A DNA stretch of 64,000 nucleotides. It comes from Vibrio cidicii. GTDB lineage: Bacteria > Pseudomonadota > Gammaproteobacteria > Enterobacterales > Vibrionaceae. Location of the stretch: the NCBI RefSeq assembly GCF_009763805.1, contig NZ_CP046803.1:868001-932000 (forward strand). Reading direction: 5' to 3'. Positions 1 through 64,000 of the stretch are shown in pieces. The position numbers and the translations under genes are program-made. The notes below the pieces were generated by a model that did not search any database, was not told the origin of the DNA, and saw nothing but the letters and a program-made list of their open reading frames with translations. How positions within the stretch are numbered: the first letter of the stretch is position 1; the number at the start of each line of letters is the position of its first letter.

Positions 1-2130
1 CAACTGACGACAGATAGATAACCCTAAGCCTGTCCCGCCAAACTTGGTCGCTGTCTCGGACGATTCTTGTGAGAAAGGCAGAAAGAGCTTGTGCTGATTT
101 TCCTGAGCAATGCCAATTCCAGTATCAAAAATATCAACACTCAACCGCACGCTACCCTGTTCCAGCGTGCTAGTGGACGCAACGACACGAATTTCCCCTT
201 CATTGGTAAATTTGATCGCATTGTTGAGCAAATTATTGATCACTTGCTTGAGACGATTAGGGTCGGAAATGACTCGAGAATGGTGAATATTGGTGGTGTC
301 GATAATCAACTCCAGCCCTTTCTCTATTGCTTTAACCGACATCGACTGAACAATACTTTCAACCTCCTCACGCGGTGAAAATTCTTGATTATGCACTTCT
401 AGTTTACCCGATTCGATTTTCGACAAATCAAGAATATCGTTTATCAGTACGGCTAAAGTACTGACGCTACGTTCAGCCATAGTAAGATATTTTTGCTGGC
501 TGGAAGTGAGCGGATCATTTTGAATTAAGTTGAGTGTGCCCATTATGCCATTGAGCGGCGTTCTCATTTCATGGCTGATGGTGGAGATAAAATTACTTTT
601 CGCCAAGCTCGCCTCCATCGCTTGTTTGTGAGCAATTTCTAGCTCTTCGCTGTGTCGTTTCAGCTCTTCCGTACGCTCTCTGACCTGAGCGTTGCTCTGC
701 TTTAACAACTCTTCGCTACGGACTTCGGAAGTAATATCTCTTAACCTCAGCGCGAACGATTCCATTGACGATGAGCGATGGATGATGGGAGACAAACTGA
801 TATCCAAATGTTTCAGATAGCCACTTTTATCATCAAAAGTATCTTTGAACGCCAACACGGAACCTTTGTTTTTCGAGACGGCCAGTTGCTTGAGTAAATC
901 GGCGTTGTGTAGCTTAACAAACTCAGAGACTGGCTTGTTGAGCACCGACGATTGCGGCACGCCAAAAAGCTGCGCCGCAGCGTGGTTCCATGTTTTGATT
1001 AAGCCAGTTTCATCAATACAGATGAGCGCATCCACTGATCCATCAACAATTGCTTGAAAAGTTGAACTGGCATTGTTCAACTTGGTGCTGGCGCGATAGG
1101 AACGATAGAACACCAAGGTGATCATGGCGAGAATAGAGACGGAAATACCACCCATGGTAATAATTTCTCGATGCCTTGCGTTGATCCTTTGATCGATAAC
1201 GGTTTGGTTCAACAAGCTATAAACGAACAGATGTTCATCTCGGCTCGTACCGGTATACACCACTTCCCTATCCGCTAACCATTGAGTTTGTCCTCCCGAT
1301 TTTTCGGCAATGCTGGCCAAGCCTTCGGTACCGAATGGAGTGATCTCATAAAGACTCGTCAGTGTCCAAGACGGGTTCAACTGCGCAGAAAAATTCAGTT
1401 TACTGTTGGTCGAAAAAACAAAACTGCCTGTTTGATCAACCAGCCAGAACTCATTGATAAACCCCGTTTCTGTGACAAAACGTTGAATAAGTTCAGTGGC
1501 ATCAACATTCATGATCAAGAAGCCAAAACGATCACCACCATGACCGAATATCGGCATTGCGATGCGATAAACAGGTTGGGCAGGAAAAACAATTTTCCCA
1601 TATTCACGGTTCAAGTTGATAGGTGAGACATACACCTCACCAAACTCCAATTCTGCTGCTGCAGCGAAATAGGACTCATCCCTTTTGTCTTGCAAGCGCT
1701 GCTCTGGCACGGCAACCACTCGGCCACCATCTCGGTCTACACGCAAGAACTCTCGCCCATCTTCAACAGTGATAATGCGCAGTTGGATAAGCTCGCTGTT
1801 GTTTTCAATCAACGCTTTGAAAATAACATCCAATCGGCTTTTCCACTGTGCGAGTGTAGTGTTGTCCATAGGATCGTTACCATTGTTCTCCAACGCACGG
1901 CCAATGCCTGAGATAGGTGGGGTGGAATGAAGAAATTTTAACAAACCGATATTTGAAGCGATACTTTTCTCTAGCAACGAGACTTTACTTTTCGTTGCAG
2001 AAATCAGCGTTCTTTGTGCATCTTGAATGATCTGCGACGCGGCATATTGGCTGTATTGGTAAATCACCATTCCGGAGACCAAGATGAACAAAAAAAATAT
2101 CGCAACAACAAATAGCTTCTGTATCCGCAT
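1..2130 (-). CDS. PAS-containing sensor histidine kinase (partial, C-terminus beyond window edge)
   Basis: Membrane sensor kinase that autophosphorylates and presumably donates phosphate to the adjacent response regulator. The frame is open from an ATG at 2130 to the window edge (710 codons seen). TM1 lies at about residues 4-24, a large periplasmic sensing region at 30-320 and TM2 at about 322-344. A PAS domain follows at about 355-470, then a coiled coil and a HisKA box with the sequence ISHEMRTPLNG (His520). The HATPase G2 box FGGTGLGLS starts at residue 697. The gene starts 12 bp after the REC-GGDEF gene upstream, so the two are probably co-transcribed. The end is missing, so a fused receiver or HPt domain cannot be excluded. 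The ligand is unknown. The periplasmic part resembles a Cache-type sensor in length only. Confidence 0.9.
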   Translation of the reverse strand, partial: MRIQKLFVVAIFFLFILVSGMVIYQYSQYAASQIIQDAQRTLISATKSKVSLLEKSIASNIGLLKFLHSTPPISGIGRALENNGNDPMDNTTLAQWKSRLDVIFKALIENNSELIQLRIITVEDGREFLRVDRDGGRVVAVPEQRLQDKRDESYFAAAAELEFGEVYVSPINLNREYGKIVFPAQPVYRIAMPIFGHGGDRFGFLIMNVDATELIQRFVTETGFINEFWLVDQTGSFVFSTNSKLNFSAQLNPSWTLTSLYEITPFGTEGLASIAEKSGGQTQWLADREVVYTGTSRDEHLFVYSLLNQTVIDQRINARHREIITMGGISVSILAMITLVFYRSYRASTKLNNASSTFQAIVDGSVDALICIDETGLIKTWNHAAAQLFGVPQSSVLNKPVSEFVKLHNADLLKQLAVSKNKGSVLAFKDTFDDKSGYLKHLDISLSPIIHRSSSMESFALRLRDITSEVRSEELLKQSNAQVRERTEELKRHSEELEIAHKQAMEASLAKSNFISTISHEMRTPLNGIMGTLNLIQNDPLTSSQQKYLTMAERSVSTLAVLINDILDLSKIESGKLEVHNQEFSPREEVESIVQSMSVKAIEKGLELIIDTTNIHHSRVISDPNRLKQVINNLLNNAIKFTNEGEIRVVASTSTLEQGSVRLSVDIFDTGIGIAQENQHKLFLPFSQESSETATKFGGTGLGLSICRQL

Positions 2131-2142
2131 GATTGCTTCCCT

Positions 2143-3099
2143 TCAACCAAGAACTTGCTTAGGCTTTGTCGCTGCCATTTTCACCACAACATTACCATTC
2201 TTCCCTAACGCTTTTGCTTGATAGAGGGCACCGTCTGCGATCCCGAGAACCTGTGTCACGTCAGTTGGCATCTCTTCTACACGACAAGATACGCCGCCGA
2301 TACTGATGGTGATGCATCCCATAGGGCTCGCTGCATGCTCTATCCACTGTTGCTCTAACGCCGAATTCAGTCGGCTCGCTACCAATTTTGCGCCGTGAAA
2401 ATCCGCGTTGGGCAAAATGATAACGAACTCTTCACCGCCAAAACGATAAATTCTATCGGTGACACGCTTTAAGGTGTCGCTTAACACTTTCGCTACCGCA
2501 CATAGCGCGTTGTCTCCAGGAAGATGGCCATAGGTGTCGTTATACAACTTGAAGTCGTCAATATCAGCAATCAGAATGGAGCAAGGAGAACCGCTACGGC
2601 GGCAATGACCCGCGATAACCGGATAATCTTCTTCCAATGCGCGACGACTCAGAACCTTAGTAAGAACATCACGTTTGGATAAGGTTTCCAAATGTTCAGT
2701 TTGCAATTTGTGCGTGACATGTGTTTTCACTCGGTGTTCTAAGGTAGCAAAATTGATCGGTTTAGTAATGAAATCAACGCATCCAGCTTCCCAGCAGCGG
2801 AGCTGAGCATCGTCGTCTTCGCAAGAAGTGGCGAAAATGATAGGTATATGACAGATGTGTGGCGAAGATTTCATGATGGAACAAGTGCTCCACCCATCAA
2901 TCTTTTCCATCATGATGTCGAGTATGACTAAATCTGGCGACGCTTCAGTAGCAAGGACTATTGCCTCCTCACCACTGCTCGCAGTAATAACATTAAACGC
3001 AGACGACAGGCACTCCTTAATAACTTCACGGCTGATCAACTCATCATCAACCACAAGCACGGTCGCCCTATCCTGCCGCTTTTGCAACTCACCTAGCAC
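2143..3099 (-). CDS. response regulator with GGDEF domain (diguanylate cyclase)
   Basis: Two-domain cytoplasmic protein of 318 aa that should make c-di-GMP when phosphorylated. The receiver domain (about residues 13-130) has the acidic pair VVDDE, the phospho-acceptor Asp61 in LVILDIMM, and a KP lysine (ITKPI). The GGDEF domain (about 145-310) has an intact GGEEF active site at 221-225 and an RVTD inhibitory I-site at 212-215, five residues upstream, so product inhibition is expected. It is the first gene of a two-gene unit with the sensor kinase (12 bp gap) and is divergent from the REC-PAS-GGDEF-EAL gene. It is probably the partner of the neighbouring kinase. WspR/PleD-like architecture, but no orthologue name can be given. 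Confidence 0.9.
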   Translation of the reverse strand: MLGELQKRQDRATVLVVDDELISREVIKECLSSAFNVITASSGEEAIVLATEASPDLVILDIMMEKIDGWSTCSIMKSSPHICHIPIIFATSCEDDDAQLRCWEAGCVDFITKPINFATLEHRVKTHVTHKLQTEHLETLSKRDVLTKVLSRRALEEDYPVIAGHCRRSGSPCSILIADIDDFKLYNDTYGHLPGDNALCAVAKVLSDTLKRVTDRIYRFGGEEFVIILPNADFHGAKLVASRLNSALEQQWIEHAASPMGCITISIGGVSCRVEEMPTDVTQVLGIADGALYQAKALGKNGNVVVKMAATKPKQVLG

Positions 3100-3285
3100 G
3101 TTGGTACTTATCCTTTTGTACTTTTTCGTTATACAGAACTATATTTCCTTTTGAAGCAGCTCCATATTCATCAGGTTTCTAAGCAACAATGAAACAACTC
3201 TAATTAGGCTAGTTCATACTGGCACAATGGACAAGGTGTCCAGAACGAAATGAATCGTGACGAGTTCAGCTAAGGCAGGCGGCAT
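3100..3285. promoter_or_regulatory. divergent promoter region between two c-di-GMP genes
   Basis: The intergenic stretch carries the promoters for the leftward REC-GGDEF/kinase unit and the rightward REC-PAS-GGDEF-EAL gene. It holds a short perfect inverted repeat TGGACA-AGG-TGTCCA at 3228-3242, about 45 bp before the rightward start, which may be an operator. An AAGGCAGG-like ribosome site precedes ATG 3286. No clear sigma-70 boxes stand out. Confidence 0.45.
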
Positions 3286-5764
3286 ATGTCATCAAGTAAT
3301 ACGCAATTTGACGTCAGCATTTTAATCGTGGATGACGAGCAAACCAATTTGATCATAATGGAAGAAGCACTGCGTGGTCTGGGACGCATCATCTCTACCA
3401 CCAATCCGTTGCAAGCTCTTGATCTTGCTGCGGTCCACCTACCAAAAGTGACGATTCTTGATATTGAGATGCCCACGCTCAATGGCTTAAGCCTGTGTAA
3501 GCAGTTATTGGAAAATCCAGACACCGCCAACACCGCTGTTATTTTTATCACCTCGCACAACGAAACCGACCTGGAGTACCAATCGTTTGAGTACGGAGCG
3601 GTAGATTTTATTGCCAAACCAATTGACATGCGCCTCTGCCGTTTACGAGTGCTGAATCAACTGCAATTGCGTGTTCAATCCGATGCGTTATCAGTCGCCA
3701 AAGGCGATTTGCAAGACTTACTCACCCAGCTACCCATTTTCGTCTCTTATTGGTCACCGCAGTGGGAAACGACGCTTTTGTAATGATTACAGCAAAAATT
3801 GGTTTGGTCTCAGCACCGACAAAGAGCTGGATAGAGAGGCCAGTATCGATATGGTTTTGCCGGAAGCGCTCGCACAGCGCATTCGCAGAGAAGTTTGCTG
3901 TCAGCACGATCAGAATAATCTCGTATTTCGCTATGAACTCAATACCTATGTTGCGGGGACCAAACATTTAGATATCCATGTGAAACGACGTATTACCGAT
4001 GATAAATTAACTGGCTACATCGTCACCGCCGTCGATATGACCAATATCGTCAATACTCAACTCGCCTTAACCGAAGAAAAAGAGTGGCTTAACGTTACGT
4101 TAAATTCTATTGGCGATGCCGTCATTGCTACTGATATTAACGCACACATCACCTTCATGAATCCAATCGCCGAAAGCATGACAGGTTGGCGGCAAGCACA
4201 AGCCAAAGGCAAACATATTGAAGAGATAATGCTGTTGTGCGATGCGACCACGGAACAAAAGAGTTTTAATCCAATCTTGTTGGCGCTAAAAGAACAGCGC
4301 ACCGTCGCCATGGCATTGAACTGCCAACTCACTTCAAGAGACAACAAAGTGTATCGGGTGGAAGATTCTGCTGCCCCCATTCGTAACAATCAAGGCCAAG
4401 TTATTGGTGCTATTATTGTTTTTCACGATGTGAGTGAAGCGATTGCCATGTCGGTAAAAATGAGTCATTTGGCCAATCACGATCAATTGACTGATCTGCC
4501 CAATCGCGTGCTACTGCACGATAGACTCAATAACGCCATGCGCATTACACAAATTCAAAAACGGCGTCTCGCGATGCTGTTGATTGATATCGATAACTTC
4601 AAATATATCAACGATACGCAAGGGCACCACGTCGGAGATTTACTGATCAAAAAACTCGCTACCCGCTTAGCGGAACACTGTCTTCCTGATTTCACCATAG
4701 CCAGAGCTGGTGGAGATGAGTTCATTATCATCGCCACCAATGTCTCCAATCTCGGCACGATTGACTCTTTTGCCACTGATTTGCAGCTTGCCATCAATCA
4801 TCCGTTTTATATCAACGGTACGGCCCATCGAATCACCGCCAGCATCGGCATTAGCATCTACCCCGATGATGCCGATAATGAAGAAAAGCTATTGCGTTAT
4901 GCAGACACGGCAATGTACCGGGCGAAGAAACAGGGTAAGCAGCAACACTGCTTCTTCTCGCAAGATTTAGAGTCCGAACTGCTTCATCGCCATCACGTTG
5001 AAATTCAGCTCAGACAGGCGATTGAGCGTAATGCACTGGAGGTGCTATTCCAGCCGCAGTACAACCTGCAAGACCACGCTATTGTCGGCTGTGAAGCACT
5101 GGTTAGGTTAAGAGATACCAATGACAGCCTGATCTCACCACTCGATTTTATCCCAATCGCCGAAGAAACCGGCCTTATCAACCAGCTCGGTTTGCAAGTG
5201 ATGATGAAAAGTTGCCGCATGGCAAAGCAGATGCTCGACGACGGCATGCCGACACGCTTTTCTGTCAATGTCGCGGCGAAACAGTTCGCCAACCCCGGCT
5301 TTGCCAACGAGGTCAGCGCTGTTCTTCAAGAAACTCAGTTACCTAGCCACTTGTTGGAGTTGGAAGTCACCGAGAGCGCCTTAATGAATGACTTCGAAAC
5401 CACCAGAAATATACTGTTGAGCATTAAAGCACTGGGTGTGTCCATTTCTATCGACGATTTCGGCACTGGCTACTCAAGCCTCTCTTATCTCAAAGCCTTC
5501 CCAATCGATGAGCTGAAAATCGATAGGGCATTTGTTAGGGATATGACCAAAGATGAGCAGAGTTTCAACATTGTAAAAACTGTCGTTCATCTGGCCAAAT
5601 CACTGGGCTTAACACTCGTTGCCGAAGGCATTGAAACTGCACATGAAGAAAAGCTTCTGCATGAGTTAGAGTGCGAACTAGGCCAAGGCTTTTTGTTCTC
5701 TCGCCCAGTCACTTATGACATGCTGCGCACATTGGTAGAGAATGTTAACTATGTGAAGGTGTGA
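3286..5764 (+). pseudogene. REC-PAS-GGDEF-EAL bifunctional c-di-GMP protein, one-base frameshift
   Basis: Corrected length is 825 aa. An N-terminal receiver domain (Asp59 in TILDIEMP, KP motif at IAKPID) is followed by a PAS-like segment (SYWSPQWE to KNWFG), a second PAS, a GGDEF domain with an intact RAGGDEF and no RxxD I-site, and a C-terminal EAL domain. The EAL domain has the hallmark motifs CEALVRL, LEVTES, DDFGTGYSSL, KIDRAFV and VAEGIE, so phosphodiesterase activity is likely. The reading frame breaks at a GAAAC at 3766-3770. Dropping one A gives WERRFCNDY and joins the PAS in frame. Both halves look fully conserved, so an artefact or very recent mutation is likelier than decay. It is divergent from a REC-GGDEF/kinase pair, suggesting that the same kinase may control both synthesis and breakdown. 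Confidence 0.85.
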
Positions 5765-5810
5765 AGCAAGCTTAAGCTTGCCTCCTTGAGAAACCCAATG
5801 ACCTTCACAA

Positions 5811-6221
5811 TCAATCCAACTCACACTCTATACTGGCGATTGGCGTGGCATCTTCACTGAAACAGACATACGCCCAAACCGCTTGTTGTGGGCGAAAGGT
5901 AATGTAGCCCGCCTTTACGTCATCTTTTTTAAAGTTGAGCTGACTTGCGACCAATTCACGCCCATCAATTAAGGTCGCTTCAATGTGCTCACGTAGCCAA
6001 ATAGCGATTTTTTCTTTGCGAGATGTCGAAGTGATGGTGATTTCTGCGCAGCGAAGCGGTGGATTTTGTGCAACGCTTGATCGCTTGCCATCCTCGTTCT
6101 CTTGGACTTGATAACCTTGAACCACATCATGCAAGCGCTCAATCGTCACCTGACAGTCATCAGCGGCCTGAACGCTCGAGGCGGAGAATAAACACAACAA
6201 CGCAATGTATTTTCTTAACAT
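5811..6221 (-). CDS. secreted or periplasmic protein of unknown function
   Basis: I do not recognise the family. The start at 6221 (136 aa) is chosen over one 35 codons further upstream because it gives a clean signal peptide (MLRKYIALLCLF...SSVQA) and sits behind an AAGGA-like ribosome site. The mature part has four cysteines (DDC, LRC, YVC, IEC), which could form two disulfides in the periplasm, and it is mostly beta-like. It lies alone between the EAL gene (convergent) and the DUF3297 gene (divergent). Function unknown. Confidence 0.7.
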   Translation of the reverse strand: MLRKYIALLCLFSASSVQAADDCQVTIERLHDVVQGYQVQENEDGKRSSVAQNPPLRCAEITITSTSRKEKIAIWLREHIEATLIDGRELVASQLNFKKDDVKAGYITFRPQQAVWAYVCFSEDATPIASIECELD

Positions 6222-6432
6222 AATCTCAGATATTCCTTGTTTGCCAGAAACCGAGCTTACCTGCTCAGCTTGTCGCTGACTGTCAAAAGTTGGTGAATTG
6301 AGGTTAAGCAAAATCAAACAAGCCACTGTTGCCCAGCGCTTTCAGCTTGTAACAGCGCTAGCGACTTCACTTGAACAGCGCGCTGGCTCTGTCTACAATG
6401 ACGCACTTTTTAGCGACTTTAGGTCAAAAAAC

Positions 6433-6682
6433 ATGAACGACACTACGGCAAAACCAGCCCTACCGGATCGCCTAGCGGGTAATCCACGCAGCCCTTTCTT
6501 TATTAAAGAGTGTTTCGAACACCAAATCGGTATCCGTTTTAACGGCAAAGAAACGTACTGATGTTGAAGAGTACTGCATCAGCGAAGGTTGGGTTAAAAT
6601 TCCATCGCCAAAAGCAAAAGATCGCTACGGCAACCCAATGCTGATCCAACTGAAAGGCACGGTTGAAGCTTACTACGTGTAA
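6433..6682 (+). pseudogene. DUF3297 family protein, one-base frameshift
   Basis: Small cytoplasmic protein of 82 aa after correction, start MNDTTAKPALPDRL. The family motif RFNGKERTDVEEY and the C-terminal LIQLKGTVEAYYV are both present but in different frames. A GAAAC at 6550-6554 introduces a premature stop after GKETY. Removing one A restores the family sequence exactly where DUF3297 proteins are most conserved. The family has no established biochemical function and is sometimes mislabelled as glutathione peroxidase. It is monocistronic and divergent from the secreted protein gene. Confidence 0.75.
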
Positions 6683-6876
6683 CTTCATCGGTTTCGCTGA
6701 CAACATAAAAAGTCGATGCTTGCGTCGGCTTTTCTTTTTCTACGGTTTCGTCCGATCTATGACTATTCACAGTAATCAATGGTAGCGGCAATAAAACGCG
6801 CCTTTGCCAGTTCACCCCTGTTTAACCAAGTGCTAAACTTCCTACCTATTTCGTGTATCGATTAAAAGGAAATGTG

Positions 6877-7128
6877 ATGAACCCAATTCTGGCGATGTTG
6901 AAAGAAAACAATATTGGCGATGAGCAGATTAATGAGCTTTTCCAAGTGCTAACGCAAAATCCACTAGCCGCGATGATGACCATCTCCCAGCTCGGTTTGC
7001 CTCAAGATCAGTTGCAAGCGCTGATGGCGCAAGTGATGCAAAACCCCGCTCTGCTCAAAGAAGCGGTGGAAGAGCTTGGCCTTGATTTTTCTAAAGTCGA
7101 AGAAGCAAAAGCGAAACTGCAGTCGTAA
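6877..7128 (+). CDS. DUF2999 family small protein
   Basis: 83-aa acidic, helical, soluble protein. The start at 6877 (MNPILAMLKENN) is preferred over an in-frame ATG eight codons upstream because AAAGGAAATGTG precedes it at proper spacing. Two repeated helical units (NPLAAMMTISQLGLPQDQ and NPALLKEAVEELGLDF) are visible. It resembles the DUF2999 family found in Vibrio and relatives, recalled from memory and not checked. Function unknown. It is monocistronic, 235 bp ahead of a chemoreceptor. Confidence 0.65.
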   Translation: MNPILAMLKENNIGDEQINELFQVLTQNPLAAMMTISQLGLPQDQLQALMAQVMQNPALLKEAVEELGLDFSKVEEAKAKLQS

Positions 7129-7197
7129 TTTGCCTATTTTGGTCGCAGAAGCGCATATAAACTCTGCGGCCTGCCACTCCTCTTTCTCGCCCTACAA

Positions 7198-7221
7198 TTC
7201 GTGACTAAAATCACATAAATT
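7198..7221 (+). promoter_or_regulatory. candidate CRP site upstream of chemoreceptor gene
   Basis: The 16-bp core CGTGA-CTAAAA-TCACA (7200-7215) matches the CRP consensus TGTGA-N6-TCACA at all but one position and is flanked by AATT on both sides. A TATACT hexamer at 7245-7250 could be the -10 element of the chemoreceptor promoter. This would put the site near -50 from the transcription start. Confidence 0.5.
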
Positions 7222-7363
7222 CTGTTCATCTCTCTCATTAGTGCTATACTCCGCCCCACTTAACTCAGTACCCCGTCTAGGTGCTGCTGTCTCGCAATTC
7301 GGAAAGCATCTTTTTACACACGGACGTGACCAACTCGCTTTATTTTGAGGTCACCGACTCCCT

Positions 7364-8999
7364 ATGTCCTTGTTTAAGAATCTACCAATCGGCAAAAAAA
7401 TTGCCGTTACATTGGGTGCCGTCGCTATTACGATTTTAGTGTTTGGCGGCTATGTTTACCGTTCGCTCAACACGATCAACAGCGATGTGCTTAATCTGAC
7501 CGACGATACATTGCCTGCAATGATGGTTGTCGATGGAATTAAGTACAACATGTCTTCCGTACGACGCGCGCAAATCAGCCTGCTTGCTTCAACCGATGCC
7601 AGTGAAATCGCCGAAGATATTCACTGGATGAATGAGCGCTATCAAAAAATTGAGGCCGATCTACGTCATTACGAACGCAGCATCTGGACTGACAATGAAC
7701 GCCGAATTTTTACTCCCGTCAAAACACTGTGGCAGGACTACCTCAATCAGTTGGGTTCTTTCAACAATGACATCATGCAAGCCGAGAAATCGAAAGCACA
7801 GCAAGATCTGCAACGCTCACTCGCAACATTTGAAAAGTTGGAAGTCGCGATTGATGAGCTGCTAAAACTCAACCTCACTTATGTAGATAGAAACCGCAAT
7901 GAGCTGGTTTCACTGATCAGCACGATTAGCCAGTTTTCCCTAATTGGCATGGCATTACTGGTCGGCTTTATGAGTGTCATCACTTGGATGCTAACCAATC
8001 TTATTTGTCGCCCTTTGCAGCAAGTGGTCACTCAAGCAAACGCCATTGCCGATGGCAACTTAGCCTACCAATTAGATCGCCAACATTTTGGCCAAGATGA
8101 ACTTGGCGAAACTGGCCGATGCGTGCCACACCATGCAAAACAATTTGCGCGTGATGGTTGAAGAAATCATCACCAGCGCGACACAGCTTTCTCATGCGGT
8201 CGATGAAGTGAGTGCCGTCTCCGAGCAAACCTCTCAGGCGATGCAGATCCAGCAAGAAGAGGTGATGCAAATCGCCACTGCCATGGCGGAGATGAAATCT
8301 ACCGTAGCTGAGGTGGCTCGAAATACCGAATCCACCTCAGATTCGTCTCGTGAAAGTAGCCAGCACGCCAATTTAGGTTCACAGCAAATGCGCACGGTAG
8401 CTGAGTCTATTCAGCAGGTTAATCAAGAAATTAGCCAAGCCGAACAGCGTGTACTAGAACTGGAAACGCAAGCACAGCAGATTAACATGGTGGTGGATGT
8501 GATCAGTAATATTGCCGATCAAACCAATCTGTTGGCACTGAACGCAGCGATTGAAGCGGCTCGTGCCGGTGAACAAGGTCGCGGTTTTGCTGTAGTCGCA
8601 GATGAAGTTCGCGCTCTCGCAGGAAAAACCCAGCAATCGACAGGCGATATTGTTGAAATCATTCAAAATCTGCAAAGCTGCGCAGAAAAAGCACGCCAAG
8701 CGACCACAAACAGCAGCCACTTGATCCAAACGAGTGTGCAGCAAAGCCAAGAAACACAACAGGCAATTGAACAAATTCGCCAGCAAAGCGGCCAAATTGC
8801 CGATATGACCATCCAGATCGCCAGCGCATGTGGTGAGCAAGATTCAGTCACTGAAGAGCTGAGCCGCAACATCGAGCGCATTAATGAATCCGCCAAACAT
8901 GTTGCACAAGGCTCTTCTTGCGCCGCGCAATCCTGCGTCGAATTGAGCCAGTTGGCGAACCAACTGCAAAATACCGTCCAGCGATTTAAGCTGCGCTAG
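7364..8999 (+). pseudogene. methyl-accepting chemotaxis protein, one-base frameshift
   Basis: Corrected length is 544 aa. TM1 lies at about residues 10-32, a periplasmic four-helix bundle at about 35-185 and TM2 at about 188-212. A HAMP domain follows, then the cytoplasmic signalling domain with the invariant hairpin tip ([16 protein letters not shown] and [13 protein letters not shown]). The frame breaks at the end of HAMP, at a GAAAC at 8108-8112. Dropping one A gives the typical [13 protein letters not shown]. The ligand is unknown. The C-terminus lacks an obvious NWETF-type CheR/CheB tether. It is monocistronic and ends in a strong bidirectional terminator. Its receptor partner 1.5 kb away has a different, longer ligand region. 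Confidence 0.88.
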
Positions 9000-9017
9000 T
9001 CGCAAAACAGCAAAATC

Positions 9018-9047
9018 AAAGGGGAGGATCATTTGATCCTCCCCTTT
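9018..9047. terminator. bidirectional terminator
   Basis: Perfect 14-bp inverted repeat AAAGGGGAGGATCA / TGATCCTCCCCTTT with a 2-nt loop, between the convergent chemoreceptor and binding-protein genes. A/T runs on both sides let it work in both directions. Confidence 0.85.
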
Positions 9048-9105
9048 GCATTTCATTGTCCATCATTGGCGTATTTTTCTATGGAGACAGAAGCATAACG
9101 CTTAC

Positions 9106-10473
9106 TCAGTTCTCAATCGTCGCCTCACTCGGCTCCTCAAACAAAGTACTCATTTGGGACTCCTGTAAAGCCATGGCATCAGCGGGCATTACGTTCGACG
9201 TGGCCTCAACACACTGACAACTTGGCTCTTTCTCTGGCATGTTTTGATGGGGTGCGTACCAACCTTGCAGTCCAGCTTCTAAACGCTCAGCCGCCGCTTT
9301 CGGTGCCATTTTGCCAAGCAACACCGCTTGGCTTACCTCGGCCAGTTCATCGCCCAACTTGGGCGTGCCGCGCGAGAGAATTTGCGTCGCCACGCGAATG
9401 GTGGAATCACACTGATCGCGCCACTCCATCATCTCCCTTGCCGCAGGGTTGGTGACATCAAAGAAATGGTTTGAAAGCGAGAAGAAACCGGGAAGCGAGT
9501 TGGTGTAAAGCTCGGCAAACTGAGGCGTGGTCAGCCACTGCAAGAACGCTTTCGCCGCTTGCGGATTTTTGCTCGCCGGATTCATCCCCATGCCGATGTC
9601 GGTATGGTCAGTAAAAAAACAACCTTCGCCCGCTTTTGCCACCGGTGGGCGCATTACGCCAAAATCCACCTTGCCAGTGAAAGGGGCAATTTCCCACGAT
9701 CCCGCGACATAAAACGCCGCTTTTCCTGAGGTGAACAGCTCGTTACTGGTGCCATAATCGCGACTTTCGCCCCCCGAACCAAGATATTTGCGCCAACGGG
9801 CCAGTTCTTCAAATACTTCAACGTATTGCGGATCGTCCAAACGTTCCTGACCATTAATCAGCGCCAAGCGGCCATCTTCTCCCTTCCAGTAGTTGGGGCC
9901 GATATTTTGAAAACCGAGCTCAGAGGAAACCCAGCTTTCTGAACCGCTCATAGATAGCGGCACATAACGGCCATCGGCTTTCACTTTATCCAGCACCGCA
10001 AAGAACTGATCGCGTGTTTGTGGCACACTCAAACCCAACTGGTTAAAGATGGTTTTGTTGTAAAAGAAACCATGAATCACCGATGCCATCGGCACACAGA
10101 AGGTCTGCGCTCCGGAGTCGGTTTGCCATGGTGCTTGCGCAAAACTGGGGAAGTTTTCCATCCCTGCCATTTCTGTCAACTCAGCAAGATGCCCCGCTTT
10201 AAACAGCGCTAATGAGTCATCAAACGGGCGACAGGTGATTAAGTCACCCGCTTTACCTGCCTTGAGGTTTTGCCACAGGGTCGGCATGTAGTTGACGTTC
10301 TGCACCGGATGAAATTTAACCTTGATGTCAGGGTGAACCGCTTCAAAGGCCGGGATGATTTTTTGCTCCCACAACGCTTTATCATCACCACGCCAGCTTT
10401 CGATCACCAGTTCACTTGCCATCAATTGGCTACAAAACAGGAGACTCAACGCTCCAATCCACTTGTTGGTCAT
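9106..10473 (-). CDS. sugar-type ABC substrate-binding protein (orphan, with chemoreceptor)
   Basis: 455-aa periplasmic solute-binding protein of the extracellular binding protein family 1 (MalE/UgpB-like). It has a signal peptide (MTNKWIGALSLLFCSQLMA). The fold-typical segments are LVIESWRGDD, KAGKAGDLITCRPFDDS, FTSGKAAFYVAGSWEIAPF and KAFLQWLTTP. A strong AGGAGGG ribosome site precedes the ATG, and the gene begins 8 bp after the stop of the upstream chemoreceptor gene. No permease or ATPase gene is near, so it probably serves the receptor as a ligand-presenting protein, as MalE does for Tar. This is inference from context. The last 35 or so residues (after GWYAPHQN) are an unusual acidic extension with a CQC motif. 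Confidence 0.85.
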   Translation of the reverse strand: MTNKWIGALSLLFCSQLMASELVIESWRGDDKALWEQKIIPAFEAVHPDIKVKFHPVQNVNYMPTLWQNLKAGKAGDLITCRPFDDSLALFKAGHLAELTEMAGMENFPSFAQAPWQTDSGAQTFCVPMASVIHGFFYNKTIFNQLGLSVPQTRDQFFAVLDKVKADGRYVPLSMSGSESWVSSELGFQNIGPNYWKGEDGRLALINGQERLDDPQYVEVFEELARWRKYLGSGGESRDYGTSNELFTSGKAAFYVAGSWEIAPFTGKVDFGVMRPPVAKAGEGCFFTDHTDIGMGMNPASKNPQAAKAFLQWLTTPQFAELYTNSLPGFFSLSNHFFDVTNPAAREMMEWRDQCDSTIRVATQILSRGTPKLGDELAEVSQAVLLGKMAPKAAAERLEAGLQGWYAPHQNMPEKEPSCQCVEATSNVMPADAMALQESQMSTLFEEPSEATIEN

Positions 10474-10481
10474 AAGCCCTC

Positions 10482-12459
10482 CTAAACCTTGAAATGTGCA
10501 ATGAGTTGTTGCTGTTTCGCCGCCAGATCGGCCAACACTTCACTGCTGGTAGCCGATTCTCTCGCTTCCCGTTCAGTTTCATGCGCCACTTCCGAGATGC
10601 CTGTCACGTGGTGGGCGACGCTCTGGCTAACCAAAATCTGCTCTTGCGCCGCGTGTGCGACTTGATCGGCCATCTCTTTAATCGCACTCATGCGATCCGC
10701 AATCGACTGCAATGCGCCGTCCATTTCTCGCGTTTGCTCCACGCAGGTCCGCGTTTGCTCTTGGCTGCGGCCCATCACTTCCACCACTTCTTTACTGGAT
10801 TGCTGCAAGTTCTCGATCATATTTTGGATCTCTTCGGTCGAGGTTTGCGTGCGAGTGGCCAGCGCACGCACTTCATCAGCCACCACAGCAAAACCGCGTC
10901 CGGCATCGCCCGCGCGAGCAGCCTCAATCGCGGCGTTCAAGGCCAATAAATTGGTTTGCTCGGCGATACCGCGAATCACATCCAAGATACTGCCAATGTT
11001 GTTGCTAAACTCGCCCAGTTTATGGGTAATGCCGACCGCAGACTCCATATCGGTTGCAAGTTGCTCGGTAATGCGTCGTGTAGTCGCGACTTTCTGCCGA
11101 CCATTCTTAGCTTCGGCATCAGCGCGATCCACCTCATCTTTCGCGCCATCGGTCGAACGCGCAACCTCGGTGGCACTCACTTCAAGCTCAGTAATGGCAG
11201 CCGCGACCTGATCGGTCTGGCTCTTTTGCTCTTGCACGCGCGCCATCGCCCGTTCACTTATTTCTGCCGAACGGCTCGCTTCTTCCACCAAGTGGCGCGA
11301 TCCGGCGTTAATTTGCGACAACAATTCACCGGTTTTGTCGGCCAAAATATCGATAGAAACGGGACAGCTCGCCAAACTCACAGCGGGTCTGATAATTGAT
11401 TCGGCGCGTCATATCGCCTTTGGCCATGTAGGCCAACTCACTGTTGATTTTCTGCAATGGTCTTTGAATGCTGAGCGCGGTGGTGTAGCCAATAACCAGT
11501 GCCACCGCTGCAGAAATGGCAGACACCGCCATGATCCAGAAATTGGCACTGCTTACCGCCGCATCCGCGAGCACGCGACTTTGCTCTGCGATTCTGCCCG
11601 CCGATTGCGCCATTTCATCTAGCTTTGAAAGGCTATTGGCTAGGCTCGCATCAACCTGTTGGTTTTGACTCACGAGATCGTTTTCAAGCTGTTGCGCTTT
11701 GCGCATGGTTGCCAGCAAACCTTGCTGCCCAAGCGCCAATTCTTGCAAGCGGTTCAGGTTCGCTACATAGCGCGCCTTAACATCGTCCGCCACCAGCACC
11801 CGTTCGAGCCGTTTGCGCGCCATTTCGATATCTTTACTGAGCACTTTTTCCAGCTCATTGAGATCGGTTTTGGCATCGGCGCGACGGATGTTTTTCAAAT
11901 CACGAGCAATCCCCGAGGTAATCAGCTCCGCTTTATTACGCATTGAGCGTTGGCTAGCACTCTGTTGTAACAGCAAGTCCGCCGCCCATTGATAGGTGTC
12001 TTCTAAACGAATAAAGGCAATTTCCAGCTCTCGGCGCTGCAACAAGGTATTGACCCATTCACCATGTTTCGCCAACACTTGGTCGGCTTGCGCGTAGAAT
12101 TGATCGGTCGCTTTGAGCACCTGTTGGAACTGGCTTTGGCTTTCTTCTGAAGCCAGTTTGTTCATCTCTTGGCTCAGTTGCCGAAAACGAGCTTGCTGGT
12201 CTTGAAAGCGACTCGAAAGTTGCGGTAATTCGTTCGCATCTTCGCTGGTGCGAAACTCAAGCACCCAACGGTTACTCTCTTGTAACGCTTCTTTAAGCCC
12301 AGCCACCGACACCACTAAAGGCGTCGCCTTATCGGTAACTTGAGACAAACCATCATTAATGCCTTGAATTTTAAACGTACTGATGACGCCCAATAAGATC
12401 AACAACAGGAGCATCAACACGAATCCAGCGATAATCCGCTGTACGATAGATAAGCCCAT
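10482..12459 (-). pseudogene. methyl-accepting chemotaxis protein with long helical sensor, one-base frameshift
   Basis: Corrected length is 658 aa. The start at 12459 (MGLSIVQR) has GAGGA at good spacing. An ATG six bases upstream sits too close to it. TM1 is at about residues 8-30. The periplasmic region is about 270 residues long and almost entirely helical, like the bimodular four-helix (HBM) sensors. TM2 (FWIMAVSAISAAVALVIGY) follows, then HAMP and a signalling domain with [16 protein letters not shown] and [13 protein letters not shown]. The break lies just after HAMP, at a plus-strand GAAAC at 11356-11360. Dropping one base gives [13 protein letters not shown]. It is followed 8 bp later by the sugar-binding protein gene, so the two form an operon. 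Confidence 0.88.
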
Positions 12460-12653
12460 GTACATATCCTCGTTGATGAATGAGTAGATAGATTAAACAT
12501 AGCCCCGATTCGCGCAGGTGGTGCAACAGGCATCACGATTTGTGATGTTTAGTGTTGCAGTCGGGTATCGGGTAAGGTGTGAAGAAAACGGAAGTCTTTG
12601 CTTAGCCAACAGCAAAGATTTTGTCGTGAAATGAGCAATACCTCAGGCAAGAC

Positions 12654-13637
12654 TTACAACGTCAGAATGATCTTACCTTGTCGCCTGTTCGCTGGGTTTT
12701 CAATCGATTCGATCGCGCTTTGAAATTTAGCTAATGGCAGCTTACGCTCGATATCAAGGGCAATATGTTGGGTTAGAAAATGCGCTAACATCTCGGCAAA
12801 GACTTCTTTTCTTACGACTTTCCCAACCGACTCTTCCCAATAGCGCAGGAAAAAAGTACTGAAATTGATCTCCCGCTGTTTGATACATTGGAAGAATACG
12901 TTGTCATAAGGCGTGAGTGAAAGTGTGCCGTAATTGATAAATTGGGCTTTACGGCCAAGCGTATGAGCCAAAGCCGTGCCAGCCTGACCACCAATCGCAT
13001 CGAAAGCCACTGTCGGCGTGGGCAAACCGCGGGTTTGGATCTGCGAATTGAGGTCTTGATTGGCATTGAGAACGGCAAGATTCTGGTAGGGGTAGTGCTG
13101 TGGATTTGATGTGACCGCAATCAAGCGAAAACCGAGCGAACGTGAAAGCTGAGCATATATTTTACCTATCGCAGAGCCTGCCGCGTTCACTATCACCACA
13201 TCCTTTTGGCTCAATTGCGCTACCTTCTGCGTGATAACCCAAGCGGTAAGTGCATTAATGTAAAGCTGACACGCGTAGCCGTTGTCCAGTGACGGTGGCA
13301 GTAAAAAGAGATTGTCGGGCGCTGCATCGACATATTGCTGACACGTGCCTCCCATCGCCACCAGCACTTTTTGCCCAAGAAGAAACTCACTGTCGCTTAT
13401 TCCAATATCCACAATTCTCCCAACTGCTTCGAAGCCAGGTACTCGTGGCGGAACATGCACACGACGATACTGCCCGACACCTTGAATCGAAAGTAGATCA
13501 CTAGGGTTGATGTTGGTCGCTTCAATTTGAACGCGGATTTTGTCTGCCTCAAGCGGTTGAAGCTCAACCTCTTCGAGCGTTAAGGACTCTTTGGCCGGGC
13601 CAAAACAACATTGCTTAACTCGGGTGTTTATCATCAT
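12654..13637 (-). CDS. MDR superfamily zinc-independent oxidoreductase (quinone/enoyl reductase-like)
   Basis: 327-aa NAD(P)H-dependent medium-chain dehydrogenase/reductase. The GroES-like N-domain (residues 1-125, NINPSDLLSIQGVGQY, VPGFEAVGRI) precedes a Rossmann domain with the cofactor loop NAAGSAIGK at about 150 and VAFDAIGGQAG at about 215. The four-cysteine structural zinc cluster and the catalytic zinc ligands of alcohol dehydrogenases are absent. It is therefore a quinone-oxidoreductase or trans-2-enoyl-CoA-reductase type enzyme (MECR-like). The substrate cannot be told. No ribosome site is strong at the chosen start. The second ATG, one codon later, is equally possible. Confidence 0.8.
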   Translation of the reverse strand: MMINTRVKQCCFGPAKESLTLEEVELQPLEADKIRVQIEATNINPSDLLSIQGVGQYRRVHVPPRVPGFEAVGRIVDIGISDSEFLLGQKVLVAMGGTCQQYVDAAPDNLFLLPPSLDNGYACQLYINALTAWVITQKVAQLSQKDVVIVNAAGSAIGKIYAQLSRSLGFRLIAVTSNPQHYPYQNLAVLNANQDLNSQIQTRGLPTPTVAFDAIGGQAGTALAHTLGRKAQFINYGTLSLTPYDNVFFQCIKQREINFSTFFLRYWEESVGKVVRKEVFAEMLAHFLTQHIALDIERKLPLAKFQSAIESIENPANRRQGKIILTL

Positions 13638-13718
13638 GGCTTACGTGCAGCTTAGAAATAGTGCAAGCGTTATAACGTCAGCTCATGAGCGCCGTCAAAT
13701 GTTCTCAGCACACTTTGG

Positions 13719-14456
13719 CTAATCTTCGTGAGGGTAGTGGCTTTCACTTTCAGAGAGATAAATCAAATCGGTCGTTTCTGCCATTGAGGCAAAGAAGCGA
13801 GTGATATGCACCAACGCATAAAAAGCTAATCCATGCTGTGGCCCGAGATGCAAGACGCCAGGCCGGAGCAACTGCTCCCAAGCCGAAATAAACAGCACCA
13901 TAAACGCCATGGCCAATTCCATCCTCGGGAATCGCAACCAGCGAATGGCCTGCTGCGCGGTGCGCGCCATGGTTTTTTTTGCCGCTTTACTGGCAAAGTA
14001 GATGGCGTCCATCAACTCTCCCGTGGTCTTGACCATGATCATCGCCCCCACCAACACTAAGTTCCAGTGCCAAACTTGGCTAAGCGCCACTTCACTATCA
14101 AATTCCTGAATCGCTTCGCTGACACCAATCACCACGAGCAAAATGGCAATCATGATATGAATCAGAGCGATAAAGTTGAATCTGACAAAAAATCGCGGCT
14201 TCTCTTTTTTATAAAAATGCTGAGCTGAATCCACCAGAAGGTCGACACTTTCAAGCAGCCTTAACGTTGCCTTAAGCACCACCCAGCTTCCAAGTAAGAA
14301 CAGCCCTTTTGCTCCACTCAATTGATGCGTCTCTTCGACCGCGAACTCAAGTATTGCGGTGATTAAGACAAAAATGCCAATGACCATATCCACCCAAGGA
14401 TTTTTTATCCAACCAATTAGCCAGCGACGAAAAGTCACAAGTTTGGATACGGCCAT
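13719..14456 (-). CDS. integral membrane protein of unknown function
   Basis: 245-aa inner-membrane protein with about five hydrophobic segments, at residues 20-40 (VDMVIGIFVLITAILEF), 50-65, 95-118 (ALIHIMIAILLVVIGVS), 130-150 and 180-205. It has a basic N-terminus and an acidic tail (SESESHYPHED). AAAGGAGATGCT precedes the ATG. I do not recognise the family. It lies 26 bp downstream of the STAS fragment gene and was probably co-transcribed with the intact form of that gene. Confidence 0.7.
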   Translation of the reverse strand: MAVSKLVTFRRWLIGWIKNPWVDMVIGIFVLITAILEFAVEETHQLSGAKGLFLLGSWVVLKATLRLLESVDLLVDSAQHFYKKEKPRFFVRFNFIALIHIMIAILLVVIGVSEAIQEFDSEVALSQVWHWNLVLVGAMIMVKTTGELMDAIYFASKAAKKTMARTAQQAIRWLRFPRMELAMAFMVLFISAWEQLLRPGVLHLGPQHGLAFYALVHITRFFASMAETTDLIYLSESESHYPHED

Positions 14457-14482
14457 AGCATCTCCTTTACTCGCCTGTGCGA

Positions 14483-15226
14483 TTAACGTTTTGCGCTTAG
14501 CGCCTGATCCAATGAAGAGTAGAGTTCGATTTCACTAAAAATCTCACTGTTTTGCAGCGATTTCTGCACAGACTCATTCACCGCAACAAAACACAGACGT
14601 TCGTCTATCGACAACTTCTGTTTGATAAACAGGATCTCGCGGATCGCCGCCGGGCAAATGGAATCCAGTTGACTGCATTCCATTACCAAACGGCTGCTGC
14701 CCTCCATGTCACCGACATACTGACTAAAAGTCGGGATAGCGCGCTCATCAAAAGCGCCGGATAGACGTACCACACACGCCTCCGCTTGTTTCTCGGCCTG
14801 CACTTTAAAGTGATCGACGCCGCTGGTTGGCGTGAGTCTGACTTTTACCGATAAACGGCTGTCCGACTGCGGCAAGTCGACGGTTAATGCCTTGGCATCA
14901 AACTTGTCATAAGGCTGGCCATCAATCGATACCGACTCAATCACGATGGAATCCTGCGGCAAGATATCTGGCGCGACGCGGAGAACTCGATTTTGAAATC
15001 CGTTCGGCAGCGGCTTGAAGTATAAATCCATCGGCTGTTTATGGATGAGCAAGTTGCCGTATACAGCCGCCAAGTAACAGAGCTCAAACGAGTGATAACC
15101 ACTCATGCTATGGCTGCCTTTTTCTCGTTCTTGCCCAAGCAGATAAGGCATACTTAGACTGGATAGCTGCTGCACCAAATAAAGATCTATGGTTCTATAA
15201 CAGAAAAGACCAAGCTCTCGCAGCAA
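14483..15226 (-). pseudogene. STAS-domain protein, 5'-truncated remnant
   Basis: The C-terminal half is a STAS/anti-sigma-antagonist-like domain (from about residue 140, ACVVRLSGAFDERAIPTFSQYV to SSLDQALSAKR). It is preceded by a segment (YHSFELCYLAAVYGNLL, FKPLPNGF, VLRVAPDILP) that looks like the end of a larger enzyme domain, possibly of the N-acylglucosamine 2-epimerase fold. The only start is a TTG at 15226 without a ribosome site, and the sequence begins in mid-domain. Its 5' part overlaps a plus-strand coding stretch that reads as protein. I therefore treat it as the 3' remnant of a longer gene cut by a rearrangement (or an assembly join) around 15.12-15.25 kb. Confidence 0.6.
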
Positions 15227-16023
15227 TTGACTATGACCAAAACGTTTTGTCTACTCGCGCCTTATCAGACGAATATGTGCCTAGAGGAATCGTCACAAAC
15301 AATGGGACATTTGTATTTTATGACAAACGCGTTGGTAAACTACTTGAGTTCGACGCCCAACTAACAGTGTTAAGAGAACAAGCTTTTCAATCATGCATAG
15401 GTGAAGTTGGCTACTTTCGTTGTCAAGAGACTGACAGTGAAGAGTATATTTTAATCGATCCTAACACTGGCGGAAAATTTGACACTATTGACGATGTTCC
15501 AAAGCTGACTCATAAGCTTAATGTTACTTATGAGCATCCAAACACTACGATCACAGATCAAGATGGTACAGTATTGTTTGATGCGCCAGCCGGTAACAGA
15601 GCTGATTTGACATTTTCACTAGCGGATAACATGCTAGCATTTGAGAGAAGTAACAGTACCGACGTTCTTGTTGTAGATATGCAAGGTAATGAGATCAAAT
15701 TTATCGAAAACGATATAAAAGCTCAGATAGCTTTCCATCCTGCAGGCTATGTTATGATAAGCTCTATGCTTCTTCGTAGTGTCAACGTGGTGGAGATGCC
15801 AGAGCTAAAGATGACGAACTTTAGAACTGTAGACTACCTAGGAACCCGCAACCCCGACATCATCAACTACTACAATATTTCCATCAACGATAGTAACGGC
15901 GGTAACGATGCACAAGACACCTCTAGAGATTCCTCCACAGGCGGCGGTGGCGGCAGTATCTCTATCTGGAGCATACTAATTGCTGCAGCTTTAATGTTCC
16001 GCCGTAAGTACGCCATTCATTAA
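15160..16023 (+). pseudogene. GlyGly-CTERM (rhombosortase substrate) protein, 5'-truncated
   Basis: C-terminal fragment of an exported protein. The plus-strand frame reads as protein from about 15160 (LDWIAAAPNKDLWFYNRKDQ) with no start codon or ribosome site. The first possible start is a TTG at 15247. The body looks like repeated beta-strand/propeller units. The end is a textbook GlyGly-CTERM sorting signal: a Ser/Thr-rich linker, GGGGGS, a hydrophobic stretch (ISIWSILIAAALMF) and RRKYAIH. In Vibrio such tails are cleaved by rhombosortase and go with type II secretion. Base composition is more AT-rich than the neighbours. It ends at a good terminator. The missing 5' half and the head-to-head fusion with another truncated gene mark a breakpoint. 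Confidence 0.65.
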
Positions 16024-16040
16024 GAGCTTACTTTAAAGGA

Positions 16041-16070
16041 AACCCCGCTCATATACATGTTCGGGGTTTT
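16041..16070 (+). terminator. Rho-independent terminator
   Basis: Stem AACCCCG / CGGGGTT with a 14-nt loop and a T4 tail, 18 bp after the stop of the GlyGly-CTERM gene. The rest of 16071-16211 shows nothing recognisable. Confidence 0.7.
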
Positions 16071-16211
16071 CTTAGTTAATGGAACATCATAATCTTGTTT
16101 CACTCCGTAAGAAAGAGAGTAGACTTAGCTGCGGTCAAAACTACTGACTCATCATCGGTGACTAAACGGGGAGCTTTACCGCTTGCTCGCGTTTCTTACA
16201 CAGCCAAACTC

Positions 16212-16661
16212 TTACCCTGCGTTAATCCAGCGTAGATGCATTTGCGCGAGACGCGTTTTGGCGCTCAATGGGCTGATTGGATTGATAAATCGAGTCATTA
16301 AGCGCCAATAAAAGCGGAGGTTATCGCCTTTGCGGCGAGGGATCAGGTGAATGTGTACATGCGGTATGTGTTGCCCAGCGTCGCGGCCATTATTAACCAC
16401 CAGTGTGTAATCACTCACGTCCTCCAGCACCTCAAACATCTTCTTGCCGATTTGATGCGCAAACTGAAACAGCTCTGCGTGTTCTTCGGCAGAGAGTTGC
16501 TCAAGATGAGAGGCGTGGCTGCGGCTTAGAATCAGCACATGACCTTCGGCTATCGGGAAGATGTCGAGTACGGCTTTTAACCCATTTTGCTCAGCAATCC
16601 GATAGTGTTGTAAGTTGTCGCTATTAATAGCGCAAATGATGCATGCGTCACTACTTGGCAA
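16212..16661 (-). CDS. HIT family protein (nucleotide hydrolase/transferase)
   Basis: 149-aa cytoplasmic protein of the histidine-triad superfamily. The catalytic HVHIHLIPRR triad is at about residues 100-109, with the upstream nucleotide-binding segment PIAEGHVLILSRSHASHL and a CIIC metal-type motif near the N-terminus. The start is a TTG at 16661 placed seven bases after AAGGAG. No ATG fits. The last 40 residues after the triad (FYWRLMTRFINPISPLS) extend beyond the minimal HIT fold. It follows a degenerate acyl-adenylate-ligase C-terminus whose stop codon lies just before its start, so it was probably the last gene of that unit. Substrate unknown. Confidence 0.85.
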   Translation of the reverse strand: MPSSDACIICAINSDNLQHYRIAEQNGLKAVLDIFPIAEGHVLILSRSHASHLEQLSAEEHAELFQFAHQIGKKMFEVLEDVSDYTLVVNNGRDAGQHIPHVHIHLIPRRKGDNLRFYWRLMTRFINPISPLSAKTRLAQMHLRWINAG

Positions 16662-16678
16662 AGCACTACTCCTTGGCT

Positions 16679-16800
16679 GTTAACTGTTCGGTTATCGCTC
16701 GGCGGTCCAACTCTCCGCTGCTGTTCATCGGCAAGGGTCAAAGGTCACAGCAACCATACTAATCGATAGCGCCCTTTTGGCCACAACTGGCAGGATAAAC
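16679..16800 (-). pseudogene. remnant of an AMP-binding (adenylate-forming) enzyme C-terminus
   Basis: Reading leftwards, the segment LWPKGRYRLVWL is followed, in a shifted frame, by LPMNSSGELDRRAITEQL and TAKE-stop. The second piece is the standard C-terminal signature of adenylate-forming enzymes (hinge lysine region, here G-E-L-D-R-R where G-K-x-D-R-R is usual). The two pieces are in different frames with stops between, and nothing upstream continues the protein. It is not the end of the acyl-CoA synthetase gene that stops at 16825. I read it as a leftover of a deleted second ligase gene, once coupled to the HIT gene. Confidence 0.5.
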
Positions 16801-16824
16801 TCTATTTTTAGAGTTGCGACTGAG

Positions 16825-18529
16825 TTAAGCGCCCACCGAAACTCGCTTGGCATAGACAGGTTTAGAGTGCTCATCTACATCTTTGATTTTGCTCTCTAAA
16901 ATCACTTTATAGGGCAAATTTAAACTGAGTAAGTGATGGTAACGTTGCTCAATTTGATCTCTTTTCAGTTTCAACGTTGGGGTAAGCAGGCCGTTTTCGA
17001 TGCTCCAAGGCTCTTCCACCACGATTAAGTGATCCAGCTTTTCATGCGCTTCAAGCTCTTGGTTGACCTTTATTAACGTCTCCTTAAGCTCTTTTCTTAC
17101 CTGAGAGGTATGCCCATGAGTGCCTTCTCCCAACACAATAAGTGCGATCGGTTGTTTTCGACCAACGCCAATCACGCACACCTGTTCGATGTCCGGATTT
17201 CGTCCTAAGCTACTTTCAATGGGTACCGGCGAGACGTACTTGCCTTTGCTGGTTTTAAACTGCTCTTTCACCCGACCAATAATTTTCCAAGAACCGTCCG
17301 CCTTCAACTCCGCTTTGTCTCCGGTTTTAAACCAACCATCTTCAAAGGCGGCTTGCGTCGCTTCTTCGTTGTTGTAGTACGTGGAAAACACGGCATCGCC
17401 TTTAATCAACACTTCCCCTTCCGCCGATAACTTCATTTCGACACAAGGTTGCGGCGTGCCAATGGTACCTAGGTGATTAAAATCAAACGGCACGTTGCTG
17501 CACGACAGACCTGAGCTTTCAGTCATCCCCCAACCTTCACCAATACTGATGCCAATTTTGTGGAACCAAAGCAGGACCTCAGGAGAGATAGGCGCACTGC
17601 CAGAGCCAAATAGTACGCACTCTTGCAGCCCTAAATTTTCGCGTATCTTTCTTGCCACAAGCTGACCAACAAAGGGAATTTTGAGCAGCAGTTGCAAACG
17701 ATTGTTCGGCATTTTTGCCAATATTTTCGACTGAAATTTCGTCCACAGTCTCGGTACGGACAGAAAAGCCGTTGGACGAGCGTACTTAACGTCGTCAATG
17801 AAGGTATCGATGGACTCGGTAAAAAAGACTTCCGCAGGATTGTAGATCGAAGGCAGTTCAACCACGCAGCGTTTCTGTGATGTGCGCTAGAGGTAAATAA
17901 GACATCACACGTGTCGCCTCTGACTGGAAAAAGATTTCACTGCCAGAAATGGCAGAGGATGCCACATTTAAATAACTGAGCAGAACGCCTTTTGCCAGGC
18001 CGGTACTGCCGGAAGTGTAGATGATAGAAAAAGTATCGCTGAGCGCAGGCGTGTTGACCTCTGCAAGCGGCTCTAGTTTTGACAACCATGCATGCCAGTC
18101 CAACTGACAATCAACTTTGGCACTCGGCATAGCGATGGTGATTAAAGAATCGGGTAAGGCTTGGCAAAGCTCTTTACTATCATCGAGTTTGCCAATGAAC
18201 ATGGCTTTAACACCACTGTGCTCAATCACATACTTGATGTTGTCCGCACTGGCCGTTGGGTAGATAGGTACGCTGATAAGCCCAGCCATCATGATAGCCA
18301 AATCACAGATGTACCACTCTGCCGAGTTTTTAGCGATGATCGACACTTTATCGCCCGCCACTAACCCGGCATCAAGCAACCCTTTCGCTACCTTTCTGGC
18401 GGCCGTGTCCGCCTCTAGCCAAGTGTAGGTATGCCATTGTCGATCAACAGGTTGATGTAGCCAGACTTTATCAGGATGTTGCTTAACGTTGATTTTCAAC
18501 TGGTCTAAAGGCGTGCGGTAGTTGCTCAT
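16825..18529 (-). pseudogene. long-chain acyl-CoA synthetase (AMP-binding), one-base frameshift
   Basis: Corrected length is 567 aa, the usual size for bacterial long-chain acyl-CoA synthetases (ATP + fatty acid + CoA to acyl-CoA + AMP + PPi). The start at 18529 (MSNYRTPLDQLK) has AAGGAAGGG upstream. The A3 motif SIIYTSGSTGLAKGV, A4 SYLPLAHITER, A5 GWGMTESSG and A7/A8 GWFKTGDKAE...GRVKEQFKTSKGKYVSP are all present. The frame is lost inside the motif after LAHITE at GAAAC (plus strand 17871-17875, GTTTC). One fewer base gives ITERCVVELPS. The membrane-peripheral product would feed beta-oxidation or phospholipid synthesis. An adjacent ligase remnant lies downstream. Confidence 0.87.
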
Positions 18530-18916
18530 GAGTAACCCTTCCTTAGTCGTTTGAGGTTGCCGTTCCATTGCGATGATGCGTCATAAACGATGGAAATCAG
18601 AGCTGAGATCCTCTCCAACCCTCAAAGAATATTTCGCATCTTATGGTCAGACCAGAATAGATTTGAGCAACATTTAATCAACAATTATTTAACATTAAGC
18701 CATTGTTCTGAGATATGGCTTTTTAATATTGTCCGTTACAGCTGATGCATTTATAAATTAAAGCGACTTGATATGGATGTGTCGCAACAATTCAGAGTAC
18801 ATTTGTTACCCCAAAGTGCGCTTGTCGAGAATGGTCATCGCCTAGCTGTGATTGTCCATTGCAATCCCAAAGTAGGTCATGACCTCAGATGCCACTTACG
18901 CGGTTAGCCGAGATGA
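18530..18916. other. intergenic region, no gene supported
   Basis: AT-rich stretch between the acyl-CoA synthetase start and the helicase stop. It holds a terminator-like hairpin AAGCCAT / ATGGCTT followed by TTTTA at 18697-18725, and the acyl-CoA synthetase promoter should lie at the left end. A 44-codon open frame at 18773-18907 has no ribosome site and is not supported. Confidence 0.4.
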
Positions 18917-20156
18917 CTATTTGGCGCGCGGGTTCGGCTTGGTCAGTTTACTTTGGAACTGTTTGATGCTGTTTTTATTTTGCGTGCGGCGATTGGCTTT
19001 TTTGTCACGCGGAGCGCGCTTACTCTCACCCGTTGAGGGCTGATCCGTAACCGGGAAACCCTCTAGGTTCTGCACCGGCAATTCACGTTGCGTGAGGTGG
19101 CGAATGGCATTGAGCGCTTCCATTTCACCGTGGCACACCAGCGAAAGAGCAAGGCCTTGTTGCCCAGCTCGCGCAGTGCGACCGACTCGGTGTACATAGG
19201 TTTCGGCGTGCATCGGCAGGTCAAAGTTGATCACCACTGGCAGTTGTTCAATGTGGACACCGCGCGCTAAAACGTCCGTCGCAATCAGCACTTGGCTTTG
19301 GCCATTTTTGAGCTGCGCAAGCGCCGCCTCCCGCTCGCTTTGGCTTTTATCCCCATGCAATACACTGGCAGCGATGCCCGCTTTATTGAGCTTTTTACTT
19401 AAGCCATCGGCATGTTCTTTCGCACCAATAAACACCAACACCTGTGGCCATTGCTTTTGCTGCACAAGCTCAATCAAGGCTTTGGTTTTACTGCCTTTAT
19501 TGACGAGATAGAGCGTTTCCGCCACATCTTGATTAGTGCTGTTTTGCGCGTGAGCCGCCAGTTGAACAGGGTCTTGCATCAGTTGCGCGACTTTGTGCTT
19601 TAGCTCATCCGAAAACGTCGCCGAGAACATCGCGGTTTGTCGTGTACGGGCGGTTTGCTCGGCAATCTTCTGCACCTCGGGCCAAAAGCCCATATCAAGC
19701 AGCCGATCCGCTTCGTCCAGCACCAGCGTCGTTACGCGGTTCAAGCTCAATCCACTTTGGGTGAGATCGAACAAACGTCCCGTCGTGGCCACCAGAATAT
19801 TTGGGTTTCTCGGCTAGCGCATTTTGCTGCTCAATCTTATCTACCCCACCGCACAAGCAGAGCGTGTTCAGCCCTAACGGTTTGCCAACGTAAGTGAACA
19901 CTTCACTTACCTGCATGGCTAATTCACGCGTGGGTACCAACACTAAGGCTTGCTGCTCGGGGCTGGTTTTTAAACGCTCAAGCAGAGGCAGACCGTAAGC
20001 CAAGGTTTTACCGCTGCCCGTATTCGCCAGCGCCAGCACATCTTTACCAGCCAACAGGGCTGGGATCACCAGCGTTTGGATGTCACTCGGCTGAACGATG
20101 TTTTTCGGCAAAGCCTGAATCAGTTCAGAGCTTAAAGAAAGAGAGGAAAATGGCAT
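18917..20156 (-). pseudogene. DEAD-box ATP-dependent RNA helicase (RhlE-like), one-base frameshift
   Basis: Corrected length is 412 aa. The start at 20156 ([12 protein letters not shown]) is preferred over upstream in-frame starts, as it opens the Q-motif region. Helicase motifs in order: I ANTGSGKT, Ia VPTRELA, Ib [62 protein letters not shown]. The basic tail (KRAPRDKKANRRTQNK...) is typical of RNA-binding extensions. The frame breaks before motif Ib. Removing one base from GTTTC at 19805-19809 (GAAAC on the coding strand) gives [16 protein letters not shown]. Probably cold-shock/ribosome or RNA-decay related by family. Monocistronic. Confidence 0.88.
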
Positions 20157-20381
20157 GGCAACGTACCTAGACGATAACAGAAACGGTATAAAGGCGAACT
20201 TTACCACGGGCGAATACCGCTGGCTAAGGGTTTGCTCGCCCATTTTGCCCTCTTGTTAGCCTGAGTACGCGGCGCAGAAAGAAACGTAAAATTTCGTGTG
20301 CGTCACAACTTTTTCAGCCTCGTCTATTTATTGAGCAATTTATCTGCTAATTTATCTTCAAAATAATGAAGATTAAAAATT

Positions 20382-21278
20382 ATGACCGTTCAATACATTA
20401 GTAAAGAAGGCGCGGCGATCATGAATATCGCCCGCTATTTGATGACCACCACAGAAGGCGATCGCCTGCGCACCATTGAGTCGCTGTCAGAAGAGTTTGT
20501 GGTGTCCGTCGGCTTTATTCAAAAGGCGTTAACCACCATTGAACAGCGCGGCGCGGTGGTTTTATCCAAGCAAGGGCGCAATGGCACGTTTATCAGCCAG
20601 CTCAATTATCGCGAGCTGGTTGCGTGTGCAGGCATCAGCAATGTGGTATGTGCGATGCCATTGCCATATACCCGTCACTATGAGGGACTAGCCAGTGGTC
20701 TAAAAGCCCAGCTTGGCAGTTTGCCACTTTATTTTGCCCATATGCGCGGTGCCAGTGTGCGCGCAGAGTGTTTAAGAAATGGCACTTATGATGTGGCGAT
20801 TATGTCAAAACTTGCTGCGAAACAGCTGGCATCAGGACTGGTCACCGCAATCGATTTAGGCGCAAACTCTTACTCTCACGAGCACCGTTTGATCTATCGC
20901 CAAGGGGAGTACGAGCAGATCCGCCGCGTCGGCGTCGATCCCGACTCACCCGACCAAAAAATTCTGACCAGCCAAGCGTTTGAAAACAAGCCAATTGAGA
21001 TCGTCGAAATTCACTACGGCGAAAGTTTAACTCACTTAACCAATGGCGATATTGATGCGGTAGTTTGGCTACCAGAAGCGATCGACATGGAAAAATATGG
21101 CCTCGCCGAACAATCTTTGGCGCACTTACCAGCGTGCAAAGAGGCGTCTCAGGCGGTGATGTTGGTCAACGGTCACGCCCAGCACATTACGATTTTACTG
21201 CGCAAACTACTCAAACTTTCTCCACTGCTGGCACATCAGCAAGCCGTGGTGAAAGGGGAACTCACACCCAGCTATTAA
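20382..21278 (+). CDS. yhfZ: YhfZ-like transcriptional regulator
   Basis: 298 aa (E. coli YhfZ about 301). The N-terminus is a winged-helix DNA-binding region (residues 15-75, DRLRTIESLSEEFVVSVGFIQKALTTIEQRG), and a ligand-binding-like domain follows (90-298, periplasmic-binding-protein fold style, MRGASVRAECLRNGTYDVAIMSK). It is the first gene of the yhf cluster and likely controls it, since it sits at the promoter end and faces the same way as the rest. Its effector may be the pathway substrate, which is unknown. The ribosome site is weak (GAAGATTAAAAATT before ATG). Confidence 0.8.
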   Translation: MTVQYISKEGAAIMNIARYLMTTTEGDRLRTIESLSEEFVVSVGFIQKALTTIEQRGAVVLSKQGRNGTFISQLNYRELVACAGISNVVCAMPLPYTRHYEGLASGLKAQLGSLPLYFAHMRGASVRAECLRNGTYDVAIMSKLAAKQLASGLVTAIDLGANSYSHEHRLIYRQGEYEQIRRVGVDPDSPDQKILTSQAFENKPIEIVEIHYGESLTHLTNGDIDAVVWLPEAIDMEKYGLAEQSLAHLPACKEASQAVMLVNGHAQHITILLRKLLKLSPLLAHQQAVVKGELTPSY

Positions 21279-21287
21279 AGGTGAACT

Positions 21288-21659
21288 ATGCAACAACGTC
21301 TGGATCTCCTGCTGCAAGCCAGCGTCATTTCATCACAAGCCCATCGCGGCTGCGTGAAAGCGTTAGCACTACTCGACAGCACCTTCGCCATCGATCATGC
21401 AAGCGAGCAATATCAAATGGCCATCACTCACCTCGCGCGCGCCGCCGACCGAATTTGGCAACAGCAAGCGGTTGAAGAGGGATTGGATCCTGAGGTGCTT
21501 GAGGAGATACAAAGCGATCCGCACTATCCGCATCTGTTGCTGCTCCACCAAAAGGTGCTCGATGCGATGGGAATCACCGCTCTGCCAGCCAGTGAAGAGA
21601 GCTTTCTGCTCGCGAATCTTTACGCTTTGATGCAAGTTTCACAGGAGCCAGCGCTATGA
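21288..21659 (+). CDS. yhfY: YhfY-like PRD-domain protein
   Basis: 123-aa all-helical cytoplasmic protein matching YhfY in length and position. It resembles a single PTS regulation domain (PRD), with conserved His residues (AHRGCVKAL, ITHLARAADR) that in PRDs are phosphorylation sites. It starts 9 bp after yhfZ, and its end overlaps the start of php by 4 bp (ATGA), so it is translationally coupled. Probably an accessory to YhfZ regulation. Biochemical role unproven. Confidence 0.72.
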   Translation: MQQRLDLLLQASVISSQAHRGCVKALALLDSTFAIDHASEQYQMAITHLARAADRIWQQQAVEEGLDPEVLEEIQSDPHYPHLLLLHQKVLDAMGITALPASEESFLLANLYALMQVSQEPAL

Positions 21660-22534
21660 TGGACGCCACTGGGTATACCTACTGCCACGAACATCTGCAT
21701 ATTGATCTCTCAGAGCAAAAGCACAACCTTGACTGCCGCTTAGACCAATTTGAGCTGCTGTGTGGTGAGATGCGTGCCGTGCAACAACGCGGGGTACGTA
21801 ACATCATCGAGGTCACCAACGCTTTTATGGGCAGAAATCCTCAATTTATTGAAAATTTAATCGATGCGACTGGTATTAATGTGTTGCTCTCAACGGGCTT
21901 CTACATCGAAGGCTTCTTTCCACAGGCGCTATATCAGATGAGTGCCGAGCAAATCGCCCAAGGGATGATTGACGAAATTGAGCAAGGCATTCCCGACTCT
22001 CGCCTCAAAGCCAGCCTGATCGGCGAGATTGGCAGCAGTGAAGCCCATTTTAGCCCCACAGAACAAAAAGTGTTCCAAGCGGCAGCCATCGCCCACCTAC
22101 ACACCGGACGGCCGATTTCCACCCACCAGTCCATGAGCACCATGGGCCGTGAACAGTTGCAACTGCTGCAGCGCTATGGGGTTGCGATGGATAAAGTCAC
22201 CGTGGGCCACTGCGATCTGCGCGACAACCTCGACCATCTGCTGTGGATGCTCGATCAAGGCTGCTATGTGCAGTTCGATACCATAGGCAAAAACAGCTAC
22301 TACCCCGACAGCAAACGTGCGGCCACGCTTGCGCTACTGTGTGAGCGCGGTTACGAGAAGCAGTTGATGTTGTCGATGGACATCACCCGCCGCTCGCATT
22401 TAAAAGCCAATGGCGGGCTGGGATTTAGCTACTTAATGGACGAATTTGTTCCCCTTCTCAAACAACACGGGATCTATCAAGCACAAATCGACACCCTACT
22501 CAGAACCAACCCTGCACGTTTATTCGCCGAATAA
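21656..22534 (+). CDS. php: phosphotriesterase homology protein
   Basis: 292 aa, identical in length to E. coli Php (YhfV), with near-identical hallmark segments. Amidohydrolase-superfamily TIM barrel with a binuclear metal centre. The HEHLHID motif at residues 10-16 gives the first two histidines. The bridging carboxylate is in LIGEIGSSE (a Glu in place of the carboxylated Lys of true phosphotriesterases). The remaining ligands are ISTHQS and VGHCDLRD, and the catalytic Asp is in SMDITRRSHLKANGG. The true substrate is not known for this subfamily, and it has no proven phosphotriesterase activity. The start overlaps the end of yhfY. Confidence 0.88.
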   Translation: MMDATGYTYCHEHLHIDLSEQKHNLDCRLDQFELLCGEMRAVQQRGVRNIIEVTNAFMGRNPQFIENLIDATGINVLLSTGFYIEGFFPQALYQMSAEQIAQGMIDEIEQGIPDSRLKASLIGEIGSSEAHFSPTEQKVFQAAAIAHLHTGRPISTHQSMSTMGREQLQLLQRYGVAMDKVTVGHCDLRDNLDHLLWMLDQGCYVQFDTIGKNSYYPDSKRAATLALLCERGYEKQLMLSMDITRRSHLKANGGLGFSYLMDEFVPLLKQHGIYQAQIDTLLRTNPARLFAE

Positions 22535-22560
22535 GCGTTTGAAATCATTAAGGATAGAAG

Positions 22561-22920
22561 ATGAAAAAAATTGCCATAGCGGGTTTGCAGCGTGAGCAAA
22601 TCAAACAACAGATAGAGACGGCCTTACCAGATGCCTTTGAATGCCACATTCTCACCGACATGGATGCGGCGGTGAGAGTGAAATCCGGGGAGATGGATTA
22701 CTTCATCGGCTGTTGCAACACTGGCGCAGGCGGCGCGCTCGCCATGGCGATTGCCATTTTGGGTTATGCCCAGTGCTGCACGATCGCCAAACCATCCATC
22801 CAAGCCAAACAAGAAGAGATTCAAAGCTTTATCGATAAAGGTTGTGTGGCGTTTGGTCTCTCATTGGAGCACGTTGAACACGCCGTTCCCATGCTGATTC
22901 AACAACTCGCCGCCAGATAA
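22561..22920 (+). CDS. yhfU: YhfU family protein (DUF2620)
   Basis: 119-aa cytoplasmic protein, close to E. coli YhfU in size and position. It has a small alpha/beta fold with a glycine/cysteine-rich loop (DYFIGCCNTGAGGALAMA) that resembles a nucleotide- or cofactor-binding site. It lies between php and the transporter gene, with GGATAGAAG before the ATG and a 9-bp gap to yhfT. Function unknown in all organisms. It probably forms a complex with YhfT or acts on the imported compound. Confidence 0.82.
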   Translation: MKKIAIAGLQREQIKQQIETALPDAFECHILTDMDAAVRVKSGEMDYFIGCCNTGAGGALAMAIAILGYAQCCTIAKPSIQAKQEEIQSFIDKGCVAFGLSLEHVEHAVPMLIQQLAAR

Positions 22921-22929
22921 GGAGTCACT

Positions 22930-24231
22930 ATGGACATTCTGCACATTGGGTTAGTGGCTGCGCTTTGCGCCATGACCGCGTTAGTCGCCAATATGAGCGC
23001 GGCCGTGTTCCACGACGGCATTCGGCCAATTCTGCCCCAGTTGTTTGAGGGCAATATGACGCGACGTGACGCGGGTTCGGTTGCATTTGGCCTCTCGATC
23101 GGTTTCGTTGCGTCGGTTGGTATCTCTTTTACGCTCTCAACCGGATTATTAAACCCTTGGCTACTGTTTCTTCCGACGGACATTCTTGGCGTTTTGATCG
23201 GCAGCCGAGTACTCGCCGCGCTGGCGGGCGGTTTGTGGGGCGTACTGGTGGTCACCTCACTCGCCGGGGTCAATGCGGTCTTAACTGGCTTGCCGATTGA
23301 TGCACTGGGCGCGCTAGGAGAACTCGGCACCCCCGTGATGTCGGCGTTTGCTCTCTTCCCTCTGTTGGCCATTTTCTATCAATTTGGCTGGAAAGCGGGG
23401 GCGATTGCTGCGGGCGTGATCCTGTTTGCTCGTTTGATGATCATGAAATTTACGGGAATCTACCCGGAATCGATCCAGATCTTTGTTGGCATGATGATGC
23501 TGGTCTTCTTCGCTATCCGTAAAGATTTGGCCGATCGCCGTGCGGGTATCACCCCTCCCGATATGTCAGGCTTGCACAGCATTTTTGAAGAGCGCAGTAA
23601 ACGCATCGTCAAACATCTGCCTTTTCTGGCCATCACAGGCGCGCTGATTGCAGCGGTCTCTAACGGCGGCATTTTTGCCGGTTCGGAAGTCTCTATTTAT
23701 TCACTGGCAGACGCGTTGAAACTCAGCGATCCCGCAGCGAAAGAGGCGGCCATCGGCCAAGTGGCGCTGTCTGAATTTATGCGCGGCCTTGGCTTTATTC
23801 CGCTGATTGCCACCACAGCTCTGGCTACCGGCGTTTATGGCGTCGTGGGGATGACATTCGTTTTTGTCGTCGGTTATCTCTCACCGAATATGGCCGTCGC
23901 GGTAGGGTTGGGGGCAATCACCATCTGCCTTGAAGTGTTCTTGCTGCGTGCCATTGGGCGCTTCTTAGAGCAGTTCCCATCGATTCGCAATGCGTCGGAT
24001 AACATTCGTAACTCAATGAATACCTTGATGGAATTTGCGCTACTGATCGGCGGCGTTCTCGCCGTGATGAAAATGGGTTCGACGACAGGATTCACCATTT
24101 TCGCCATGCTGTTCTACCTCAATGAAGTGATGGGACGCCCAATCCTGAAAATTGCAGCGCCTGCGGTTGCCGCGATCTTAACCGGCGTTATCTTGAATGT
24201 TCTGCATCTACTTGGACTCTTCGCCATTTAA
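22930..24231 (+). CDS. yhfT: YhfT-like membrane transporter
   Basis: 433-aa polytopic inner-membrane protein with about 10-12 hydrophobic segments (among them GLVAALCAMTALVANMSAAVF, GVLVVTSLAGVNAVL, IQIFVGMMMLVFFAI and AVAAILTGVILNVLHLLGLFAI). It matches E. coli YhfT in size and place. It is the only transporter of the cluster, so it presumably brings in the unknown substrate of Php/YhfX/YhfW. It starts just after yhfU with a GGAG site. A 124-bp gap with the hairpin AGCTGA-TCG-TCAGCT follows before yhfX, which may mark an internal promoter or mRNA processing point. Confidence 0.85.
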   Translation: MDILHIGLVAALCAMTALVANMSAAVFHDGIRPILPQLFEGNMTRRDAGSVAFGLSIGFVASVGISFTLSTGLLNPWLLFLPTDILGVLIGSRVLAALAGGLWGVLVVTSLAGVNAVLTGLPIDALGALGELGTPVMSAFALFPLLAIFYQFGWKAGAIAAGVILFARLMIMKFTGIYPESIQIFVGMMMLVFFAIRKDLADRRAGITPPDMSGLHSIFEERSKRIVKHLPFLAITGALIAAVSNGGIFAGSEVSIYSLADALKLSDPAAKEAAIGQVALSEFMRGLGFIPLIATTALATGVYGVVGMTFVFVVGYLSPNMAVAVGLGAITICLEVFLLRAIGRFLEQFPSIRNASDNIRNSMNTLMEFALLIGGVLAVMKMGSTTGFTIFAMLFYLNEVMGRPILKIAAPAVAAILTGVILNVLHLLGLFAI

Positions 24232-24355
24232 TTTAAGCAATCCAATGAGCTGATCGTCAGCTTAATACCAGCAAGTTAAACATCGTTGATGGTTATTTAG
24301 CGCGTGCTGACCAAAGTCAGTGCCGGCTCAGCTCATGCCTAAAAAAGGGGAAAAT

Positions 24356-25538
24356 ATGTTTTTACACGCCTTAGAAAAGCAAAATCCCGACTTAATTACC
24401 GCCGCGCTACGCTTATTTAAACAGGGCCAGATACTGCCAGATAGCACCGTCATTGATGTCGACCAATTTCTTGCCAACGCCCAGCAGATGCGGCGCGTAG
24501 CCAATGAGCTGGGCATAAAGCTTTACGCCATGACCAAGCAGTTTGGCCGTAACCCCAAACTAGCGAAACTGTTAATTGAGCAGTGCGATTTTGACGGTAT
24601 TGTGTGTGTCGATTTCAAAGAAGCACGCACGCTGGCCGCACAAGGTTTGCCCATCGCCAATGTCGGACATCTGGTGCAGCCGCCCAGCCATTTTGTTCCA
24701 ACCTTAGTGGCGGCTATCAAACCGCAAGTCATTACTGTCTACAGTCTGGAAAAAGCACGGCAAATCTCTGAAGCGGCGTACAATGCAAAAGTGACACAAG
24801 GTTTGCTGCTCAAGTTCTATCATTCGCGCGACCAGTTGTACGTCAATCAAGAATCGGGCTTTGCGATCGAAGATCTCAAACAGGTCGTGGCGGAAATTCA
24901 GGCCATGCCCAACGTCTATATTGCAGGAGTGACCCATTTCCCCTGTTTTTTGTTTAACCAAACCTCACAAAAAACCGAACCAACCCCCAATCTGACCACG
25001 CTATTGGAAGCCAAGCTCGCTTTGCAAGCGCTCGGCGTCAACTGCGAGCAAGTCAACGCGCCCTCAGCCACCTGTATTGAAACCTTACCCCTACTGGCTA
25101 AATATGGCTGCACGCACGGCGAGCCGGGCCACGCCCTGACCGGTACCATACCCGGTAACGCGGTCAGCCTACAGGCGGAGAAAATCGCCATGCTCTATTT
25201 AAGCGAAATCTCTCACCATTATGGCGCCGACAGTTATTGCTTTGCCGGGGGATATTATCGCCGCGGCGCGCTCGAACATGGTTTGGTCTATTATCGCGGG
25301 CAAAACGAGCGCGTACGTGTGTATAACGACGATCACGACAGCATTGATTACCATCTGCGTGTTGCCGGCCACTACCCCATCGGTTTCTCCGGTGATCATG
25401 GCATATCGCACCCAAGTATTTGTCACCCGCAGTGACGTGATTCTACTCCGTGGCGTCGCCCAAGGGCAGCCCAAAATCATCGGCAGGTTCGATGCACTCG
25501 GCAACCGCATCGACCAAACGGAGGTGTGTGATGGCTAG
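24356..25538 (+). pseudogene. yhfX: YhfX-like PLP-dependent (alanine-racemase fold) enzyme, one-base frameshift
   Basis: Corrected length is 393 aa (E. coli YhfX 387). The start at 24356 (MFLHALEKQNPDL) has AAGGGGAAAAT before it. The fold-type III barrel carries the PLP lysine in YAMTKQFGRN at about residue 60, then VDFKEA, NVGHLVQ, GVTHFPC and HGEPGHALTG. The C-terminal domain (MAYRTQVFVTRSDVILLRG) is in another frame. Removing one base from GTTTC at 25383-25387 (GAAAC on the other strand) gives PIGSPVIMAYRTQ. The end overlaps yhfW by 8 bp, so translation is coupled. Likely an amino-acid racemase or decarboxylase-like enzyme. Substrate unknown. Confidence 0.85.
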
Positions 25539-26775
25539 ATGTATCGTGGTGGTACTCGATGGCTTTGGCGTCGGTGAAATGCCCGATGTGGCAGAAGTGC
25601 GCCCGCAAGACTGCGGGGCCAATACAGCCGACAAGCTGCTGAACCATTTTCCGCTCAAGCGATTAGCGACGCTGGAAAAACTCGGCCTGCAAAATGTAGT
25701 GCGCAATGGCAAATCCGTTATGCAGGCTAACTCCTTGGCCAACACAGGTAAAGCGGAGCTGGCTCATCAAGGCGGCGACACCTTTATGGGCCATCAGGAA
25801 ATCATGGGCACTCGCCCCAAAGCGCCGCTCGTTCAGCCTTTTCAAGCCGCATTGCCCGCTATTGAACAGGCACTTATTGAGCAAGGCTATCGCGTGGAAA
25901 CCATCACTCGTCAAGGGTTGTCCCTTCTACTGGTCGAAAGCGCGGTGGTGATTGGCGACAATCTTGAAGCGGATCTTGGACAAGTGTACAACTTGACCTG
26001 TAATTTCCATCTGCTGTCATTTTCCGCTTTGCTCGACATCGCACAAGTGGTGCGCTCGGCCAACTCCGTCAGCCGCAACATCGCCTTTGGCGGCCACATT
26101 GGCTCTCCAGGACAAGCTGCCAGTATGCAGCGCATCTTCAACGCAATTGAAATCAAACCCAATGGTGCTGGTCAAGACACCTATATTGGCATCAACGCTC
26201 CGGACAGCGGCGTGTACGACAACGGCTTTCAGGTGGCGCATTTAGGTTATGGCGTTGATGCGACGACTCAAGTACCGTGGCTGTTGCATCAGCAAGGTAT
26301 CACCACATGGCTGTATGGCAAAGTGGCGGACATTGTGCAAAACCGAAACGGACACTCGTATTTATCGGTGGTGGATACCGATGAGGTCTTTCGCCTGCTC
26401 AACCACGACCTCGAGCAGCAAAACGACGGGTTTTTCTGCGCCAATGTGCAAGAAACCGATTTATCCGGCCACCAGCAAGATCCCAAGCAATATTGGCGCA
26501 TCTTGGAAAAAGCCGATGCGGGTCTTCGCCAAGTGATGGCGCAGATGGGCGCTGAAGATCTGTTGATTGTCATGGCCGACCACGGCAATGACCCATTTAT
26601 TGGCCACAGTAAACACACTCGGGAACAGGTGCCTTTGCTGGCGTATCGGCAAGGCAAGCAGTCTCTGGAGTTGGGGCAGCGCAAAACACTGTCGGATGTT
26701 GGGGCGACAGTGTGCGCCTTCTTCGCCGCTGAGTTACCGGAAAACGGGGTAGCGATTGAGGCTTTACTCGATTGA
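25531..26775 (+). CDS. yhfW: YhfW-like phosphopentomutase-family metalloenzyme
   Basis: 414 aa (E. coli YhfW about 408), alkaline-phosphatase/phosphopentomutase superfamily. The start at 25531 (MARCIVVVLDGFG) follows GGAGG. Metal-binding segments are VLDGFGVGEMPD at the N-terminus, QETDLSGHQQD in the middle and VMADHGNDPFIGHSKHTREQVP near the C-terminus. The cap insert differs from true DeoB. Probably moves or removes a phosphate on a sugar-like compound made by the neighbouring enzymes. Exact reaction unknown. Last gene of the cluster, ended by a clear terminator. Confidence 0.85.
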   Translation: MARCIVVVLDGFGVGEMPDVAEVRPQDCGANTADKLLNHFPLKRLATLEKLGLQNVVRNGKSVMQANSLANTGKAELAHQGGDTFMGHQEIMGTRPKAPLVQPFQAALPAIEQALIEQGYRVETITRQGLSLLLVESAVVIGDNLEADLGQVYNLTCNFHLLSFSALLDIAQVVRSANSVSRNIAFGGHIGSPGQAASMQRIFNAIEIKPNGAGQDTYIGINAPDSGVYDNGFQVAHLGYGVDATTQVPWLLHQQGITTWLYGKVADIVQNRNGHSYLSVVDTDEVFRLLNHDLEQQNDGFFCANVQETDLSGHQQDPKQYWRILEKADAGLRQVMAQMGAEDLLIVMADHGNDPFIGHSKHTREQVPLLAYRQGKQSLELGQRKTLSDVGATVCAFFAAELPENGVAIEALLD

Positions 26776-26803
26776 TCTCAGAATGCTCGCTACTTTTAAA
26801 TAG

Positions 26804-26832
26804 GAAAGACCAACGCTGGGTTGGTCTTTTTC
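26804..26832. terminator. terminator of the yhf cluster
   Basis: Stem GAAAGACCAAC / GTTGGTCTTT(TTC) with a short GCTGG loop, 29 bp after the yhfW stop and ahead of the convergent ctlX end. Confidence 0.85.
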
Positions 26833-26873
26833 ATTTTAAGGCGAAGGTGTTTGAAGAAGAATAAAGCGATCCG

Positions 26874-27851
26874 TTACAACACCGCTTTGCGTTTGGGCAA
26901 AAAGACTTCCCCAAGCATGCAGCGCACTGAACCGCCGCCAATATCTTCAATCGTCGTTACGTCAAATGGCAGCAACTTACCGTGCGTGGCCAGTTGGTTG
27001 CGCTGCGCTTCTGAAAACGCATCATAAGCCGATTGCGACATGGCGATCACTTTGCTGCCATTGACGGTTTCAAGTTGCAAGATGTTGCCGCAAAAACGGT
27101 TCATCTGCTCAATGGAAATCGAGATCACTTGCTTATCTTTCGCCAACGCTTTGAGCACGAAACGACGTTCAAACTCGGGGATCACTTCATCGCAAATCAC
27201 ACAAAATTGCTCACCAATCGCCATCATTACATTGGTGTGATAGATCGGCTTGCCAGACGGTAAGCGTGTTTGAAAAGAGATCACGCGCGGGTAGCCGATA
27301 CGTTTGGCATACTCTTCCAGCACCAAGCGATCACAACGTTGTGACAGGGCGGCATAAATGGTTTTGTTGCAATGATCGATCACCATCACGCCCGTGCTTT
27401 CCAAAAATGCCTGATCGTGGGTGTATTGGGTCAGTGAATCTTGGTGGGTCACTTCTCGCCCTGCGGCGATGAGCGCGTCAATCAAAGCTTGCGGGCGAAC
27501 TTCTTCCCGGCGGTTTTCACACGCCATCGGAAAAGTGAAAAAAGCGCCCTCTTCGGTAGTACTAAACCAGTTATTCGGGAAAACGGCGTCCGGCGTTGCC
27601 ACAGAGGATTCGGGGTAGTCAAACTCCACCACTTGCACCCCTTCCTGACGCAGTTTACTCACCATCGCTTTAAACTCCGCCATGGTTTTTTGTCGCACTG
27701 CCTCTTGGCCGAGGGAGATTTGATTCTGAAATTCGTTGTCGCGAGCGGTCTCTTCATTAAAACGAAACTCTTTCGGCGGCACCATCACCACGCAGTTGGC
27801 GTTTTGTCGCACGCTCTGTTTCGATAGATTTGTCTCATTCGGTAACAACAT
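26874..27851 (-). CDS. ctlX: CtlX-family amidinotransferase/citrulline-related hydrolase
   Basis: 325-aa cytoplasmic enzyme of the guanidine-group modifying superfamily (five-bladed beta/alpha propeller). It has VVMVPPKEFRFNEETARDN at the N-terminus, the substrate carboxylate segment PDAVFPNNWFSTTEEG, a histidine in IYHTNVMMAIGEQF, and the nucleophilic Cys in the C-terminal GGGSVRCMLGEVFLP (residue 313 by my count). Matches the citrulline-utilisation hydrolase CtlX type, where the family acts on citrulline or arginine-like compounds. Start preceded by AAGGAATG. Monocistronic and convergent with the yhf cluster. No arginine pathway genes are adjacent. Confidence 0.85.
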   Translation of the reverse strand: MLLPNETNLSKQSVRQNANCVVMVPPKEFRFNEETARDNEFQNQISLGQEAVRQKTMAEFKAMVSKLRQEGVQVVEFDYPESSVATPDAVFPNNWFSTTEEGAFFTFPMACENRREEVRPQALIDALIAAGREVTHQDSLTQYTHDQAFLESTGVMVIDHCNKTIYAALSQRCDRLVLEEYAKRIGYPRVISFQTRLPSGKPIYHTNVMMAIGEQFCVICDEVIPEFERRFVLKALAKDKQVISISIEQMNRFCGNILQLETVNGSKVIAMSQSAYDAFSEAQRNQLATHGKLLPFDVTTIEDIGGGSVRCMLGEVFLPKRKAVL

Positions 27852-28176
27852 CGGTTCATTCCTTCTAACTAGATTAGGCAGATTGTAAAATTAATGTTAA
27901 CCATGTTTTTACTGATTTTAAGCATAGCATACGCCCCCTTCAGTAATAGTTACTCTAGAAGTGAGGGATGACAGAAATATTTATCGACACCTCGCCGATA
28001 AACAAACTATTTCGTCTCCAGAGTGTCGCCTGCGCCGAACCATTGTCTTAAAGACATAACCAACTAGTTACATTTGCCGCGTCAATCCGTTAGACTACTT
28101 TTTGCCCTTCCAAGCCACTCTGTCTCGTTTTACCCGCACTTTACGTCCGTGTGGGTGCATTACTTTAGGACGCGTT
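27852..28176. other. divergent intergenic region (ctlX / ABC transporter)
   Basis: 325 bp with an AT-rich left half holding the ctlX promoter. It has a perfect 13-bp palindrome TGTCTT-A-AAGACA at 28044-28056 about 120 bp before the ABC transporter start. No gene is visible. The palindrome may be a regulator site, but nothing identifies which. Confidence 0.35.
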
Positions 28177-30033
28177 ATGTTTAAACGATTTGAAAGCTTT
28201 ACCAATCCGTTTCCGGCCGGACAGCCGGAGCAGCCACCAGAGGGATTACTGGCATTTTGCCGCTACTACACTCGTGGCTTTGAAAAACCGCTGATTTTGA
28301 TGTCACTGTTGTCAACCATTGTCGCCATGGTCGAAGTCTCCCTGTTTGGCGCAATGGGCCAACTGGTGGATTGGCTGAGCAATAGCGACCCTCGTACCTT
28401 TATCGAGCAAAACCAACGCGAGCTGATTTACTACGGCTTGGTGCTGTTGGTGGTGATGCCCACGCTCGTCGTGGTTTATTCGCTGGTGGTGCACCAAACC
28501 CTGCTCGGTAACTATCCGATGTCGATTCGCTGGTTAGCGCACCGTTATCTGCTCAATCAGAGCCTGAACTTTTATCAGGATGATTTTGCCGGCCGCGTCG
28601 CTACCAAAGTGATGCAAACATCGCTGGCAGTGCGTGAATCGGTGATGAAAACCATGGATGTGTTCGTCTATGTTTCGGTTTACTTCACCAGCATCATCGT
28701 GATGCTGGCGGCGGCCGACTGGCGTTTGATGGTGCCGATGGTGATTTGGCTGCTGATTTACATCGCCATTCAGCTCTACTTTGTGCCAAAGCTGAAAGAT
28801 GTCGCTTCTGAACAAGCAGACGCGCGCTCCACCATGACCGGGCGTATCGTCGATAGCTACACCAACATTCAAACCGTGAAGCTGTTTTCGCACAGCAAGC
28901 GGGAAACGCAATACGCCGAAAACGGTATGCGCGAATTTCTGGGCACTGTCTATCGACAAATGCGCCTCGTTACGGGCTTTAACATCGCCGTGCAAGTCAC
29001 CAACTATGTGCTGGTGTTTTCCATCGCGTCGCTCTCTATCTATTTGTGGCTGGGCGGCGCAATCAGTGTCGGCGCGATCGCGATTGCGGTCAGTTTGGCA
29101 CTGCGCATCAACGGCATGTCGATGTGGATCATGTGGGAAGTCGGCGCGCTGTTTGAAAACATGGGTACTGTGGTTGACGGGATGAAAACGCTGGCAAAGC
29201 CGATTGCCATCCAAGATAAACCGCAAGCCGCTGAGCTCACGGTGACACAAGGCGGAATCGAGTTTGAAGATGTCAGCTTCCACTACGGCGAGAACAAAGG
29301 GGTGATCAACCATCTCAATCTGAGCATCAAACCGGGAGAGAAAATCGGCTTGGTGGGCCGCTCTGGCGCAGGAAAATCAACGCTGGTTAACCTGTTGCTG
29401 CGCTTTCACGATGTGGAGAGTGGCAAGATCAGGATCGATGGGCAGACTATCTCTGAGGTCACGCAAGATTCGCTGCGCGCGCAGATCGGTATGGTGACGC
29501 AAGACACCTCACTGCTGCACCGCTCGATCCGCGACAACATTCTTTACGGCAACCCAGACGCCAGCGAAGAAGAGCTGCTGCGCGCCACCAAACAGGCGCA
29601 CGCCCATGAGTTTATCGAAACGCTGACCGATCCGTTTGGTAATGTTGGCTACGATGCACAAGTGGGCGAACGCGGGGTGAAACTCTCTGGCGGCCAGCGC
29701 CAACGCATTGCTATTTCTCGCGTGTTGCTCAAAGACGCACCACTGCTGGTACTCGATGAAGCGACCTCTGCGCTCGATTCCGAGGTGGAAGCGGCAATCC
29801 AAGAGAGCTTGAATGAGCTTATGCAAGGCAAAACGGTGATCGCGATTGCCCACCGACTCTCGACTATCGCGCAGATGGATCGGCTGATCGTGCTCGATAA
29901 AGGCAACATTGTCGAGCAAGGAACGCATCAAGAACTGTTGGATAACAAAGGCATCTACGCGCAGCTTTGGGCACATCAAACTGGCGGGTTCCTCGCCGAC
30001 GATTGCCCAGAGGAGAACAGCAAGATCGCCTAA
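28177..30033 (+). CDS. ABC transporter, fused permease and ATPase (MsbA-type exporter)
   Basis: 618-aa half-transporter that works as a homodimer in the inner membrane. The start at 28177 (MFKRFESF) is behind TTTAGGA and is preferred over an in-frame ATG 25 codons upstream that has none. About six TM helices lie between residues 50 and 325. The ATPase has Walker A GRSGAGKST, Q-loop MVTQDTS, signature LSGGQRQRIAI, Walker B LLVLDEATSALD and the switch His in IAHRLST. It belongs to the exporter (lipid, drug or peptide) group. The substrate cannot be inferred. Monocistronic and closed by a strong terminator. Confidence 0.9.
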   Translation: MFKRFESFTNPFPAGQPEQPPEGLLAFCRYYTRGFEKPLILMSLLSTIVAMVEVSLFGAMGQLVDWLSNSDPRTFIEQNQRELIYYGLVLLVVMPTLVVVYSLVVHQTLLGNYPMSIRWLAHRYLLNQSLNFYQDDFAGRVATKVMQTSLAVRESVMKTMDVFVYVSVYFTSIIVMLAAADWRLMVPMVIWLLIYIAIQLYFVPKLKDVASEQADARSTMTGRIVDSYTNIQTVKLFSHSKRETQYAENGMREFLGTVYRQMRLVTGFNIAVQVTNYVLVFSIASLSIYLWLGGAISVGAIAIAVSLALRINGMSMWIMWEVGALFENMGTVVDGMKTLAKPIAIQDKPQAAELTVTQGGIEFEDVSFHYGENKGVINHLNLSIKPGEKIGLVGRSGAGKSTLVNLLLRFHDVESGKIRIDGQTISEVTQDSLRAQIGMVTQDTSLLHRSIRDNILYGNPDASEEELLRATKQAHAHEFIETLTDPFGNVGYDAQVGERGVKLSGGQRQRIAISRVLLKDAPLLVLDEATSALDSEVEAAIQESLNELMQGKTVIAIAHRLSTIAQMDRLIVLDKGNIVEQGTHQELLDNKGIYAQLWAHQTGGFLADDCPEENSKIA

Positions 30034-30064
30034 GTCCTGTCGAAAAATACCCATGTGTTGCCCT

Positions 30065-30090
30065 AAGCCCCGTTCATTCGGGGCTTTTTT
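30065..30090 (+). terminator. Rho-independent terminator
   Basis: Stem AAGCCCCG / CGGGGCTT with loop TTCATT and a T6 tail, 31 bp after the ABC transporter stop. Confidence 0.92.
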
Positions 30091-30195
30091 AAAGAGAAAC
30101 GTGCGCTTAAACCTCCATGCGAGGGTGGCTTAGATCACAAAATGTGATTAAAATCGCCGCACCGATGACTTCAACTCAAATCAGATTTTGTACTA

Positions 30196-30900
30196 ATGAA
30201 CAAAAGCTTAATCACTAATTTGCTGTCGCTTGGCGCTTTAGCTGCGGGTTACGCGCTAAGTAACGATTACCTTCTTTATGCTGGCCTATTTGCTTTTTCA
30301 GGGGCGATCACTAACTGGCTAGCAATTCATATGCTGTTTGAAAAAGTGCCGGGGCTGTATGGTTCAGGGGTCATTCCAGCGCGTTTTGAAGAGTTCAAAG
30401 CGGCGATCAAAACCCTGATGATGGAACAATTTTTCACCCGCGAAAACATCGACAAATTCCTCAACAAAGAGATGGCGGGTGGTAAGAGCCTCAATCTTGA
30501 GCCGATCATCGCCAAAGTGGATTTCAATCCAACGTTTGATTCTTTGGTCGATGTGATCGCCCAATCGCAGTTTGGCGGCATGCTAGCGATGTTTGGTGGA
30601 ACAGAAGCCTTGGTGCCACTCAAACAACCTTTCGTAGAAAAAATGCAGGCGGCCATGGTTGAGCTTAGCCAGAGCGATAGCATTAAGCAGGCGTTAAAAG
30701 AAGAGTTGGAAGCGCCCGCCATGATGGAAGAAATCCAAGCCAATATTGAAAACATCATCGATCAGCGTCTCAACGAGCTGACGCCGAAAATGGTCAAAGA
30801 GATGGTGCAAAAGATGATCAAACAGCATTTAGGCTGGCTGGTGGTTTGGGGCGGCGTGTTTGGTGGCTTAATTGGCCTTGTCACTGCGGTAATTGCGTAA
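30196..30900 (+). CDS. DUF445 family membrane protein
   Basis: 234 aa, with an N-terminal pair of hydrophobic helices (residues 5-50: LLSLGALAAGYALSNDYLLY, GAITNWLAIHMLFEK), a long amphipathic cytoplasmic or periplasmic helical middle, and a C-terminal anchor (LVVWGGVFGGLIGLVTAVIA). Shorter than the 400-aa DUF445 proteins, and like the Vibrio/Shewanella type. Function unknown in the family. The start has only a weak ribosome site. An inverted repeat ATCACA-AAA-TGTGAT at 30134-30148 sits about 48 bp before the start and could be its operator. Confidence 0.8.
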   Translation: MNKSLITNLLSLGALAAGYALSNDYLLYAGLFAFSGAITNWLAIHMLFEKVPGLYGSGVIPARFEEFKAAIKTLMMEQFFTRENIDKFLNKEMAGGKSLNLEPIIAKVDFNPTFDSLVDVIAQSQFGGMLAMFGGTEALVPLKQPFVEKMQAAMVELSQSDSIKQALKEELEAPAMMEEIQANIENIIDQRLNELTPKMVKEMVQKMIKQHLGWLVVWGGVFGGLIGLVTAVIA

Positions 30901-30944
30901 CTTGGCGGCATCTGCCACAGCAAACAAACTTCAACTCGCAATTA

Positions 30945-30973
30945 AAAACGCCCGCCAATTTGGCGGGCGTTTT
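30945..30973. terminator. bidirectional terminator
   Basis: AAAACGCCCGCCA / TGGCGGGCGTTTT, a 13-bp perfect stem with a 3-nt loop and A/T tracts on both sides, between convergent DUF445 and Sel1-repeat genes. Confidence 0.9.
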
Positions 30974-30998
30974 GCAGTATGTCGACCAGAACATTTCG

Positions 30999-32174
30999 CT
31001 ATTTTTTGGGCGCATCGAAAGACTGCGAAAAATCGAGCGAAGATTTCTGTGGATAGCTCGATGACGAGGCGGGATCTTCGTCAGTCTCAACGGTATCCGC
31101 CAGCAAGGTTTCCTCATACGCAGCGTCATCACTAAGCAACTGAGTCTCTGCATCTAGCGGCTTTTCCAACGGGGGAAAGTACGCTGGACGTTTGTAGACC
31201 TTGTTTAGCGCCTTGATGATCGAATGTTTGCCGACTTTGCCCGCTTCTAGCTTCTTCATTAGCGGTTTTGCTACCGACTGCAAGCCGACAACAATATCTA
31301 CACCAATTTTGGTCGCGACCTGATCACGCATTGCCCGGGCTTTTTCATAACCAAAATGCGACGCCAGAAATAGCCACACGTAGGCCAACGCATTGCCCGT
31401 TTTGCCGTAATCGCGCCACGCTTCACCAGCATGGAACATCGCTTCCGCACTGCCTTTTTCTGCCGCGCGCTCCAGCCAGTAGGTTCCTTTGGTGTGATCT
31501 TTACTGGTACCCAAACCACTTAAGTAACTTAGACCAAGCTGAATTTGCCCATCAACGCTACCCAAATCCGCCGCTTTGTGATACCACTCAAAGGCACTAT
31601 CACTTGATTTATCTGGATTTTGATAAGACTGGCTCCAATCACCCATAAACAGCATGGCATCTAAGTTACCTTCCGTGGCCGCTTCTTCCACTAAGCCGTA
31701 ACCTTTGGGAATGTTCTTTTCCACCCCGCGGCCGTTGACTAAGGCTTTCCCTGCTTCAAACTTAGCCCCAAGGTTACCTTCTGCGCCAGCAATTACCAAA
31801 CGCCAGAAGTTGGCTTGCTCCTTGAGCACCATATCTTCGCGCATGCGTTCGCTCATGCGCACAATGCCATACATGCAATTGATGTTATCCAAACGTGCAC
31901 CTTTGTTGTACCAATAGAGCGCTTCTTTTAAATTGGTGCGTTCTGCTTCCTTGGCTAAAAACAAAATGGTTGGAATGTGCCCACTCTCCGCCTTAAAAAG
32001 GCGTTCTTGCCGTTCCTGTTCTCGCGCTTTTTCAATCGCCCTGCGATACGCTGCCTCTTTTGCTTTCCTTTCCTGTTCTAGACGCTGCTTCCTTAATGAC
32101 AGCGAAAACATCCAGACAAAAACCAACAGCAATGAAAGGCTGGTAGCACCAATTGCAACCGCCATCATACTCAT
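30999..32174 (-). CDS. membrane-anchored Sel1/TPR-like repeat protein
   Basis: 391 aa. An N-terminal signal anchor (AVAIGATSLSLLLVFVWMFSLSL) is followed by a highly charged coiled coil (residues 28-62, rich in K/R/E). Several Sel1-like repeats follow at about residues 80-290 (KEALYWYNKGARLDN, SAFEWYHKAADLGSVDGQIQLG, TYWLERAAEKGSAEAMFHAGEA). The C-terminal tail is acidic and Ser-rich. Sel1 proteins scaffold protein complexes, and the partner here is unknown. It is divergent from the amylase gene, and the shared 235-bp upstream region holds two MalT-box cores. Whether they act on this gene too is unclear. Confidence 0.8.
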   Translation of the reverse strand: MSMMAVAIGATSLSLLLVFVWMFSLSLRKQRLEQERKAKEAAYRRAIEKAREQERQERLFKAESGHIPTILFLAKEAERTNLKEALYWYNKGARLDNINCMYGIVRMSERMREDMVLKEQANFWRLVIAGAEGNLGAKFEAGKALVNGRGVEKNIPKGYGLVEEAATEGNLDAMLFMGDWSQSYQNPDKSSDSAFEWYHKAADLGSVDGQIQLGLSYLSGLGTSKDHTKGTYWLERAAEKGSAEAMFHAGEAWRDYGKTGNALAYVWLFLASHFGYEKARAMRDQVATKIGVDIVVGLQSVAKPLMKKLEAGKVGKHSIIKALNKVYKRPAYFPPLEKPLDAETQLLSDDAAYEETLLADTVETDEDPASSSSYPQKSSLDFSQSFDAPKK

Positions 32175-32198
32175 AGTGTCATTTCTTTTATCATTGGC

Positions 32199-32343
32199 TC
32201 ATCCCAAGCTCAATTAAACCACGCCTTTTGCTAAGTTTAACGGCTTTTATCGCAAATTCTTGAGCTATTCTACGAGGATAGCCAAACCGACGCCGCTTTC
32301 TTCAGTCACTTGCTCCCTCGCTCTACGCCCCCACTTAGGATGA
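32199..32343. promoter_or_regulatory. two candidate MalT-box cores upstream of the GH13 amylase
   Basis: The core GGATGA occurs at 32338-32343 on the plus strand (TTAGGATGAG) and at 32199-32204 on the minus strand (CTTGGGATGAGC), a good fit to the known MalT box GGGGA(T/G)GAGG. Two such hexamers in 235 bp is only mildly above chance, so this is weak by itself. The maltodextrin context raises it. Confidence 0.4.
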
Positions 32344-32409
32344 GTTCAATGCATTTCATATTCGCTAAATTAGCCGCTGACCAACCCTACATCTGCAAGT
32401 GAATAAACA

Positions 32410-34182
32410 ATGAAAAAACAAAAATATTCAGTTTATCAAGTTTTTACTCGCCTATTTGGCAACCAAGGCACACAAAATCAACCTTGGGGAACGTTAGAAG
32501 AGAACGGCATCGGCAAGTTCAGCGATTTCAATGACGACGCGCTTGCGGCGATCAAACAACTCGGTATTAGCCATATTTGGTACACAGGTGTTCCGCATCA
32601 CGCTTTGGTGCGCGACTACCAAGCCTACGGCATCAACAACGATCACCCGGCAGTGGTCAAAGGGCGGGCCGGCTCCCCCTATGCGGTCAAAGATTACTAT
32701 TCGGTCAACCCAGATCTGGCCGACAATCCGGCCGAGCGCATGGCCGAATTCGCCGCGCTGATTGAGCGCACTCATCGCCACGGCATGCGCGTTATCATCG
32801 ATATCGTGCCGAATCATGTCGCACGAAAGTATCATGGATTAAACAACCCTGAAGGGGTGTGCGACTTTGGTGCTGATGACGACACCTCGGTCGAATATCA
32901 CCGCGACAACAACTTCTACTACATCCCCGGCCAAGCGTTTCAACTGCCGGATATTCCAGCGCAGTTTTCTCCCCTTGGCGGCGAAGCGCACCCACAATTG
33001 GCACAGCCGTATGAGGAATTTCCCGCCAAGTGGACCGGCAATGGCTCACGACTTGCCAAACCCAACTTTGATGACTGGTACGAAACGGTGAAAGTGAACT
33101 ACGGCGTGCGACCCGATGGCAGCAAAGATTTCGCCGAACTGCCAGCCGATTACGCGCAGCGTTCGTTTGAGGAACACTTTGCCTTTTGGCAACAGCAAGA
33201 GGTGCCGAGCTCTTGGCGCAAGTTTCGCGATATCGCGCTGTTTTGGCTCGATTTTGGCGTCGATGGCTTTCGCTATGACATGGCCGAAATGGTGCCGGTT
33301 GAGTTTTGGAGTTACCTCAACTCACACATCAAGATGCGCAACCGCGATGCGTTTCTGGTGGCGGAAGTTTACCAACCTCATCTGTATCGTGATTACATTC
33401 ATCTGGGCAAAATGGATTACCTGTATGACAAGGTGGACTTGTACGATGGGCTAAAAGCGGTCATCCAGGGCAAAGCGTCCACGGCGATTATCGGTGAAAT
33501 TCAAACCAAGATGATGGATATTGAGCACAATATGCTGCATTTCCTCGACAATCATGACGAGCAGAGGCTGGCCCACGCCGAATTTGCCGGCGACGCCGAT
33601 TATGGTCGCCCGGCCATGTTAGTCTCAGCACTGCTGAGCAGTTCTCCCAGCATGATCTATTTCGGCCAAGAGGTCGGCGAGGCGGGCAATGAAAACGCGG
33701 GCTTTGGCCTGCCAAGTCGTACCTCGATTTTTGACTACATCGGTGTGCCGGAACATCAGAAATGGATGAACAACGGCCTGTTTGACGGTGGCCTGTTGAG
33801 CGAAAAACAAAAAGCGCTGCGCGCCTTTTACGTCCGCTTACTCAACTTCAGCCTCAATTGCCCCGCTCTGTGTGGCGAGTATATGGATCTCTATCCACTT
33901 AACCAAAGAGCACTCGGCCAGCATTGCCATCTGTTTGCTCGCTTTGCTCAGCAAACGCTGGTTTTGGCGGCGAGTAATTTCTCTGCTGATCTGAGTAATA
34001 CGTGCCATGTGACGCTGCCTGAAAAGTTGCTCAGCCAGTTCGGCCTGAGCGACGGAAGCTATACACTCAGCGACGCGGTTGGCGAGCAAGCCGACATTCA
34101 GTTGCAAGTACAGCAAGGGCAAGGGGACGTCTGGATTGAACTGCCGCCCTTTGCGGCCAGCGCTTGGGTGTTGCAGCAATAA
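32410..34182 (+). CDS. GH13 alpha-amylase family enzyme (cytoplasmic)
   Basis: 590-aa glycoside hydrolase without signal peptide, so it probably acts on imported maltodextrins. The four GH13 regions are I DIVPNHV, II GFRYDMAE with nucleophile Asp290, III FLVAEVY with acid/base Glu319, and IV FLDNHDEQR with Asp383. A C-terminal beta domain follows (residues about 490-590). The N-terminus (YSVYQVFTRLFGN) is like the amylases of Vibrio and Bacteroides mal regions. The specificity (hydrolysis or transfer) cannot be told. Next gene is malE, 237 bp on, so it is probably a separate transcript. Confidence 0.88.
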   Translation: MKKQKYSVYQVFTRLFGNQGTQNQPWGTLEENGIGKFSDFNDDALAAIKQLGISHIWYTGVPHHALVRDYQAYGINNDHPAVVKGRAGSPYAVKDYYSVNPDLADNPAERMAEFAALIERTHRHGMRVIIDIVPNHVARKYHGLNNPEGVCDFGADDDTSVEYHRDNNFYYIPGQAFQLPDIPAQFSPLGGEAHPQLAQPYEEFPAKWTGNGSRLAKPNFDDWYETVKVNYGVRPDGSKDFAELPADYAQRSFEEHFAFWQQQEVPSSWRKFRDIALFWLDFGVDGFRYDMAEMVPVEFWSYLNSHIKMRNRDAFLVAEVYQPHLYRDYIHLGKMDYLYDKVDLYDGLKAVIQGKASTAIIGEIQTKMMDIEHNMLHFLDNHDEQRLAHAEFAGDADYGRPAMLVSALLSSSPSMIYFGQEVGEAGNENAGFGLPSRTSIFDYIGVPEHQKWMNNGLFDGGLLSEKQKALRAFYVRLLNFSLNCPALCGEYMDLYPLNQRALGQHCHLFARFAQQTLVLAASNFSADLSNTCHVTLPEKLLSQFGLSDGSYTLSDAVGEQADIQLQVQQGQGDVWIELPPFAASAWVLQQ

Positions 34183-34419
34183 ACGGCCGCGCGACATAGC
34201 CAAATTCCGCCAAGACTGGCGAGGCAATATTTAGTTTTTGGGCTTGTTCACAAATTCGCATTAAGGTGACAAGCCCGTTGACTTGATAACACGGTTTAGA
34301 AGCGTTGCAATAGAGTGTGATATCGATTTTTCCTATATCACTGCATCGCTTAGCTATTTCTCCCGCCAGAAAAGAGACGTTAATATTCCACTCAGAACAT
34401 ATTAAACGGAATAATAACA
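34183..34419 (+). promoter_or_regulatory. malE upstream region with inverted repeat
   Basis: 237 bp with no gene. Inverted repeat GTGATAT-N11-ATATCAC at 34317-34341, about 80 bp before malE, could bind a dimeric regulator. No MalT core hexamer occurs in the stretch. An AACGGAATAATAAC weak ribosome site precedes the ATG. Confidence 0.4.
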
Positions 34420-35598
34420 ATGAAACGAGTCATCAAAACCCTTTCTGTCTGTACGCTTGCAACCTTGATTGCCACGCCGGTCATGGCGATGCAAGAGGGC
34501 GAAATCACCATCTGGATCAACGGCGATAAAAGCTATGAAGGTCTGGCGCAAATTGGCAAACAATTTGAGCAAGATACCGGCGTAAAAGTGATCGTCCAGC
34601 ACCCAGAATCACTGGAAGCCAAATTCCAACAACACGCGGCCACAGGCGGCGGCCCAGACATCATCTTCTGGGCACATGACCGTTTCGGCGGCTATGCAGA
34701 AGCGGGCCTGTTGTATGAAATCAAACCAAGCAAAGCGTTTAAAGAGAAGCTGGTTGATTTCAGTTGGGACGCCGTGACCGTCAACGGCAAAATTGTCGGT
34801 TACCCATTGGCGATCGAAGCACCTTCGCTGATTTACAACAAAGACTTACTGCCAAACCCGCCTAAAACATGGGAAGAGCTGCCTGCGATTCAAAAGCAGA
34901 TGCAAAAGCAAGGCAAGCAAGCGATCATGTGGGACATCAAAAACGCCTACTTTACTTGGCCGGTGATCTCATCTGGTGGCGCGTTTGCCTTTGAGAAAAT
35001 CGACGGTGGCTACAACGCCAAAAGCACTGGTGTGAATAACCCAGCCGGCGTCGCAGGCCTGCAGTTCCTCGTCGACATGGTTAACCAAGGCGTACTCAAC
35101 CCAGACATGGATTACTCCGTTTCAGAAGCTGCCTTTACCAAAGGCGAAGCGGCAATGACCATAAACGGTCCTTGGTCGTGGGGCAACTTGGACAAAATGA
35201 ACGTCAACTACGGCGTGGCTGTTTTGCCTACCTTAAACGGCGGTAAAGGCAATCCGTTTGTTGGCATTCTCAGCGCGGGCATTAACTCGGCCAGTCCAAA
35301 TACCGATCTCGCGGTCGAGTTTTTAGAAAACTATCTGTTTAAAGATGATGCGCTGAAAACCATGAACGACGATAAACCGCTTGGCGCGGTGACGTTGAAG
35401 TCATTCCAGAAAGTGCTAGAGAGCGACGAGCGCATCCGATCCACCATGATCAACGCGGAAAATGGCGAAATTATGCCAAACATTCCGCAAATGACCGCTT
35501 ACTGGTTTGCCGAAGGCGCCGCGATTGATAACGCCATGCAAGGCAAACAGAGCGTTAAACAAGCGCTCGATACCGCAGCCAAACAGATCACTAAATAA
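34420..35598 (+). CDS. malE: maltose/maltodextrin-binding protein MalE
   Basis: 392-aa periplasmic binding protein with signal peptide (cleavage after PVMA, before [12 protein letters not shown]). MalE-family segments are [61 protein letters not shown] and FLENYLF, and the length is the same as E. coli MalE. It delivers maltodextrins to a MalFGK2 transporter, whose genes are not in this window. A strong terminator follows before the debranching enzyme gene, which may keep malE mRNA in excess. Confidence 0.92.
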
Positions 35599-35616
35599 CA
35601 TTTTCATCGTATCCTT

Positions 35617-35642
35617 GGCACAGTTTCGCTGTGCCTTTTTTC
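35617..35642 (+). terminator. terminator/attenuator after malE
   Basis: Stem GGCACAG / CTGTGCC with loop TTTCG and a T6 tail, 19 bp past the malE stop and only 16 bp before the next start. Readthrough would still make the downstream enzyme. Confidence 0.85.
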
Positions 35643-35657
35643 GTTTTTGGGAAGAAA

Positions 35658-38423
35658 ATGATGCCTATGCCCACTTTGTATTTAAAAGGCACCTTTAACG
35701 GTTGGGGACTTGATACCCCCTTTGTGCCAATTTCTGACTCACAGCTGCAAGTCAGCGTGGTGTTTTCCGCCGACCGCCATCAATGCAAAATTGCCGATAT
35801 GGATGGCAGCGCGCAATGGACACTGGCCGCGCACCCAACCCAAGCAGTAGCGCTTAATCTCGATCAGCCACAAACGCTGATCAGCACCCAAGGCATCGGC
35901 AACGATCTCGCCTTTACTCCCAGCCAAACTGGCCGTTTTACCTTGACGCTGGACTTATCCGGCACCGCTCCCACGCTGACCATCACCTCTGGCGCAAGCA
36001 ACCAACAAGCGCTCGCCCAGCGCGCGCTGCTTGATAGCGAGCTCCAAGCCGAATGCGATCCGCTGCCAACGATCGAGACACGTCAAGGTGCTCTTTCGGC
36101 CAACGAGCTGTTCGATACCCTCGCCATTGAAGAGACTGGCTCCTTTGCGTTTGTGTTTGGCGATAACGTCGATGGCTACTACGAAGGGCGCAGCCACTGC
36201 TTTGTTGGCGCAGGCCGTTATCGACATCATCAAGGTTGGTACTTAGGCGGCTTTGCCGCTTTTGTCGATGGCAAACTGCTAGATAAAACCCAAGCGAGCA
36301 GCGCGCGTTTACTCCCTTACGGCATTGAGCACCTGTTTGCCAGCCATAGCCGAGATCGCCTCTCGCTGGCGGCAGGGCAACGCTTGGTGACACTCAGCGT
36401 CGAAAGCCAAAGCGAGGCGGTGCTTTCGCTGCTGCCGGAGCTTAATCTCGGCCTCAACGACTGCACGATTGAAGCGATTGACGACGTGGTATTGATTGCG
36501 GTGAAACCTGAGCTGTGCCCAGAAAGTGCGCCACGCTTTATCGCCATCAGCGCCAATCAAGCCATTCGCGCCAAAGAGGTTAGCTTTGATGCGTATCCTG
36601 CGCTTGATACCGCTGTGCATCTCAACGGGCAAAATTGCAAATTGATGCTTAGCACGGTTCGAGAAACCACTCAACTGAGTGTTTATCTCTGCTTTGAGCA
36701 CAACTCAGCAGAGGCGCTGCACAAGGCCAAACTGGCCGCCAAACAGCACGCCGAAAAGCAGCATCAGCAGCAAATTTATCAGTTCCTGACCGACAATTAC
36801 CTATGGTGTGACGATGTGCAATACAACCGCGCAGTGATGTGGGCGAGGCTCGCCAGCCGCACGTTTGTCAGCCATGAATTTGGCGCTGGTATTTGGGCCG
36901 GTTTACCGTGGTTCAAAGATTGCTGGGGGCGCGATACCTTTATTGCCCTTTCCGGCACGTCACTAGTAAACGGTGCGTTTGACGAAGCGCGTGAGATCAT
37001 CCGTAATTTTGCCGCCATGCAGAAGGTGGATCTGGATGACGTCAATCATGGCCGCATTCCCAACCGCGTCACCAGTAAAACCAACATCATTTACAACACC
37101 ACCGATGGTACGCCGTGGATGATTCGCGAAGTGATGGAATACATCCACTACAGCGGTGACATGGCGTTTGCCGAGCAGATCTATCCTGTGGTGAAACGCT
37201 TTATCCAAGGGGTAGAGAAGCACTACTTAGACGATGATGGTTTGATGTCGCACCGCGATCCGGATACGTGGATGGACGCCAAAATCAATGGCCAGATCCC
37301 GTGGTCGCCACGTGGACCGAAAGCCAACGACATTCAGGCATTGTGGTTTGAGAGCCTGCAAATTGCCGAGCAGTTAGCCCACTGGCTGCAAGATTCGGCC
37401 TTTGCCGCGCATTGCGAGAAACTCAGCCAGCAAGTGGCGCAGAGCTTTGTAGCGAAATTTTGGAATCCAGAGAGCCAGCGCTTGGCCGATTGCCTGCGGG
37501 CCCAAGATATTGCCGATGAAAGCACTCGGCCAAATCAGTTACTCACTTTGACTATTCCGCTCAAACGCAATCTGATTTCTGCCAACATTGCGCAGCACGT
37601 GGTGAAAAACAGCGTTGAGCAGTTGCTCTTTCCGTGGGGCATTTGTTCTTTGGCGCAAGATCACCGCGATTTCCACCCGTATCACGACAATCGCAGCGAG
37701 TACCACAAAGACGCGGCTTACCACAACGGCACCATTTGGGGCTGGAACGCCGGATTTACCGTCAGTGCTTTGTGCCAATTCAAGCAGCAAGATTTTGCTT
37801 ATCAGCTGAGTAAAAATCTCGCTCAGCAGATCTTAACCCAAGGGCATCGTGGCACCATGAGTGAAAACCTCGATGCGTATCAAGCGGATGAAAAGGCGTT
37901 GGTGATGACAGGCACTTACGCGCAAGCGTGGTCCGTCTCTGAATATGCGCGCAACGCGCAGCAAGATTATCTCGGCTTTAACCCGCGCCTCGCCGAGCAA
38001 CGTATTATTTTGCGCCCGGCCCTACCAAGCGCTTGGCAGCAGGTCAAAGCGCGCCTGCCCTTTGGTCAAGATAATGCGCTGTGGTTTGAGATGACAAGCA
38101 ACAAGGATGGCACTGTTTACAGTGTAAAAGCCGAACGCGACGAGCCATCAATAACCTTGCTGCTGGAGCTGGAGACGAGCGACAAACATCTGCAAATCAC
38201 AGGGACGCTGCAAAGCGAGCTGCAGGTAACTATCCGCCATGGCGAGGTCATTTGCTCCCCGAGCGATGTGCACTGCGTGGAAAGTGCGGCGGTGCACTAT
38301 CCATTGCTCGATGGGCTCTGCTTTGCTCAACCTGACTGGCAACGCGAGCATTCAGCGCTGACACAGAGTGACTACTTGCTGCAAAAGCGCATGACGGAGA
38401 AGCTCAACATCGCACAAGATTAA
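35658..38423 (+). CDS. amylo-alpha-1,6-glucosidase/glycogen-debranching-type enzyme
   Basis: 921 aa, no signal peptide. An N-terminal carbohydrate-binding-like beta module (TLYLKGTFNGWGL, residues 4-110) is followed by a beta-rich domain (150-370). An (alpha/alpha)6 barrel of the GDE_C type spans about 390-790 (IWAGLPWFKDCWGRDTFIAL, DPDTWMDAKINGQIPWSPRG, YHNGTIWGWNAGF). The family removes the single 1,6-linked glucose at branch points. The start is one of three close ATGs. Those at 35658 and 35661 follow GGGAAG. It is downstream of malE behind a terminator, so it is probably a mal gene expressed at lower level. Second debranching enzyme of the region besides GlgX. Confidence 0.83.
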   Translation: MMPMPTLYLKGTFNGWGLDTPFVPISDSQLQVSVVFSADRHQCKIADMDGSAQWTLAAHPTQAVALNLDQPQTLISTQGIGNDLAFTPSQTGRFTLTLDLSGTAPTLTITSGASNQQALAQRALLDSELQAECDPLPTIETRQGALSANELFDTLAIEETGSFAFVFGDNVDGYYEGRSHCFVGAGRYRHHQGWYLGGFAAFVDGKLLDKTQASSARLLPYGIEHLFASHSRDRLSLAAGQRLVTLSVESQSEAVLSLLPELNLGLNDCTIEAIDDVVLIAVKPELCPESAPRFIAISANQAIRAKEVSFDAYPALDTAVHLNGQNCKLMLSTVRETTQLSVYLCFEHNSAEALHKAKLAAKQHAEKQHQQQIYQFLTDNYLWCDDVQYNRAVMWARLASRTFVSHEFGAGIWAGLPWFKDCWGRDTFIALSGTSLVNGAFDEAREIIRNFAAMQKVDLDDVNHGRIPNRVTSKTNIIYNTTDGTPWMIREVMEYIHYSGDMAFAEQIYPVVKRFIQGVEKHYLDDDGLMSHRDPDTWMDAKINGQIPWSPRGPKANDIQALWFESLQIAEQLAHWLQDSAFAAHCEKLSQQVAQSFVAKFWNPESQRLADCLRAQDIADESTRPNQLLTLTIPLKRNLISANIAQHVVKNSVEQLLFPWGICSLAQDHRDFHPYHDNRSEYHKDAAYHNGTIWGWNAGFTVSALCQFKQQDFAYQLSKNLAQQILTQGHRGTMSENLDAYQADEKALVMTGTYAQAWSVSEYARNAQQDYLGFNPRLAEQRIILRPALPSAWQQVKARLPFGQDNALWFEMTSNKDGTVYSVKAERDEPSITLLLELETSDKHLQITGTLQSELQVTIRHGEVICSPSDVHCVESAAVHYPLLDGLCFAQPDWQREHSALTQSDYLLQKRMTEKLNIAQD

Positions 38424-38449
38424 ACGCGACAGAACAGATCACGACCAAG

Positions 38450-38479
38450 AAAAAAGCACTGGCGACCCCAGTGCTTTTT
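38450..38479. terminator. bidirectional terminator
   Basis: AAAAAGCACTGG / CCAGTGCTTTTT with loop CGACC, between the convergent debranching-enzyme and esterase genes. Confidence 0.9.
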
Positions 38480-38511
38480 ATTGGTGGCTTGTTATTGATT
38501 GGTGTTCAAGC

Positions 38512-39348
38512 TCAAGCCTTTTCGGCTGGCAAAGCCCAACGCGCAAAGTGTGGAAAGCGCAGTGACCAAGCGAGCTCATTGTGCTGATGACCAGCCCCTT
38601 CGATATACTCCACCTCAAGGTTGGTTTTGTTTTGTAGCAGCGCGTGCATATCGCGCGAGCCTTGCAGATAGACTTGGGCAAAATCACTGCGGGCGTGATC
38701 GCTGGTTTCGTCACTGCCCATATCCATATAAATACGCATTGGGTAGCTAAGCGTGGTGCGCTCGACCAAATCAAACATCGCTTGACGATTAAACCAGAAC
38801 GCCGGAGAAAAAATGCCCAAAACACCAAATATCGCCGGTCGCGTCATTCCCGCATACAAGCTGATGTAACCGCCCATCGAACTGCCCGCAATGACTGTGT
38901 GCTGGCGGGCGCTCAACGTCCGATAATGCTGGTCGATATAAGGTTTGAGCGTCTCTGCAAGAAAACGTACATACGCTTCGCCTTCGCCACCCGAAGCGTG
39001 CAGCCCCTGCTTATCGCGTCCGGGCAACGCAAACTGCGCATCCATTTGCCACGGAGAGTATTCATTAAAGCGACGTAAATCCTCTCCACAGTCGATGGCG
39101 ACCACAATCGCGCCCTGTCCTGATTGCTCATGCAGCGCATCTAACGCTTCCCCAACCCGCCAACTACGGCCATAACCAGCGGTGGCATCGTCAAACACAT
39201 TCTGTCCATCCTGCATGTAAATCACTGGGTAGCGACACTGGGTGGTGTGATAATCACGTGGCAGATAGAGACGAACGGCTCGCTCGCGCGCCAACTGCGG
39301 CATGTGAAAAGCATCCAGAATCTGTAAACGTTCAGGATCAAATGCCAT
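38512..39348 (-). CDS. alpha/beta-hydrolase esterase (Fes/esterase D type)
   Basis: 278-aa cytoplasmic serine hydrolase. Nucleophile elbow GSSMGG with the catalytic Ser at about residue 156, oxyanion/strand segment PVIYMQDGQNVFDD, and a C-terminal His in EGAGHQHNELAW. Putative-esterase (PF00756) family, resembling siderophore esterases and glycogen-linked hydrolases. Start preceded by AAGGAGCTTGTC. It sits in the mal region downstream of malM with a terminator between, so the link to maltodextrin use is only positional. Confidence 0.82.
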   Translation of the reverse strand: MAFDPERLQILDAFHMPQLARERAVRLYLPRDYHTTQCRYPVIYMQDGQNVFDDATAGYGRSWRVGEALDALHEQSGQGAIVVAIDCGEDLRRFNEYSPWQMDAQFALPGRDKQGLHASGGEGEAYVRFLAETLKPYIDQHYRTLSARQHTVIAGSSMGGYISLYAGMTRPAIFGVLGIFSPAFWFNRQAMFDLVERTTLSYPMRIYMDMGSDETSDHARSDFAQVYLQGSRDMHALLQNKTNLEVEYIEGAGHQHNELAWSLRFPHFARWALPAEKA

Positions 39349-39360
39349 GACAAGCTCCTT

Positions 39361-39388
39361 AAAAATAAGACGCTCACAAGGAGCGTCT
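39361..39388 (-). terminator. terminator after malM
   Basis: Stem AGACGCTC / GAGCGTCT with loop ACAAG. On the minus strand it is followed by TTATTTTT. Confidence 0.75.
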
Positions 39389-39402
39389 AAGAACGAAGGG
39401 GT

Positions 39403-40245
39403 TTATTTCATCTGATTGACCGCGCGGACAAACGTTTCTTGCGCGCCGGGAATATTGAGCGCTTTGGCTTCATCCAATAGGCTCAACGCTTTGGGGATGT
39501 CACCTGCGGCCACCGCTTGTTCAATTGCGGATAAGTAGAACTGCTGCGACTCTGGCTGTGCTTTAATGGTTTTTTCTACGACTGGCGTTTGTACCGATTG
39601 TGCGGCTTCTGCCATGCGGAATGGACGCAATTTACGCGTCTCAACCTGCAACTCAATACGTCCGCCTAAACGATAGGTATAAACAGGATCAACCACCATC
39701 GGCATCACTTCACCAAATTCTTTGGCACGTACTTTCGCTGGATGGTCAACCGTCACTTGCTTGCCCAATTGATCGGCAGGGGTATAAATCACAACGTAAG
39801 GCGTTTGCTCTGCGTTGGTGGTGAATTTTTCAATATAACGGGTGCGGGTGAACGCATCGGACGGCAAAATCTGGAAATCTTGCAGTTTTAAGGTCTCAAC
39901 CACCTGAAACTGTTTATCCAGCAGCAGCACTTCTGGCGCAAACACCGAATCGTCAATCATCAGACTGGAGACCGTCACCGTGACATCGCCGCTGCGCTCG
40001 CTAAAGCGAAATGCAGCAAAGTGGCTGTTGCCCGCCGCAAAAGTGCCTACTGGTGAGGCAAGATCGACATCAAACTTGAGATCTTCGTTATCGTTAAGCT
40101 GAGCATAAGGAAACTGAGCAAAGTCGCTGCAACAGACTTCGGCATTAGTCGGAGGAGTAAGCTCTGTCTGCAGCTTGGCATCCGATGCACAACCGGTAAG
40201 TAAGGCACCCAGCACAACTGCCAACAAAGAGTGTTTATTTTTCAT
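39403..40245 (-). CDS. malM: maltose operon periplasmic lipoprotein MalM
   Basis: 280 aa. The start at 40245 (MKNKHSLLAVVLGALLTGC) gives a clean lipobox LTGC with the lipidated Cys at residue 19. Two beta-rich domains follow (DLASPVGTFAAGNSHFAAFRF, YVVIYTPADQLGKQV), then a Lys/Ala helical tail (AIEQAVAAGDIPKALSLLDEA). Found next to lamB as in enterobacteria. The exact role is unknown, and structural data on the family suggest a carbohydrate-binding periplasmic part. Downstream of lamB with a terminator between, so partial readthrough is likely. Confidence 0.88.
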   Translation of the reverse strand: MKNKHSLLAVVLGALLTGCASDAKLQTELTPPTNAEVCCSDFAQFPYAQLNDNEDLKFDVDLASPVGTFAAGNSHFAAFRFSERSGDVTVTVSSLMIDDSVFAPEVLLLDKQFQVVETLKLQDFQILPSDAFTRTRYIEKFTTNAEQTPYVVIYTPADQLGKQVTVDHPAKVRAKEFGEVMPMVVDPVYTYRLGGRIELQVETRKLRPFRMAEAAQSVQTPVVEKTIKAQPESQQFYLSAIEQAVAAGDIPKALSLLDEAKALNIPGAQETFVRAVNQMK

Positions 40246-40280
40246 TTTATTTCTCACTATAGGTTGTAGGATACAAAGTC

Positions 40281-40306
40281 AAAAAGGCAGCCCGTGGGCT
40301 GCCTTT
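40281..40306 (-). terminator. terminator after lamB
   Basis: Perfect AAAGGCAGCCC / GGGCTGCCTTT stem with a 2-nt loop. Read on the minus strand it has a T5 tail. Confidence 0.85.
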
Positions 40307-40319
40307 AATACTAAATGGT

Positions 40320-41588
40320 TTAGAACCAAATTTCAGTGTGGACACCAAAGACAAATTGGTCTTTTCCGTTTTCGATACCAATAACACCCGCACTAGTCTC
40401 ATCATCCGCTTTGATGTAGCTGATGTAAGGCTTAACTTGTGGACGACCAAAGTAATCTGAGTTTGCTGTAAATGCGGTCGCAATCTCTAAGTTGATAACT
40501 TTCGTCTCATCCGCGTCTTTTCCTCGACCCCAAGCACCTGGGTTACCAAGCTCTTCATTGCCATAAGATGCTGTCGCTTCTAGACGAACATTGTCGCTTA
40601 GTTTGTAAGAAGGACGAGCAGCTAAAATCCAACGAGTAAGGTCTTCTTGCCCAAACAGGGTATCCAAGCTTGTGAAGTATGTTGCTTCCGTACCTAGTTG
40701 CATCTTATCTGAGATGTTCAATACACCGTAAGACGTGAAAAATAGAGACTCAGCTTTGTCATCACCGCCTGACCAGCCACCGAAGTTCACACCGCGGTTT
40801 TGCATTACACCTTTACCGTATGCAATCGCGGTTTGAGTCCAACCGTCTAGGCCGTAGTAGCTTGTATTTAGAGTCACCGATGCGCCGACGCCGTCATCAT
40901 CTTTACCATCTTTTGCTTGGCGACCAAGTTTTAGGTCGAAATCAAGGCTACCAATACCAGCATCAACACCGTAGAAGTACAGGTCAATAGAAGAGTTGGT
41001 TTGACGAGTATTATTCGGATTTGCGCTTCCTGCATCTGGATCGGCCATTACGTATGCAACACCTGCAGTTTTACCCGCGAGTTTAGTTTGAATACCCGCA
41101 CCAATACCTGAGGATTGCTTCCAGAACTCACCCGATAGAATACCTGCGCTACGGTTTAGGAAACGTTGACCACCCCAAATAGAGGTGTCTTCACCAAGAA
41201 TGCCACCTAGCTCAACAAACGCTTCTTTCACCTCAAACTGAGCTGTATCGTTTGCTTTTTGGCTACCAGAAGAAGAATACGCGTAAGAGTTACCGTTACC
41301 GTACTCAGCACGCAAATTGTAATTCGCCCAAACACCGTTCTCGTATTCAGTGTGTTTTTTTACTGTAAACTCAACTTGGTTAGTGCTCTTGCCGTGAGTA
41401 CCAGCCGTTAAATAGTCAGGTTTACCAAATTCAGTATCAGTGGTGGTGCCATCAACAACACGCACGTTAGAAGACATATAACCGTGAACTTCCCATCCGT
41501 CGGTTGTAACGTCAGTTCCAGCAGCGAAGGCAGTACCCGCTGCTAAAGTAGAAGCCACTGCGGCAGCGATCAAACTTACTTTTTTCAT
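40320..41588 (-). CDS. lamB: maltoporin LamB
   Basis: 422-aa outer-membrane trimeric porin for maltodextrins. The start at 41588 (MKKVSLIAAAVASTLAAGTAFA) has GGAG six bases upstream, better than the ATG four codons before it. Signal peptide, then the LamB hallmark start VTTDGWEVHGYMSSNVRV, eighteen-strand barrel pattern, WGGQRFLNRSAG (constriction loop region) and the C-terminal Phe (FVFGVHTEIWF) needed for BAM-dependent assembly. The 408-bp region upstream carries four MalT-box cores shared with the divergent glgX. Confidence 0.93.
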   Translation of the reverse strand: MKKVSLIAAAVASTLAAGTAFAAGTDVTTDGWEVHGYMSSNVRVVDGTTTDTEFGKPDYLTAGTHGKSTNQVEFTVKKHTEYENGVWANYNLRAEYGNGNSYAYSSSGSQKANDTAQFEVKEAFVELGGILGEDTSIWGGQRFLNRSAGILSGEFWKQSSGIGAGIQTKLAGKTAGVAYVMADPDAGSANPNNTRQTNSSIDLYFYGVDAGIGSLDFDLKLGRQAKDGKDDDGVGASVTLNTSYYGLDGWTQTAIAYGKGVMQNRGVNFGGWSGGDDKAESLFFTSYGVLNISDKMQLGTEATYFTSLDTLFGQEDLTRWILAARPSYKLSDNVRLEATASYGNEELGNPGAWGRGKDADETKVINLEIATAFTANSDYFGRPQVKPYISYIKADDETSAGVIGIENGKDQFVFGVHTEIWF

Positions 41589-41728
41589 TCTTAGCTCCAT
41601 TAAGGGTATTTATCGTTCTTTCTCCCCGCTCGCTCTCAAGATGAAGTAGGCAGTAAAAATCACCTAAAGAAAGAGAGGTAAGATGGGACAAAGTCCCCAG
41701 TTGTTTCAACACCGACTATGCTAAGAGA

Positions 41729-41786
41729 GGAGGAACAGAATAGCGTCCTCCACCCCCAAAAAAAATGGGGGGATGAGAAAGGAGGA
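41729..41786. promoter_or_regulatory. cluster of four MalT-box cores between lamB and glgX
   Basis: GGAGGA at 41729-41734, TCCTCC (minus-strand box) at 41746-41751, GGATGA at 41771-41776 within GGGGGATGAG, and GGAGGA at 41781-41786. The hexamer GGA(T/G)GA is the MalT core. Four in 58 bp, one extended to GGGGATGAG, is far above chance (about one per kilobase over both strands). The cluster would activate lamB-malM leftward and perhaps glgX rightward. Confidence 0.72.
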
Positions 41787-41996
41787 TAGATTTTACCGAA
41801 CGATGTTTAATAGAGCAGGATCACTGAATTAGGGTGGAGTTAGTAACTTTGCTAGAGATCTTCGCGCTACAAAGTGAGGCACAATTCATATTTTTGCCAA
41901 CAATGATAGGTAGAAAGTAATTTTATTACATTTATATTAATCTCTAAGGGGCGCTTGACCTCTTTGTGACAAAGTTTTTTACTAATAGTTCCGAAT

Positions 41997-44009
41997 ATGG
42001 ATAAAGACCCAAGAAAAATAGCTATGACAGCATCGCTCTCACGCCCATACCCTCTGGGCGCTACGTTACACGAAACGGGGTGCAACTTTGCCATACATGC
42101 ACCGGACTGTCCGTCGATTCGTTTGGCTCTGTTTGATGAAAAAAAACAATTTAAAACCTATGAGCTAGAAAATGAGTACGCGGGCATTCGTTACACTTTT
42201 GTTCCGGGCATTAAAGCCGGGCAAAAGTATGGCTACCTAGTGGACAGCGAAGAAGGGCCATTGCTCCTTTCCGATCCCTATGCCAAAGCCTTAGATAGAC
42301 CACTGCATTACAAGACACCTTACAGCGCAGAAAAAAGCTTCGCCATGCCCAAGTGTGTGGTCTATCAGGATGATTTCGATTGGCAAGATACCGATCACCC
42401 TCGTATTGCGCGTGAAGAGATGATTCTGTTTGAAACGCACGTCAAGGGAGTAAGTAAACTTCACCCTGAAATTGCAGTTAGTGAACGGGGACGATATTTG
42501 GGCTTAGTCAGCGAACCGATGCTGGCGTTTTACAAAGAGCAAAACATCAACACCTTACAGCTGTTGCCCATTGCCGCATGCATGCACGAGCCGCATTTGC
42601 TCGATATGGGCAAAGTGAACTATTGGGGCTACAACCCTTATTTGTTTATGGTGCCTGACCCGCGCTACGCCGATAAAGATGCAGTGCTTGAGCTTAAAAC
42701 CGCAATTCGGGAACTGCATCGCCACGGTATTCAAGTGATCCTTGATGTCGTGTACAACCACACCGCGGAAGGCGGTGCCGGCCCAACCGTATTTAACCTA
42801 AAAGCGCTCGATTCACGCTTTTACTTTAAACATGGCAGCCATTTTGCCAATTTTACCGGGTGCGGTAACACGGTGGATCTCACCTATCAACCCGCGCTCA
42901 ACTTGATTATGGATACCTTGCGCTACTGGGTGAGCGAGTTCAAAGTCGACGGATTTCGTTTTGATCTCGCCGCCACGCTGGGCCGTCAAGGGGATGACTA
43001 CAACCCGGAAGCCGCCTTCTTCAAAGCAGTCGCGCAGGACCCCATCTTAAAAGAGACCAAATTGATCGCCGAACCTTGGGATATCGGGCCCAATGGCTAC
43101 CAAGTTGGCAATTTCCCGTTTGGTTGGAACGAGTGTAACGACAAGCTGCGCGACATCACTCGCAGCTTTTGGCGTGGCGATCAGGGCTATCTCAAAGAGT
43201 TTGCCACCCGTTTGATGGGTTCGCGTGATATCTACAGCGCGGCAAACTGGCCATACAAACTCACCGTGAACTACATCACCTACCACGACGGTTTCACCAT
43301 GCAAGATCTGGTGTCTTACAAACATAAGCATAACGAAGATAACGGCGAACAAAACCGCGATGGGCACGGTGACAACCGCTCTGAAAACTATGGCGTAGAA
43401 GGGCCCACAGAGAACTTGATGGTGATCGCCACGCGTGAAAAGCAAAAGCGCAACTTCATGGCGAGCCTACTGTTTGCCTTTGGCATTCCACATGTACTTA
43501 CCGCCGATGTACTGTCCCATACACAAAAGGGCAACAACAACGCCTATTGTCAGGACAACGAAACCAGTTGGCTCAATTGGCAATCGTCAGAGCGTAAGCG
43601 AGATTTTAAACGCTGGCTTTCGCAGATGGTGGCGAATCGACAGACCTATATGGTGCCGTTTATTCGTGCGTTCAGTGGATCAAACCGCAACCTCAACCGC
43701 ATTTTTTGGCGTAGAGTGGATGGTTCACCAATGGAGCACGAAGATTGGAATCGTTTGAGCGCGGTGGCACTGCATATTGGTATTGGCAAAGATGGCGCGG
43801 AAATGGTCTATCTCATCAACCAAACCAGCGCTCCAGCACGTTTTACCCTGCCCAATGACTGTAAACAAACCTGGACGCTGATCTGTGATACCAACGTACG
43901 TAATATCTCTCCTGGGCATGCAGAGGGGGAGTTATTGCTCTCTCCGGTGTCGATGGCGATATTACACTATCAGCCCAAAGAAGCACCCAAAAGCAGACTT
44001 ACTGATTAA
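41997..44009 (+). CDS. glgX: glycogen debranching enzyme GlgX-type (GH13 isoamylase)
   Basis: 670 aa. N-terminal CBM48-like domain (YPLGATLHETGCNFAIHAPDC) and GH13 barrel: region I DVVYNHT, region II GFRFDLAA (nucleophile Asp), region III LIAEPWD (Glu), region IV FITYHDGF (NYITYHDGFTMQD, with Asp). It hydrolyses 1,6 branches of limit dextrins. Two starts are possible, 41997 and 42024 (MTASLSRPYPLG); neither has a good ribosome site. Divergent from lamB across a MalT-box cluster, so here it is likely part of the maltodextrin regulon rather than of a glycogen operon. Confidence 0.88.
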   Translation: MDKDPRKIAMTASLSRPYPLGATLHETGCNFAIHAPDCPSIRLALFDEKKQFKTYELENEYAGIRYTFVPGIKAGQKYGYLVDSEEGPLLLSDPYAKALDRPLHYKTPYSAEKSFAMPKCVVYQDDFDWQDTDHPRIAREEMILFETHVKGVSKLHPEIAVSERGRYLGLVSEPMLAFYKEQNINTLQLLPIAACMHEPHLLDMGKVNYWGYNPYLFMVPDPRYADKDAVLELKTAIRELHRHGIQVILDVVYNHTAEGGAGPTVFNLKALDSRFYFKHGSHFANFTGCGNTVDLTYQPALNLIMDTLRYWVSEFKVDGFRFDLAATLGRQGDDYNPEAAFFKAVAQDPILKETKLIAEPWDIGPNGYQVGNFPFGWNECNDKLRDITRSFWRGDQGYLKEFATRLMGSRDIYSAANWPYKLTVNYITYHDGFTMQDLVSYKHKHNEDNGEQNRDGHGDNRSENYGVEGPTENLMVIATREKQKRNFMASLLFAFGIPHVLTADVLSHTQKGNNNAYCQDNETSWLNWQSSERKRDFKRWLSQMVANRQTYMVPFIRAFSGSNRNLNRIFWRRVDGSPMEHEDWNRLSAVALHIGIGKDGAEMVYLINQTSAPARFTLPNDCKQTWTLICDTNVRNISPGHAEGELLLSPVSMAILHYQPKEAPKSRLTD

Positions 44010-44017
44010 CACAAGGT

Positions 44018-44049
44018 AGAGGCTGGTCGAAACCAGCCTCTCTGATTTT
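44018..44049 (+). terminator. Rho-independent terminator after glgX
   Basis: Stem AGAGGCTGGT / ACCAGCCTCT with loop CGAA and trailing TGATTTT. The rest of the 347-bp gap to the next gene shows no gene or clear motif. Confidence 0.8.
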
Positions 44050-44356
44050 GACGCCATTGGTTCTTTAGATTATTTCGTTATTAAGCAACACTATTAATGC
44101 ATCTTTTTGCTATACATTTTGTCACCGTCTGATGGTCAATTTTTTGCCAACGACACCTGGAACACATTACATTCCCTCGCTTTAGGCCAAAGAAAGCCGA
44201 TGGTCGTAACGACAAATATCTAACACTGCGACAATCCGTTCAGTCTCACACAACACCATACCCAATTAACACTTTTGAGCTATTGGTTCAAAAATCCATT
44301 TCTCAACTACAATTACGCTGTGAAGGAGTACAAGTTACAGAATTTATTGAGGGAAA

Positions 44357-45550
44357 ATGGCCAGTTTAGCAGGACAACATATCGAGGAAATGGCGGATAT
44401 AAGGCTGACGAGAAAGCGCAAAATTGTCAGCATATGTTCGCTCGCCTCCTGCGTGCTGTTTCTCTACCACACTATTGAACAAGCGTTGGCGGCTCATCTG
44501 AGTATTGCACTACTCAATGGCGCGTTTGCTTTGCTGAGCTTAGCCGTATTTGCTTACCTTCAACGCAGTAGTAAGGGCCTTAATGCCGACCTATTCTTGA
44601 GTGCGATTTTATTGCTTGGCGTAATTCCGATGGTTTTCCACGCCACGCCCTCCCCTGAACGCCTCCTTTGGTTGTTCCCTATTCTAAGCACTGTTATCCT
44701 AATCAACCGTTTTAAAATCGGCTTGTTACTGAACTCACTCTTCTGCCTCACCATTTGCCTGACTCTACTAGTCAGCCATCCCGCGCAAGGATATCCGATC
44801 CAAAGCGCTTATAGCCTTGTGGTTGCCTTAGTTTTCACCAGTCTTATTTGCCATACTTTTGCATTTTACCACTATAGATTGATCAATTACGTTCATTCAC
44901 TCTACCTCGAAGGCATCGAAGATCTCGCCTATACCGATAAGCTTACTGGCCTAGCCAATCGCTGGAGTTTCGAAAGCTGGGCACAAGAGAAACTCAGGGA
45001 TATCAACACCAAACCCACCACTTGCATCACCGCGCTTATCTTTATTGATATCGATAATTTTAAAACCATCAATGACAACTACGGGCACGATGTTGGCGAT
45101 AAGGTGCTGCAACATTTTGCTCGAAGGCTGAAAAATAACATCCGTAATAAAGATCGCCGCACCGACAAGCATGATTACTCGATTGCCCGTTTCGCTGGCG
45201 ATGAGTTTGTCTTGATGCTTTATGATGTGAAAAGTCGCCAAGATCTGGACAACATCCTCAAACGCATCATTACGCTTTATCACAGTGACTATCAAGCCAA
45301 CGAGCGTATCCACGGTTTGACGTTGAGTTTAGGTGCGGCAATATACGGGCAAGATGCTGTTGAGCTATCAGAGTTGACACGCTGCGCAGACAAAGCCATG
45401 TATAAAGCCAAGCACGCAGGCAAGAACCGTTTTGCTTACTACAATGAGGATGAGAAAACCCACTTCAGTAAATCTCAGGATGTACCCAAGACACACTCGA
45501 TGACGAACGTTTCCCAACTGATACCCCATCAGCGCCCGAGCAAATACTAA
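44357..45550 (+). CDS. membrane diguanylate cyclase with AGDEF active site
   Basis: 397 aa. About five to six TM helices in residues 25-180 (SICSLASCVLFLYHTIEQAL, LSIALLNGAFALLSLAVFAY, LFLSAILLLGVIPMVF, LLNSLFCLTICLTLLVS, SLVVALVFTSLICHTFAFYH), then a GGDEF domain (195-365) with LTGLANRWSF, FIDIDNFKTINDNYGHDVGD and the signature FAGDEF (Ala280-Phe284). The first Gly is Ala, a change some active cyclases tolerate. No RxxD I-site at the usual place. Start preceded by GAGGGAAA. The tail (from 370) is Ser/His-rich and disordered. Signal sensed unknown. Confidence 0.87.
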   Translation: MASLAGQHIEEMADIRLTRKRKIVSICSLASCVLFLYHTIEQALAAHLSIALLNGAFALLSLAVFAYLQRSSKGLNADLFLSAILLLGVIPMVFHATPSPERLLWLFPILSTVILINRFKIGLLLNSLFCLTICLTLLVSHPAQGYPIQSAYSLVVALVFTSLICHTFAFYHYRLINYVHSLYLEGIEDLAYTDKLTGLANRWSFESWAQEKLRDINTKPTTCITALIFIDIDNFKTINDNYGHDVGDKVLQHFARRLKNNIRNKDRRTDKHDYSIARFAGDEFVLMLYDVKSRQDLDNILKRIITLYHSDYQANERIHGLTLSLGAAIYGQDAVELSELTRCADKAMYKAKHAGKNRFAYYNEDEKTHFSKSQDVPKTHSMTNVSQLIPHQRPSKY

Positions 45551-45598
45551 CTGGGTGCGTAACACCTAGAGTGAACAAAATGCACTCAATGCGCTGAA

Positions 45599-45874
45599 CT
45601 ACCCCGCCATATACATCAGCCACAAACCAACAGCTAAGAAAGTACATAACCAAATGGCATAACGCACTTTATTGATTTTGTTTGGCCGCGCTCTCACTAC
45701 GGGCTTCAGCGCTGCTCGTTTGGCTGTTTCAATAATGGAGGGATGCTCTTCCAACTGCTCTTTCCTTACCTGCGCTTTGTTGGCCACAGAGGTAAAGCGA
45801 TGCCGCTGCTCGTTGGTCATATCTGGTACATCATAATGAGCGGGATGATCATTGTGTTTCGGTTGTACAGCCAC
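45599..45874 (-). CDS. small single-pass membrane protein of unknown function
   Basis: 91 aa with a GTG start behind GGAGG. The first 65 residues are charged and soluble (HYDVPDMTNEQRHRF, EEHPSIIETAKRAALKPVV) with a C-terminal TM helix (YAIWLCTFLAVGLWLMYMAG), so it looks tail-anchored. I do not recognise the family. Convergent with the cyclase gene. The 255-bp gap to the pirin gene shows no other gene. Confidence 0.65.
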   Translation of the reverse strand: MAVQPKHNDHPAHYDVPDMTNEQRHRFTSVANKAQVRKEQLEEHPSIIETAKRAALKPVVRARPNKINKVRYAIWLCTFLAVGLWLMYMAG

Positions 45875-46129
45875 ACGACACCTCCGTCTTAGCTAGCCTA
45901 TTGTGAGTATAGTCAATTCCCTCCAGAGAGGTCTTAAATACGTTTCTCAAATGAAAGTGAAAACCGTAAGCATGTATTTCCGACATGCAGAATTATCCAG
46001 AGCAGGATACAAATTTTCTCGCCAAAACACTTTCTGGTTTTCAAATCTTTCGAACATGTCGAACAACTTTCCAACCTGCTCTCATTAGACGAATGTCATT
46101 AAACTCATTGGAAAAACAAGGAGTCAGCC

Positions 46130-46972
46130 ATGTCCTCATACCGCACTGTAAAACAGCTCCATCGCGCCGTTCGAACTTCAGATGGTGATGGGGTTAATAT
46201 TCGTCGTATCGCGGGTTTTAACCAACCGAACTTTTCTCCTTTTCTGATGATTGACGAGCTGAAATCAGATGAGGCGGCCGACTATATCGGCGGCTTTCCA
46301 CCACATCCGCATCGCGGTATTGAAACCTTAACCTATATGCTCAATGGCCATTTTCAGCATAAAGATCATATGGGGAATGTCGGAGAACTGAGAAGTGGTG
46401 GGGCTCAATGGATGGCGGCAGGTCGCGGCGTGATACACAGCGAAATGCCGATTATGACGGAGGGACAGCTGCATGGGTTTCAGATCTGGATTAACCAGCC
46501 AGCCAAAAACAAAATGTCGCCAGCGCAATATCACGATTTCCAGCCGGAGAGCATTACCGAAAAAAGCCATCCGGACTGGGGGTTAGTCCGCGTGATTGCC
46601 GGAGCGCTATCTATCGATGCGCAAGAGATCGCTGGCCCGCTGCAAAGCAGTTCGATAGCCATGACCATTGCCGATTGGCGCAGCAACGCCGCCCATAATC
46701 TCACGGTCGAGATCCCGGCAGACTTGCAATGTTTAGTGTTTGTCTACCAAGGGAAAATTGCCATTGACCAGCAACTTATCAGCGCAGGACAACTCGGCAT
46801 ATTGAGCAACGCAGACCAACTTAAACTGTCTGCATTAGAGGAAAGCGGCGCACTGATTCTTGCAGGAATGCCAATCCATGAACCTATCGTGCACTACGGC
46901 CCATTTGTGATGAACAGTGTGGAAGAAATTGAGCAAGCTATTAAAGATTACCAAACAGGCAATTTTGTCTAA
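46130..46972 (+). CDS. pirin family protein (cupin)
   Basis: 280-aa bicupin. The N-terminal cupin has the iron-binding motif PHPHRGIETLTYML, with a further His and Glu in GGAQWMAAGRGVIHSEMP. The C-terminal cupin is degenerate. Some bacterial pirins oxidise quercetin, and others modulate central metabolism. Which applies here is unknown. GGAG is placed properly before ATG 46130. Monocistronic and ended by a terminator shared with the convergent ppnP. Confidence 0.9.
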   Translation: MSSYRTVKQLHRAVRTSDGDGVNIRRIAGFNQPNFSPFLMIDELKSDEAADYIGGFPPHPHRGIETLTYMLNGHFQHKDHMGNVGELRSGGAQWMAAGRGVIHSEMPIMTEGQLHGFQIWINQPAKNKMSPAQYHDFQPESITEKSHPDWGLVRVIAGALSIDAQEIAGPLQSSSIAMTIADWRSNAAHNLTVEIPADLQCLVFVYQGKIAIDQQLISAGQLGILSNADQLKLSALEESGALILAGMPIHEPIVHYGPFVMNSVEEIEQAIKDYQTGNFV

Positions 46973-46974
46973 AG

Positions 46975-47007
46975 AAAAGGGCCCGAGATTCGGACCCTTT
47001 GTTTTTA
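46975..47007. terminator. terminator between pirin gene and ppnP
   Basis: Interrupted stem AAAGGG-C-CCGA / TCGG-A-CCCTTT followed by GTTTTTAT on the plus strand. Confidence 0.78.
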
Positions 47008-47286
47008 TAAGTATTCGCACAGATAAGCAGTGGCGATTTCGACCTGTAAGTCGAAAGAAGATTTACCCGCCACTTCAAACGCTTCACCTGCATTGTAGGT
47101 GCTCCACGTTTCTTCTCCGGCGCGCTTAATGACCAAGGAACCTTTAATCACCGTCATGCGCTCAGGGGCATCGGTACCGAAAGTATAATTGCCTGGCAGC
47201 ATCACACCCACGCTACTGTCTTCGCCGTTTTGTTCGAAGCCAAGAGATTTAACGGTACCTGCAAAATAGCTGTTTTCTTTGATCAT
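47005..47286 (-). CDS. ppnP: pyrimidine/purine nucleoside phosphorylase PpnP (DUF1255)
   Basis: 93-aa single-domain cupin, the standard PpnP length, with SVGVMLPGNYTFGTDAPERMTVIKG and NAGEAFEVAGKSSFDLQV. The family phosphorolyses several purine and pyrimidine nucleosides to base and ribose-1-phosphate. Start after AAGGATAAACA. Cytoplasmic and monocistronic. Confidence 0.9.
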   Translation of the reverse strand: MIKENSYFAGTVKSLGFEQNGEDSSVGVMLPGNYTFGTDAPERMTVIKGSLVIKRAGEETWSTYNAGEAFEVAGKSSFDLQVEIATAYLCEYL

Positions 47287-47487
47287 TGTTTATCCTTAAA
47301 CACTTCAATTACCGCTGGATGCGGACCCTCTTTTTACCGTGTTTTTACATCGACCTCAAGCCATTCCTTGCATGGTGATAAAAAGCTCATCACCACAGTG
47401 CTCGCACAGAAAAGTACAAACTTTCTGAGGGAAAAGTTGCTAATTGAGCGCAAAAAAACCACTATTAACGATGGACAAGGATGATGT

Positions 47488-48003
47488 ATGAACACAAGTA
47501 AAACCACCAACGAAAATCGTAAACTGGACGACAATCGGGAAGAGGCTGAGCGAAGACGTCGCATCCGGCGCATTTTGATAGCCTCGACCGTAACGCTGTT
47601 TTTTCTTGCTTTAGTGACTTATTTTTCTTACCGAATTTATATCGAGTACCAAGAATACATTGATCCATCCAATGTATATGGCGATTGGATTGAAATTGGT
47701 GCGCCCCCCTATCAAACCGAAATCCTAACTTTGAGTGACAAAGGTGTGTATCGCAACAATCGTTTGATCGCCACCAGCTATCACTTTAATGGCAAACGTA
47801 TCACCATTGAGACGGGTATTGGTTTGACCGTCTACCAACTGGCAGGTAACGACAATTCTCCTCAACTACGCCGTATCGTTCCGGACTCCCCAGCTCAACG
47901 GCTGGTGAAAAAAGGTTATGAAGAGACCATTTTGCAAAGTGTTGACGGCGCGGCACAAGATCGCCGCCAAGCATTACGAGAACATTTCGACCTCTCCAAT
48001 TGA
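47488..48003 (+). CDS. membrane-anchored protein, DUF2850-like
   Basis: 171 aa. A strongly basic N-terminal segment (residues 10-30, RREEA/RRRRIRRI type) precedes one TM helix (LIASTVTLFFLALVTYFSYRIY) and a periplasmic domain of about 115 residues beginning YGDWIEIGAPPYQTEIL. It matches my memory of DUF2850, a Vibrio-restricted family of unknown function, not verified. AAGGATGATGT precedes the ATG. Monocistronic. Confidence 0.65.
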   Translation: MNTSKTTNENRKLDDNREEAERRRRIRRILIASTVTLFFLALVTYFSYRIYIEYQEYIDPSNVYGDWIEIGAPPYQTEILTLSDKGVYRNNRLIATSYHFNGKRITIETGIGLTVYQLAGNDNSPQLRRIVPDSPAQRLVKKGYEETILQSVDGAAQDRRQALREHFDLSN

Positions 48004-48215
48004 TCTGCCCTGCAATAGTGAAATCACTGACATATGACCAAATCATGTCAAACTGCAAAATTTTCACCATGCCGTACGATAATTTATAAAACTTTATGCC
48101 ACGGTTCCATTTTCAATGTAACACGTCCTTTTCTTCCATCAATTTCTCTCTGGTCACTCGAAAAGCGCTTTAATTTTTTTTGCTGAAAAAAAAGACTCTT
48201 CAATACTGTCCATGA

Positions 48216-48240
48216 TGCCAAGTGAACTCATTCACTGGCA
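48216..48240 (+). promoter_or_regulatory. hairpin in the chitinase 5' leader
   Basis: TGCCAAGTGAA / TTCACTGGCA with loop CTCA and a single bulged A, 53-77 bp before the chitinase start and without a T tail. It is probably part of the 5' untranslated region. It could control stability or translation, or bind a regulator as DNA. Confidence 0.5.
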
Positions 48241-48292
48241 GCTTATGTCTCTTATTTTAATGACATAACATTCAAGGACTGAGAGAAAAAAG

Positions 48293-50827
48293 ATGAACAA
48301 ATTAAACCTCTGTGCAGCGAGTATTGCGTTGGCTCTTTCCGGAACCGCGCTTGCCGTACCTACCGCACCCAGCTTGGATCTGTATGGTTCTAACAATCTG
48401 CAGTTTTCAAAAATCGAACTTGCGATGGAAACCACGGCTGGTTACAACCAGATGGTGAAATATCATGACCAAGCCACCATATCGGTGAAGTTCAATCAAT
48501 GGAGCGGCAATACTGGCGATACGTACAATATCTACTTTGATGGCGTTAAAGTGGCCTCTGGTGCAATTTCTGGTAGCCAGACCACCGCCACTTTCCAGTA
48601 TGGGAAAGGCGGTTTATTCCAGATGGAAATCGAAGCCTGTGATGCAACAGGCTGCGCCAAAAGTGCACCCGCAGAAATTACCATTGCCGATACCGATGGC
48701 GCGCACTTAAAACCATTGACAATGAATGTTGACCCTAACAACAAGTCTTACAATACCGATAAGAATACCGTAGTAGGCACTTACTTTGTTGAGTGGGGCA
48801 TCTACGGCCGCAACTACACAGTGGATAACATTCCGGCACAAAATCTTACCCATATTCTCTACGGTTTTATTCCTATCTGTGGTCCAAATGAATCGGTAAA
48901 ATCAATTGGTGGTAACAGCTACAATGCACTACAAACCGCCTGTCAGGGGGTACCTGATTACGAAGTGGTGATCCACGATCCTTGGGCGGCATTCCAAAAA
49001 AGTTTCCCCCAAGCCGGACATCAATACAGCACGCCGATCAAAGGCAACTACGCGATGATGATGGCGCTGAAACAACGCTATCCAGATCTGAAAATCATCC
49101 CGTCCGTCGGCGGCTGGACTTTGTCTGACCCATTCTATGACTTCGTTGACAAGAAAAACCGTGACACCTTTGTTGCCTCAGTAAAACGCTTTCTGACCAC
49201 ATGGAAATTCTACGACGGTATCGATATCGACTGGGAATACCCTGGGGGTGATGGTGCAGCGACAGACAAAGGCGATCCGATAAATGATGGCCCGGCTTAT
49301 GTGGCCTTGATGCGTGAACTGCGTGCCATGCTAGACGAACTTGAAGCGGAAACTGGCAAAACGTACGAGCTGACATCCGCTATCGGTGTCGGCCACGACA
49401 AGATTGAAGATGTCAACTATGCCGATGCAATCCAGTACATGGATTACATCTTTGCCATGAGTTACGACTTCTACGGCGGCTGGAACAATGTTCCCGGCCA
49501 TCAAGCTGGACTGTACTGTGGTAACTTTATGCGCCCCGGTCAATGTGACGGTACTGGTGTAGACGAAGAAGGCGTGCCATACAAAGGCCCCGCTTACACC
49601 GCAGATAACGGCATTCAACTATTGCTTGCGCAAGGTGTCCCCGCCAATAAACTGGTTCTCGGTGCTGCCATGTATGGCCGTGGTTGGGAAGGCGTGATGC
49701 CGAGTACCCTCACCGACCCAACCGATCCGATGACAGGCACAGGCACCGGCAAACTGAAAGGCAGCACGGCCCAAGGTGTTTGGGAAGATGGCGTCATCGA
49801 TTACAAAGGCATTAAATCTTACATGCTCGGGCCAAATAATACCGGCATCAATGGCTTTGAATATGGCTATGATGCACAAGCTGAAGCGCCGTACGTTTGG
49901 AACCGTAGCACTGGAACGCTGATCACCTTTGATGACCATCGCTCAGTACTCGCCAAAGGTGCTTATGCGAAAGCGCAAGGCTTAGCGGGCTTGTTCTCGT
50001 GGGAAATTGATGCCGATAACGGCGATATCCTCAATGCCATGCATGAAGGTTTAGCTGGCAGCGTGGTGACACCACCAAACAAAAAACCCACGGCGAATGC
50101 AGGCGCTGACATCACGGTTGTCGGTCCTGCGACTATCACGCTCGATGGCTCTGCATCCAAAGACGCAGAAGGGCCAATCGCCAGCTATGCGTGGAAGCAA
50201 GTCAGCGGTACAACGGTAGCATTAACTGGCGCAAACAGCGCGTCCGCCAGCTTTAGCGCAGCGGAAGTGGCCGCCGATCAATCTTTGACGTTCCAACTGA
50301 CCGTCACTGATGCTGATGGTGCCAGTGCAACCGATACTGTTGTGGTCACAGTGAAAGCGAAAGATACTGGCCCAGTCAACACCGCGCCAGTTGCGAAGGT
50401 GAGTGCGCCAGCAACAGCCAACGCGGGCGATGTGGTGGTGGTAGATGCTTCCGCTTCTACCGATGCGGATAACGACGTCTTAACTTACACTTGGCAGTTG
50501 CCACAAGGGCTGAACGCACAAGTTAACGGCTCGAAAGTGACCTTCACCGCGGCAGAATACAGCGCAGATACCAACCTAGTTTTCTCGGTCACCGTGAGTG
50601 ATGGCTTAGCAAGCTCGGTCGCGTCTACTACGGTCGTGGTGGCGAAGAAAGACAGCGGCAGCACCTGTAGTAATACATGGGATGCGTCCGCCGTTTATAC
50701 TGGTGGTCAGCAAGTCACCTACGCAGACAAAACTTGGGAAGCGAAATGGTGGACAAAAGGTGATGATCCAAGCAAATCAGGTCAATGGGGCGTATGGAAA
50801 GAAGTGGGCCCAGCCAACTGCAACTAA
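48293..50827 (+). CDS. chiA: secreted GH18 chitinase ChiA
   Basis: 844 aa. Signal peptide (MNKLNLCAASIALALSGTALA), chitinase-A N-terminal immunoglobulin-like domain (to about 155), GH18 TIM barrel (about 160-585) with the catalytic DGIDIDWEYPGG and acid Glu315 (the same number as in the well studied V. harveyi ChiA), two PKD-like modules (600-690, 700-785) and a C-terminal CBM5/12 chitin-binding module (CSNTWDASAVYTGGQQVTY, WEAKWWTKGDDP). It cuts chitin outside the cell after type II secretion. Vibrio chitinases are controlled by ChiS and chitin oligomers. The leader carries a hairpin. Strong terminator follows. Confidence 0.95.
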   Translation: MNKLNLCAASIALALSGTALAVPTAPSLDLYGSNNLQFSKIELAMETTAGYNQMVKYHDQATISVKFNQWSGNTGDTYNIYFDGVKVASGAISGSQTTATFQYGKGGLFQMEIEACDATGCAKSAPAEITIADTDGAHLKPLTMNVDPNNKSYNTDKNTVVGTYFVEWGIYGRNYTVDNIPAQNLTHILYGFIPICGPNESVKSIGGNSYNALQTACQGVPDYEVVIHDPWAAFQKSFPQAGHQYSTPIKGNYAMMMALKQRYPDLKIIPSVGGWTLSDPFYDFVDKKNRDTFVASVKRFLTTWKFYDGIDIDWEYPGGDGAATDKGDPINDGPAYVALMRELRAMLDELEAETGKTYELTSAIGVGHDKIEDVNYADAIQYMDYIFAMSYDFYGGWNNVPGHQAGLYCGNFMRPGQCDGTGVDEEGVPYKGPAYTADNGIQLLLAQGVPANKLVLGAAMYGRGWEGVMPSTLTDPTDPMTGTGTGKLKGSTAQGVWEDGVIDYKGIKSYMLGPNNTGINGFEYGYDAQAEAPYVWNRSTGTLITFDDHRSVLAKGAYAKAQGLAGLFSWEIDADNGDILNAMHEGLAGSVVTPPNKKPTANAGADITVVGPATITLDGSASKDAEGPIASYAWKQVSGTTVALTGANSASASFSAAEVAADQSLTFQLTVTDADGASATDTVVVTVKAKDTGPVNTAPVAKVSAPATANAGDVVVVDASASTDADNDVLTYTWQLPQGLNAQVNGSKVTFTAAEYSADTNLVFSVTVSDGLASSVASTTVVVAKKDSGSTCSNTWDASAVYTGGQQVTYADKTWEAKWWTKGDDPSKSGQWGVWKEVGPANCN

Positions 50828-50858
50828 CCTCAATTAGTTACTTAATCCACTAAAAATC

Positions 50859-50887
50859 AAGATCAGGTGCTAGCACCTGATCTTTGC
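50859..50887. terminator. terminator after chiA
   Basis: Perfect stem AGATCAGGTGC / GCACCTGATCT with loop TA, followed by TTGCTTTC. Convergent with the hydrolase gene. Confidence 0.85.
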
Positions 50888-50891
50888 TTTC

Positions 50892-51747
50892 TCAGCGAAC
50901 TCTGGCTAAACGGTCAAAACTCTCAAACACTTGCTGACATTTCATGACACGGCCATGCCCTTGACCGCTGGTACTAACCAGTTCAACACGTGGCATTTCT
51001 CTGGCGGCAGAGGCTGATATTGCGTGGCTGGTGAATTTATCTTGCTGGTCGTGCACTATGATGGTCGGCGCTTCGCGCATTGCCAAACGGCGATACGGAT
51101 CGATAGACTGAATGGGATAATTGAACTGCTCTTCAACCTCTGACACCACCGCCTTAAACAGCTTCATCGAATACCCTGAACGTTCAATGCTGGAGAACAA
51201 GTTCTCAACATAGTTGAGCACGGGCGCAATCAACAAAATCGGCTTGTTTTCCAGTTTACGATGACGGCATTCAAGCGCGGATGCGGTGCCCATGCTGTGG
51301 CCGATCAAACCTTCGATTTGCGCAACTGAGTCGAGTATCACCTCTAAACCTTCGACAAAAGCGGGAATGTGTCCAATCTCACCTGAGCTCTCACCATGCG
51401 CCGGATGATCATAGGCAAGCGCAGTAAACCCTTGCGCAGCAATATACTCCATTAGCGGGAAAAACTGACTGGCCGTTTCCGGACCAACCATGGGTCAGCA
51501 CCCAAACCGGCCCCGCACCTAACTGATAGGTGGTCAAAGTGCCATGAGGTGTGCTGACTTGGCCTTTCACCAGTCCATTCGGTTGTGCATTTTTGCTCTT
51601 CGTTCGCGCCGGAGTAAGTAATAACTTACGTGCGGTTTTCTTCGCATGAGTCGGGGCAAGCGTATGATGCAAGCGAGTAGACCAGTTCACTAAACTGCGC
51701 TTTAGGCTGAACTTTGCTGACGTATTGAAGTAGATTTTTTCACTCAT
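50892..51747 (-). pseudogene. alpha/beta hydrolase, one-base frameshift
   Basis: Corrected length is 284 aa. The start at 51747 (MSEKIYFNTSAKF) is behind AAGGACAACAAA. The strand-turn WVLTHGWSGT, the nucleophile elbow in GLIGHSMGTASAL (catalytic Ser) and a C-terminal His in SGQGHGRVMK are present. The frame breaks in the HGWSG oxyanion region at a plus-strand GTTTC, 51475-51479 (GAAAC on the coding strand). One base fewer gives THGWSGTASQFFPLM. Substrate unknown. It follows a TetR gene in the same direction but with a terminator between them. The regulator may control it. Confidence 0.8.
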
Positions 51748-51796
51748 TTTGTTGTCCTTGGATCGCAATAGAACGACCGTGCTATTTTTATGCTTT

Positions 51797-51820
51797 AAAA
51801 AGGGCAACCGCGTTGCCCTT
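51797..51820 (-). terminator. terminator after the TetR gene
   Basis: Stem AAGGGCAAC / GTTGCCCTT with loop CGC. On the minus strand it is followed by TTT. Confidence 0.75.
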
Positions 51821-51832
51821 ACTCATCGACGC

Positions 51833-52426
51833 CTAAAGCGCGCGCCAACTGACCAATAATTTCTCAACACCTACCCAAAAATGCGTTTGGCTATCCTGCT
51901 TACCACGAACCGAGTAGAACACGTGAGCACTTAAATAAAGACCATACAACTCGAATACCGCTTGTTTCGCTTGCAGATCAGCACGAAACTCACCGAGTTC
52001 GATGCCTTTTTCTACCTGAATTTGCAAGTAATCCAGCCAGTGCCCTATCGATTGGCGCAACGCATTTTGCAGCTCACACTCTTTGCTACTTACGTCATTC
52101 CACGCATCAAGAAACATACAACTGCCTTGAAAAGAGTGATTCCACGTCATCCAATTATCGAGCAATTGACGGATCTTCTGTTCAATATCGACGTCCCCCA
52201 ATCGCCTTGCTGGCGCAATGACACGCTCGGTAAACACTTGATTGGCATACTCAAGCACTGACAACTGCAAATTCAATCTGGCATTGAAGTGGGCAAACAA
52301 GCCACTTTTCGACATACCGCACTGCTTTGCCAGTTCACCGATGGTTAAGCTGTCTAGCCCATTTTCACTGGCTAACTGAAACGCTTGTTGCAGTATGTAC
52401 TCTTTTGTAATTCGACCTTTACTCAT
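51833..52426 (-). CDS. TetR family transcriptional regulator
   Basis: 197 aa. The start at 52426 (MSKGRITKEYILQQAF) has AAGGACCACT before it. An N-terminal helix-turn-helix (residues 20-55, SLTIGELAKQCGMSKSGLFAHFN) is followed by an all-helical ligand and dimer domain (60-197) with a C-terminal part of the YcdC/TetR_C type. It likely represses its own gene and the hydrolase next to it. Ligand unknown. The 268-bp upstream region to the next gene holds its promoter. Confidence 0.87.
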   Translation of the reverse strand: MSKGRITKEYILQQAFQLASENGLDSLTIGELAKQCGMSKSGLFAHFNARLNLQLSVLEYANQVFTERVIAPARRLGDVDIEQKIRQLLDNWMTWNHSFQGSCMFLDAWNDVSSKECELQNALRQSIGHWLDYLQIQVEKGIELGEFRADLQAKQAVFELYGLYLSAHVFYSVRGKQDSQTHFWVGVEKLLVSWRAL

Positions 52427-52694
52427 AGTGGTCCTTTTTAGCACGACCGTTCTTTTTAACCAAGCAATAATTCCCTGGTCACACCTGTGGCAATAAAGCG
52501 ATGAGGCTTTTCCATGATCTTACTCAGGGAATTCGTGATTGTAACACTGCAAACTGCGACCCAAATCTCATTATGAGCAAACAATAAAAATACACCTATA
52601 ACTCTTTGTAAGTAATCACAAAAATTGAATAACAAACTCGGTAAAGTAGTAAGTATATTCCGCATGTTGTAGCCAAAGATAGTAAGGAGGGGTT

Positions 52695-52808
52695 ATGTGG
52701 AGCAGTCAATTAACACCGATTTTAGAACTCAGCATCTGGTTATCTCATGGCCTGTATCTTGTGGCCGCTCTGCTCAGTGTCGCAGGCTTATACAGTCTCA
52801 AACGCTAA
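52695..52808 (+). CDS. 37-aa single-pass membrane miniprotein
   Basis: Short gene with a very strong ribosome site (AAGGAGGGG, five bases before ATG). The product MWSSQLTPILELSIWLSHGL... is one hydrophobic helix (residues about 8-33: LELSIWLSHG, YLVAALLSVAGLYSL) ending in KR, N-out or N-in not decidable. It stops 91 bp before nhaD and lies on the same strand. I do not know a family. It may help or regulate NhaD, or be independent. Confidence 0.6.
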   Translation: MWSSQLTPILELSIWLSHGLYLVAALLSVAGLYSLKR

Positions 52809-52899
52809 CCTTAGCGACGTCCAACGAATTGGACTGTAATCACACCTAAACCGTTCATTTGTGTCTAGAATTTCTCCAAACAAATAAGGAGAAATTTCT

Positions 52900-54336
52900 A
52901 TGAGCATTTTTCAATGGATGGCTGCATTCATCCTGCTATTTTTTCCTACTTGGAGTCACGCGGCCAACACCAGTACGCTTGATCTCACCACTTCTGCCAT
53001 TGGAATCGTCTCGCTGGTTATTTTCCTTTTCGCCTATCTCTTGGTGATGCTGGAAGAGTATCTCAAGATGCGTAAGTCCAAGCCTGTATTGCTGGCAGCG
53101 GGTCTCATCTGGATCCTGATTGGTTTTGCTTATCAAGCGCATGGACAAAGTGACGTTGCCAAACTGGCCTTAGAACACAACTTACTCGAGTACGCTGAAC
53201 TACTGCTGTTCTTGCTGGTGGCAATGACCTACATTAACGCGATGGAAGAACGCGGGTTGTTTGACGCTTTGCAGGCTTGGATGGTGGGAAAAGGCTTCGA
53301 TTTTCGCAAACTCTTCTGGCTCACGGGCTCTCTCGCTTTCTTTATTTCTCCGATTGCCGATAACCTCACAACCGCCCTTTTGATGTGCACCGTGGTACTC
53401 AAAGTCTCCGGCGATAATCGGCGTTTTGTCAATATTGCCTGTATTAATATCGTGGTGGCAGCCAACGCTGGAGGCGCGTTCAGCCCGTTTGGCGATATCA
53501 CTACACTGATGGTGTGGCAAGCTGGCCATGTCAGTTTTTCTCAGTTTATGCCGCTGTTTCTGCCTTCCGTCATCAACTACTTGGTGCCCGCTTTGATCAT
53601 GTCGTTTTTTATTCCTCAAGAACGACCACAAACTCTTCACCAACACGTCGAGCTGAAACGCGGTGCGAGGCGTATCGTCGCTCTGTTCGTCCTGACCATC
53701 GCCACGGCAGTGGCTTTCCATGCCGTGCTGCATTTTCCTCCTGTGATGGGAATGATGATGGGCTTGGCCTATCTGCAGTTCTTTGGCTATTTTCTCAGAA
53801 AAACCTTGGTGCGCTCTTTGGCGAGAAAAACCGCCATCGCTATTGCTAATGGCGATGAAGAAGCGTTGAAACGCTTGGGTTCCATAGTGCCGTTTGATGT
53901 TTTTCACCGCATCTCGCGCGCCGAATGGGACACCTTGCTGTTTTTCTACGGCGTAGTGATGTGTGTCGGTGGGCTCAGTTTGCTTGGCTATTTGCACGTG
54001 GTTTCGCTCACCATGTACAGCGAGTGGGATCCGATCTGGGCCAACGTCATGGTTGGTTTTCTCTCGGCAATTGTTGATAACATCCCGGTAATGTTCGCCG
54101 TGTTGACTATGGAGCCCACCATGTCAACGGGTAACTGGTTACTGGTTACGCTAACCGCAGGCGTTGGCGGCAGTTTACTCTCGATTGGCTCAGCGGCGGG
54201 GGTCGCATTGATGGGCGCCGCCAGAGGGCAATATACCTTCTTTGGTCACTTAAAATGGACACCTGTGATTTTGTTTGGTTACTTTGCCAGCATTGCCGTC
54301 CATTTAATGTTTAACTCTGCATTGTTTACGCTCTGA
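52900..54336 (+). CDS. nhaD: Na+/H+ antiporter NhaD
   Basis: 478-aa ion-transporter-superfamily membrane protein with about 12-13 TM helices after a cleavable-looking N-terminus (MSIFQWMAAFILLFFPTWSHA). Conserved segments are FFISPIADNLTTALLM, VVAANAGGAFSPFGDITTLMVW, LSAIVDNIPVMFAVLTM and GVGGSLLSIGSAAGVALMG, with the buried Asp/Ser/Thr residues typical of NhaD. It exchanges cytoplasmic Na+ or Li+ for H+. TAAGGAG precedes the ATG. A hairpin GGGGTAAAC / GTTTGCCCC follows at 54348-54371. Confidence 0.92.
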   Translation: MSIFQWMAAFILLFFPTWSHAANTSTLDLTTSAIGIVSLVIFLFAYLLVMLEEYLKMRKSKPVLLAAGLIWILIGFAYQAHGQSDVAKLALEHNLLEYAELLLFLLVAMTYINAMEERGLFDALQAWMVGKGFDFRKLFWLTGSLAFFISPIADNLTTALLMCTVVLKVSGDNRRFVNIACINIVVAANAGGAFSPFGDITTLMVWQAGHVSFSQFMPLFLPSVINYLVPALIMSFFIPQERPQTLHQHVELKRGARRIVALFVLTIATAVAFHAVLHFPPVMGMMMGLAYLQFFGYFLRKTLVRSLARKTAIAIANGDEEALKRLGSIVPFDVFHRISRAEWDTLLFFYGVVMCVGGLSLLGYLHVVSLTMYSEWDPIWANVMVGFLSAIVDNIPVMFAVLTMEPTMSTGNWLLVTLTAGVGGSLLSIGSAAGVALMGAARGQYTFFGHLKWTPVILFGYFASIAVHLMFNSALFTL

Positions 54337-54418
54337 AGCGAAAAAAGGGGTAAACCGATTCGTTTGCCCCGATAAAGCTTTCGCTTGGCGCACTTTGGTG
54401 CGAAATCCCCCCTGCCAA

Positions 54419-54817
54419 TTACTGCCGGTCCGCTGGGTGGTTGACGCCATCCATGAGCGGCACATTGCCCAACTCATACGGGTTCACGCCATCCAGACAA
54501 CCGAGGTTGTAGCCATATTCGTCCGGCGCGGAACGACGTTGATGATGAGTATAGATGCCGCAGTGAGAGCAAAAGTAGTGCTTGGCGGTGTGGGTATTAA
54601 ATTGGTACAGCTTGAGCGATTCTTCACCTTGCAAAATACGGATACCGTCCAATTTCACCGAAGCGACGATGGCCCCTTTTCGTCGGCAAATCGAACAGTC
54701 ACAGCGTCTTGGTTTCTCAATACCATTGGGCAGGCTCAGTTCGAGCACAACCTTGCCACAATGGCAGGAAGCGGTATGTTTTTCTAATATCGGGGTTTTT
54801 CCAATTTGTTTGATCAT
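54419..54817 (-). CDS. GFA family protein (glutathione-dependent formaldehyde-activating-like)
   Basis: 132-aa Zn-binding beta protein. Cysteine motifs are SCHCGKVVLEL (residues 18-28), CDCSICRRKGAIVA (39-52) and CSHCGIYTHH (83-92), the full zinc ligand set of the family. Members act on glutathione adducts, though few are proven. Start after AAGGAGAACTTCA. Monocistronic between nhaD and the YitT gene. Confidence 0.87.
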   Translation of the reverse strand: MIKQIGKTPILEKHTASCHCGKVVLELSLPNGIEKPRRCDCSICRRKGAIVASVKLDGIRILQGEESLKLYQFNTHTAKHYFCSHCGIYTHHQRRSAPDEYGYNLGCLDGVNPYELGNVPLMDGVNHPADRQ

Positions 54818-55009
54818 TGAAGTTCTCCTTGTATGCGCCTTGTAGCAAACTCATTTTTTCCCTCAACCTCAAATCCGCTGTGTAAATTTTGTTAAACACA
54901 TAACATTTTGCCGATTTCAGTATGCCACTCGACAAAAAACACAATAATCGACATCTTTAGCCAGTTTTTGCCCGTTTTACGTCTTTGACGACCAAATAAG
55001 AAAGGAATC

Positions 55010-55624
55010 ATGATAATGGATAAAGATCATAGCCTCAGAGAAAATCTATTGGCGCTGACGCTCGGTAGTGCCTTGGTTTCACTCGGCGTCATTTTTTCCA
55101 GCAAAGTAGGACTGCTCACAGGTGGTACCGCTGGATTAGCAATTTTCCTGACAAAAATCAGCGACTTTAGTTTTGGTCAGGTATTTTTTGCCCTCAACTT
55201 GCCTTTTTACCTACTTTCCGTACTGCGCATGGGTTGGCGTTTTACCATCAACACTTTTATCTCGGTTACGATTGTCTCCTTCGCCGTTGACCATCTGCAT
55301 CACGTGATTGAAATCGCACATATTGATCCGTTCTACGCAGCACTGCTGGGCGGCGGATTGATTGGGATAGGCATGCTGATCATTTTCCGCCACAAAATGA
55401 GTTTGGGCGGCTTCAACATTCTTGCGCTGTTTTTACAAGAACGTTTTGGCATCCGAGCAGGTAAAGTGCAAATGGCGCTCGATTGCGGCATCGTCATCAT
55501 GTCACTGTTTATTGTTGAGCCAACTCTAATTGCGCTTTCCGTGTTAGGCGCAGTGGCCACCAACTTGATTTTGGCCATGAATCACAAACCCGGGCGCTAT
55601 CAAGCAAAAACTCAAACGGCTTAA
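55010..55624 (+). CDS. YitT family membrane protein
   Basis: 204-aa inner-membrane protein with about five TM helices (LALTLGSALVSLGVIFSS, TGGTAGLAIFLTKI, VFFALNLPFYLLSVL, ALLGGGLIGIGMLIIF, ALDCGIVIMSLFIV) and the family motif GLLTGGTAGLAIFL. It has only the DUF161 membrane part and lacks the C-terminal DUF2179 domain of Gram-positive YitT. Function unknown. GGAATC precedes the start, and a second ATG two codons on is possible. Confidence 0.83.
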   Translation: MIMDKDHSLRENLLALTLGSALVSLGVIFSSKVGLLTGGTAGLAIFLTKISDFSFGQVFFALNLPFYLLSVLRMGWRFTINTFISVTIVSFAVDHLHHVIEIAHIDPFYAALLGGGLIGIGMLIIFRHKMSLGGFNILALFLQERFGIRAGKVQMALDCGIVIMSLFIVEPTLIALSVLGAVATNLILAMNHKPGRYQAKTQTA

Positions 55625-55633
55625 CAATCACTT

Positions 55634-55658
55634 AATCAGGGGCTTATCGTCCCTGATT
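55634..55658. terminator. possible terminator overlapping the ogt stop
   Basis: Stem AATCAGGG / CCCTGATT with loop GCTTATCGT. It lies past the YitT stop, and the left arm lies just beyond the ogt stop codon. T tails are poor, so function is uncertain. Confidence 0.4.
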
Positions 55659-56123
55659 ACTCTCTTTATCCAATAACCACCGCTTCCGCTCAATTCCGCC
55701 TGCATAACCTGTAAGTTTGCCGTTCTTACCAATCACACGATGGCAAGGCACTACGATCGAAACCGGGTTTTTACCATTGGCAAGCCCGACCGCCCGAACT
55801 GCTTTTGGGTTGCCAATCGCATTAGCTAACTCCTGATAACTCCATGTTTCTCCATAAGGAATGGTAGTTAACGCCTGCCAAACCTGCATCTGAAAAGCAG
55901 TTCCTTTAGCAGCAATTGGTAAATCGAATTGGGTCCTCTTTCCCGAGAAGTATTCATCCAGTTGAGTTAACGCCAGGCTAAGCACTGAGTGGTTGACATC
56001 TTCCTGACCGAGATCATCAGGCCGAGTCGTTTGAGTGGTAAACCAGATGCCAAGGATGCCTTCATCATTGGCTTGTAACGTCATCTCACCCAACGGGCTT
56101 GGTGCGATAGTGTAATAGTTCAT
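55644..56123 (-). CDS. ogt: methylated-DNA-protein-cysteine methyltransferase Ogt
   Basis: 159-aa suicide repair protein that takes methyl from O6-methylguanine onto Cys127 in the motif VVPCHRVIGKNG. Also present are GTAFQMQVWQALTTIPYGETWSY (the minor-groove-entering helix) and AVGLANGKNP. It starts one base after the stop of the Ada-AlkA fusion gene, so they are an alkylation-repair operon. The usual order in Ada-type systems is the same. Confidence 0.92.
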   Translation of the reverse strand: MNYYTIAPSPLGEMTLQANDEGILGIWFTTQTTRPDDLGQEDVNHSVLSLALTQLDEYFSGKRTQFDLPIAAKGTAFQMQVWQALTTIPYGETWSYQELANAIGNPKAVRAVGLANGKNPVSIVVPCHRVIGKNGKLTGYAGGIERKRWLLDKESNQGR

Positions 56124-56124
56124 A

Positions 56125-57493
56125 TCATTGATTCCATAGATGAAAAGTGGCGTAACTACCCCATGGGGAGGCCGTTTTTGCGTTCAGTTGCGGATAAGCT
56201 AACAAGGCTTTTTTCACTACCAAGTCTTTATCTAAAAAGCAATCTGGGCGCGATTCTCCCCTGAGCTGCGCATAACTGACCGTCCATGGACCTATCCCTT
56301 TGAGCGCTAACCACGTTTCGGGATCCGCATCAGGGTTGTCTTGCACATAACAGGCGAAGCGATGCAAAGTCTCTTTACGGCTTTTCGGCATGCGCAGAAA
56401 ATCGAGATTCGCTTGAGCAAGTTGCAAAGGGGTTGGGAAACAACGCTCACTAGGCTCTGGCATGAGCGTGCTCACCAACAAGTTAAGCTGTCCGATGGCC
56501 GCCTTAACCGACACTTGCTGACCTAAAATGGCGCGAAACGCCCGCTTCCCATGCATTCCATACTCCGGGAATGCGAATACCGGTTTGTTTGACAAGACCA
56601 GGAGCGAGTGACTGCAAATGGCGCTCAATGTTATCGGTATTGCAATTCAGATCGAGCATTTGGCGAATTTTTTTCACTAGCATATGCAGTTGGCCAACAT
56701 CGTCTAATCGAAACCACACCGTCATCTGCTGTTCTGCCGTTTGCTGCACCCTAAACCAAACGCGAGAGCCCGCCAAATTCGCAAAGCGAGAATAGCTGTT
56801 CTCATCCACTTGCTCGACCCCCTCAATGGCGCGTAAACGGTAGAAGTTCAACATGTGTGACCAATCCATCGCGCCCTGAAAAGGGATTATCAGCGCTTGT
56901 TCACCGGCTGGCAGCGTAACTTCTCGCCGCACCTGTGAGGGAGTCAACTGGATCACTTTTTTAAAAGCGTCATTAAAGCGGCGCGTGCTGTTAAAACCCG
57001 CGGCAAAGCCGATGTCCGTGACACTGAGATTACTCATATGCAGCAGTTGTTTGGCAAACATCAACTGTTGATATTGGGCGTACTGCTTGGGCGCGATACC
57101 CAAATAGCGTGAAAACAGTTGCCGAACATAACGATCGCTCACGCCTAATCGCTGTGCAAGCTCAGCGAGCGAGTGCTGCTGCAACGCACCACTATCAATA
57201 AGATGGAGCGCGCGCTGGAAGGTAGTTTCTACCCCTTTCCACGCCCAGGAGCCTGGGTGACTTTCTGGCCTGCAACGCAAACAAGGTCGATAGCCTGCAT
57301 CAAGCGCCTGAGTGCGATCGCTGTAGTATTCCACATTTTCTTCTTTCGGCAGATTCGCCGGACAAACCGGTCGACAAAAGATACCTGTGGTTTTGACTGC
57401 CACATAAAATAAGCCGTCAAAACGACTGTCACGCGCCATTCTTGCCTGCTGGCATTGCTCTTTCGTCAACGGTGAATAGACTGATATCGCCAC
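56125..57493 (-). pseudogene. Ada/AraC-AlkA fusion: regulator plus 3-methyladenine glycosylase, one-base frameshift
   Basis: Corrected length is 455 aa. The Ada N-terminal zinc domain has Cys40, Cys44, Cys71 and Cys74 (TGIFCRPVC...YRPCLRCRP), where the nucleophile Cys40 corresponds to E. coli Cys38. An AraC-type HTH follows (90-185, LAELAQRLGVSDRYVRQLF), then an AlkA-type glycosylase (about 190-455) with AGVRAILGQQVSVKAA, the HhH LALKGIGPWTVSYAQLRG and a catalytic Asp in FLDKDL. It senses methylphosphotriesters, activates its own operon and removes 3-methyladenine. The break is at a plus-strand GAAAC, 56535-56539. One fewer base gives WEAGVRAILGQQV. Followed by ogt. Confidence 0.87.
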
Positions 57494-57705
57494 AAAAACA
57501 CTCCTTTGCTGATGCCCTAATTGTAAACATCACAGCGCGTACAACCAGCCAATTTCGGAACTCAATGATGAACACAAAATAATCGACCTTCGATTCATCG
57601 ATTGTTGTGGCAAATTTGCCAAAGTGAACTAAGGTGAAAGTTGTGACACCAGTTCACTGCTTATGAATGACTGGGTCAGCAACGTCAGATAGAAGGAAAA
57701 CGGCT

Positions 57706-57909
57706 ATGGATCTGCATACCTGCATTATTGTGCTGCGTAACAGCAATGTTATTACCAGCAACTCTGTGGAAGACTCACTGGGTATCATTGAAACTCAGGG
57801 GCCTAAAAGCATCTCAACCATTCAAATCAATGCCCGTGATGGGAACTTTATCCGAACCTATCACTGCAACAATATTGAGGATTCTCTTGAAAGCCTAATG
57901 AACCTGTAG
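57706..57909 (+). CDS. small soluble protein of unknown function
   Basis: 67 aa. The start at 57706 (MDLHTCIIVLRNSN) is behind AGAAGGAAAACGGCT and is preferred over an in-frame ATG 13 codons upstream with no such site. Beta-alpha pattern, slightly acidic, no TM or motif. I do not recognise the family. It sits alone between the ada-alkA operon and hdfR, with its own good terminator, which supports a real gene. Confidence 0.62.
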   Translation: MDLHTCIIVLRNSNVITSNSVEDSLGIIETQGPKSISTIQINARDGNFIRTYHCNNIEDSLESLMNL

Positions 57910-57925
57910 TGCCTCTCCTAAAACA

Positions 57926-57952
57926 CAAAAAGCCTCTTCATGAGGCTTTTTG
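57926..57952. terminator. bidirectional terminator
   Basis: AAAAAGCCTC / GAGGCTTTTT with loop TTCAT, between the 67-aa gene and the convergent hdfR end. Confidence 0.9.
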
Positions 57953-57977
57953 TTGTCTGTTTGGGCCAGAAACGGTT

Positions 57978-58874
57978 TTATTCGTCTTCAACAGGCCGCT
58001 CGGCCACTTGTTGCAAACTGTAGGCGGTGAGTGGATCGATCATCTTCACCAGCTCTTCCACTTGGCGAATCGCATCAATCGTCGAACTGGCTTTACGATA
58101 GCTCAGATAGATAGGACGATACCAATCCTCAACGCCAGGGACACGATACAGTTGCTCATTGGCAATGAACGGCTGGACCAAAGAAGCTGGCAGATAAGCG
58201 CTGCCCCCTTTCTCTAAAATGAAGTCCAAGGCAATGCGCGCAGTCGAAGTACGTAAGTATGGAGCCATGCTTTTGGGGTGGCGCTCGGCGTGCTCAGACG
58301 CAAATTTGGTGCCCCAATCGACGTAAACATATTTGTCGTCAAACACCGTCTCTTTGTTGTGCGGCTGAGTCGACACCAGCACCAACACTAAATCGGCCAC
58401 TTTTTTGCAGTACAGTTCATCGGCTTTAATTTGGTCAAACGCAAACGCCATGTCTAAGGTACGCTCTTGCAAGCCACGATTGAGTTGCTCCCGCCCCATC
58501 ACTTCGGCGATAAAACCGTAGCCACCAAACGCATCGCTCACCACACTCAAACAGTTTTGCAGATAGGCATCCCACACGTTAGGCGTTCCACCCAGTGTCA
58601 ATTGCAATCCTCGGCCATCTTGCATCGACAACTCTAATTTAGCCTGCTGCAGCGTCGCTACCATCACTTCCGCGTAGCCAACCAAGCGCTCACCCGCGGA
58701 CGTCAATTTGATGTTGTTGCGATCACGAATAAATAACTGGGTATCAAAATAGCTTTCTAGCTGCTTAATTCGAGCGCTCACCGCAGCCTGAGTAATGTAG
58801 AGATTTTCTGCCGCTCGACCAAAATGACGGACCTTAGCCAACTCTAAAAATGTTCGAAAGACCTTTACGTCCAT
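57978..58874 (-). CDS. hdfR: LysR-type regulator HdfR
   Basis: 298-aa LysR regulator. The winged HTH (residues 1-60, FLELAKVRHFGRAAENLYITQAAVSARIKQLE) resembles E. coli HdfR, and the effector domain follows (90-290). The divergent position opposite maoP is the same as in E. coli, which supports the name. In enterobacteria HdfR is known for H-NS-dependent repression of flhDC. Targets in Vibrio are unknown. Start after GGAGAAGTGCA. Confidence 0.82.
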   Translation of the reverse strand: MDVKVFRTFLELAKVRHFGRAAENLYITQAAVSARIKQLESYFDTQLFIRDRNNIKLTSAGERLVGYAEVMVATLQQAKLELSMQDGRGLQLTLGGTPNVWDAYLQNCLSVVSDAFGGYGFIAEVMGREQLNRGLQERTLDMAFAFDQIKADELYCKKVADLVLVLVSTQPHNKETVFDDKYVYVDWGTKFASEHAERHPKSMAPYLRTSTARIALDFILEKGGSAYLPASLVQPFIANEQLYRVPGVEDWYRPIYLSYRKASSTIDAIRQVEELVKMIDPLTAYSLQQVAERPVEDE

Positions 58875-59023
58875 TGCACTTCTCCGGGTTAATCGGCATC
58901 AGATTAACAATAAAAAACAATCTTTTCGATAAAAATGTTTTGTTTTTCTTTTGTTAACTTTGCGCCTAATTTTCGCCGTAAATCATCATTGTTGATCAAT
59001 AACGGTTATAGAGGCTGTTTGAT
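58875..59023. promoter_or_regulatory. hdfR-maoP divergent promoter region
   Basis: 149 bp, strongly AT-rich in the middle (GTTTTGTTTTTCTTTTGTTAAC). LysR regulators usually bind here next to their own promoter. In E. coli the MaoP target site maoS lies close to maoP, so a maoS-like site could be sought here. I cannot identify it by eye. Confidence 0.45.
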
Positions 59024-59383
59024 ATGTCTGACACGACGATTCGTCATGGCAAAAAACGTTTTTACGATAACGCAAAGTTTCCTAGAGGATTTGCCAAGTC
59101 CGGTGATTTTACTCTGGCAGAAGAGGAAATCCTAACACTTTATGGGGACACTTTGCAGGCTCTGGAAACAGGTGAATTGACACCAGAAAACGAAGCAGAA
59201 GAACATTTTCTGACTCTGTTGGATAACCCAGAAAATGCCAACAGCAAAGTAGAACGCACTTGGCTCAAATACGTTCGTTTAGCGCGTGGTCGCAAGCGTT
59301 TTCACACTCTGAATGGCCGCAATAAGCCAGACGCAGGGGATGATTACGTGGAAGAGGACGCAAGCTTAAACGAGGAAGATTAA
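59024..59383 (+). CDS. maoP: MaoP (DUF413, macrodomain Ori organisation protein)
   Basis: 119 aa. DUF413 signature KKRFYDNAKFPRGFAKSGDFT at the N-terminus and RFHTLNGR near the C-terminus, as in E. coli MaoP/YifE, with an acidic tail. E. coli MaoP organises the Ori macrodomain with the site maoS. Its stop TAA overlaps the next ATG by one base (TAATG), so it is translationally coupled to the ATP-grasp gene, an arrangement not seen in E. coli to my knowledge. Confidence 0.85.
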   Translation: MSDTTIRHGKKRFYDNAKFPRGFAKSGDFTLAEEEILTLYGDTLQALETGELTPENEAEEHFLTLLDNPENANSKVERTWLKYVRLARGRKRFHTLNGRNKPDAGDDYVEEDASLNEED

Positions 59384-60423
59384 TGCATATCTGCTTTTTG
59401 ATGTATCCATGGGAGCAGGTATGTGCGGAAACGGACACCACGTTGCGCTTAGTGCACGAATGCGCGTCCAGAGGCCATACGGTTGCCATTACAACAACAA
59501 GCGGGTTAACCATTCGTGACAGCAACGTGTTCGGTTTCTGTCAGGTCCTGAAAAAGGGCCAAAAAATCTCCGAGAAAGTGCCCACTTTCTATCGCCAAGC
59601 TGAGTTTCAAAAAGCCCGCCTCCCCATGGCGGGCTTTGACGTTATTTTTATGCGCGCCAATCCGCCACTGGATAATCTGGCGTTAAACTTTCTCGATTCA
59701 ATCAAAGATGACACCTTGATCATCAACGACTTAGAAGGGCTACGCATTGCCAATAACAAGCTTTACACCGCCAGCATGGGCGGAACGGCAAGCGAGTTTC
59801 TTCCCAGCACCCACGTCTCAAAAAACCGCGATTACCTTCAGCGCGTGTTGGAAGAATCGCCCAGCGAGAAGATGATTTTAAAACCACTCAATGGCTTTGG
59901 CGGTCATGGCGTGATTGTGATTGAGAAAAACGCGCGACAAAACTTTCGTTCTCTACTCGATTTTTACATTGGCGAAGGGGAACAGAGTAACTACGTGATT
60001 TTGCAAGATTACATCGAAGGTGCTGAAGAGGGTGACAAGCGCATTCTGATGCTAAACGGAGAGCCGATTGGTGCGATGCGCCGCGTCCCGGCGAGCGGAG
60101 AGTTTCGCTCCAATGTCCACGCGGGCGGCTCGGTGGTTAAGCATGTGATAAGCAAAGAGGAGCGCCGTCTGTGCGCGGCAATCGGGCCCAAATTGGTTCG
60201 TGATGGCCTCTATTTTACCGGTCTCGATGTGATTGGTAACAAGCTGGTGGAAGTGAACGTACTCAGCCCCGGTGGCATCACACGCATCAACAAATTAAAC
60301 CGCGTGCGCCTTCAGCGTCAGGTGATTGATTTTGTTGAAAACATCGTCAACTCAAAAGACCTGTTGCAACAGCGCAAAAGCGCGTTTCGCAGCGCCGTGC
60401 AAAATGCACACATCGAACACTAA
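59383..60423 (+). CDS. ATP-grasp ligase (glutathione-synthetase-like)
   Basis: 346 aa, GshB-like. N-terminal domain (residues 1-130, MHICFLMYPWEQ, GFDVIFMRANPPLDN), ATP-grasp domain with MILKPLNGFGGHGVIVIEK (glycine-rich ATP loop), ILQDYIEGAEEGDKRILML, RSNVHAGGS and the Mg-binding ENVNVLSPGG-type end (KLVEVNVLSPGGI). GshB makes glutathione from gamma-Glu-Cys and Gly. As the gene is coupled to maoP upstream and a metallopeptidase gene downstream, not to gshA, it probably joins other carboxyl/amine partners. Its C-terminus overlaps the next gene by 20 bp. Confidence 0.87.
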   Translation: MHICFLMYPWEQVCAETDTTLRLVHECASRGHTVAITTTSGLTIRDSNVFGFCQVLKKGQKISEKVPTFYRQAEFQKARLPMAGFDVIFMRANPPLDNLALNFLDSIKDDTLIINDLEGLRIANNKLYTASMGGTASEFLPSTHVSKNRDYLQRVLEESPSEKMILKPLNGFGGHGVIVIEKNARQNFRSLLDFYIGEGEQSNYVILQDYIEGAEEGDKRILMLNGEPIGAMRRVPASGEFRSNVHAGGSVVKHVISKEERRLCAAIGPKLVRDGLYFTGLDVIGNKLVEVNVLSPGGITRINKLNRVRLQRQVIDFVENIVNSKDLLQQRKSAFRSAVQNAHIEH

Positions 60424-62407
60424 TGCTTACTCCCTGCAAGAGATGCTTGGGTTTATCAAGCAAGGATTGCCATTTAACGGCGAGTTAATCGGTGCGGGCT
60501 GTTACATTAAAATCGATGAATATCTTCCCGTGGTCTGTACCGCGATTCACGCAGGACATCGTTTAAGATCCGAGCTGCACAAACAGTGCTTGCTTAACCC
60601 AGACGAACGCTTTTTTGAAGAAGACCCGTTTACCGATCAAATGATCGCTTCCCAGCCGATTACGTTAATCGGTCTGGACTCTCGTTTTGAGTATGATCTC
60701 AATCGTCCGATGGCGCTCAGCACCTATTACAAATCGGCATGGAGTCGACAAGTGTGGCAAAAAGCGCTCAGTGCCCATCAACGGCAAGAGAGCCATCGCA
60801 AACACGCCGCCTTCTATACGCTCTATGAAGCGCTGATTGGCAAGCTAGAAGCTCTGCACGGGATGGTGGTGGTGTTTGATCTCCATTCATACAACTACAA
60901 ACGGCAGAAGGCCGACGCACCAGTATTCAACATCGGCACCGCGCAGATCGATATGGAACGTTGGGGCCCGGTAGTGAAACGTTTCTGCACTGAGCTTGAG
61001 CAGATAACGCTACCCAACATGACCACCAGCGCGGCAATCAATGCGGTGTTTGAAGGTCGAGGGTATCTGATTTCCCACACCAATGCCCATTTTGACCGCA
61101 CGCTGGTTTTGCCAACCGAAGTGAAAAAAGTCTTTATGGAGGAAGAGAGCGGAGCTCTATTTCCGCTGGTGTTGGAAGCATTGCAAACCGGGCTCAAGCA
61201 AGCCTTTAGCCAAACAGGGGCTTATTTTCAGCGCCACTTTAACCGCCAGCATCGCATTGGTAAAGCCGACATGCTCAGCTCATCGATTGAACCTGCGGTT
61301 CTGCACGTTGACAAGGCGCTGTACAAACTGGCGCAAAAACTGGAAACGCTTAAATACGTCAACCCAACCAATCTCAGCGCAGAGAAAAAGCGTTTTGAAG
61401 CCGCACCGAGTCGCTATCAACCGGACTACCGTTACCGTCAGCTTCCCCTGCATGCCAACGAGTTTAAATCTCAGCTTTATCGGTTACCGATTGAAGAGAT
61501 TGCCGATCCAGACATGCGCCAGCTTTACAGCGACACGCTCAATAGCTTGAGCGAACAAGTCGATCTGCTTACCAGCGTCGGCCAAGAATCGTTTCTGTAT
61601 CACTCTTTGCGCCACTATGGTCAACCGGATAACAACGCGATCAATAACGCTCAGTTTCTTCTTTACGCCAAAGCACTGGCAGAGGATGAAATTGAGCAAT
61701 ACAACGCACAGCAGGCCAAGCAGCTAATGCAACAGGCAGCCGAGCAGTGGCACATGCCGTGTAAAGTCACTGTGTCTACTTCACTGGCGGCCAAAGCCAT
61801 GGTGACATCCCAGCCACCGACTCTGCTGATCAATGGCAAAGCAGGCTTTTCTCACGCCGAAGTACAGCGTTTAATCCACCACGAGCTTGGCGTGCATATG
61901 GCGACAACGCTGAACGCAAGAAAGCAGCCGCTCAATCTGTTTCGTTTAGGTTTGCCCGGCGCGCCCGCCACTCAAGAAGGGCTGGCCATCTTGGCCGAAT
62001 ACAAAGCGGGCTGGATGTCCCACCAGCGGCTGAAACTCTTAGCCACGCGAGTACTGGCGGTGCACTCGATGCTCAAAGAGCATAATTTCTACCAAACATA
62101 CCAATATCTGCGTGAGGAACTGGCGTTGCACCAAGAGAGTGCTTGGACCACCACCATGCGCGTTTACCGGGGCGGCGGTTTTACCAAAGATCACCTCTAT
62201 CTCAGCGGCTTTTTGCACATGCGCCAACTTGAGCAGCAGCGCAGCCTCGATAATCTTTTACTGGGCAAATGCAGCCACCGCTATCTCGATCTGCTTGACG
62301 AACTAGTCGCGCGCGGCTGGTTAACCAAACCGCCTCACCTGTTGATGGATAAGCGCGCCGAGGCAGAGCCACATCTCACTTATTTAATTGACAGCCTAAA
62401 AATCTGA
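60404..62407 (+). CDS. N-formylglutamate-amidohydrolase-like / DUF1704 (QEGLA, MATCAP-like) metallopeptidase
   Basis: 667 aa from the ATG at 60404 (MHTSNTNAYSLQEM), which overlaps the ATP-grasp gene by 20 bp. The N-terminal half (to about residue 260) is FGase-like (AIHAGHRLRSELH, VVVFDLHSYNYKR, ISHTNAHFDRTL). The C-terminal half is the PF08014 domain, with the metal motif HHELGVH (H493, E494, H498; HExxxH) and the distal Glu525 in TQEGLAIL. Human MATCAP tubulin tyrosine carboxypeptidase has the same family domain. Bacterial members are named QEGLA-motif proteins and have no proven substrate. Probably trims the C-terminus of a peptide made or tagged by the ATP-grasp ligase. Confidence 0.86.
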   Translation: MHTSNTNAYSLQEMLGFIKQGLPFNGELIGAGCYIKIDEYLPVVCTAIHAGHRLRSELHKQCLLNPDERFFEEDPFTDQMIASQPITLIGLDSRFEYDLNRPMALSTYYKSAWSRQVWQKALSAHQRQESHRKHAAFYTLYEALIGKLEALHGMVVVFDLHSYNYKRQKADAPVFNIGTAQIDMERWGPVVKRFCTELEQITLPNMTTSAAINAVFEGRGYLISHTNAHFDRTLVLPTEVKKVFMEEESGALFPLVLEALQTGLKQAFSQTGAYFQRHFNRQHRIGKADMLSSSIEPAVLHVDKALYKLAQKLETLKYVNPTNLSAEKKRFEAAPSRYQPDYRYRQLPLHANEFKSQLYRLPIEEIADPDMRQLYSDTLNSLSEQVDLLTSVGQESFLYHSLRHYGQPDNNAINNAQFLLYAKALAEDEIEQYNAQQAKQLMQQAAEQWHMPCKVTVSTSLAAKAMVTSQPPTLLINGKAGFSHAEVQRLIHHELGVHMATTLNARKQPLNLFRLGLPGAPATQEGLAILAEYKAGWMSHQRLKLLATRVLAVHSMLKEHNFYQTYQYLREELALHQESAWTTTMRVYRGGGFTKDHLYLSGFLHMRQLEQQRSLDNLLLGKCSHRYLDLLDELVARGWLTKPPHLLMDKRAEAEPHLTYLIDSLKI

Positions 62408-62439
62408 CGGCCACAGAACCGTAAAACGATCCATAGAAA

Positions 62440-62466
62440 AAAGCTCCACAGGCTATGTAGAGCTTA
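62440..62466. terminator. terminator after the QEGLA gene
   Basis: Imperfect stem AAGCTC-C-ACA / TGT-A-GAGCTT with loop GGCTA, preceded by A6. It may serve the convergent DUF3081 gene too. Confidence 0.6.
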
Positions 62467-62500
62467 GAATCGTATGACTTGGGCAACGGCACTCTGCCCG

Positions 62501-62752
62501 CTATTTCGCCAGCATCGCCACTTTCTTCAAGAAACTCTCTTTAAGGTGTTCCTGATCGTAGTCAAGATGATAAGTGTTGTGAAAACCAATTTTCAACTCA
62601 ACACCATTGCCGCGCATGTAGACACTGTAGCCATCGTAATCGGAGAAGGCTTCGACGCCTTCATAGATTTTTCCGAACTCCGTCGGCGTACCACGCTCCA
62701 TAATCACTTCATAAGCATGCAAAATTTTGGTGGGATCGAGTTCGTTTTTCAT
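62501..62752 (-). CDS. DUF3081-like small protein
   Basis: 83 aa, acidic, soluble: helix (TKILHAYEVIMERG), beta part (DGYSVYMRGNGVELKIGFHNTYHLDYD) and C-terminal helix (KESFLKKVAMLAK). AGGAG precedes the ATG. Resembles DUF3081 of Vibrio and Shewanella from memory. Function unknown. Divergent from nagB. Confidence 0.65.
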   Translation of the reverse strand: MKNELDPTKILHAYEVIMERGTPTEFGKIYEGVEAFSDYDGYSVYMRGNGVELKIGFHNTYHLDYDQEHLKESFLKKVAMLAK

Positions 62753-63083
62753 AAAGGTACTCCTGAACAGAGAGACATTTTAAGTATGGTTAACGACACA
62801 AACTTTTGCCAACAGCGAAACATGAAGCCCATCAAAAGCTCACTTAATTCAAGTGGTAAATTTATCCTTTCATCCTAGCGAAAACCTGCTTATTTTACTC
62901 CCCCGCCAGCAGCGTACGTCGGTCACAATATGGACAAAATCGCCACTAACCCGGCGAAATGTAACCTAGAAAAACAAAAGTTGTGAAATTTTGACCTAAA
63001 ACAATGGCAGACCCAGAAAACTTATTTTATAATGCAAAATAATGTTTCAGCATAACAAAATTTCCAATATCTAGGGGCGAAAA
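62753..63083. promoter_or_regulatory. nagB upstream region with AT-rich palindrome
   Basis: 331 bp without a gene. The perfect inverted repeat TTATTTT-N7-AAAATAA at 63022-63042 lies 42-62 bp before nagB and has the look of a NagC-type operator (AT-rich palindrome). A TATAAT is contained within it at 63028-63033. An AGGGGCG ribosome site precedes ATG 63084. Confidence 0.5.
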
Positions 63084-63884
63084 ATGAGACTTATCCCGTT
63101 ACAAACCGCGGCACAAGTTGGTAAGTGGGCAGCGGCGCACATTGCTAAACGCATCAATGATTTCAACCCAACGGCAGAGCGTCCGTTTGTGCTTGGCCTG
63201 CCAACTGGCGGAACTCCACTCGCGACTTATAAAGCGCTGATCGAGCTGTACAAAGCAGGCGAAGTAAGCTTTAAACATGTGGTCACGTTCAATATGGACG
63301 AGTACGTGGGTCTCGATCCACAGCATCCAGAATCTTACCGCTCGTTCATGTACAACAACTTCTTCAATCACGTGGATATCCAGGAAGAAAACATCAACCT
63401 GCTCAACGGCAACGCTGAAGATCACGAAGTCGAATGCCAACGCTACGAAGATAAAATCAAGTCTTACGGCAAGATCAATCTGTTTATGGGCGGCGTGGGT
63501 AACGACGGTCATATTGCCTTCAACGAGCCAGCGTCTTCTCTGTCATCTCGTACTCGCATCAAAACTCTGACCGAAGACACGCGTATTGCCAACTCACGTT
63601 TCTTCGATGGCGATATCAATCAGGTACCCAAATACGCACTGACCATCGGTGTAGGCACCTTGCTCGATTCACATGAGATCATGATCCTAGTAACGGGTCA
63701 CAACAAAGCGCTTGCACTGGAAGCGGCTGTCGAAGGAAGTGTTAACCACCTATGGACCGTGTCTGCGCTGCAATTGCATCCGAAATCGGTGATTGTGTGT
63801 GACGCACCATCGACCCAAGAGCTCAAAGTAAAAACCGTGAAATACTTCTCTGAGCTAGAAGCAAAGAACATCGAAGGCTTCTAA
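63084..63884 (+). CDS. nagB: glucosamine-6-phosphate deaminase NagB
   Basis: 266 aa, the same as E. coli NagB. It converts glucosamine-6-phosphate to fructose-6-phosphate and ammonia, the final step of GlcNAc and chitin use. [15 protein letters not shown] (phosphate loop), [11 protein letters not shown] with Asp72, and [16 protein letters not shown] with Asp141, His143 and Glu148 are all present. Allosteric activation by GlcNAc-6-phosphate is expected. Monocistronic here. Chitin degradation by chiA in the same window feeds this step. Terminator downstream. Confidence 0.95.
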
Positions 63885-63910
63885 TCGCCCTCACAGCGTT
63901 TCATTTGCAT

Positions 63911-63940
63911 AAAAAATCCCGCATCAAACGCGGGATTTTT
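63911..63940. terminator. bidirectional terminator after nagB
   Basis: AAAAAATCCCGC / GCGGGATTTTT with loop ATCAAAC, between nagB and a convergent gene. Confidence 0.9.
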
Positions 63941-63951
63941 ATTGGCTCTTT

Positions 63952-64000
63952 TCAGTAGGCTTTGATACCAAACTGACGCAGCCTTGCTGGCAGCACGTCA
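63952..64000 (-). CDS. unidentified protein, C-terminal end only (partial)
   Basis: The minus strand reads DVLPARLRQFGIKAY-stop, ending at 63952, with a bidirectional terminator just after it. Sixteen codons are too few to identify the product. The gene continues beyond the window. Confidence 0.45.
   Translation of the reverse strand, partial: DVLPARLRQFGIKAY

What the first reader, a model, noticed from the sequence alone, without database searches (positions are those of the whole stretch)
3766..56539. Nine genes broken by the same one-base event: GAAC read as GAAAC
Frame breaks occur in nine genes, at GAAAC (or GTTTC) at 3766, 6550, 8108, 11356, 17871, 19805, 25383, 51475 and 56535. In each case deleting one A (or T) restores conserved family motifs and a length divisible by three. 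The affected proteins are REC-PAS-GGDEF-EAL, DUF3297, two chemoreceptors, acyl-CoA synthetase, DEAD helicase, YhfX, alpha/beta hydrolase and Ada-AlkA. No break of another kind was seen in intact-looking genes. Other GAAC sites are unaffected. Uniform direction and context point to a systematic base-call or consensus error, perhaps next to a modified base. A mutator or motif-specific slippage in the organism is a less likely alternative.
Basis: partly seen in the sequence, partly recalled or inferred. Interest (0 to 1): 0.75.

Follow-up and report, generated by a model that had tools for sequence, protein, structure and literature searches.

The report
Sulfur-marked DNA misread as frameshifts
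The nine genes are very probably intact in the cell: the deposited Vibrio sequence carries a spurious extra base at some GAAC sites, most likely because this bacterium puts sulfur into its DNA backbone there and the sequencing misread it, so the errors form an accidental map of that marking.

Summary
All nine GAAAC/GTTTC pentamers exist. At five, close relatives read GAAC; a sixth also carries a substitution; three rest on split protein domains only. Two more sites are intergenic. Over 384 kb of the same replicon, 52 of 212 well-flanked one-base indels against a relative are GAAC>GAAAC, none the reverse.

It is an assembly artefact: 48 of 52 fall in genes, like GAAC sites in general, against 38 of 160 other one-base indels. 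RNA polymerase beta' is split at such a site.

The likely cause is DNA phosphorothioation. The genome carries dndB, C, D, E and dptG/H; GAAC/GTTC is a published target. Affected sites show the published flank preference, A/C before and G/T after: 47 of 73 against 538 of 2430 unaffected. A second dnd+ Vibrio assembly repeats it: 8 of 8 frame breaks have the pentamer.

Against: eleven other dnd+ Vibrio genomes show 0 of 1642 sites, E. coli dnd islands show none, platforms are unknown, and no reads were available.

The parts
3766..3770 (+). GAAAC at the frame break of a REC-PAS-GGDEF-EAL gene (pieces 3286-3783 and 3671-5764, +)
   Evidence: ORFs; domains; G141 reads GAAC, G186 not aligned here
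6550..6554 (+). GAAAC at the frame break of a DUF3297 gene (piece 6298-6561, +)
   Evidence: DUF3297 positions 1-30 of 71 in the piece; both relatives one base shorter but with a substitution
8108..8112 (+). GAAAC at the frame break of a chemoreceptor gene (pieces 7364-8161 and 8088-8999, +)
   Evidence: 4HB_MCP/HAMP in one piece, MCPsignal in the other; no homologous DNA in G141 or G186
11356..11360 (+). GAAAC at the frame break of a second chemoreceptor gene (pieces 11326-12465 and 10482-11381, -)
   Evidence: Domains split; both relatives read GAAC
17871..17875 (-). GTTTC at the frame break of an AMP-binding (acyl-CoA synthetase-like) gene (pieces 17858-18568 and 16825-17865, -)
   Evidence: AMP-binding positions 4-220 and 235-384 in two frames; no homologous DNA in the relatives
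19805..19809 (-). GTTTC at the frame break of a DEAD-box helicase gene (pieces 19695-20243 and 18917-19792, -)
   Evidence: DEAD positions 2-95 and 100-165 in two frames; the DNA alignment is poor here
25383..25387 (-). GTTTC at the frame break of a YhfX-like gene (piece 24320-25435, +)
   Evidence: YhfX-like_C positions 1-66 of 97 in the piece; G141 reads GTTC, G186 not aligned here
35623..35627 (-). Additional GTTTC site between ORFs 34420-35598 and 35631-38423; breaks no gene
   Evidence: Both relatives read GTTC
51475..51479 (-). GTTTC at the frame break of an alpha/beta hydrolase gene (pieces 51409-51807 and 50892-51491, -)
   Evidence: Hydrolase domains in one piece, none found in the other; both relatives read GTTC
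56535..56539 (+). GAAAC at the frame break of an Ada-AlkA gene (pieces 56504-57493 and 56125-56628, -)
   Evidence: Ada/AraC/AlkA_N domains in one piece, none found in the other; both relatives read GAAC
57969..57973 (+). Additional GAAAC site just outside ORF 57978-58874 (-); breaks no gene that I can name
   Evidence: Both relatives read GAAC

Best explanation
The extra bases are consensus errors of a native-DNA (probably long-read) assembly at phosphorothioated GAAC/GTTC sites. The cell's DndCDE complex replaces a backbone oxygen by sulfur at GpsAAC/GpsTTC. Where most molecules carry the mark, the read signal is disturbed so that one more A/T is called, and the consensus keeps it. Shown here: motif, direction, lack of selection, split essential genes, the dnd operon, the flank preference and one independent replicate. 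Inferred: that sulfur is present, which platform was used, and that occupancy at these sites exceeds about half of the molecules.
For: 52 GAAC>GAAAC against 0 reverse among 212 indels; 21 of 71 and 0 on the other replicon; 25 and 27 by strand. 48 of 52 in coding sequence, like 1560 of 1782 conserved GAAC sites and unlike 38 of 160 other indels. RpoC split at a GAAAC. dndB, C, D, E, dptG, dptH present. -1 A/C with +1 G/T in 47 of 73 affected against 538 of 2430 unaffected, p=4e-14; +2 G 36 of 73 against 697 of 2430; the same -1, +1 and +2 preferences are reported for phosphorothioated GAAC in PMC9521924 (passages). Partial marking: 2.9% of sites, 13.4% at SMGAACKS. PMC9069010 (parts 1-3 of 4 read) finds nanopore base errors at GAAC/GTTC that depend on dndC. 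Replicate G010, dnd+: 8 of 8 frame breaks have the pentamer, shift equal to one extra base modulo 3.
Against: Eleven other dnd+ Vibrio genomes: 0 of 1642 GAAC sites changed (of G006 only one stretch). E. coli dnd islands: 27 of 29 single-piece full-length rows have exactly the query's span, the other two differ by +11 and -1, and the +11 is a different insertion. So dnd alone is not sufficient. C at -2, also reported, is not significant here (22 of 73 against 540 of 2430, p=0.12). PMC6459556 (passages) found no flank consensus in 360 high-frequency E. coli B7A sites. The rpoC survey was chosen rich in dnd+ genomes (18 of 40), so two of two split genomes being dnd+ is weak (about 0.2 by chance).
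Confidence: 0.8

Rival explanations
1. The consensus error sits beside a methylated base instead: a methyltransferase of this genome marks some GAAC sites and the caller inserts a base there.
For: Methyltransferase domains are present (PF01555 two matches, one over the cut-off; PF02384 four). Methylation-related indels in ONT-only assemblies are in print (PMC12506013, passages).
Against: A four-base methylation motif would usually be nearly fully marked, yet 2.9% of sites are hit. The flank bias matches the published phosphorothioate preference and is roughly mirror-symmetric about the core (-1 C28 A31 G13 T1; complement of +1 C22 A36 G11 T4). The replicate G010 shares the dnd operon; its methyltransferases were not compared.
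Confidence: 0.1
2. A caller or assembler weakness at GAAC in certain flanks, with no DNA modification involved.
For: Only 2 of 40 surveyed genomes show a split rpoC although 18 carry dndC, so platform clearly matters; sequencing platforms are unknown.
Against: Close contexts are not affected in the C2 stretch: GAAC gained 21 times against 668 conserved, while no CAAC or GAAG gain was recorded, TAAC gained 0 of 560 and TAAG 1 of 484; one CAAC>CAAAC in the larger stretch. The bias agrees with the published dnd preference.
Confidence: 0.08
3. Real one-base insertions from a mutator or slippage in the organism.
For: One uniform direction and context.
Against: 48 of 307 well-aligned genes would be dead in one stretch, with no depletion in coding sequence; rpoC and dndC are among the split genes; longer A runs show no comparable excess.
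Confidence: 0.01

Closest known systems
Error-based nanopore detection of phosphorothioate at GAAC/GTTC (PMC9069010; parts 1-3 of 4 read)
   Same: Read-level base errors at GAAC/GTTC that depend on dndC; 3.9% of GTTC and 4.4% of GAAC flagged in wild-type Salmonella
   Different: There errors are compared with amplified DNA; here they survive into a deposited consensus as one-base insertions. I saw no insertion type reported in the parts read
Methylation-related indel errors in ONT-only assemblies (PMC12506013; passages seen)
   Same: Strain-dependent consensus indels at modified positions
   Different: Base methylation there; a backbone mark is proposed here
DndBCDE/DptFGH systems of Salmonella Cerro 87 and E. 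coli (PMC9521924, passages; E. coli islands)
   Same: Gene set, GAAC/GTTC target, -1 A/C and +1 G/T preference, partial marking; own DndC pieces 68-70% and DndE 74% identical to an E. coli island's proteins
   Different: High occupancy at some sites is inferred here, against mostly low occupancy reported for E. coli B7A (PMC6459556, passages)

Membership tests
Dnd phosphorothioation system | dndB, dndD and dndE present | tested here: met
   TIGR03233 466 bits, TIGR03185 497 bits, TIGR03184 94 bits, all over the cut-offs
Dnd phosphorothioation system | dndC present and intact | tested here: inconclusive
   Both halves match DndC but lie in two frames meeting near a GAAAC; intact in the cell is inferred
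Dnd phosphorothioation system | dptFGH restriction partners | tested here: inconclusive
   DptG and DptH match; DptF would lie outside the stretch scanned
Dnd phosphorothioation system | Cysteine desulfurase (DndA or IscS) supplying sulfur | not tested
   No search made
Dnd phosphorothioation system | Published flank preference of marked GAAC (-1 A/C, +1 G/T, +2 G, -2 C) | tested here: met
   -1, +1 and +2 met, -2 C not significant (PMC9521924 passages)
Dnd phosphorothioation system | Sulfur in the DNA at GpsA/GpsT | not testable with these tools
   Needs mass spectrometry or iodine cleavage
Modification-induced consensus error | One motif, one direction, absent from close relatives | tested here: met
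   52 to 0; relatives against each other 0 of 24
Modification-induced consensus error | No trace of selection against frame breaks | tested here: met
   48 of 52 coding against 1560 of 1782 conserved GAAC sites (p=0.39)
Modification-induced consensus error | Vanishes with amplified DNA or short reads | not testable with these tools
   No reads available

The most novel reading that the evidence does not exclude
Deposited assemblies of some dnd+ bacteria hold a readable map of their phosphorothioate sites: each spurious GAAAC marks a GAAC that carries sulfur in most cells. In this Vibrio a fixed subset of sites would then be marked in most molecules, unlike the low occupancy reported for E. coli, and the effective target is wider than four bases (S-M-GAAC-K-S).
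Probability: 0.55. Interest if true: 0.75.

Novelty: new variant of a known kind. Interest (0 to 1): 0.6.

Why it matters
At the measured density (73 sites in about 509 kb aligned) extrapolation gives several hundred genes of this genome that would be listed as broken although intact, rpoC among them, and a defence system would look damaged because its own product corrupts the reading of its own gene. Quality estimates may suffer: contamination is put at 3.23% here and 5% in G010, though G219 also has 5% without the effect. If the reading is right, the artefact is a free readout of heavily marked GAAC sites and bears on why only some consensus sites are phosphorothioated.

Tried and rejected
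A long bipartite motif (GAAAC N11 GATC) was tried first and led nowhere. Raw counts show only a modest GAAAC excess (117.8 per 100 kb and strand in own DNA against 107.2 in G186). A tblastn with 67 K-12 proteins against C2:1-400000 found 6, so that stretch was the wrong place; the one usable hit, a distant ftsW/rodA-like match with a frame change near a GAAAC, is weak support. E. coli dnd islands as a replicate showed no such insertion. The one-base indel table of G010 looked weak (4 GAAC>GAAAC among 157 events; TAAG gained 4 as well); the frame-break test on conserved proteins showed the effect. One search was given 8 of the 13 genome sets; G151, G230, G242, G234 and G006 were left out. Events with poor flanks were dropped before counting (265 to 212). 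Literature: one search found the read-level paper PMC9069010; searches listed no title reporting phosphorothioate errors in assemblies (one search listed 15 of 375 papers; I judged by listings); most subscription journals are not in the library.
Full report
What was checked. The window is C1:868001-932000 of a two-contig genome of 4.75 Mb, a Vibrio by its nearest named hits. Two close relatives, G141 and G186 (95% and 94% DNA identity over one 2-kb gene), gave syntenic DNA. Five are plain GAAC>GAAAC against at least one relative, one (6550) is a longer stretch next to a substitution, and three (8108, 17871, 19805) have no clean homologous DNA but split Pfam domains over two overlapping frames. 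Two further sites, 35623 and 57969, lie outside genes.

Wider count. Own C1:628001-1192000 against G186 C2:550001-1030000 gave 384 kb aligned in 41 pieces of at least 500 bases and 85% identity. Of 265 one-base indels, 212 passed a flank filter of 7 of 10 matches on each side; 52 of these are GAAC>GAAAC and none the reverse, the next class counting 5. They split 25 and 27 by strand, beside 1767 conserved unaffected GAAC sites. On the other replicon, C2:2941001-3141000 against G186 C1, it is 21 of 71 with none reversed. The two relatives compared with each other give 0 of 24.

Artefact, not mutation. With intact ORFs of G186 as gene map, 48 of 52 events are in coding sequence, as are 1560 of 1782 conserved GAAC sites, but only 38 of 160 other one-base indels (Fisher p=3e-19 against other indels, 0.39 against GAAC sites). 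Real frameshifts are purged from genes; these are not. Of 307 well-aligned genes, 48 would be broken. On C2, RNA polymerase beta' falls in two frames meeting at 3034313-3034317, with a GAAAC at 3034314. A working cell with that break is hard to imagine. The other indel classes are small and run both ways.

The mark. GAAC/GTTC is the published target of Dnd systems in Salmonella Cerro 87 and E. coli B7A (PMC9069010, parts 1-3 of 4 read; PMC9521924, passages). The own genome has dndB, dndC, dndD, dndE, a DGQHR gene, dptH and dptG at C2 about 655-670 kb. dndC itself changes frame near a GAAAC at C2:668165. G141 and G186 are not among the 32 of 227 Vibrio genomes with a dndC match. Over both replicons, 73 affected sites differ from 2430 unaffected ones by A/C at -1 (59 against 1112), G/T at +1 (58 against 1231), both together (47 against 538, p=4e-14), G at +2 (36 against 697) and near-absence of T at -1 (1 against 910). 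PMC9521924 reports -1 A/C, +1 G/T, +2 G and -2 C for marked sites; -2 C is not significant here (22 against 540, p=0.12). The affected share is 2.9% of conserved sites and 13.4% at SMGAACKS; PMC9521924 gives 12% marked in Salmonella.

Replication. K-12 RpoC searched in 40 chosen Vibrio genomes (18 with dndC, 22 without) was split only in the own genome and in G010, both dnd+. G010 has dndB, C, D (in two pieces), E and part of dptH; its DndC is 82-90% identical to the own pieces. With 152 intact G186 proteins as queries, G010 had 8 frame breaks among 48 covered proteins; all 8 junctions, about 21 bases long, contain GAAAC/GTTTC, where about 0.4 would be expected in all. The shift equals one extra base modulo 3 in all 8, and T at -1 occurs in none. 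The own C2 stretch had 19 of 23, and six other dnd+ genomes 0 of 12.

Against. Eleven other dnd+ Vibrio genomes show 0 of 1642 changed GAAC sites. In E. coli dnd islands, 27 of 29 single-piece full-length rows have exactly the query's span, and the four islands aligned show no GAAAC insertion. So the mark alone does not make the error; platform, polishing or occupancy must differ, and I could not learn which. PMC6459556 (passages) found no extra flank consensus in 360 high-frequency E. coli sites, at odds with PMC9521924. In G010 the simple indel table is weak, with 4 of 373 GAAC sites. The link of split rpoC to dnd is weak as statistics, since the 40 genomes were picked rich in dnd. There are no reads and no chemistry.

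Verdict. The most likely modification is phosphorothioate. What appears new, within the searches made, is that it survives into deposited assemblies as one-base insertions that mimic mass gene loss and mark the modified sites.

Noticed in passing
G141:C1:1918313-1920325 and G141:C2:1168249-1172442: In G141 the window-like region lies on the 3.24-Mb contig and rpoC on the other contig, whereas in the own genome and G186 the window region is on the small replicon and rpoC on the large one: an exchange between chromosomes or a misassembly.
   Followed up: no
L137:7669-9560 (C2 about 662.7-664.6 kb): Between dptH and dndE lie a 242-aa ORF without a family match and a DGQHR gene matching TIGR04172 below its cut-off (353 against 450 bits).
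   Followed up: no
L221:11513-13540: G010 carries a phosphorothioation-associated putative methyltransferase (TIGR04096, 709 bits) beside dndB; not looked for in the own genome.
   Followed up: no
G219: A dnd+ two-contig genome with 5% estimated contamination but no GAAAC frame breaks in the stretch examined, so high contamination alone does not flag the artefact.
   Followed up: partly
L188:10291-25071 (E. coli AR_0374): Its dnd island lies a few kb from an IS element and a tet(B) tetracycline-resistance set; described only.
   Followed up: no
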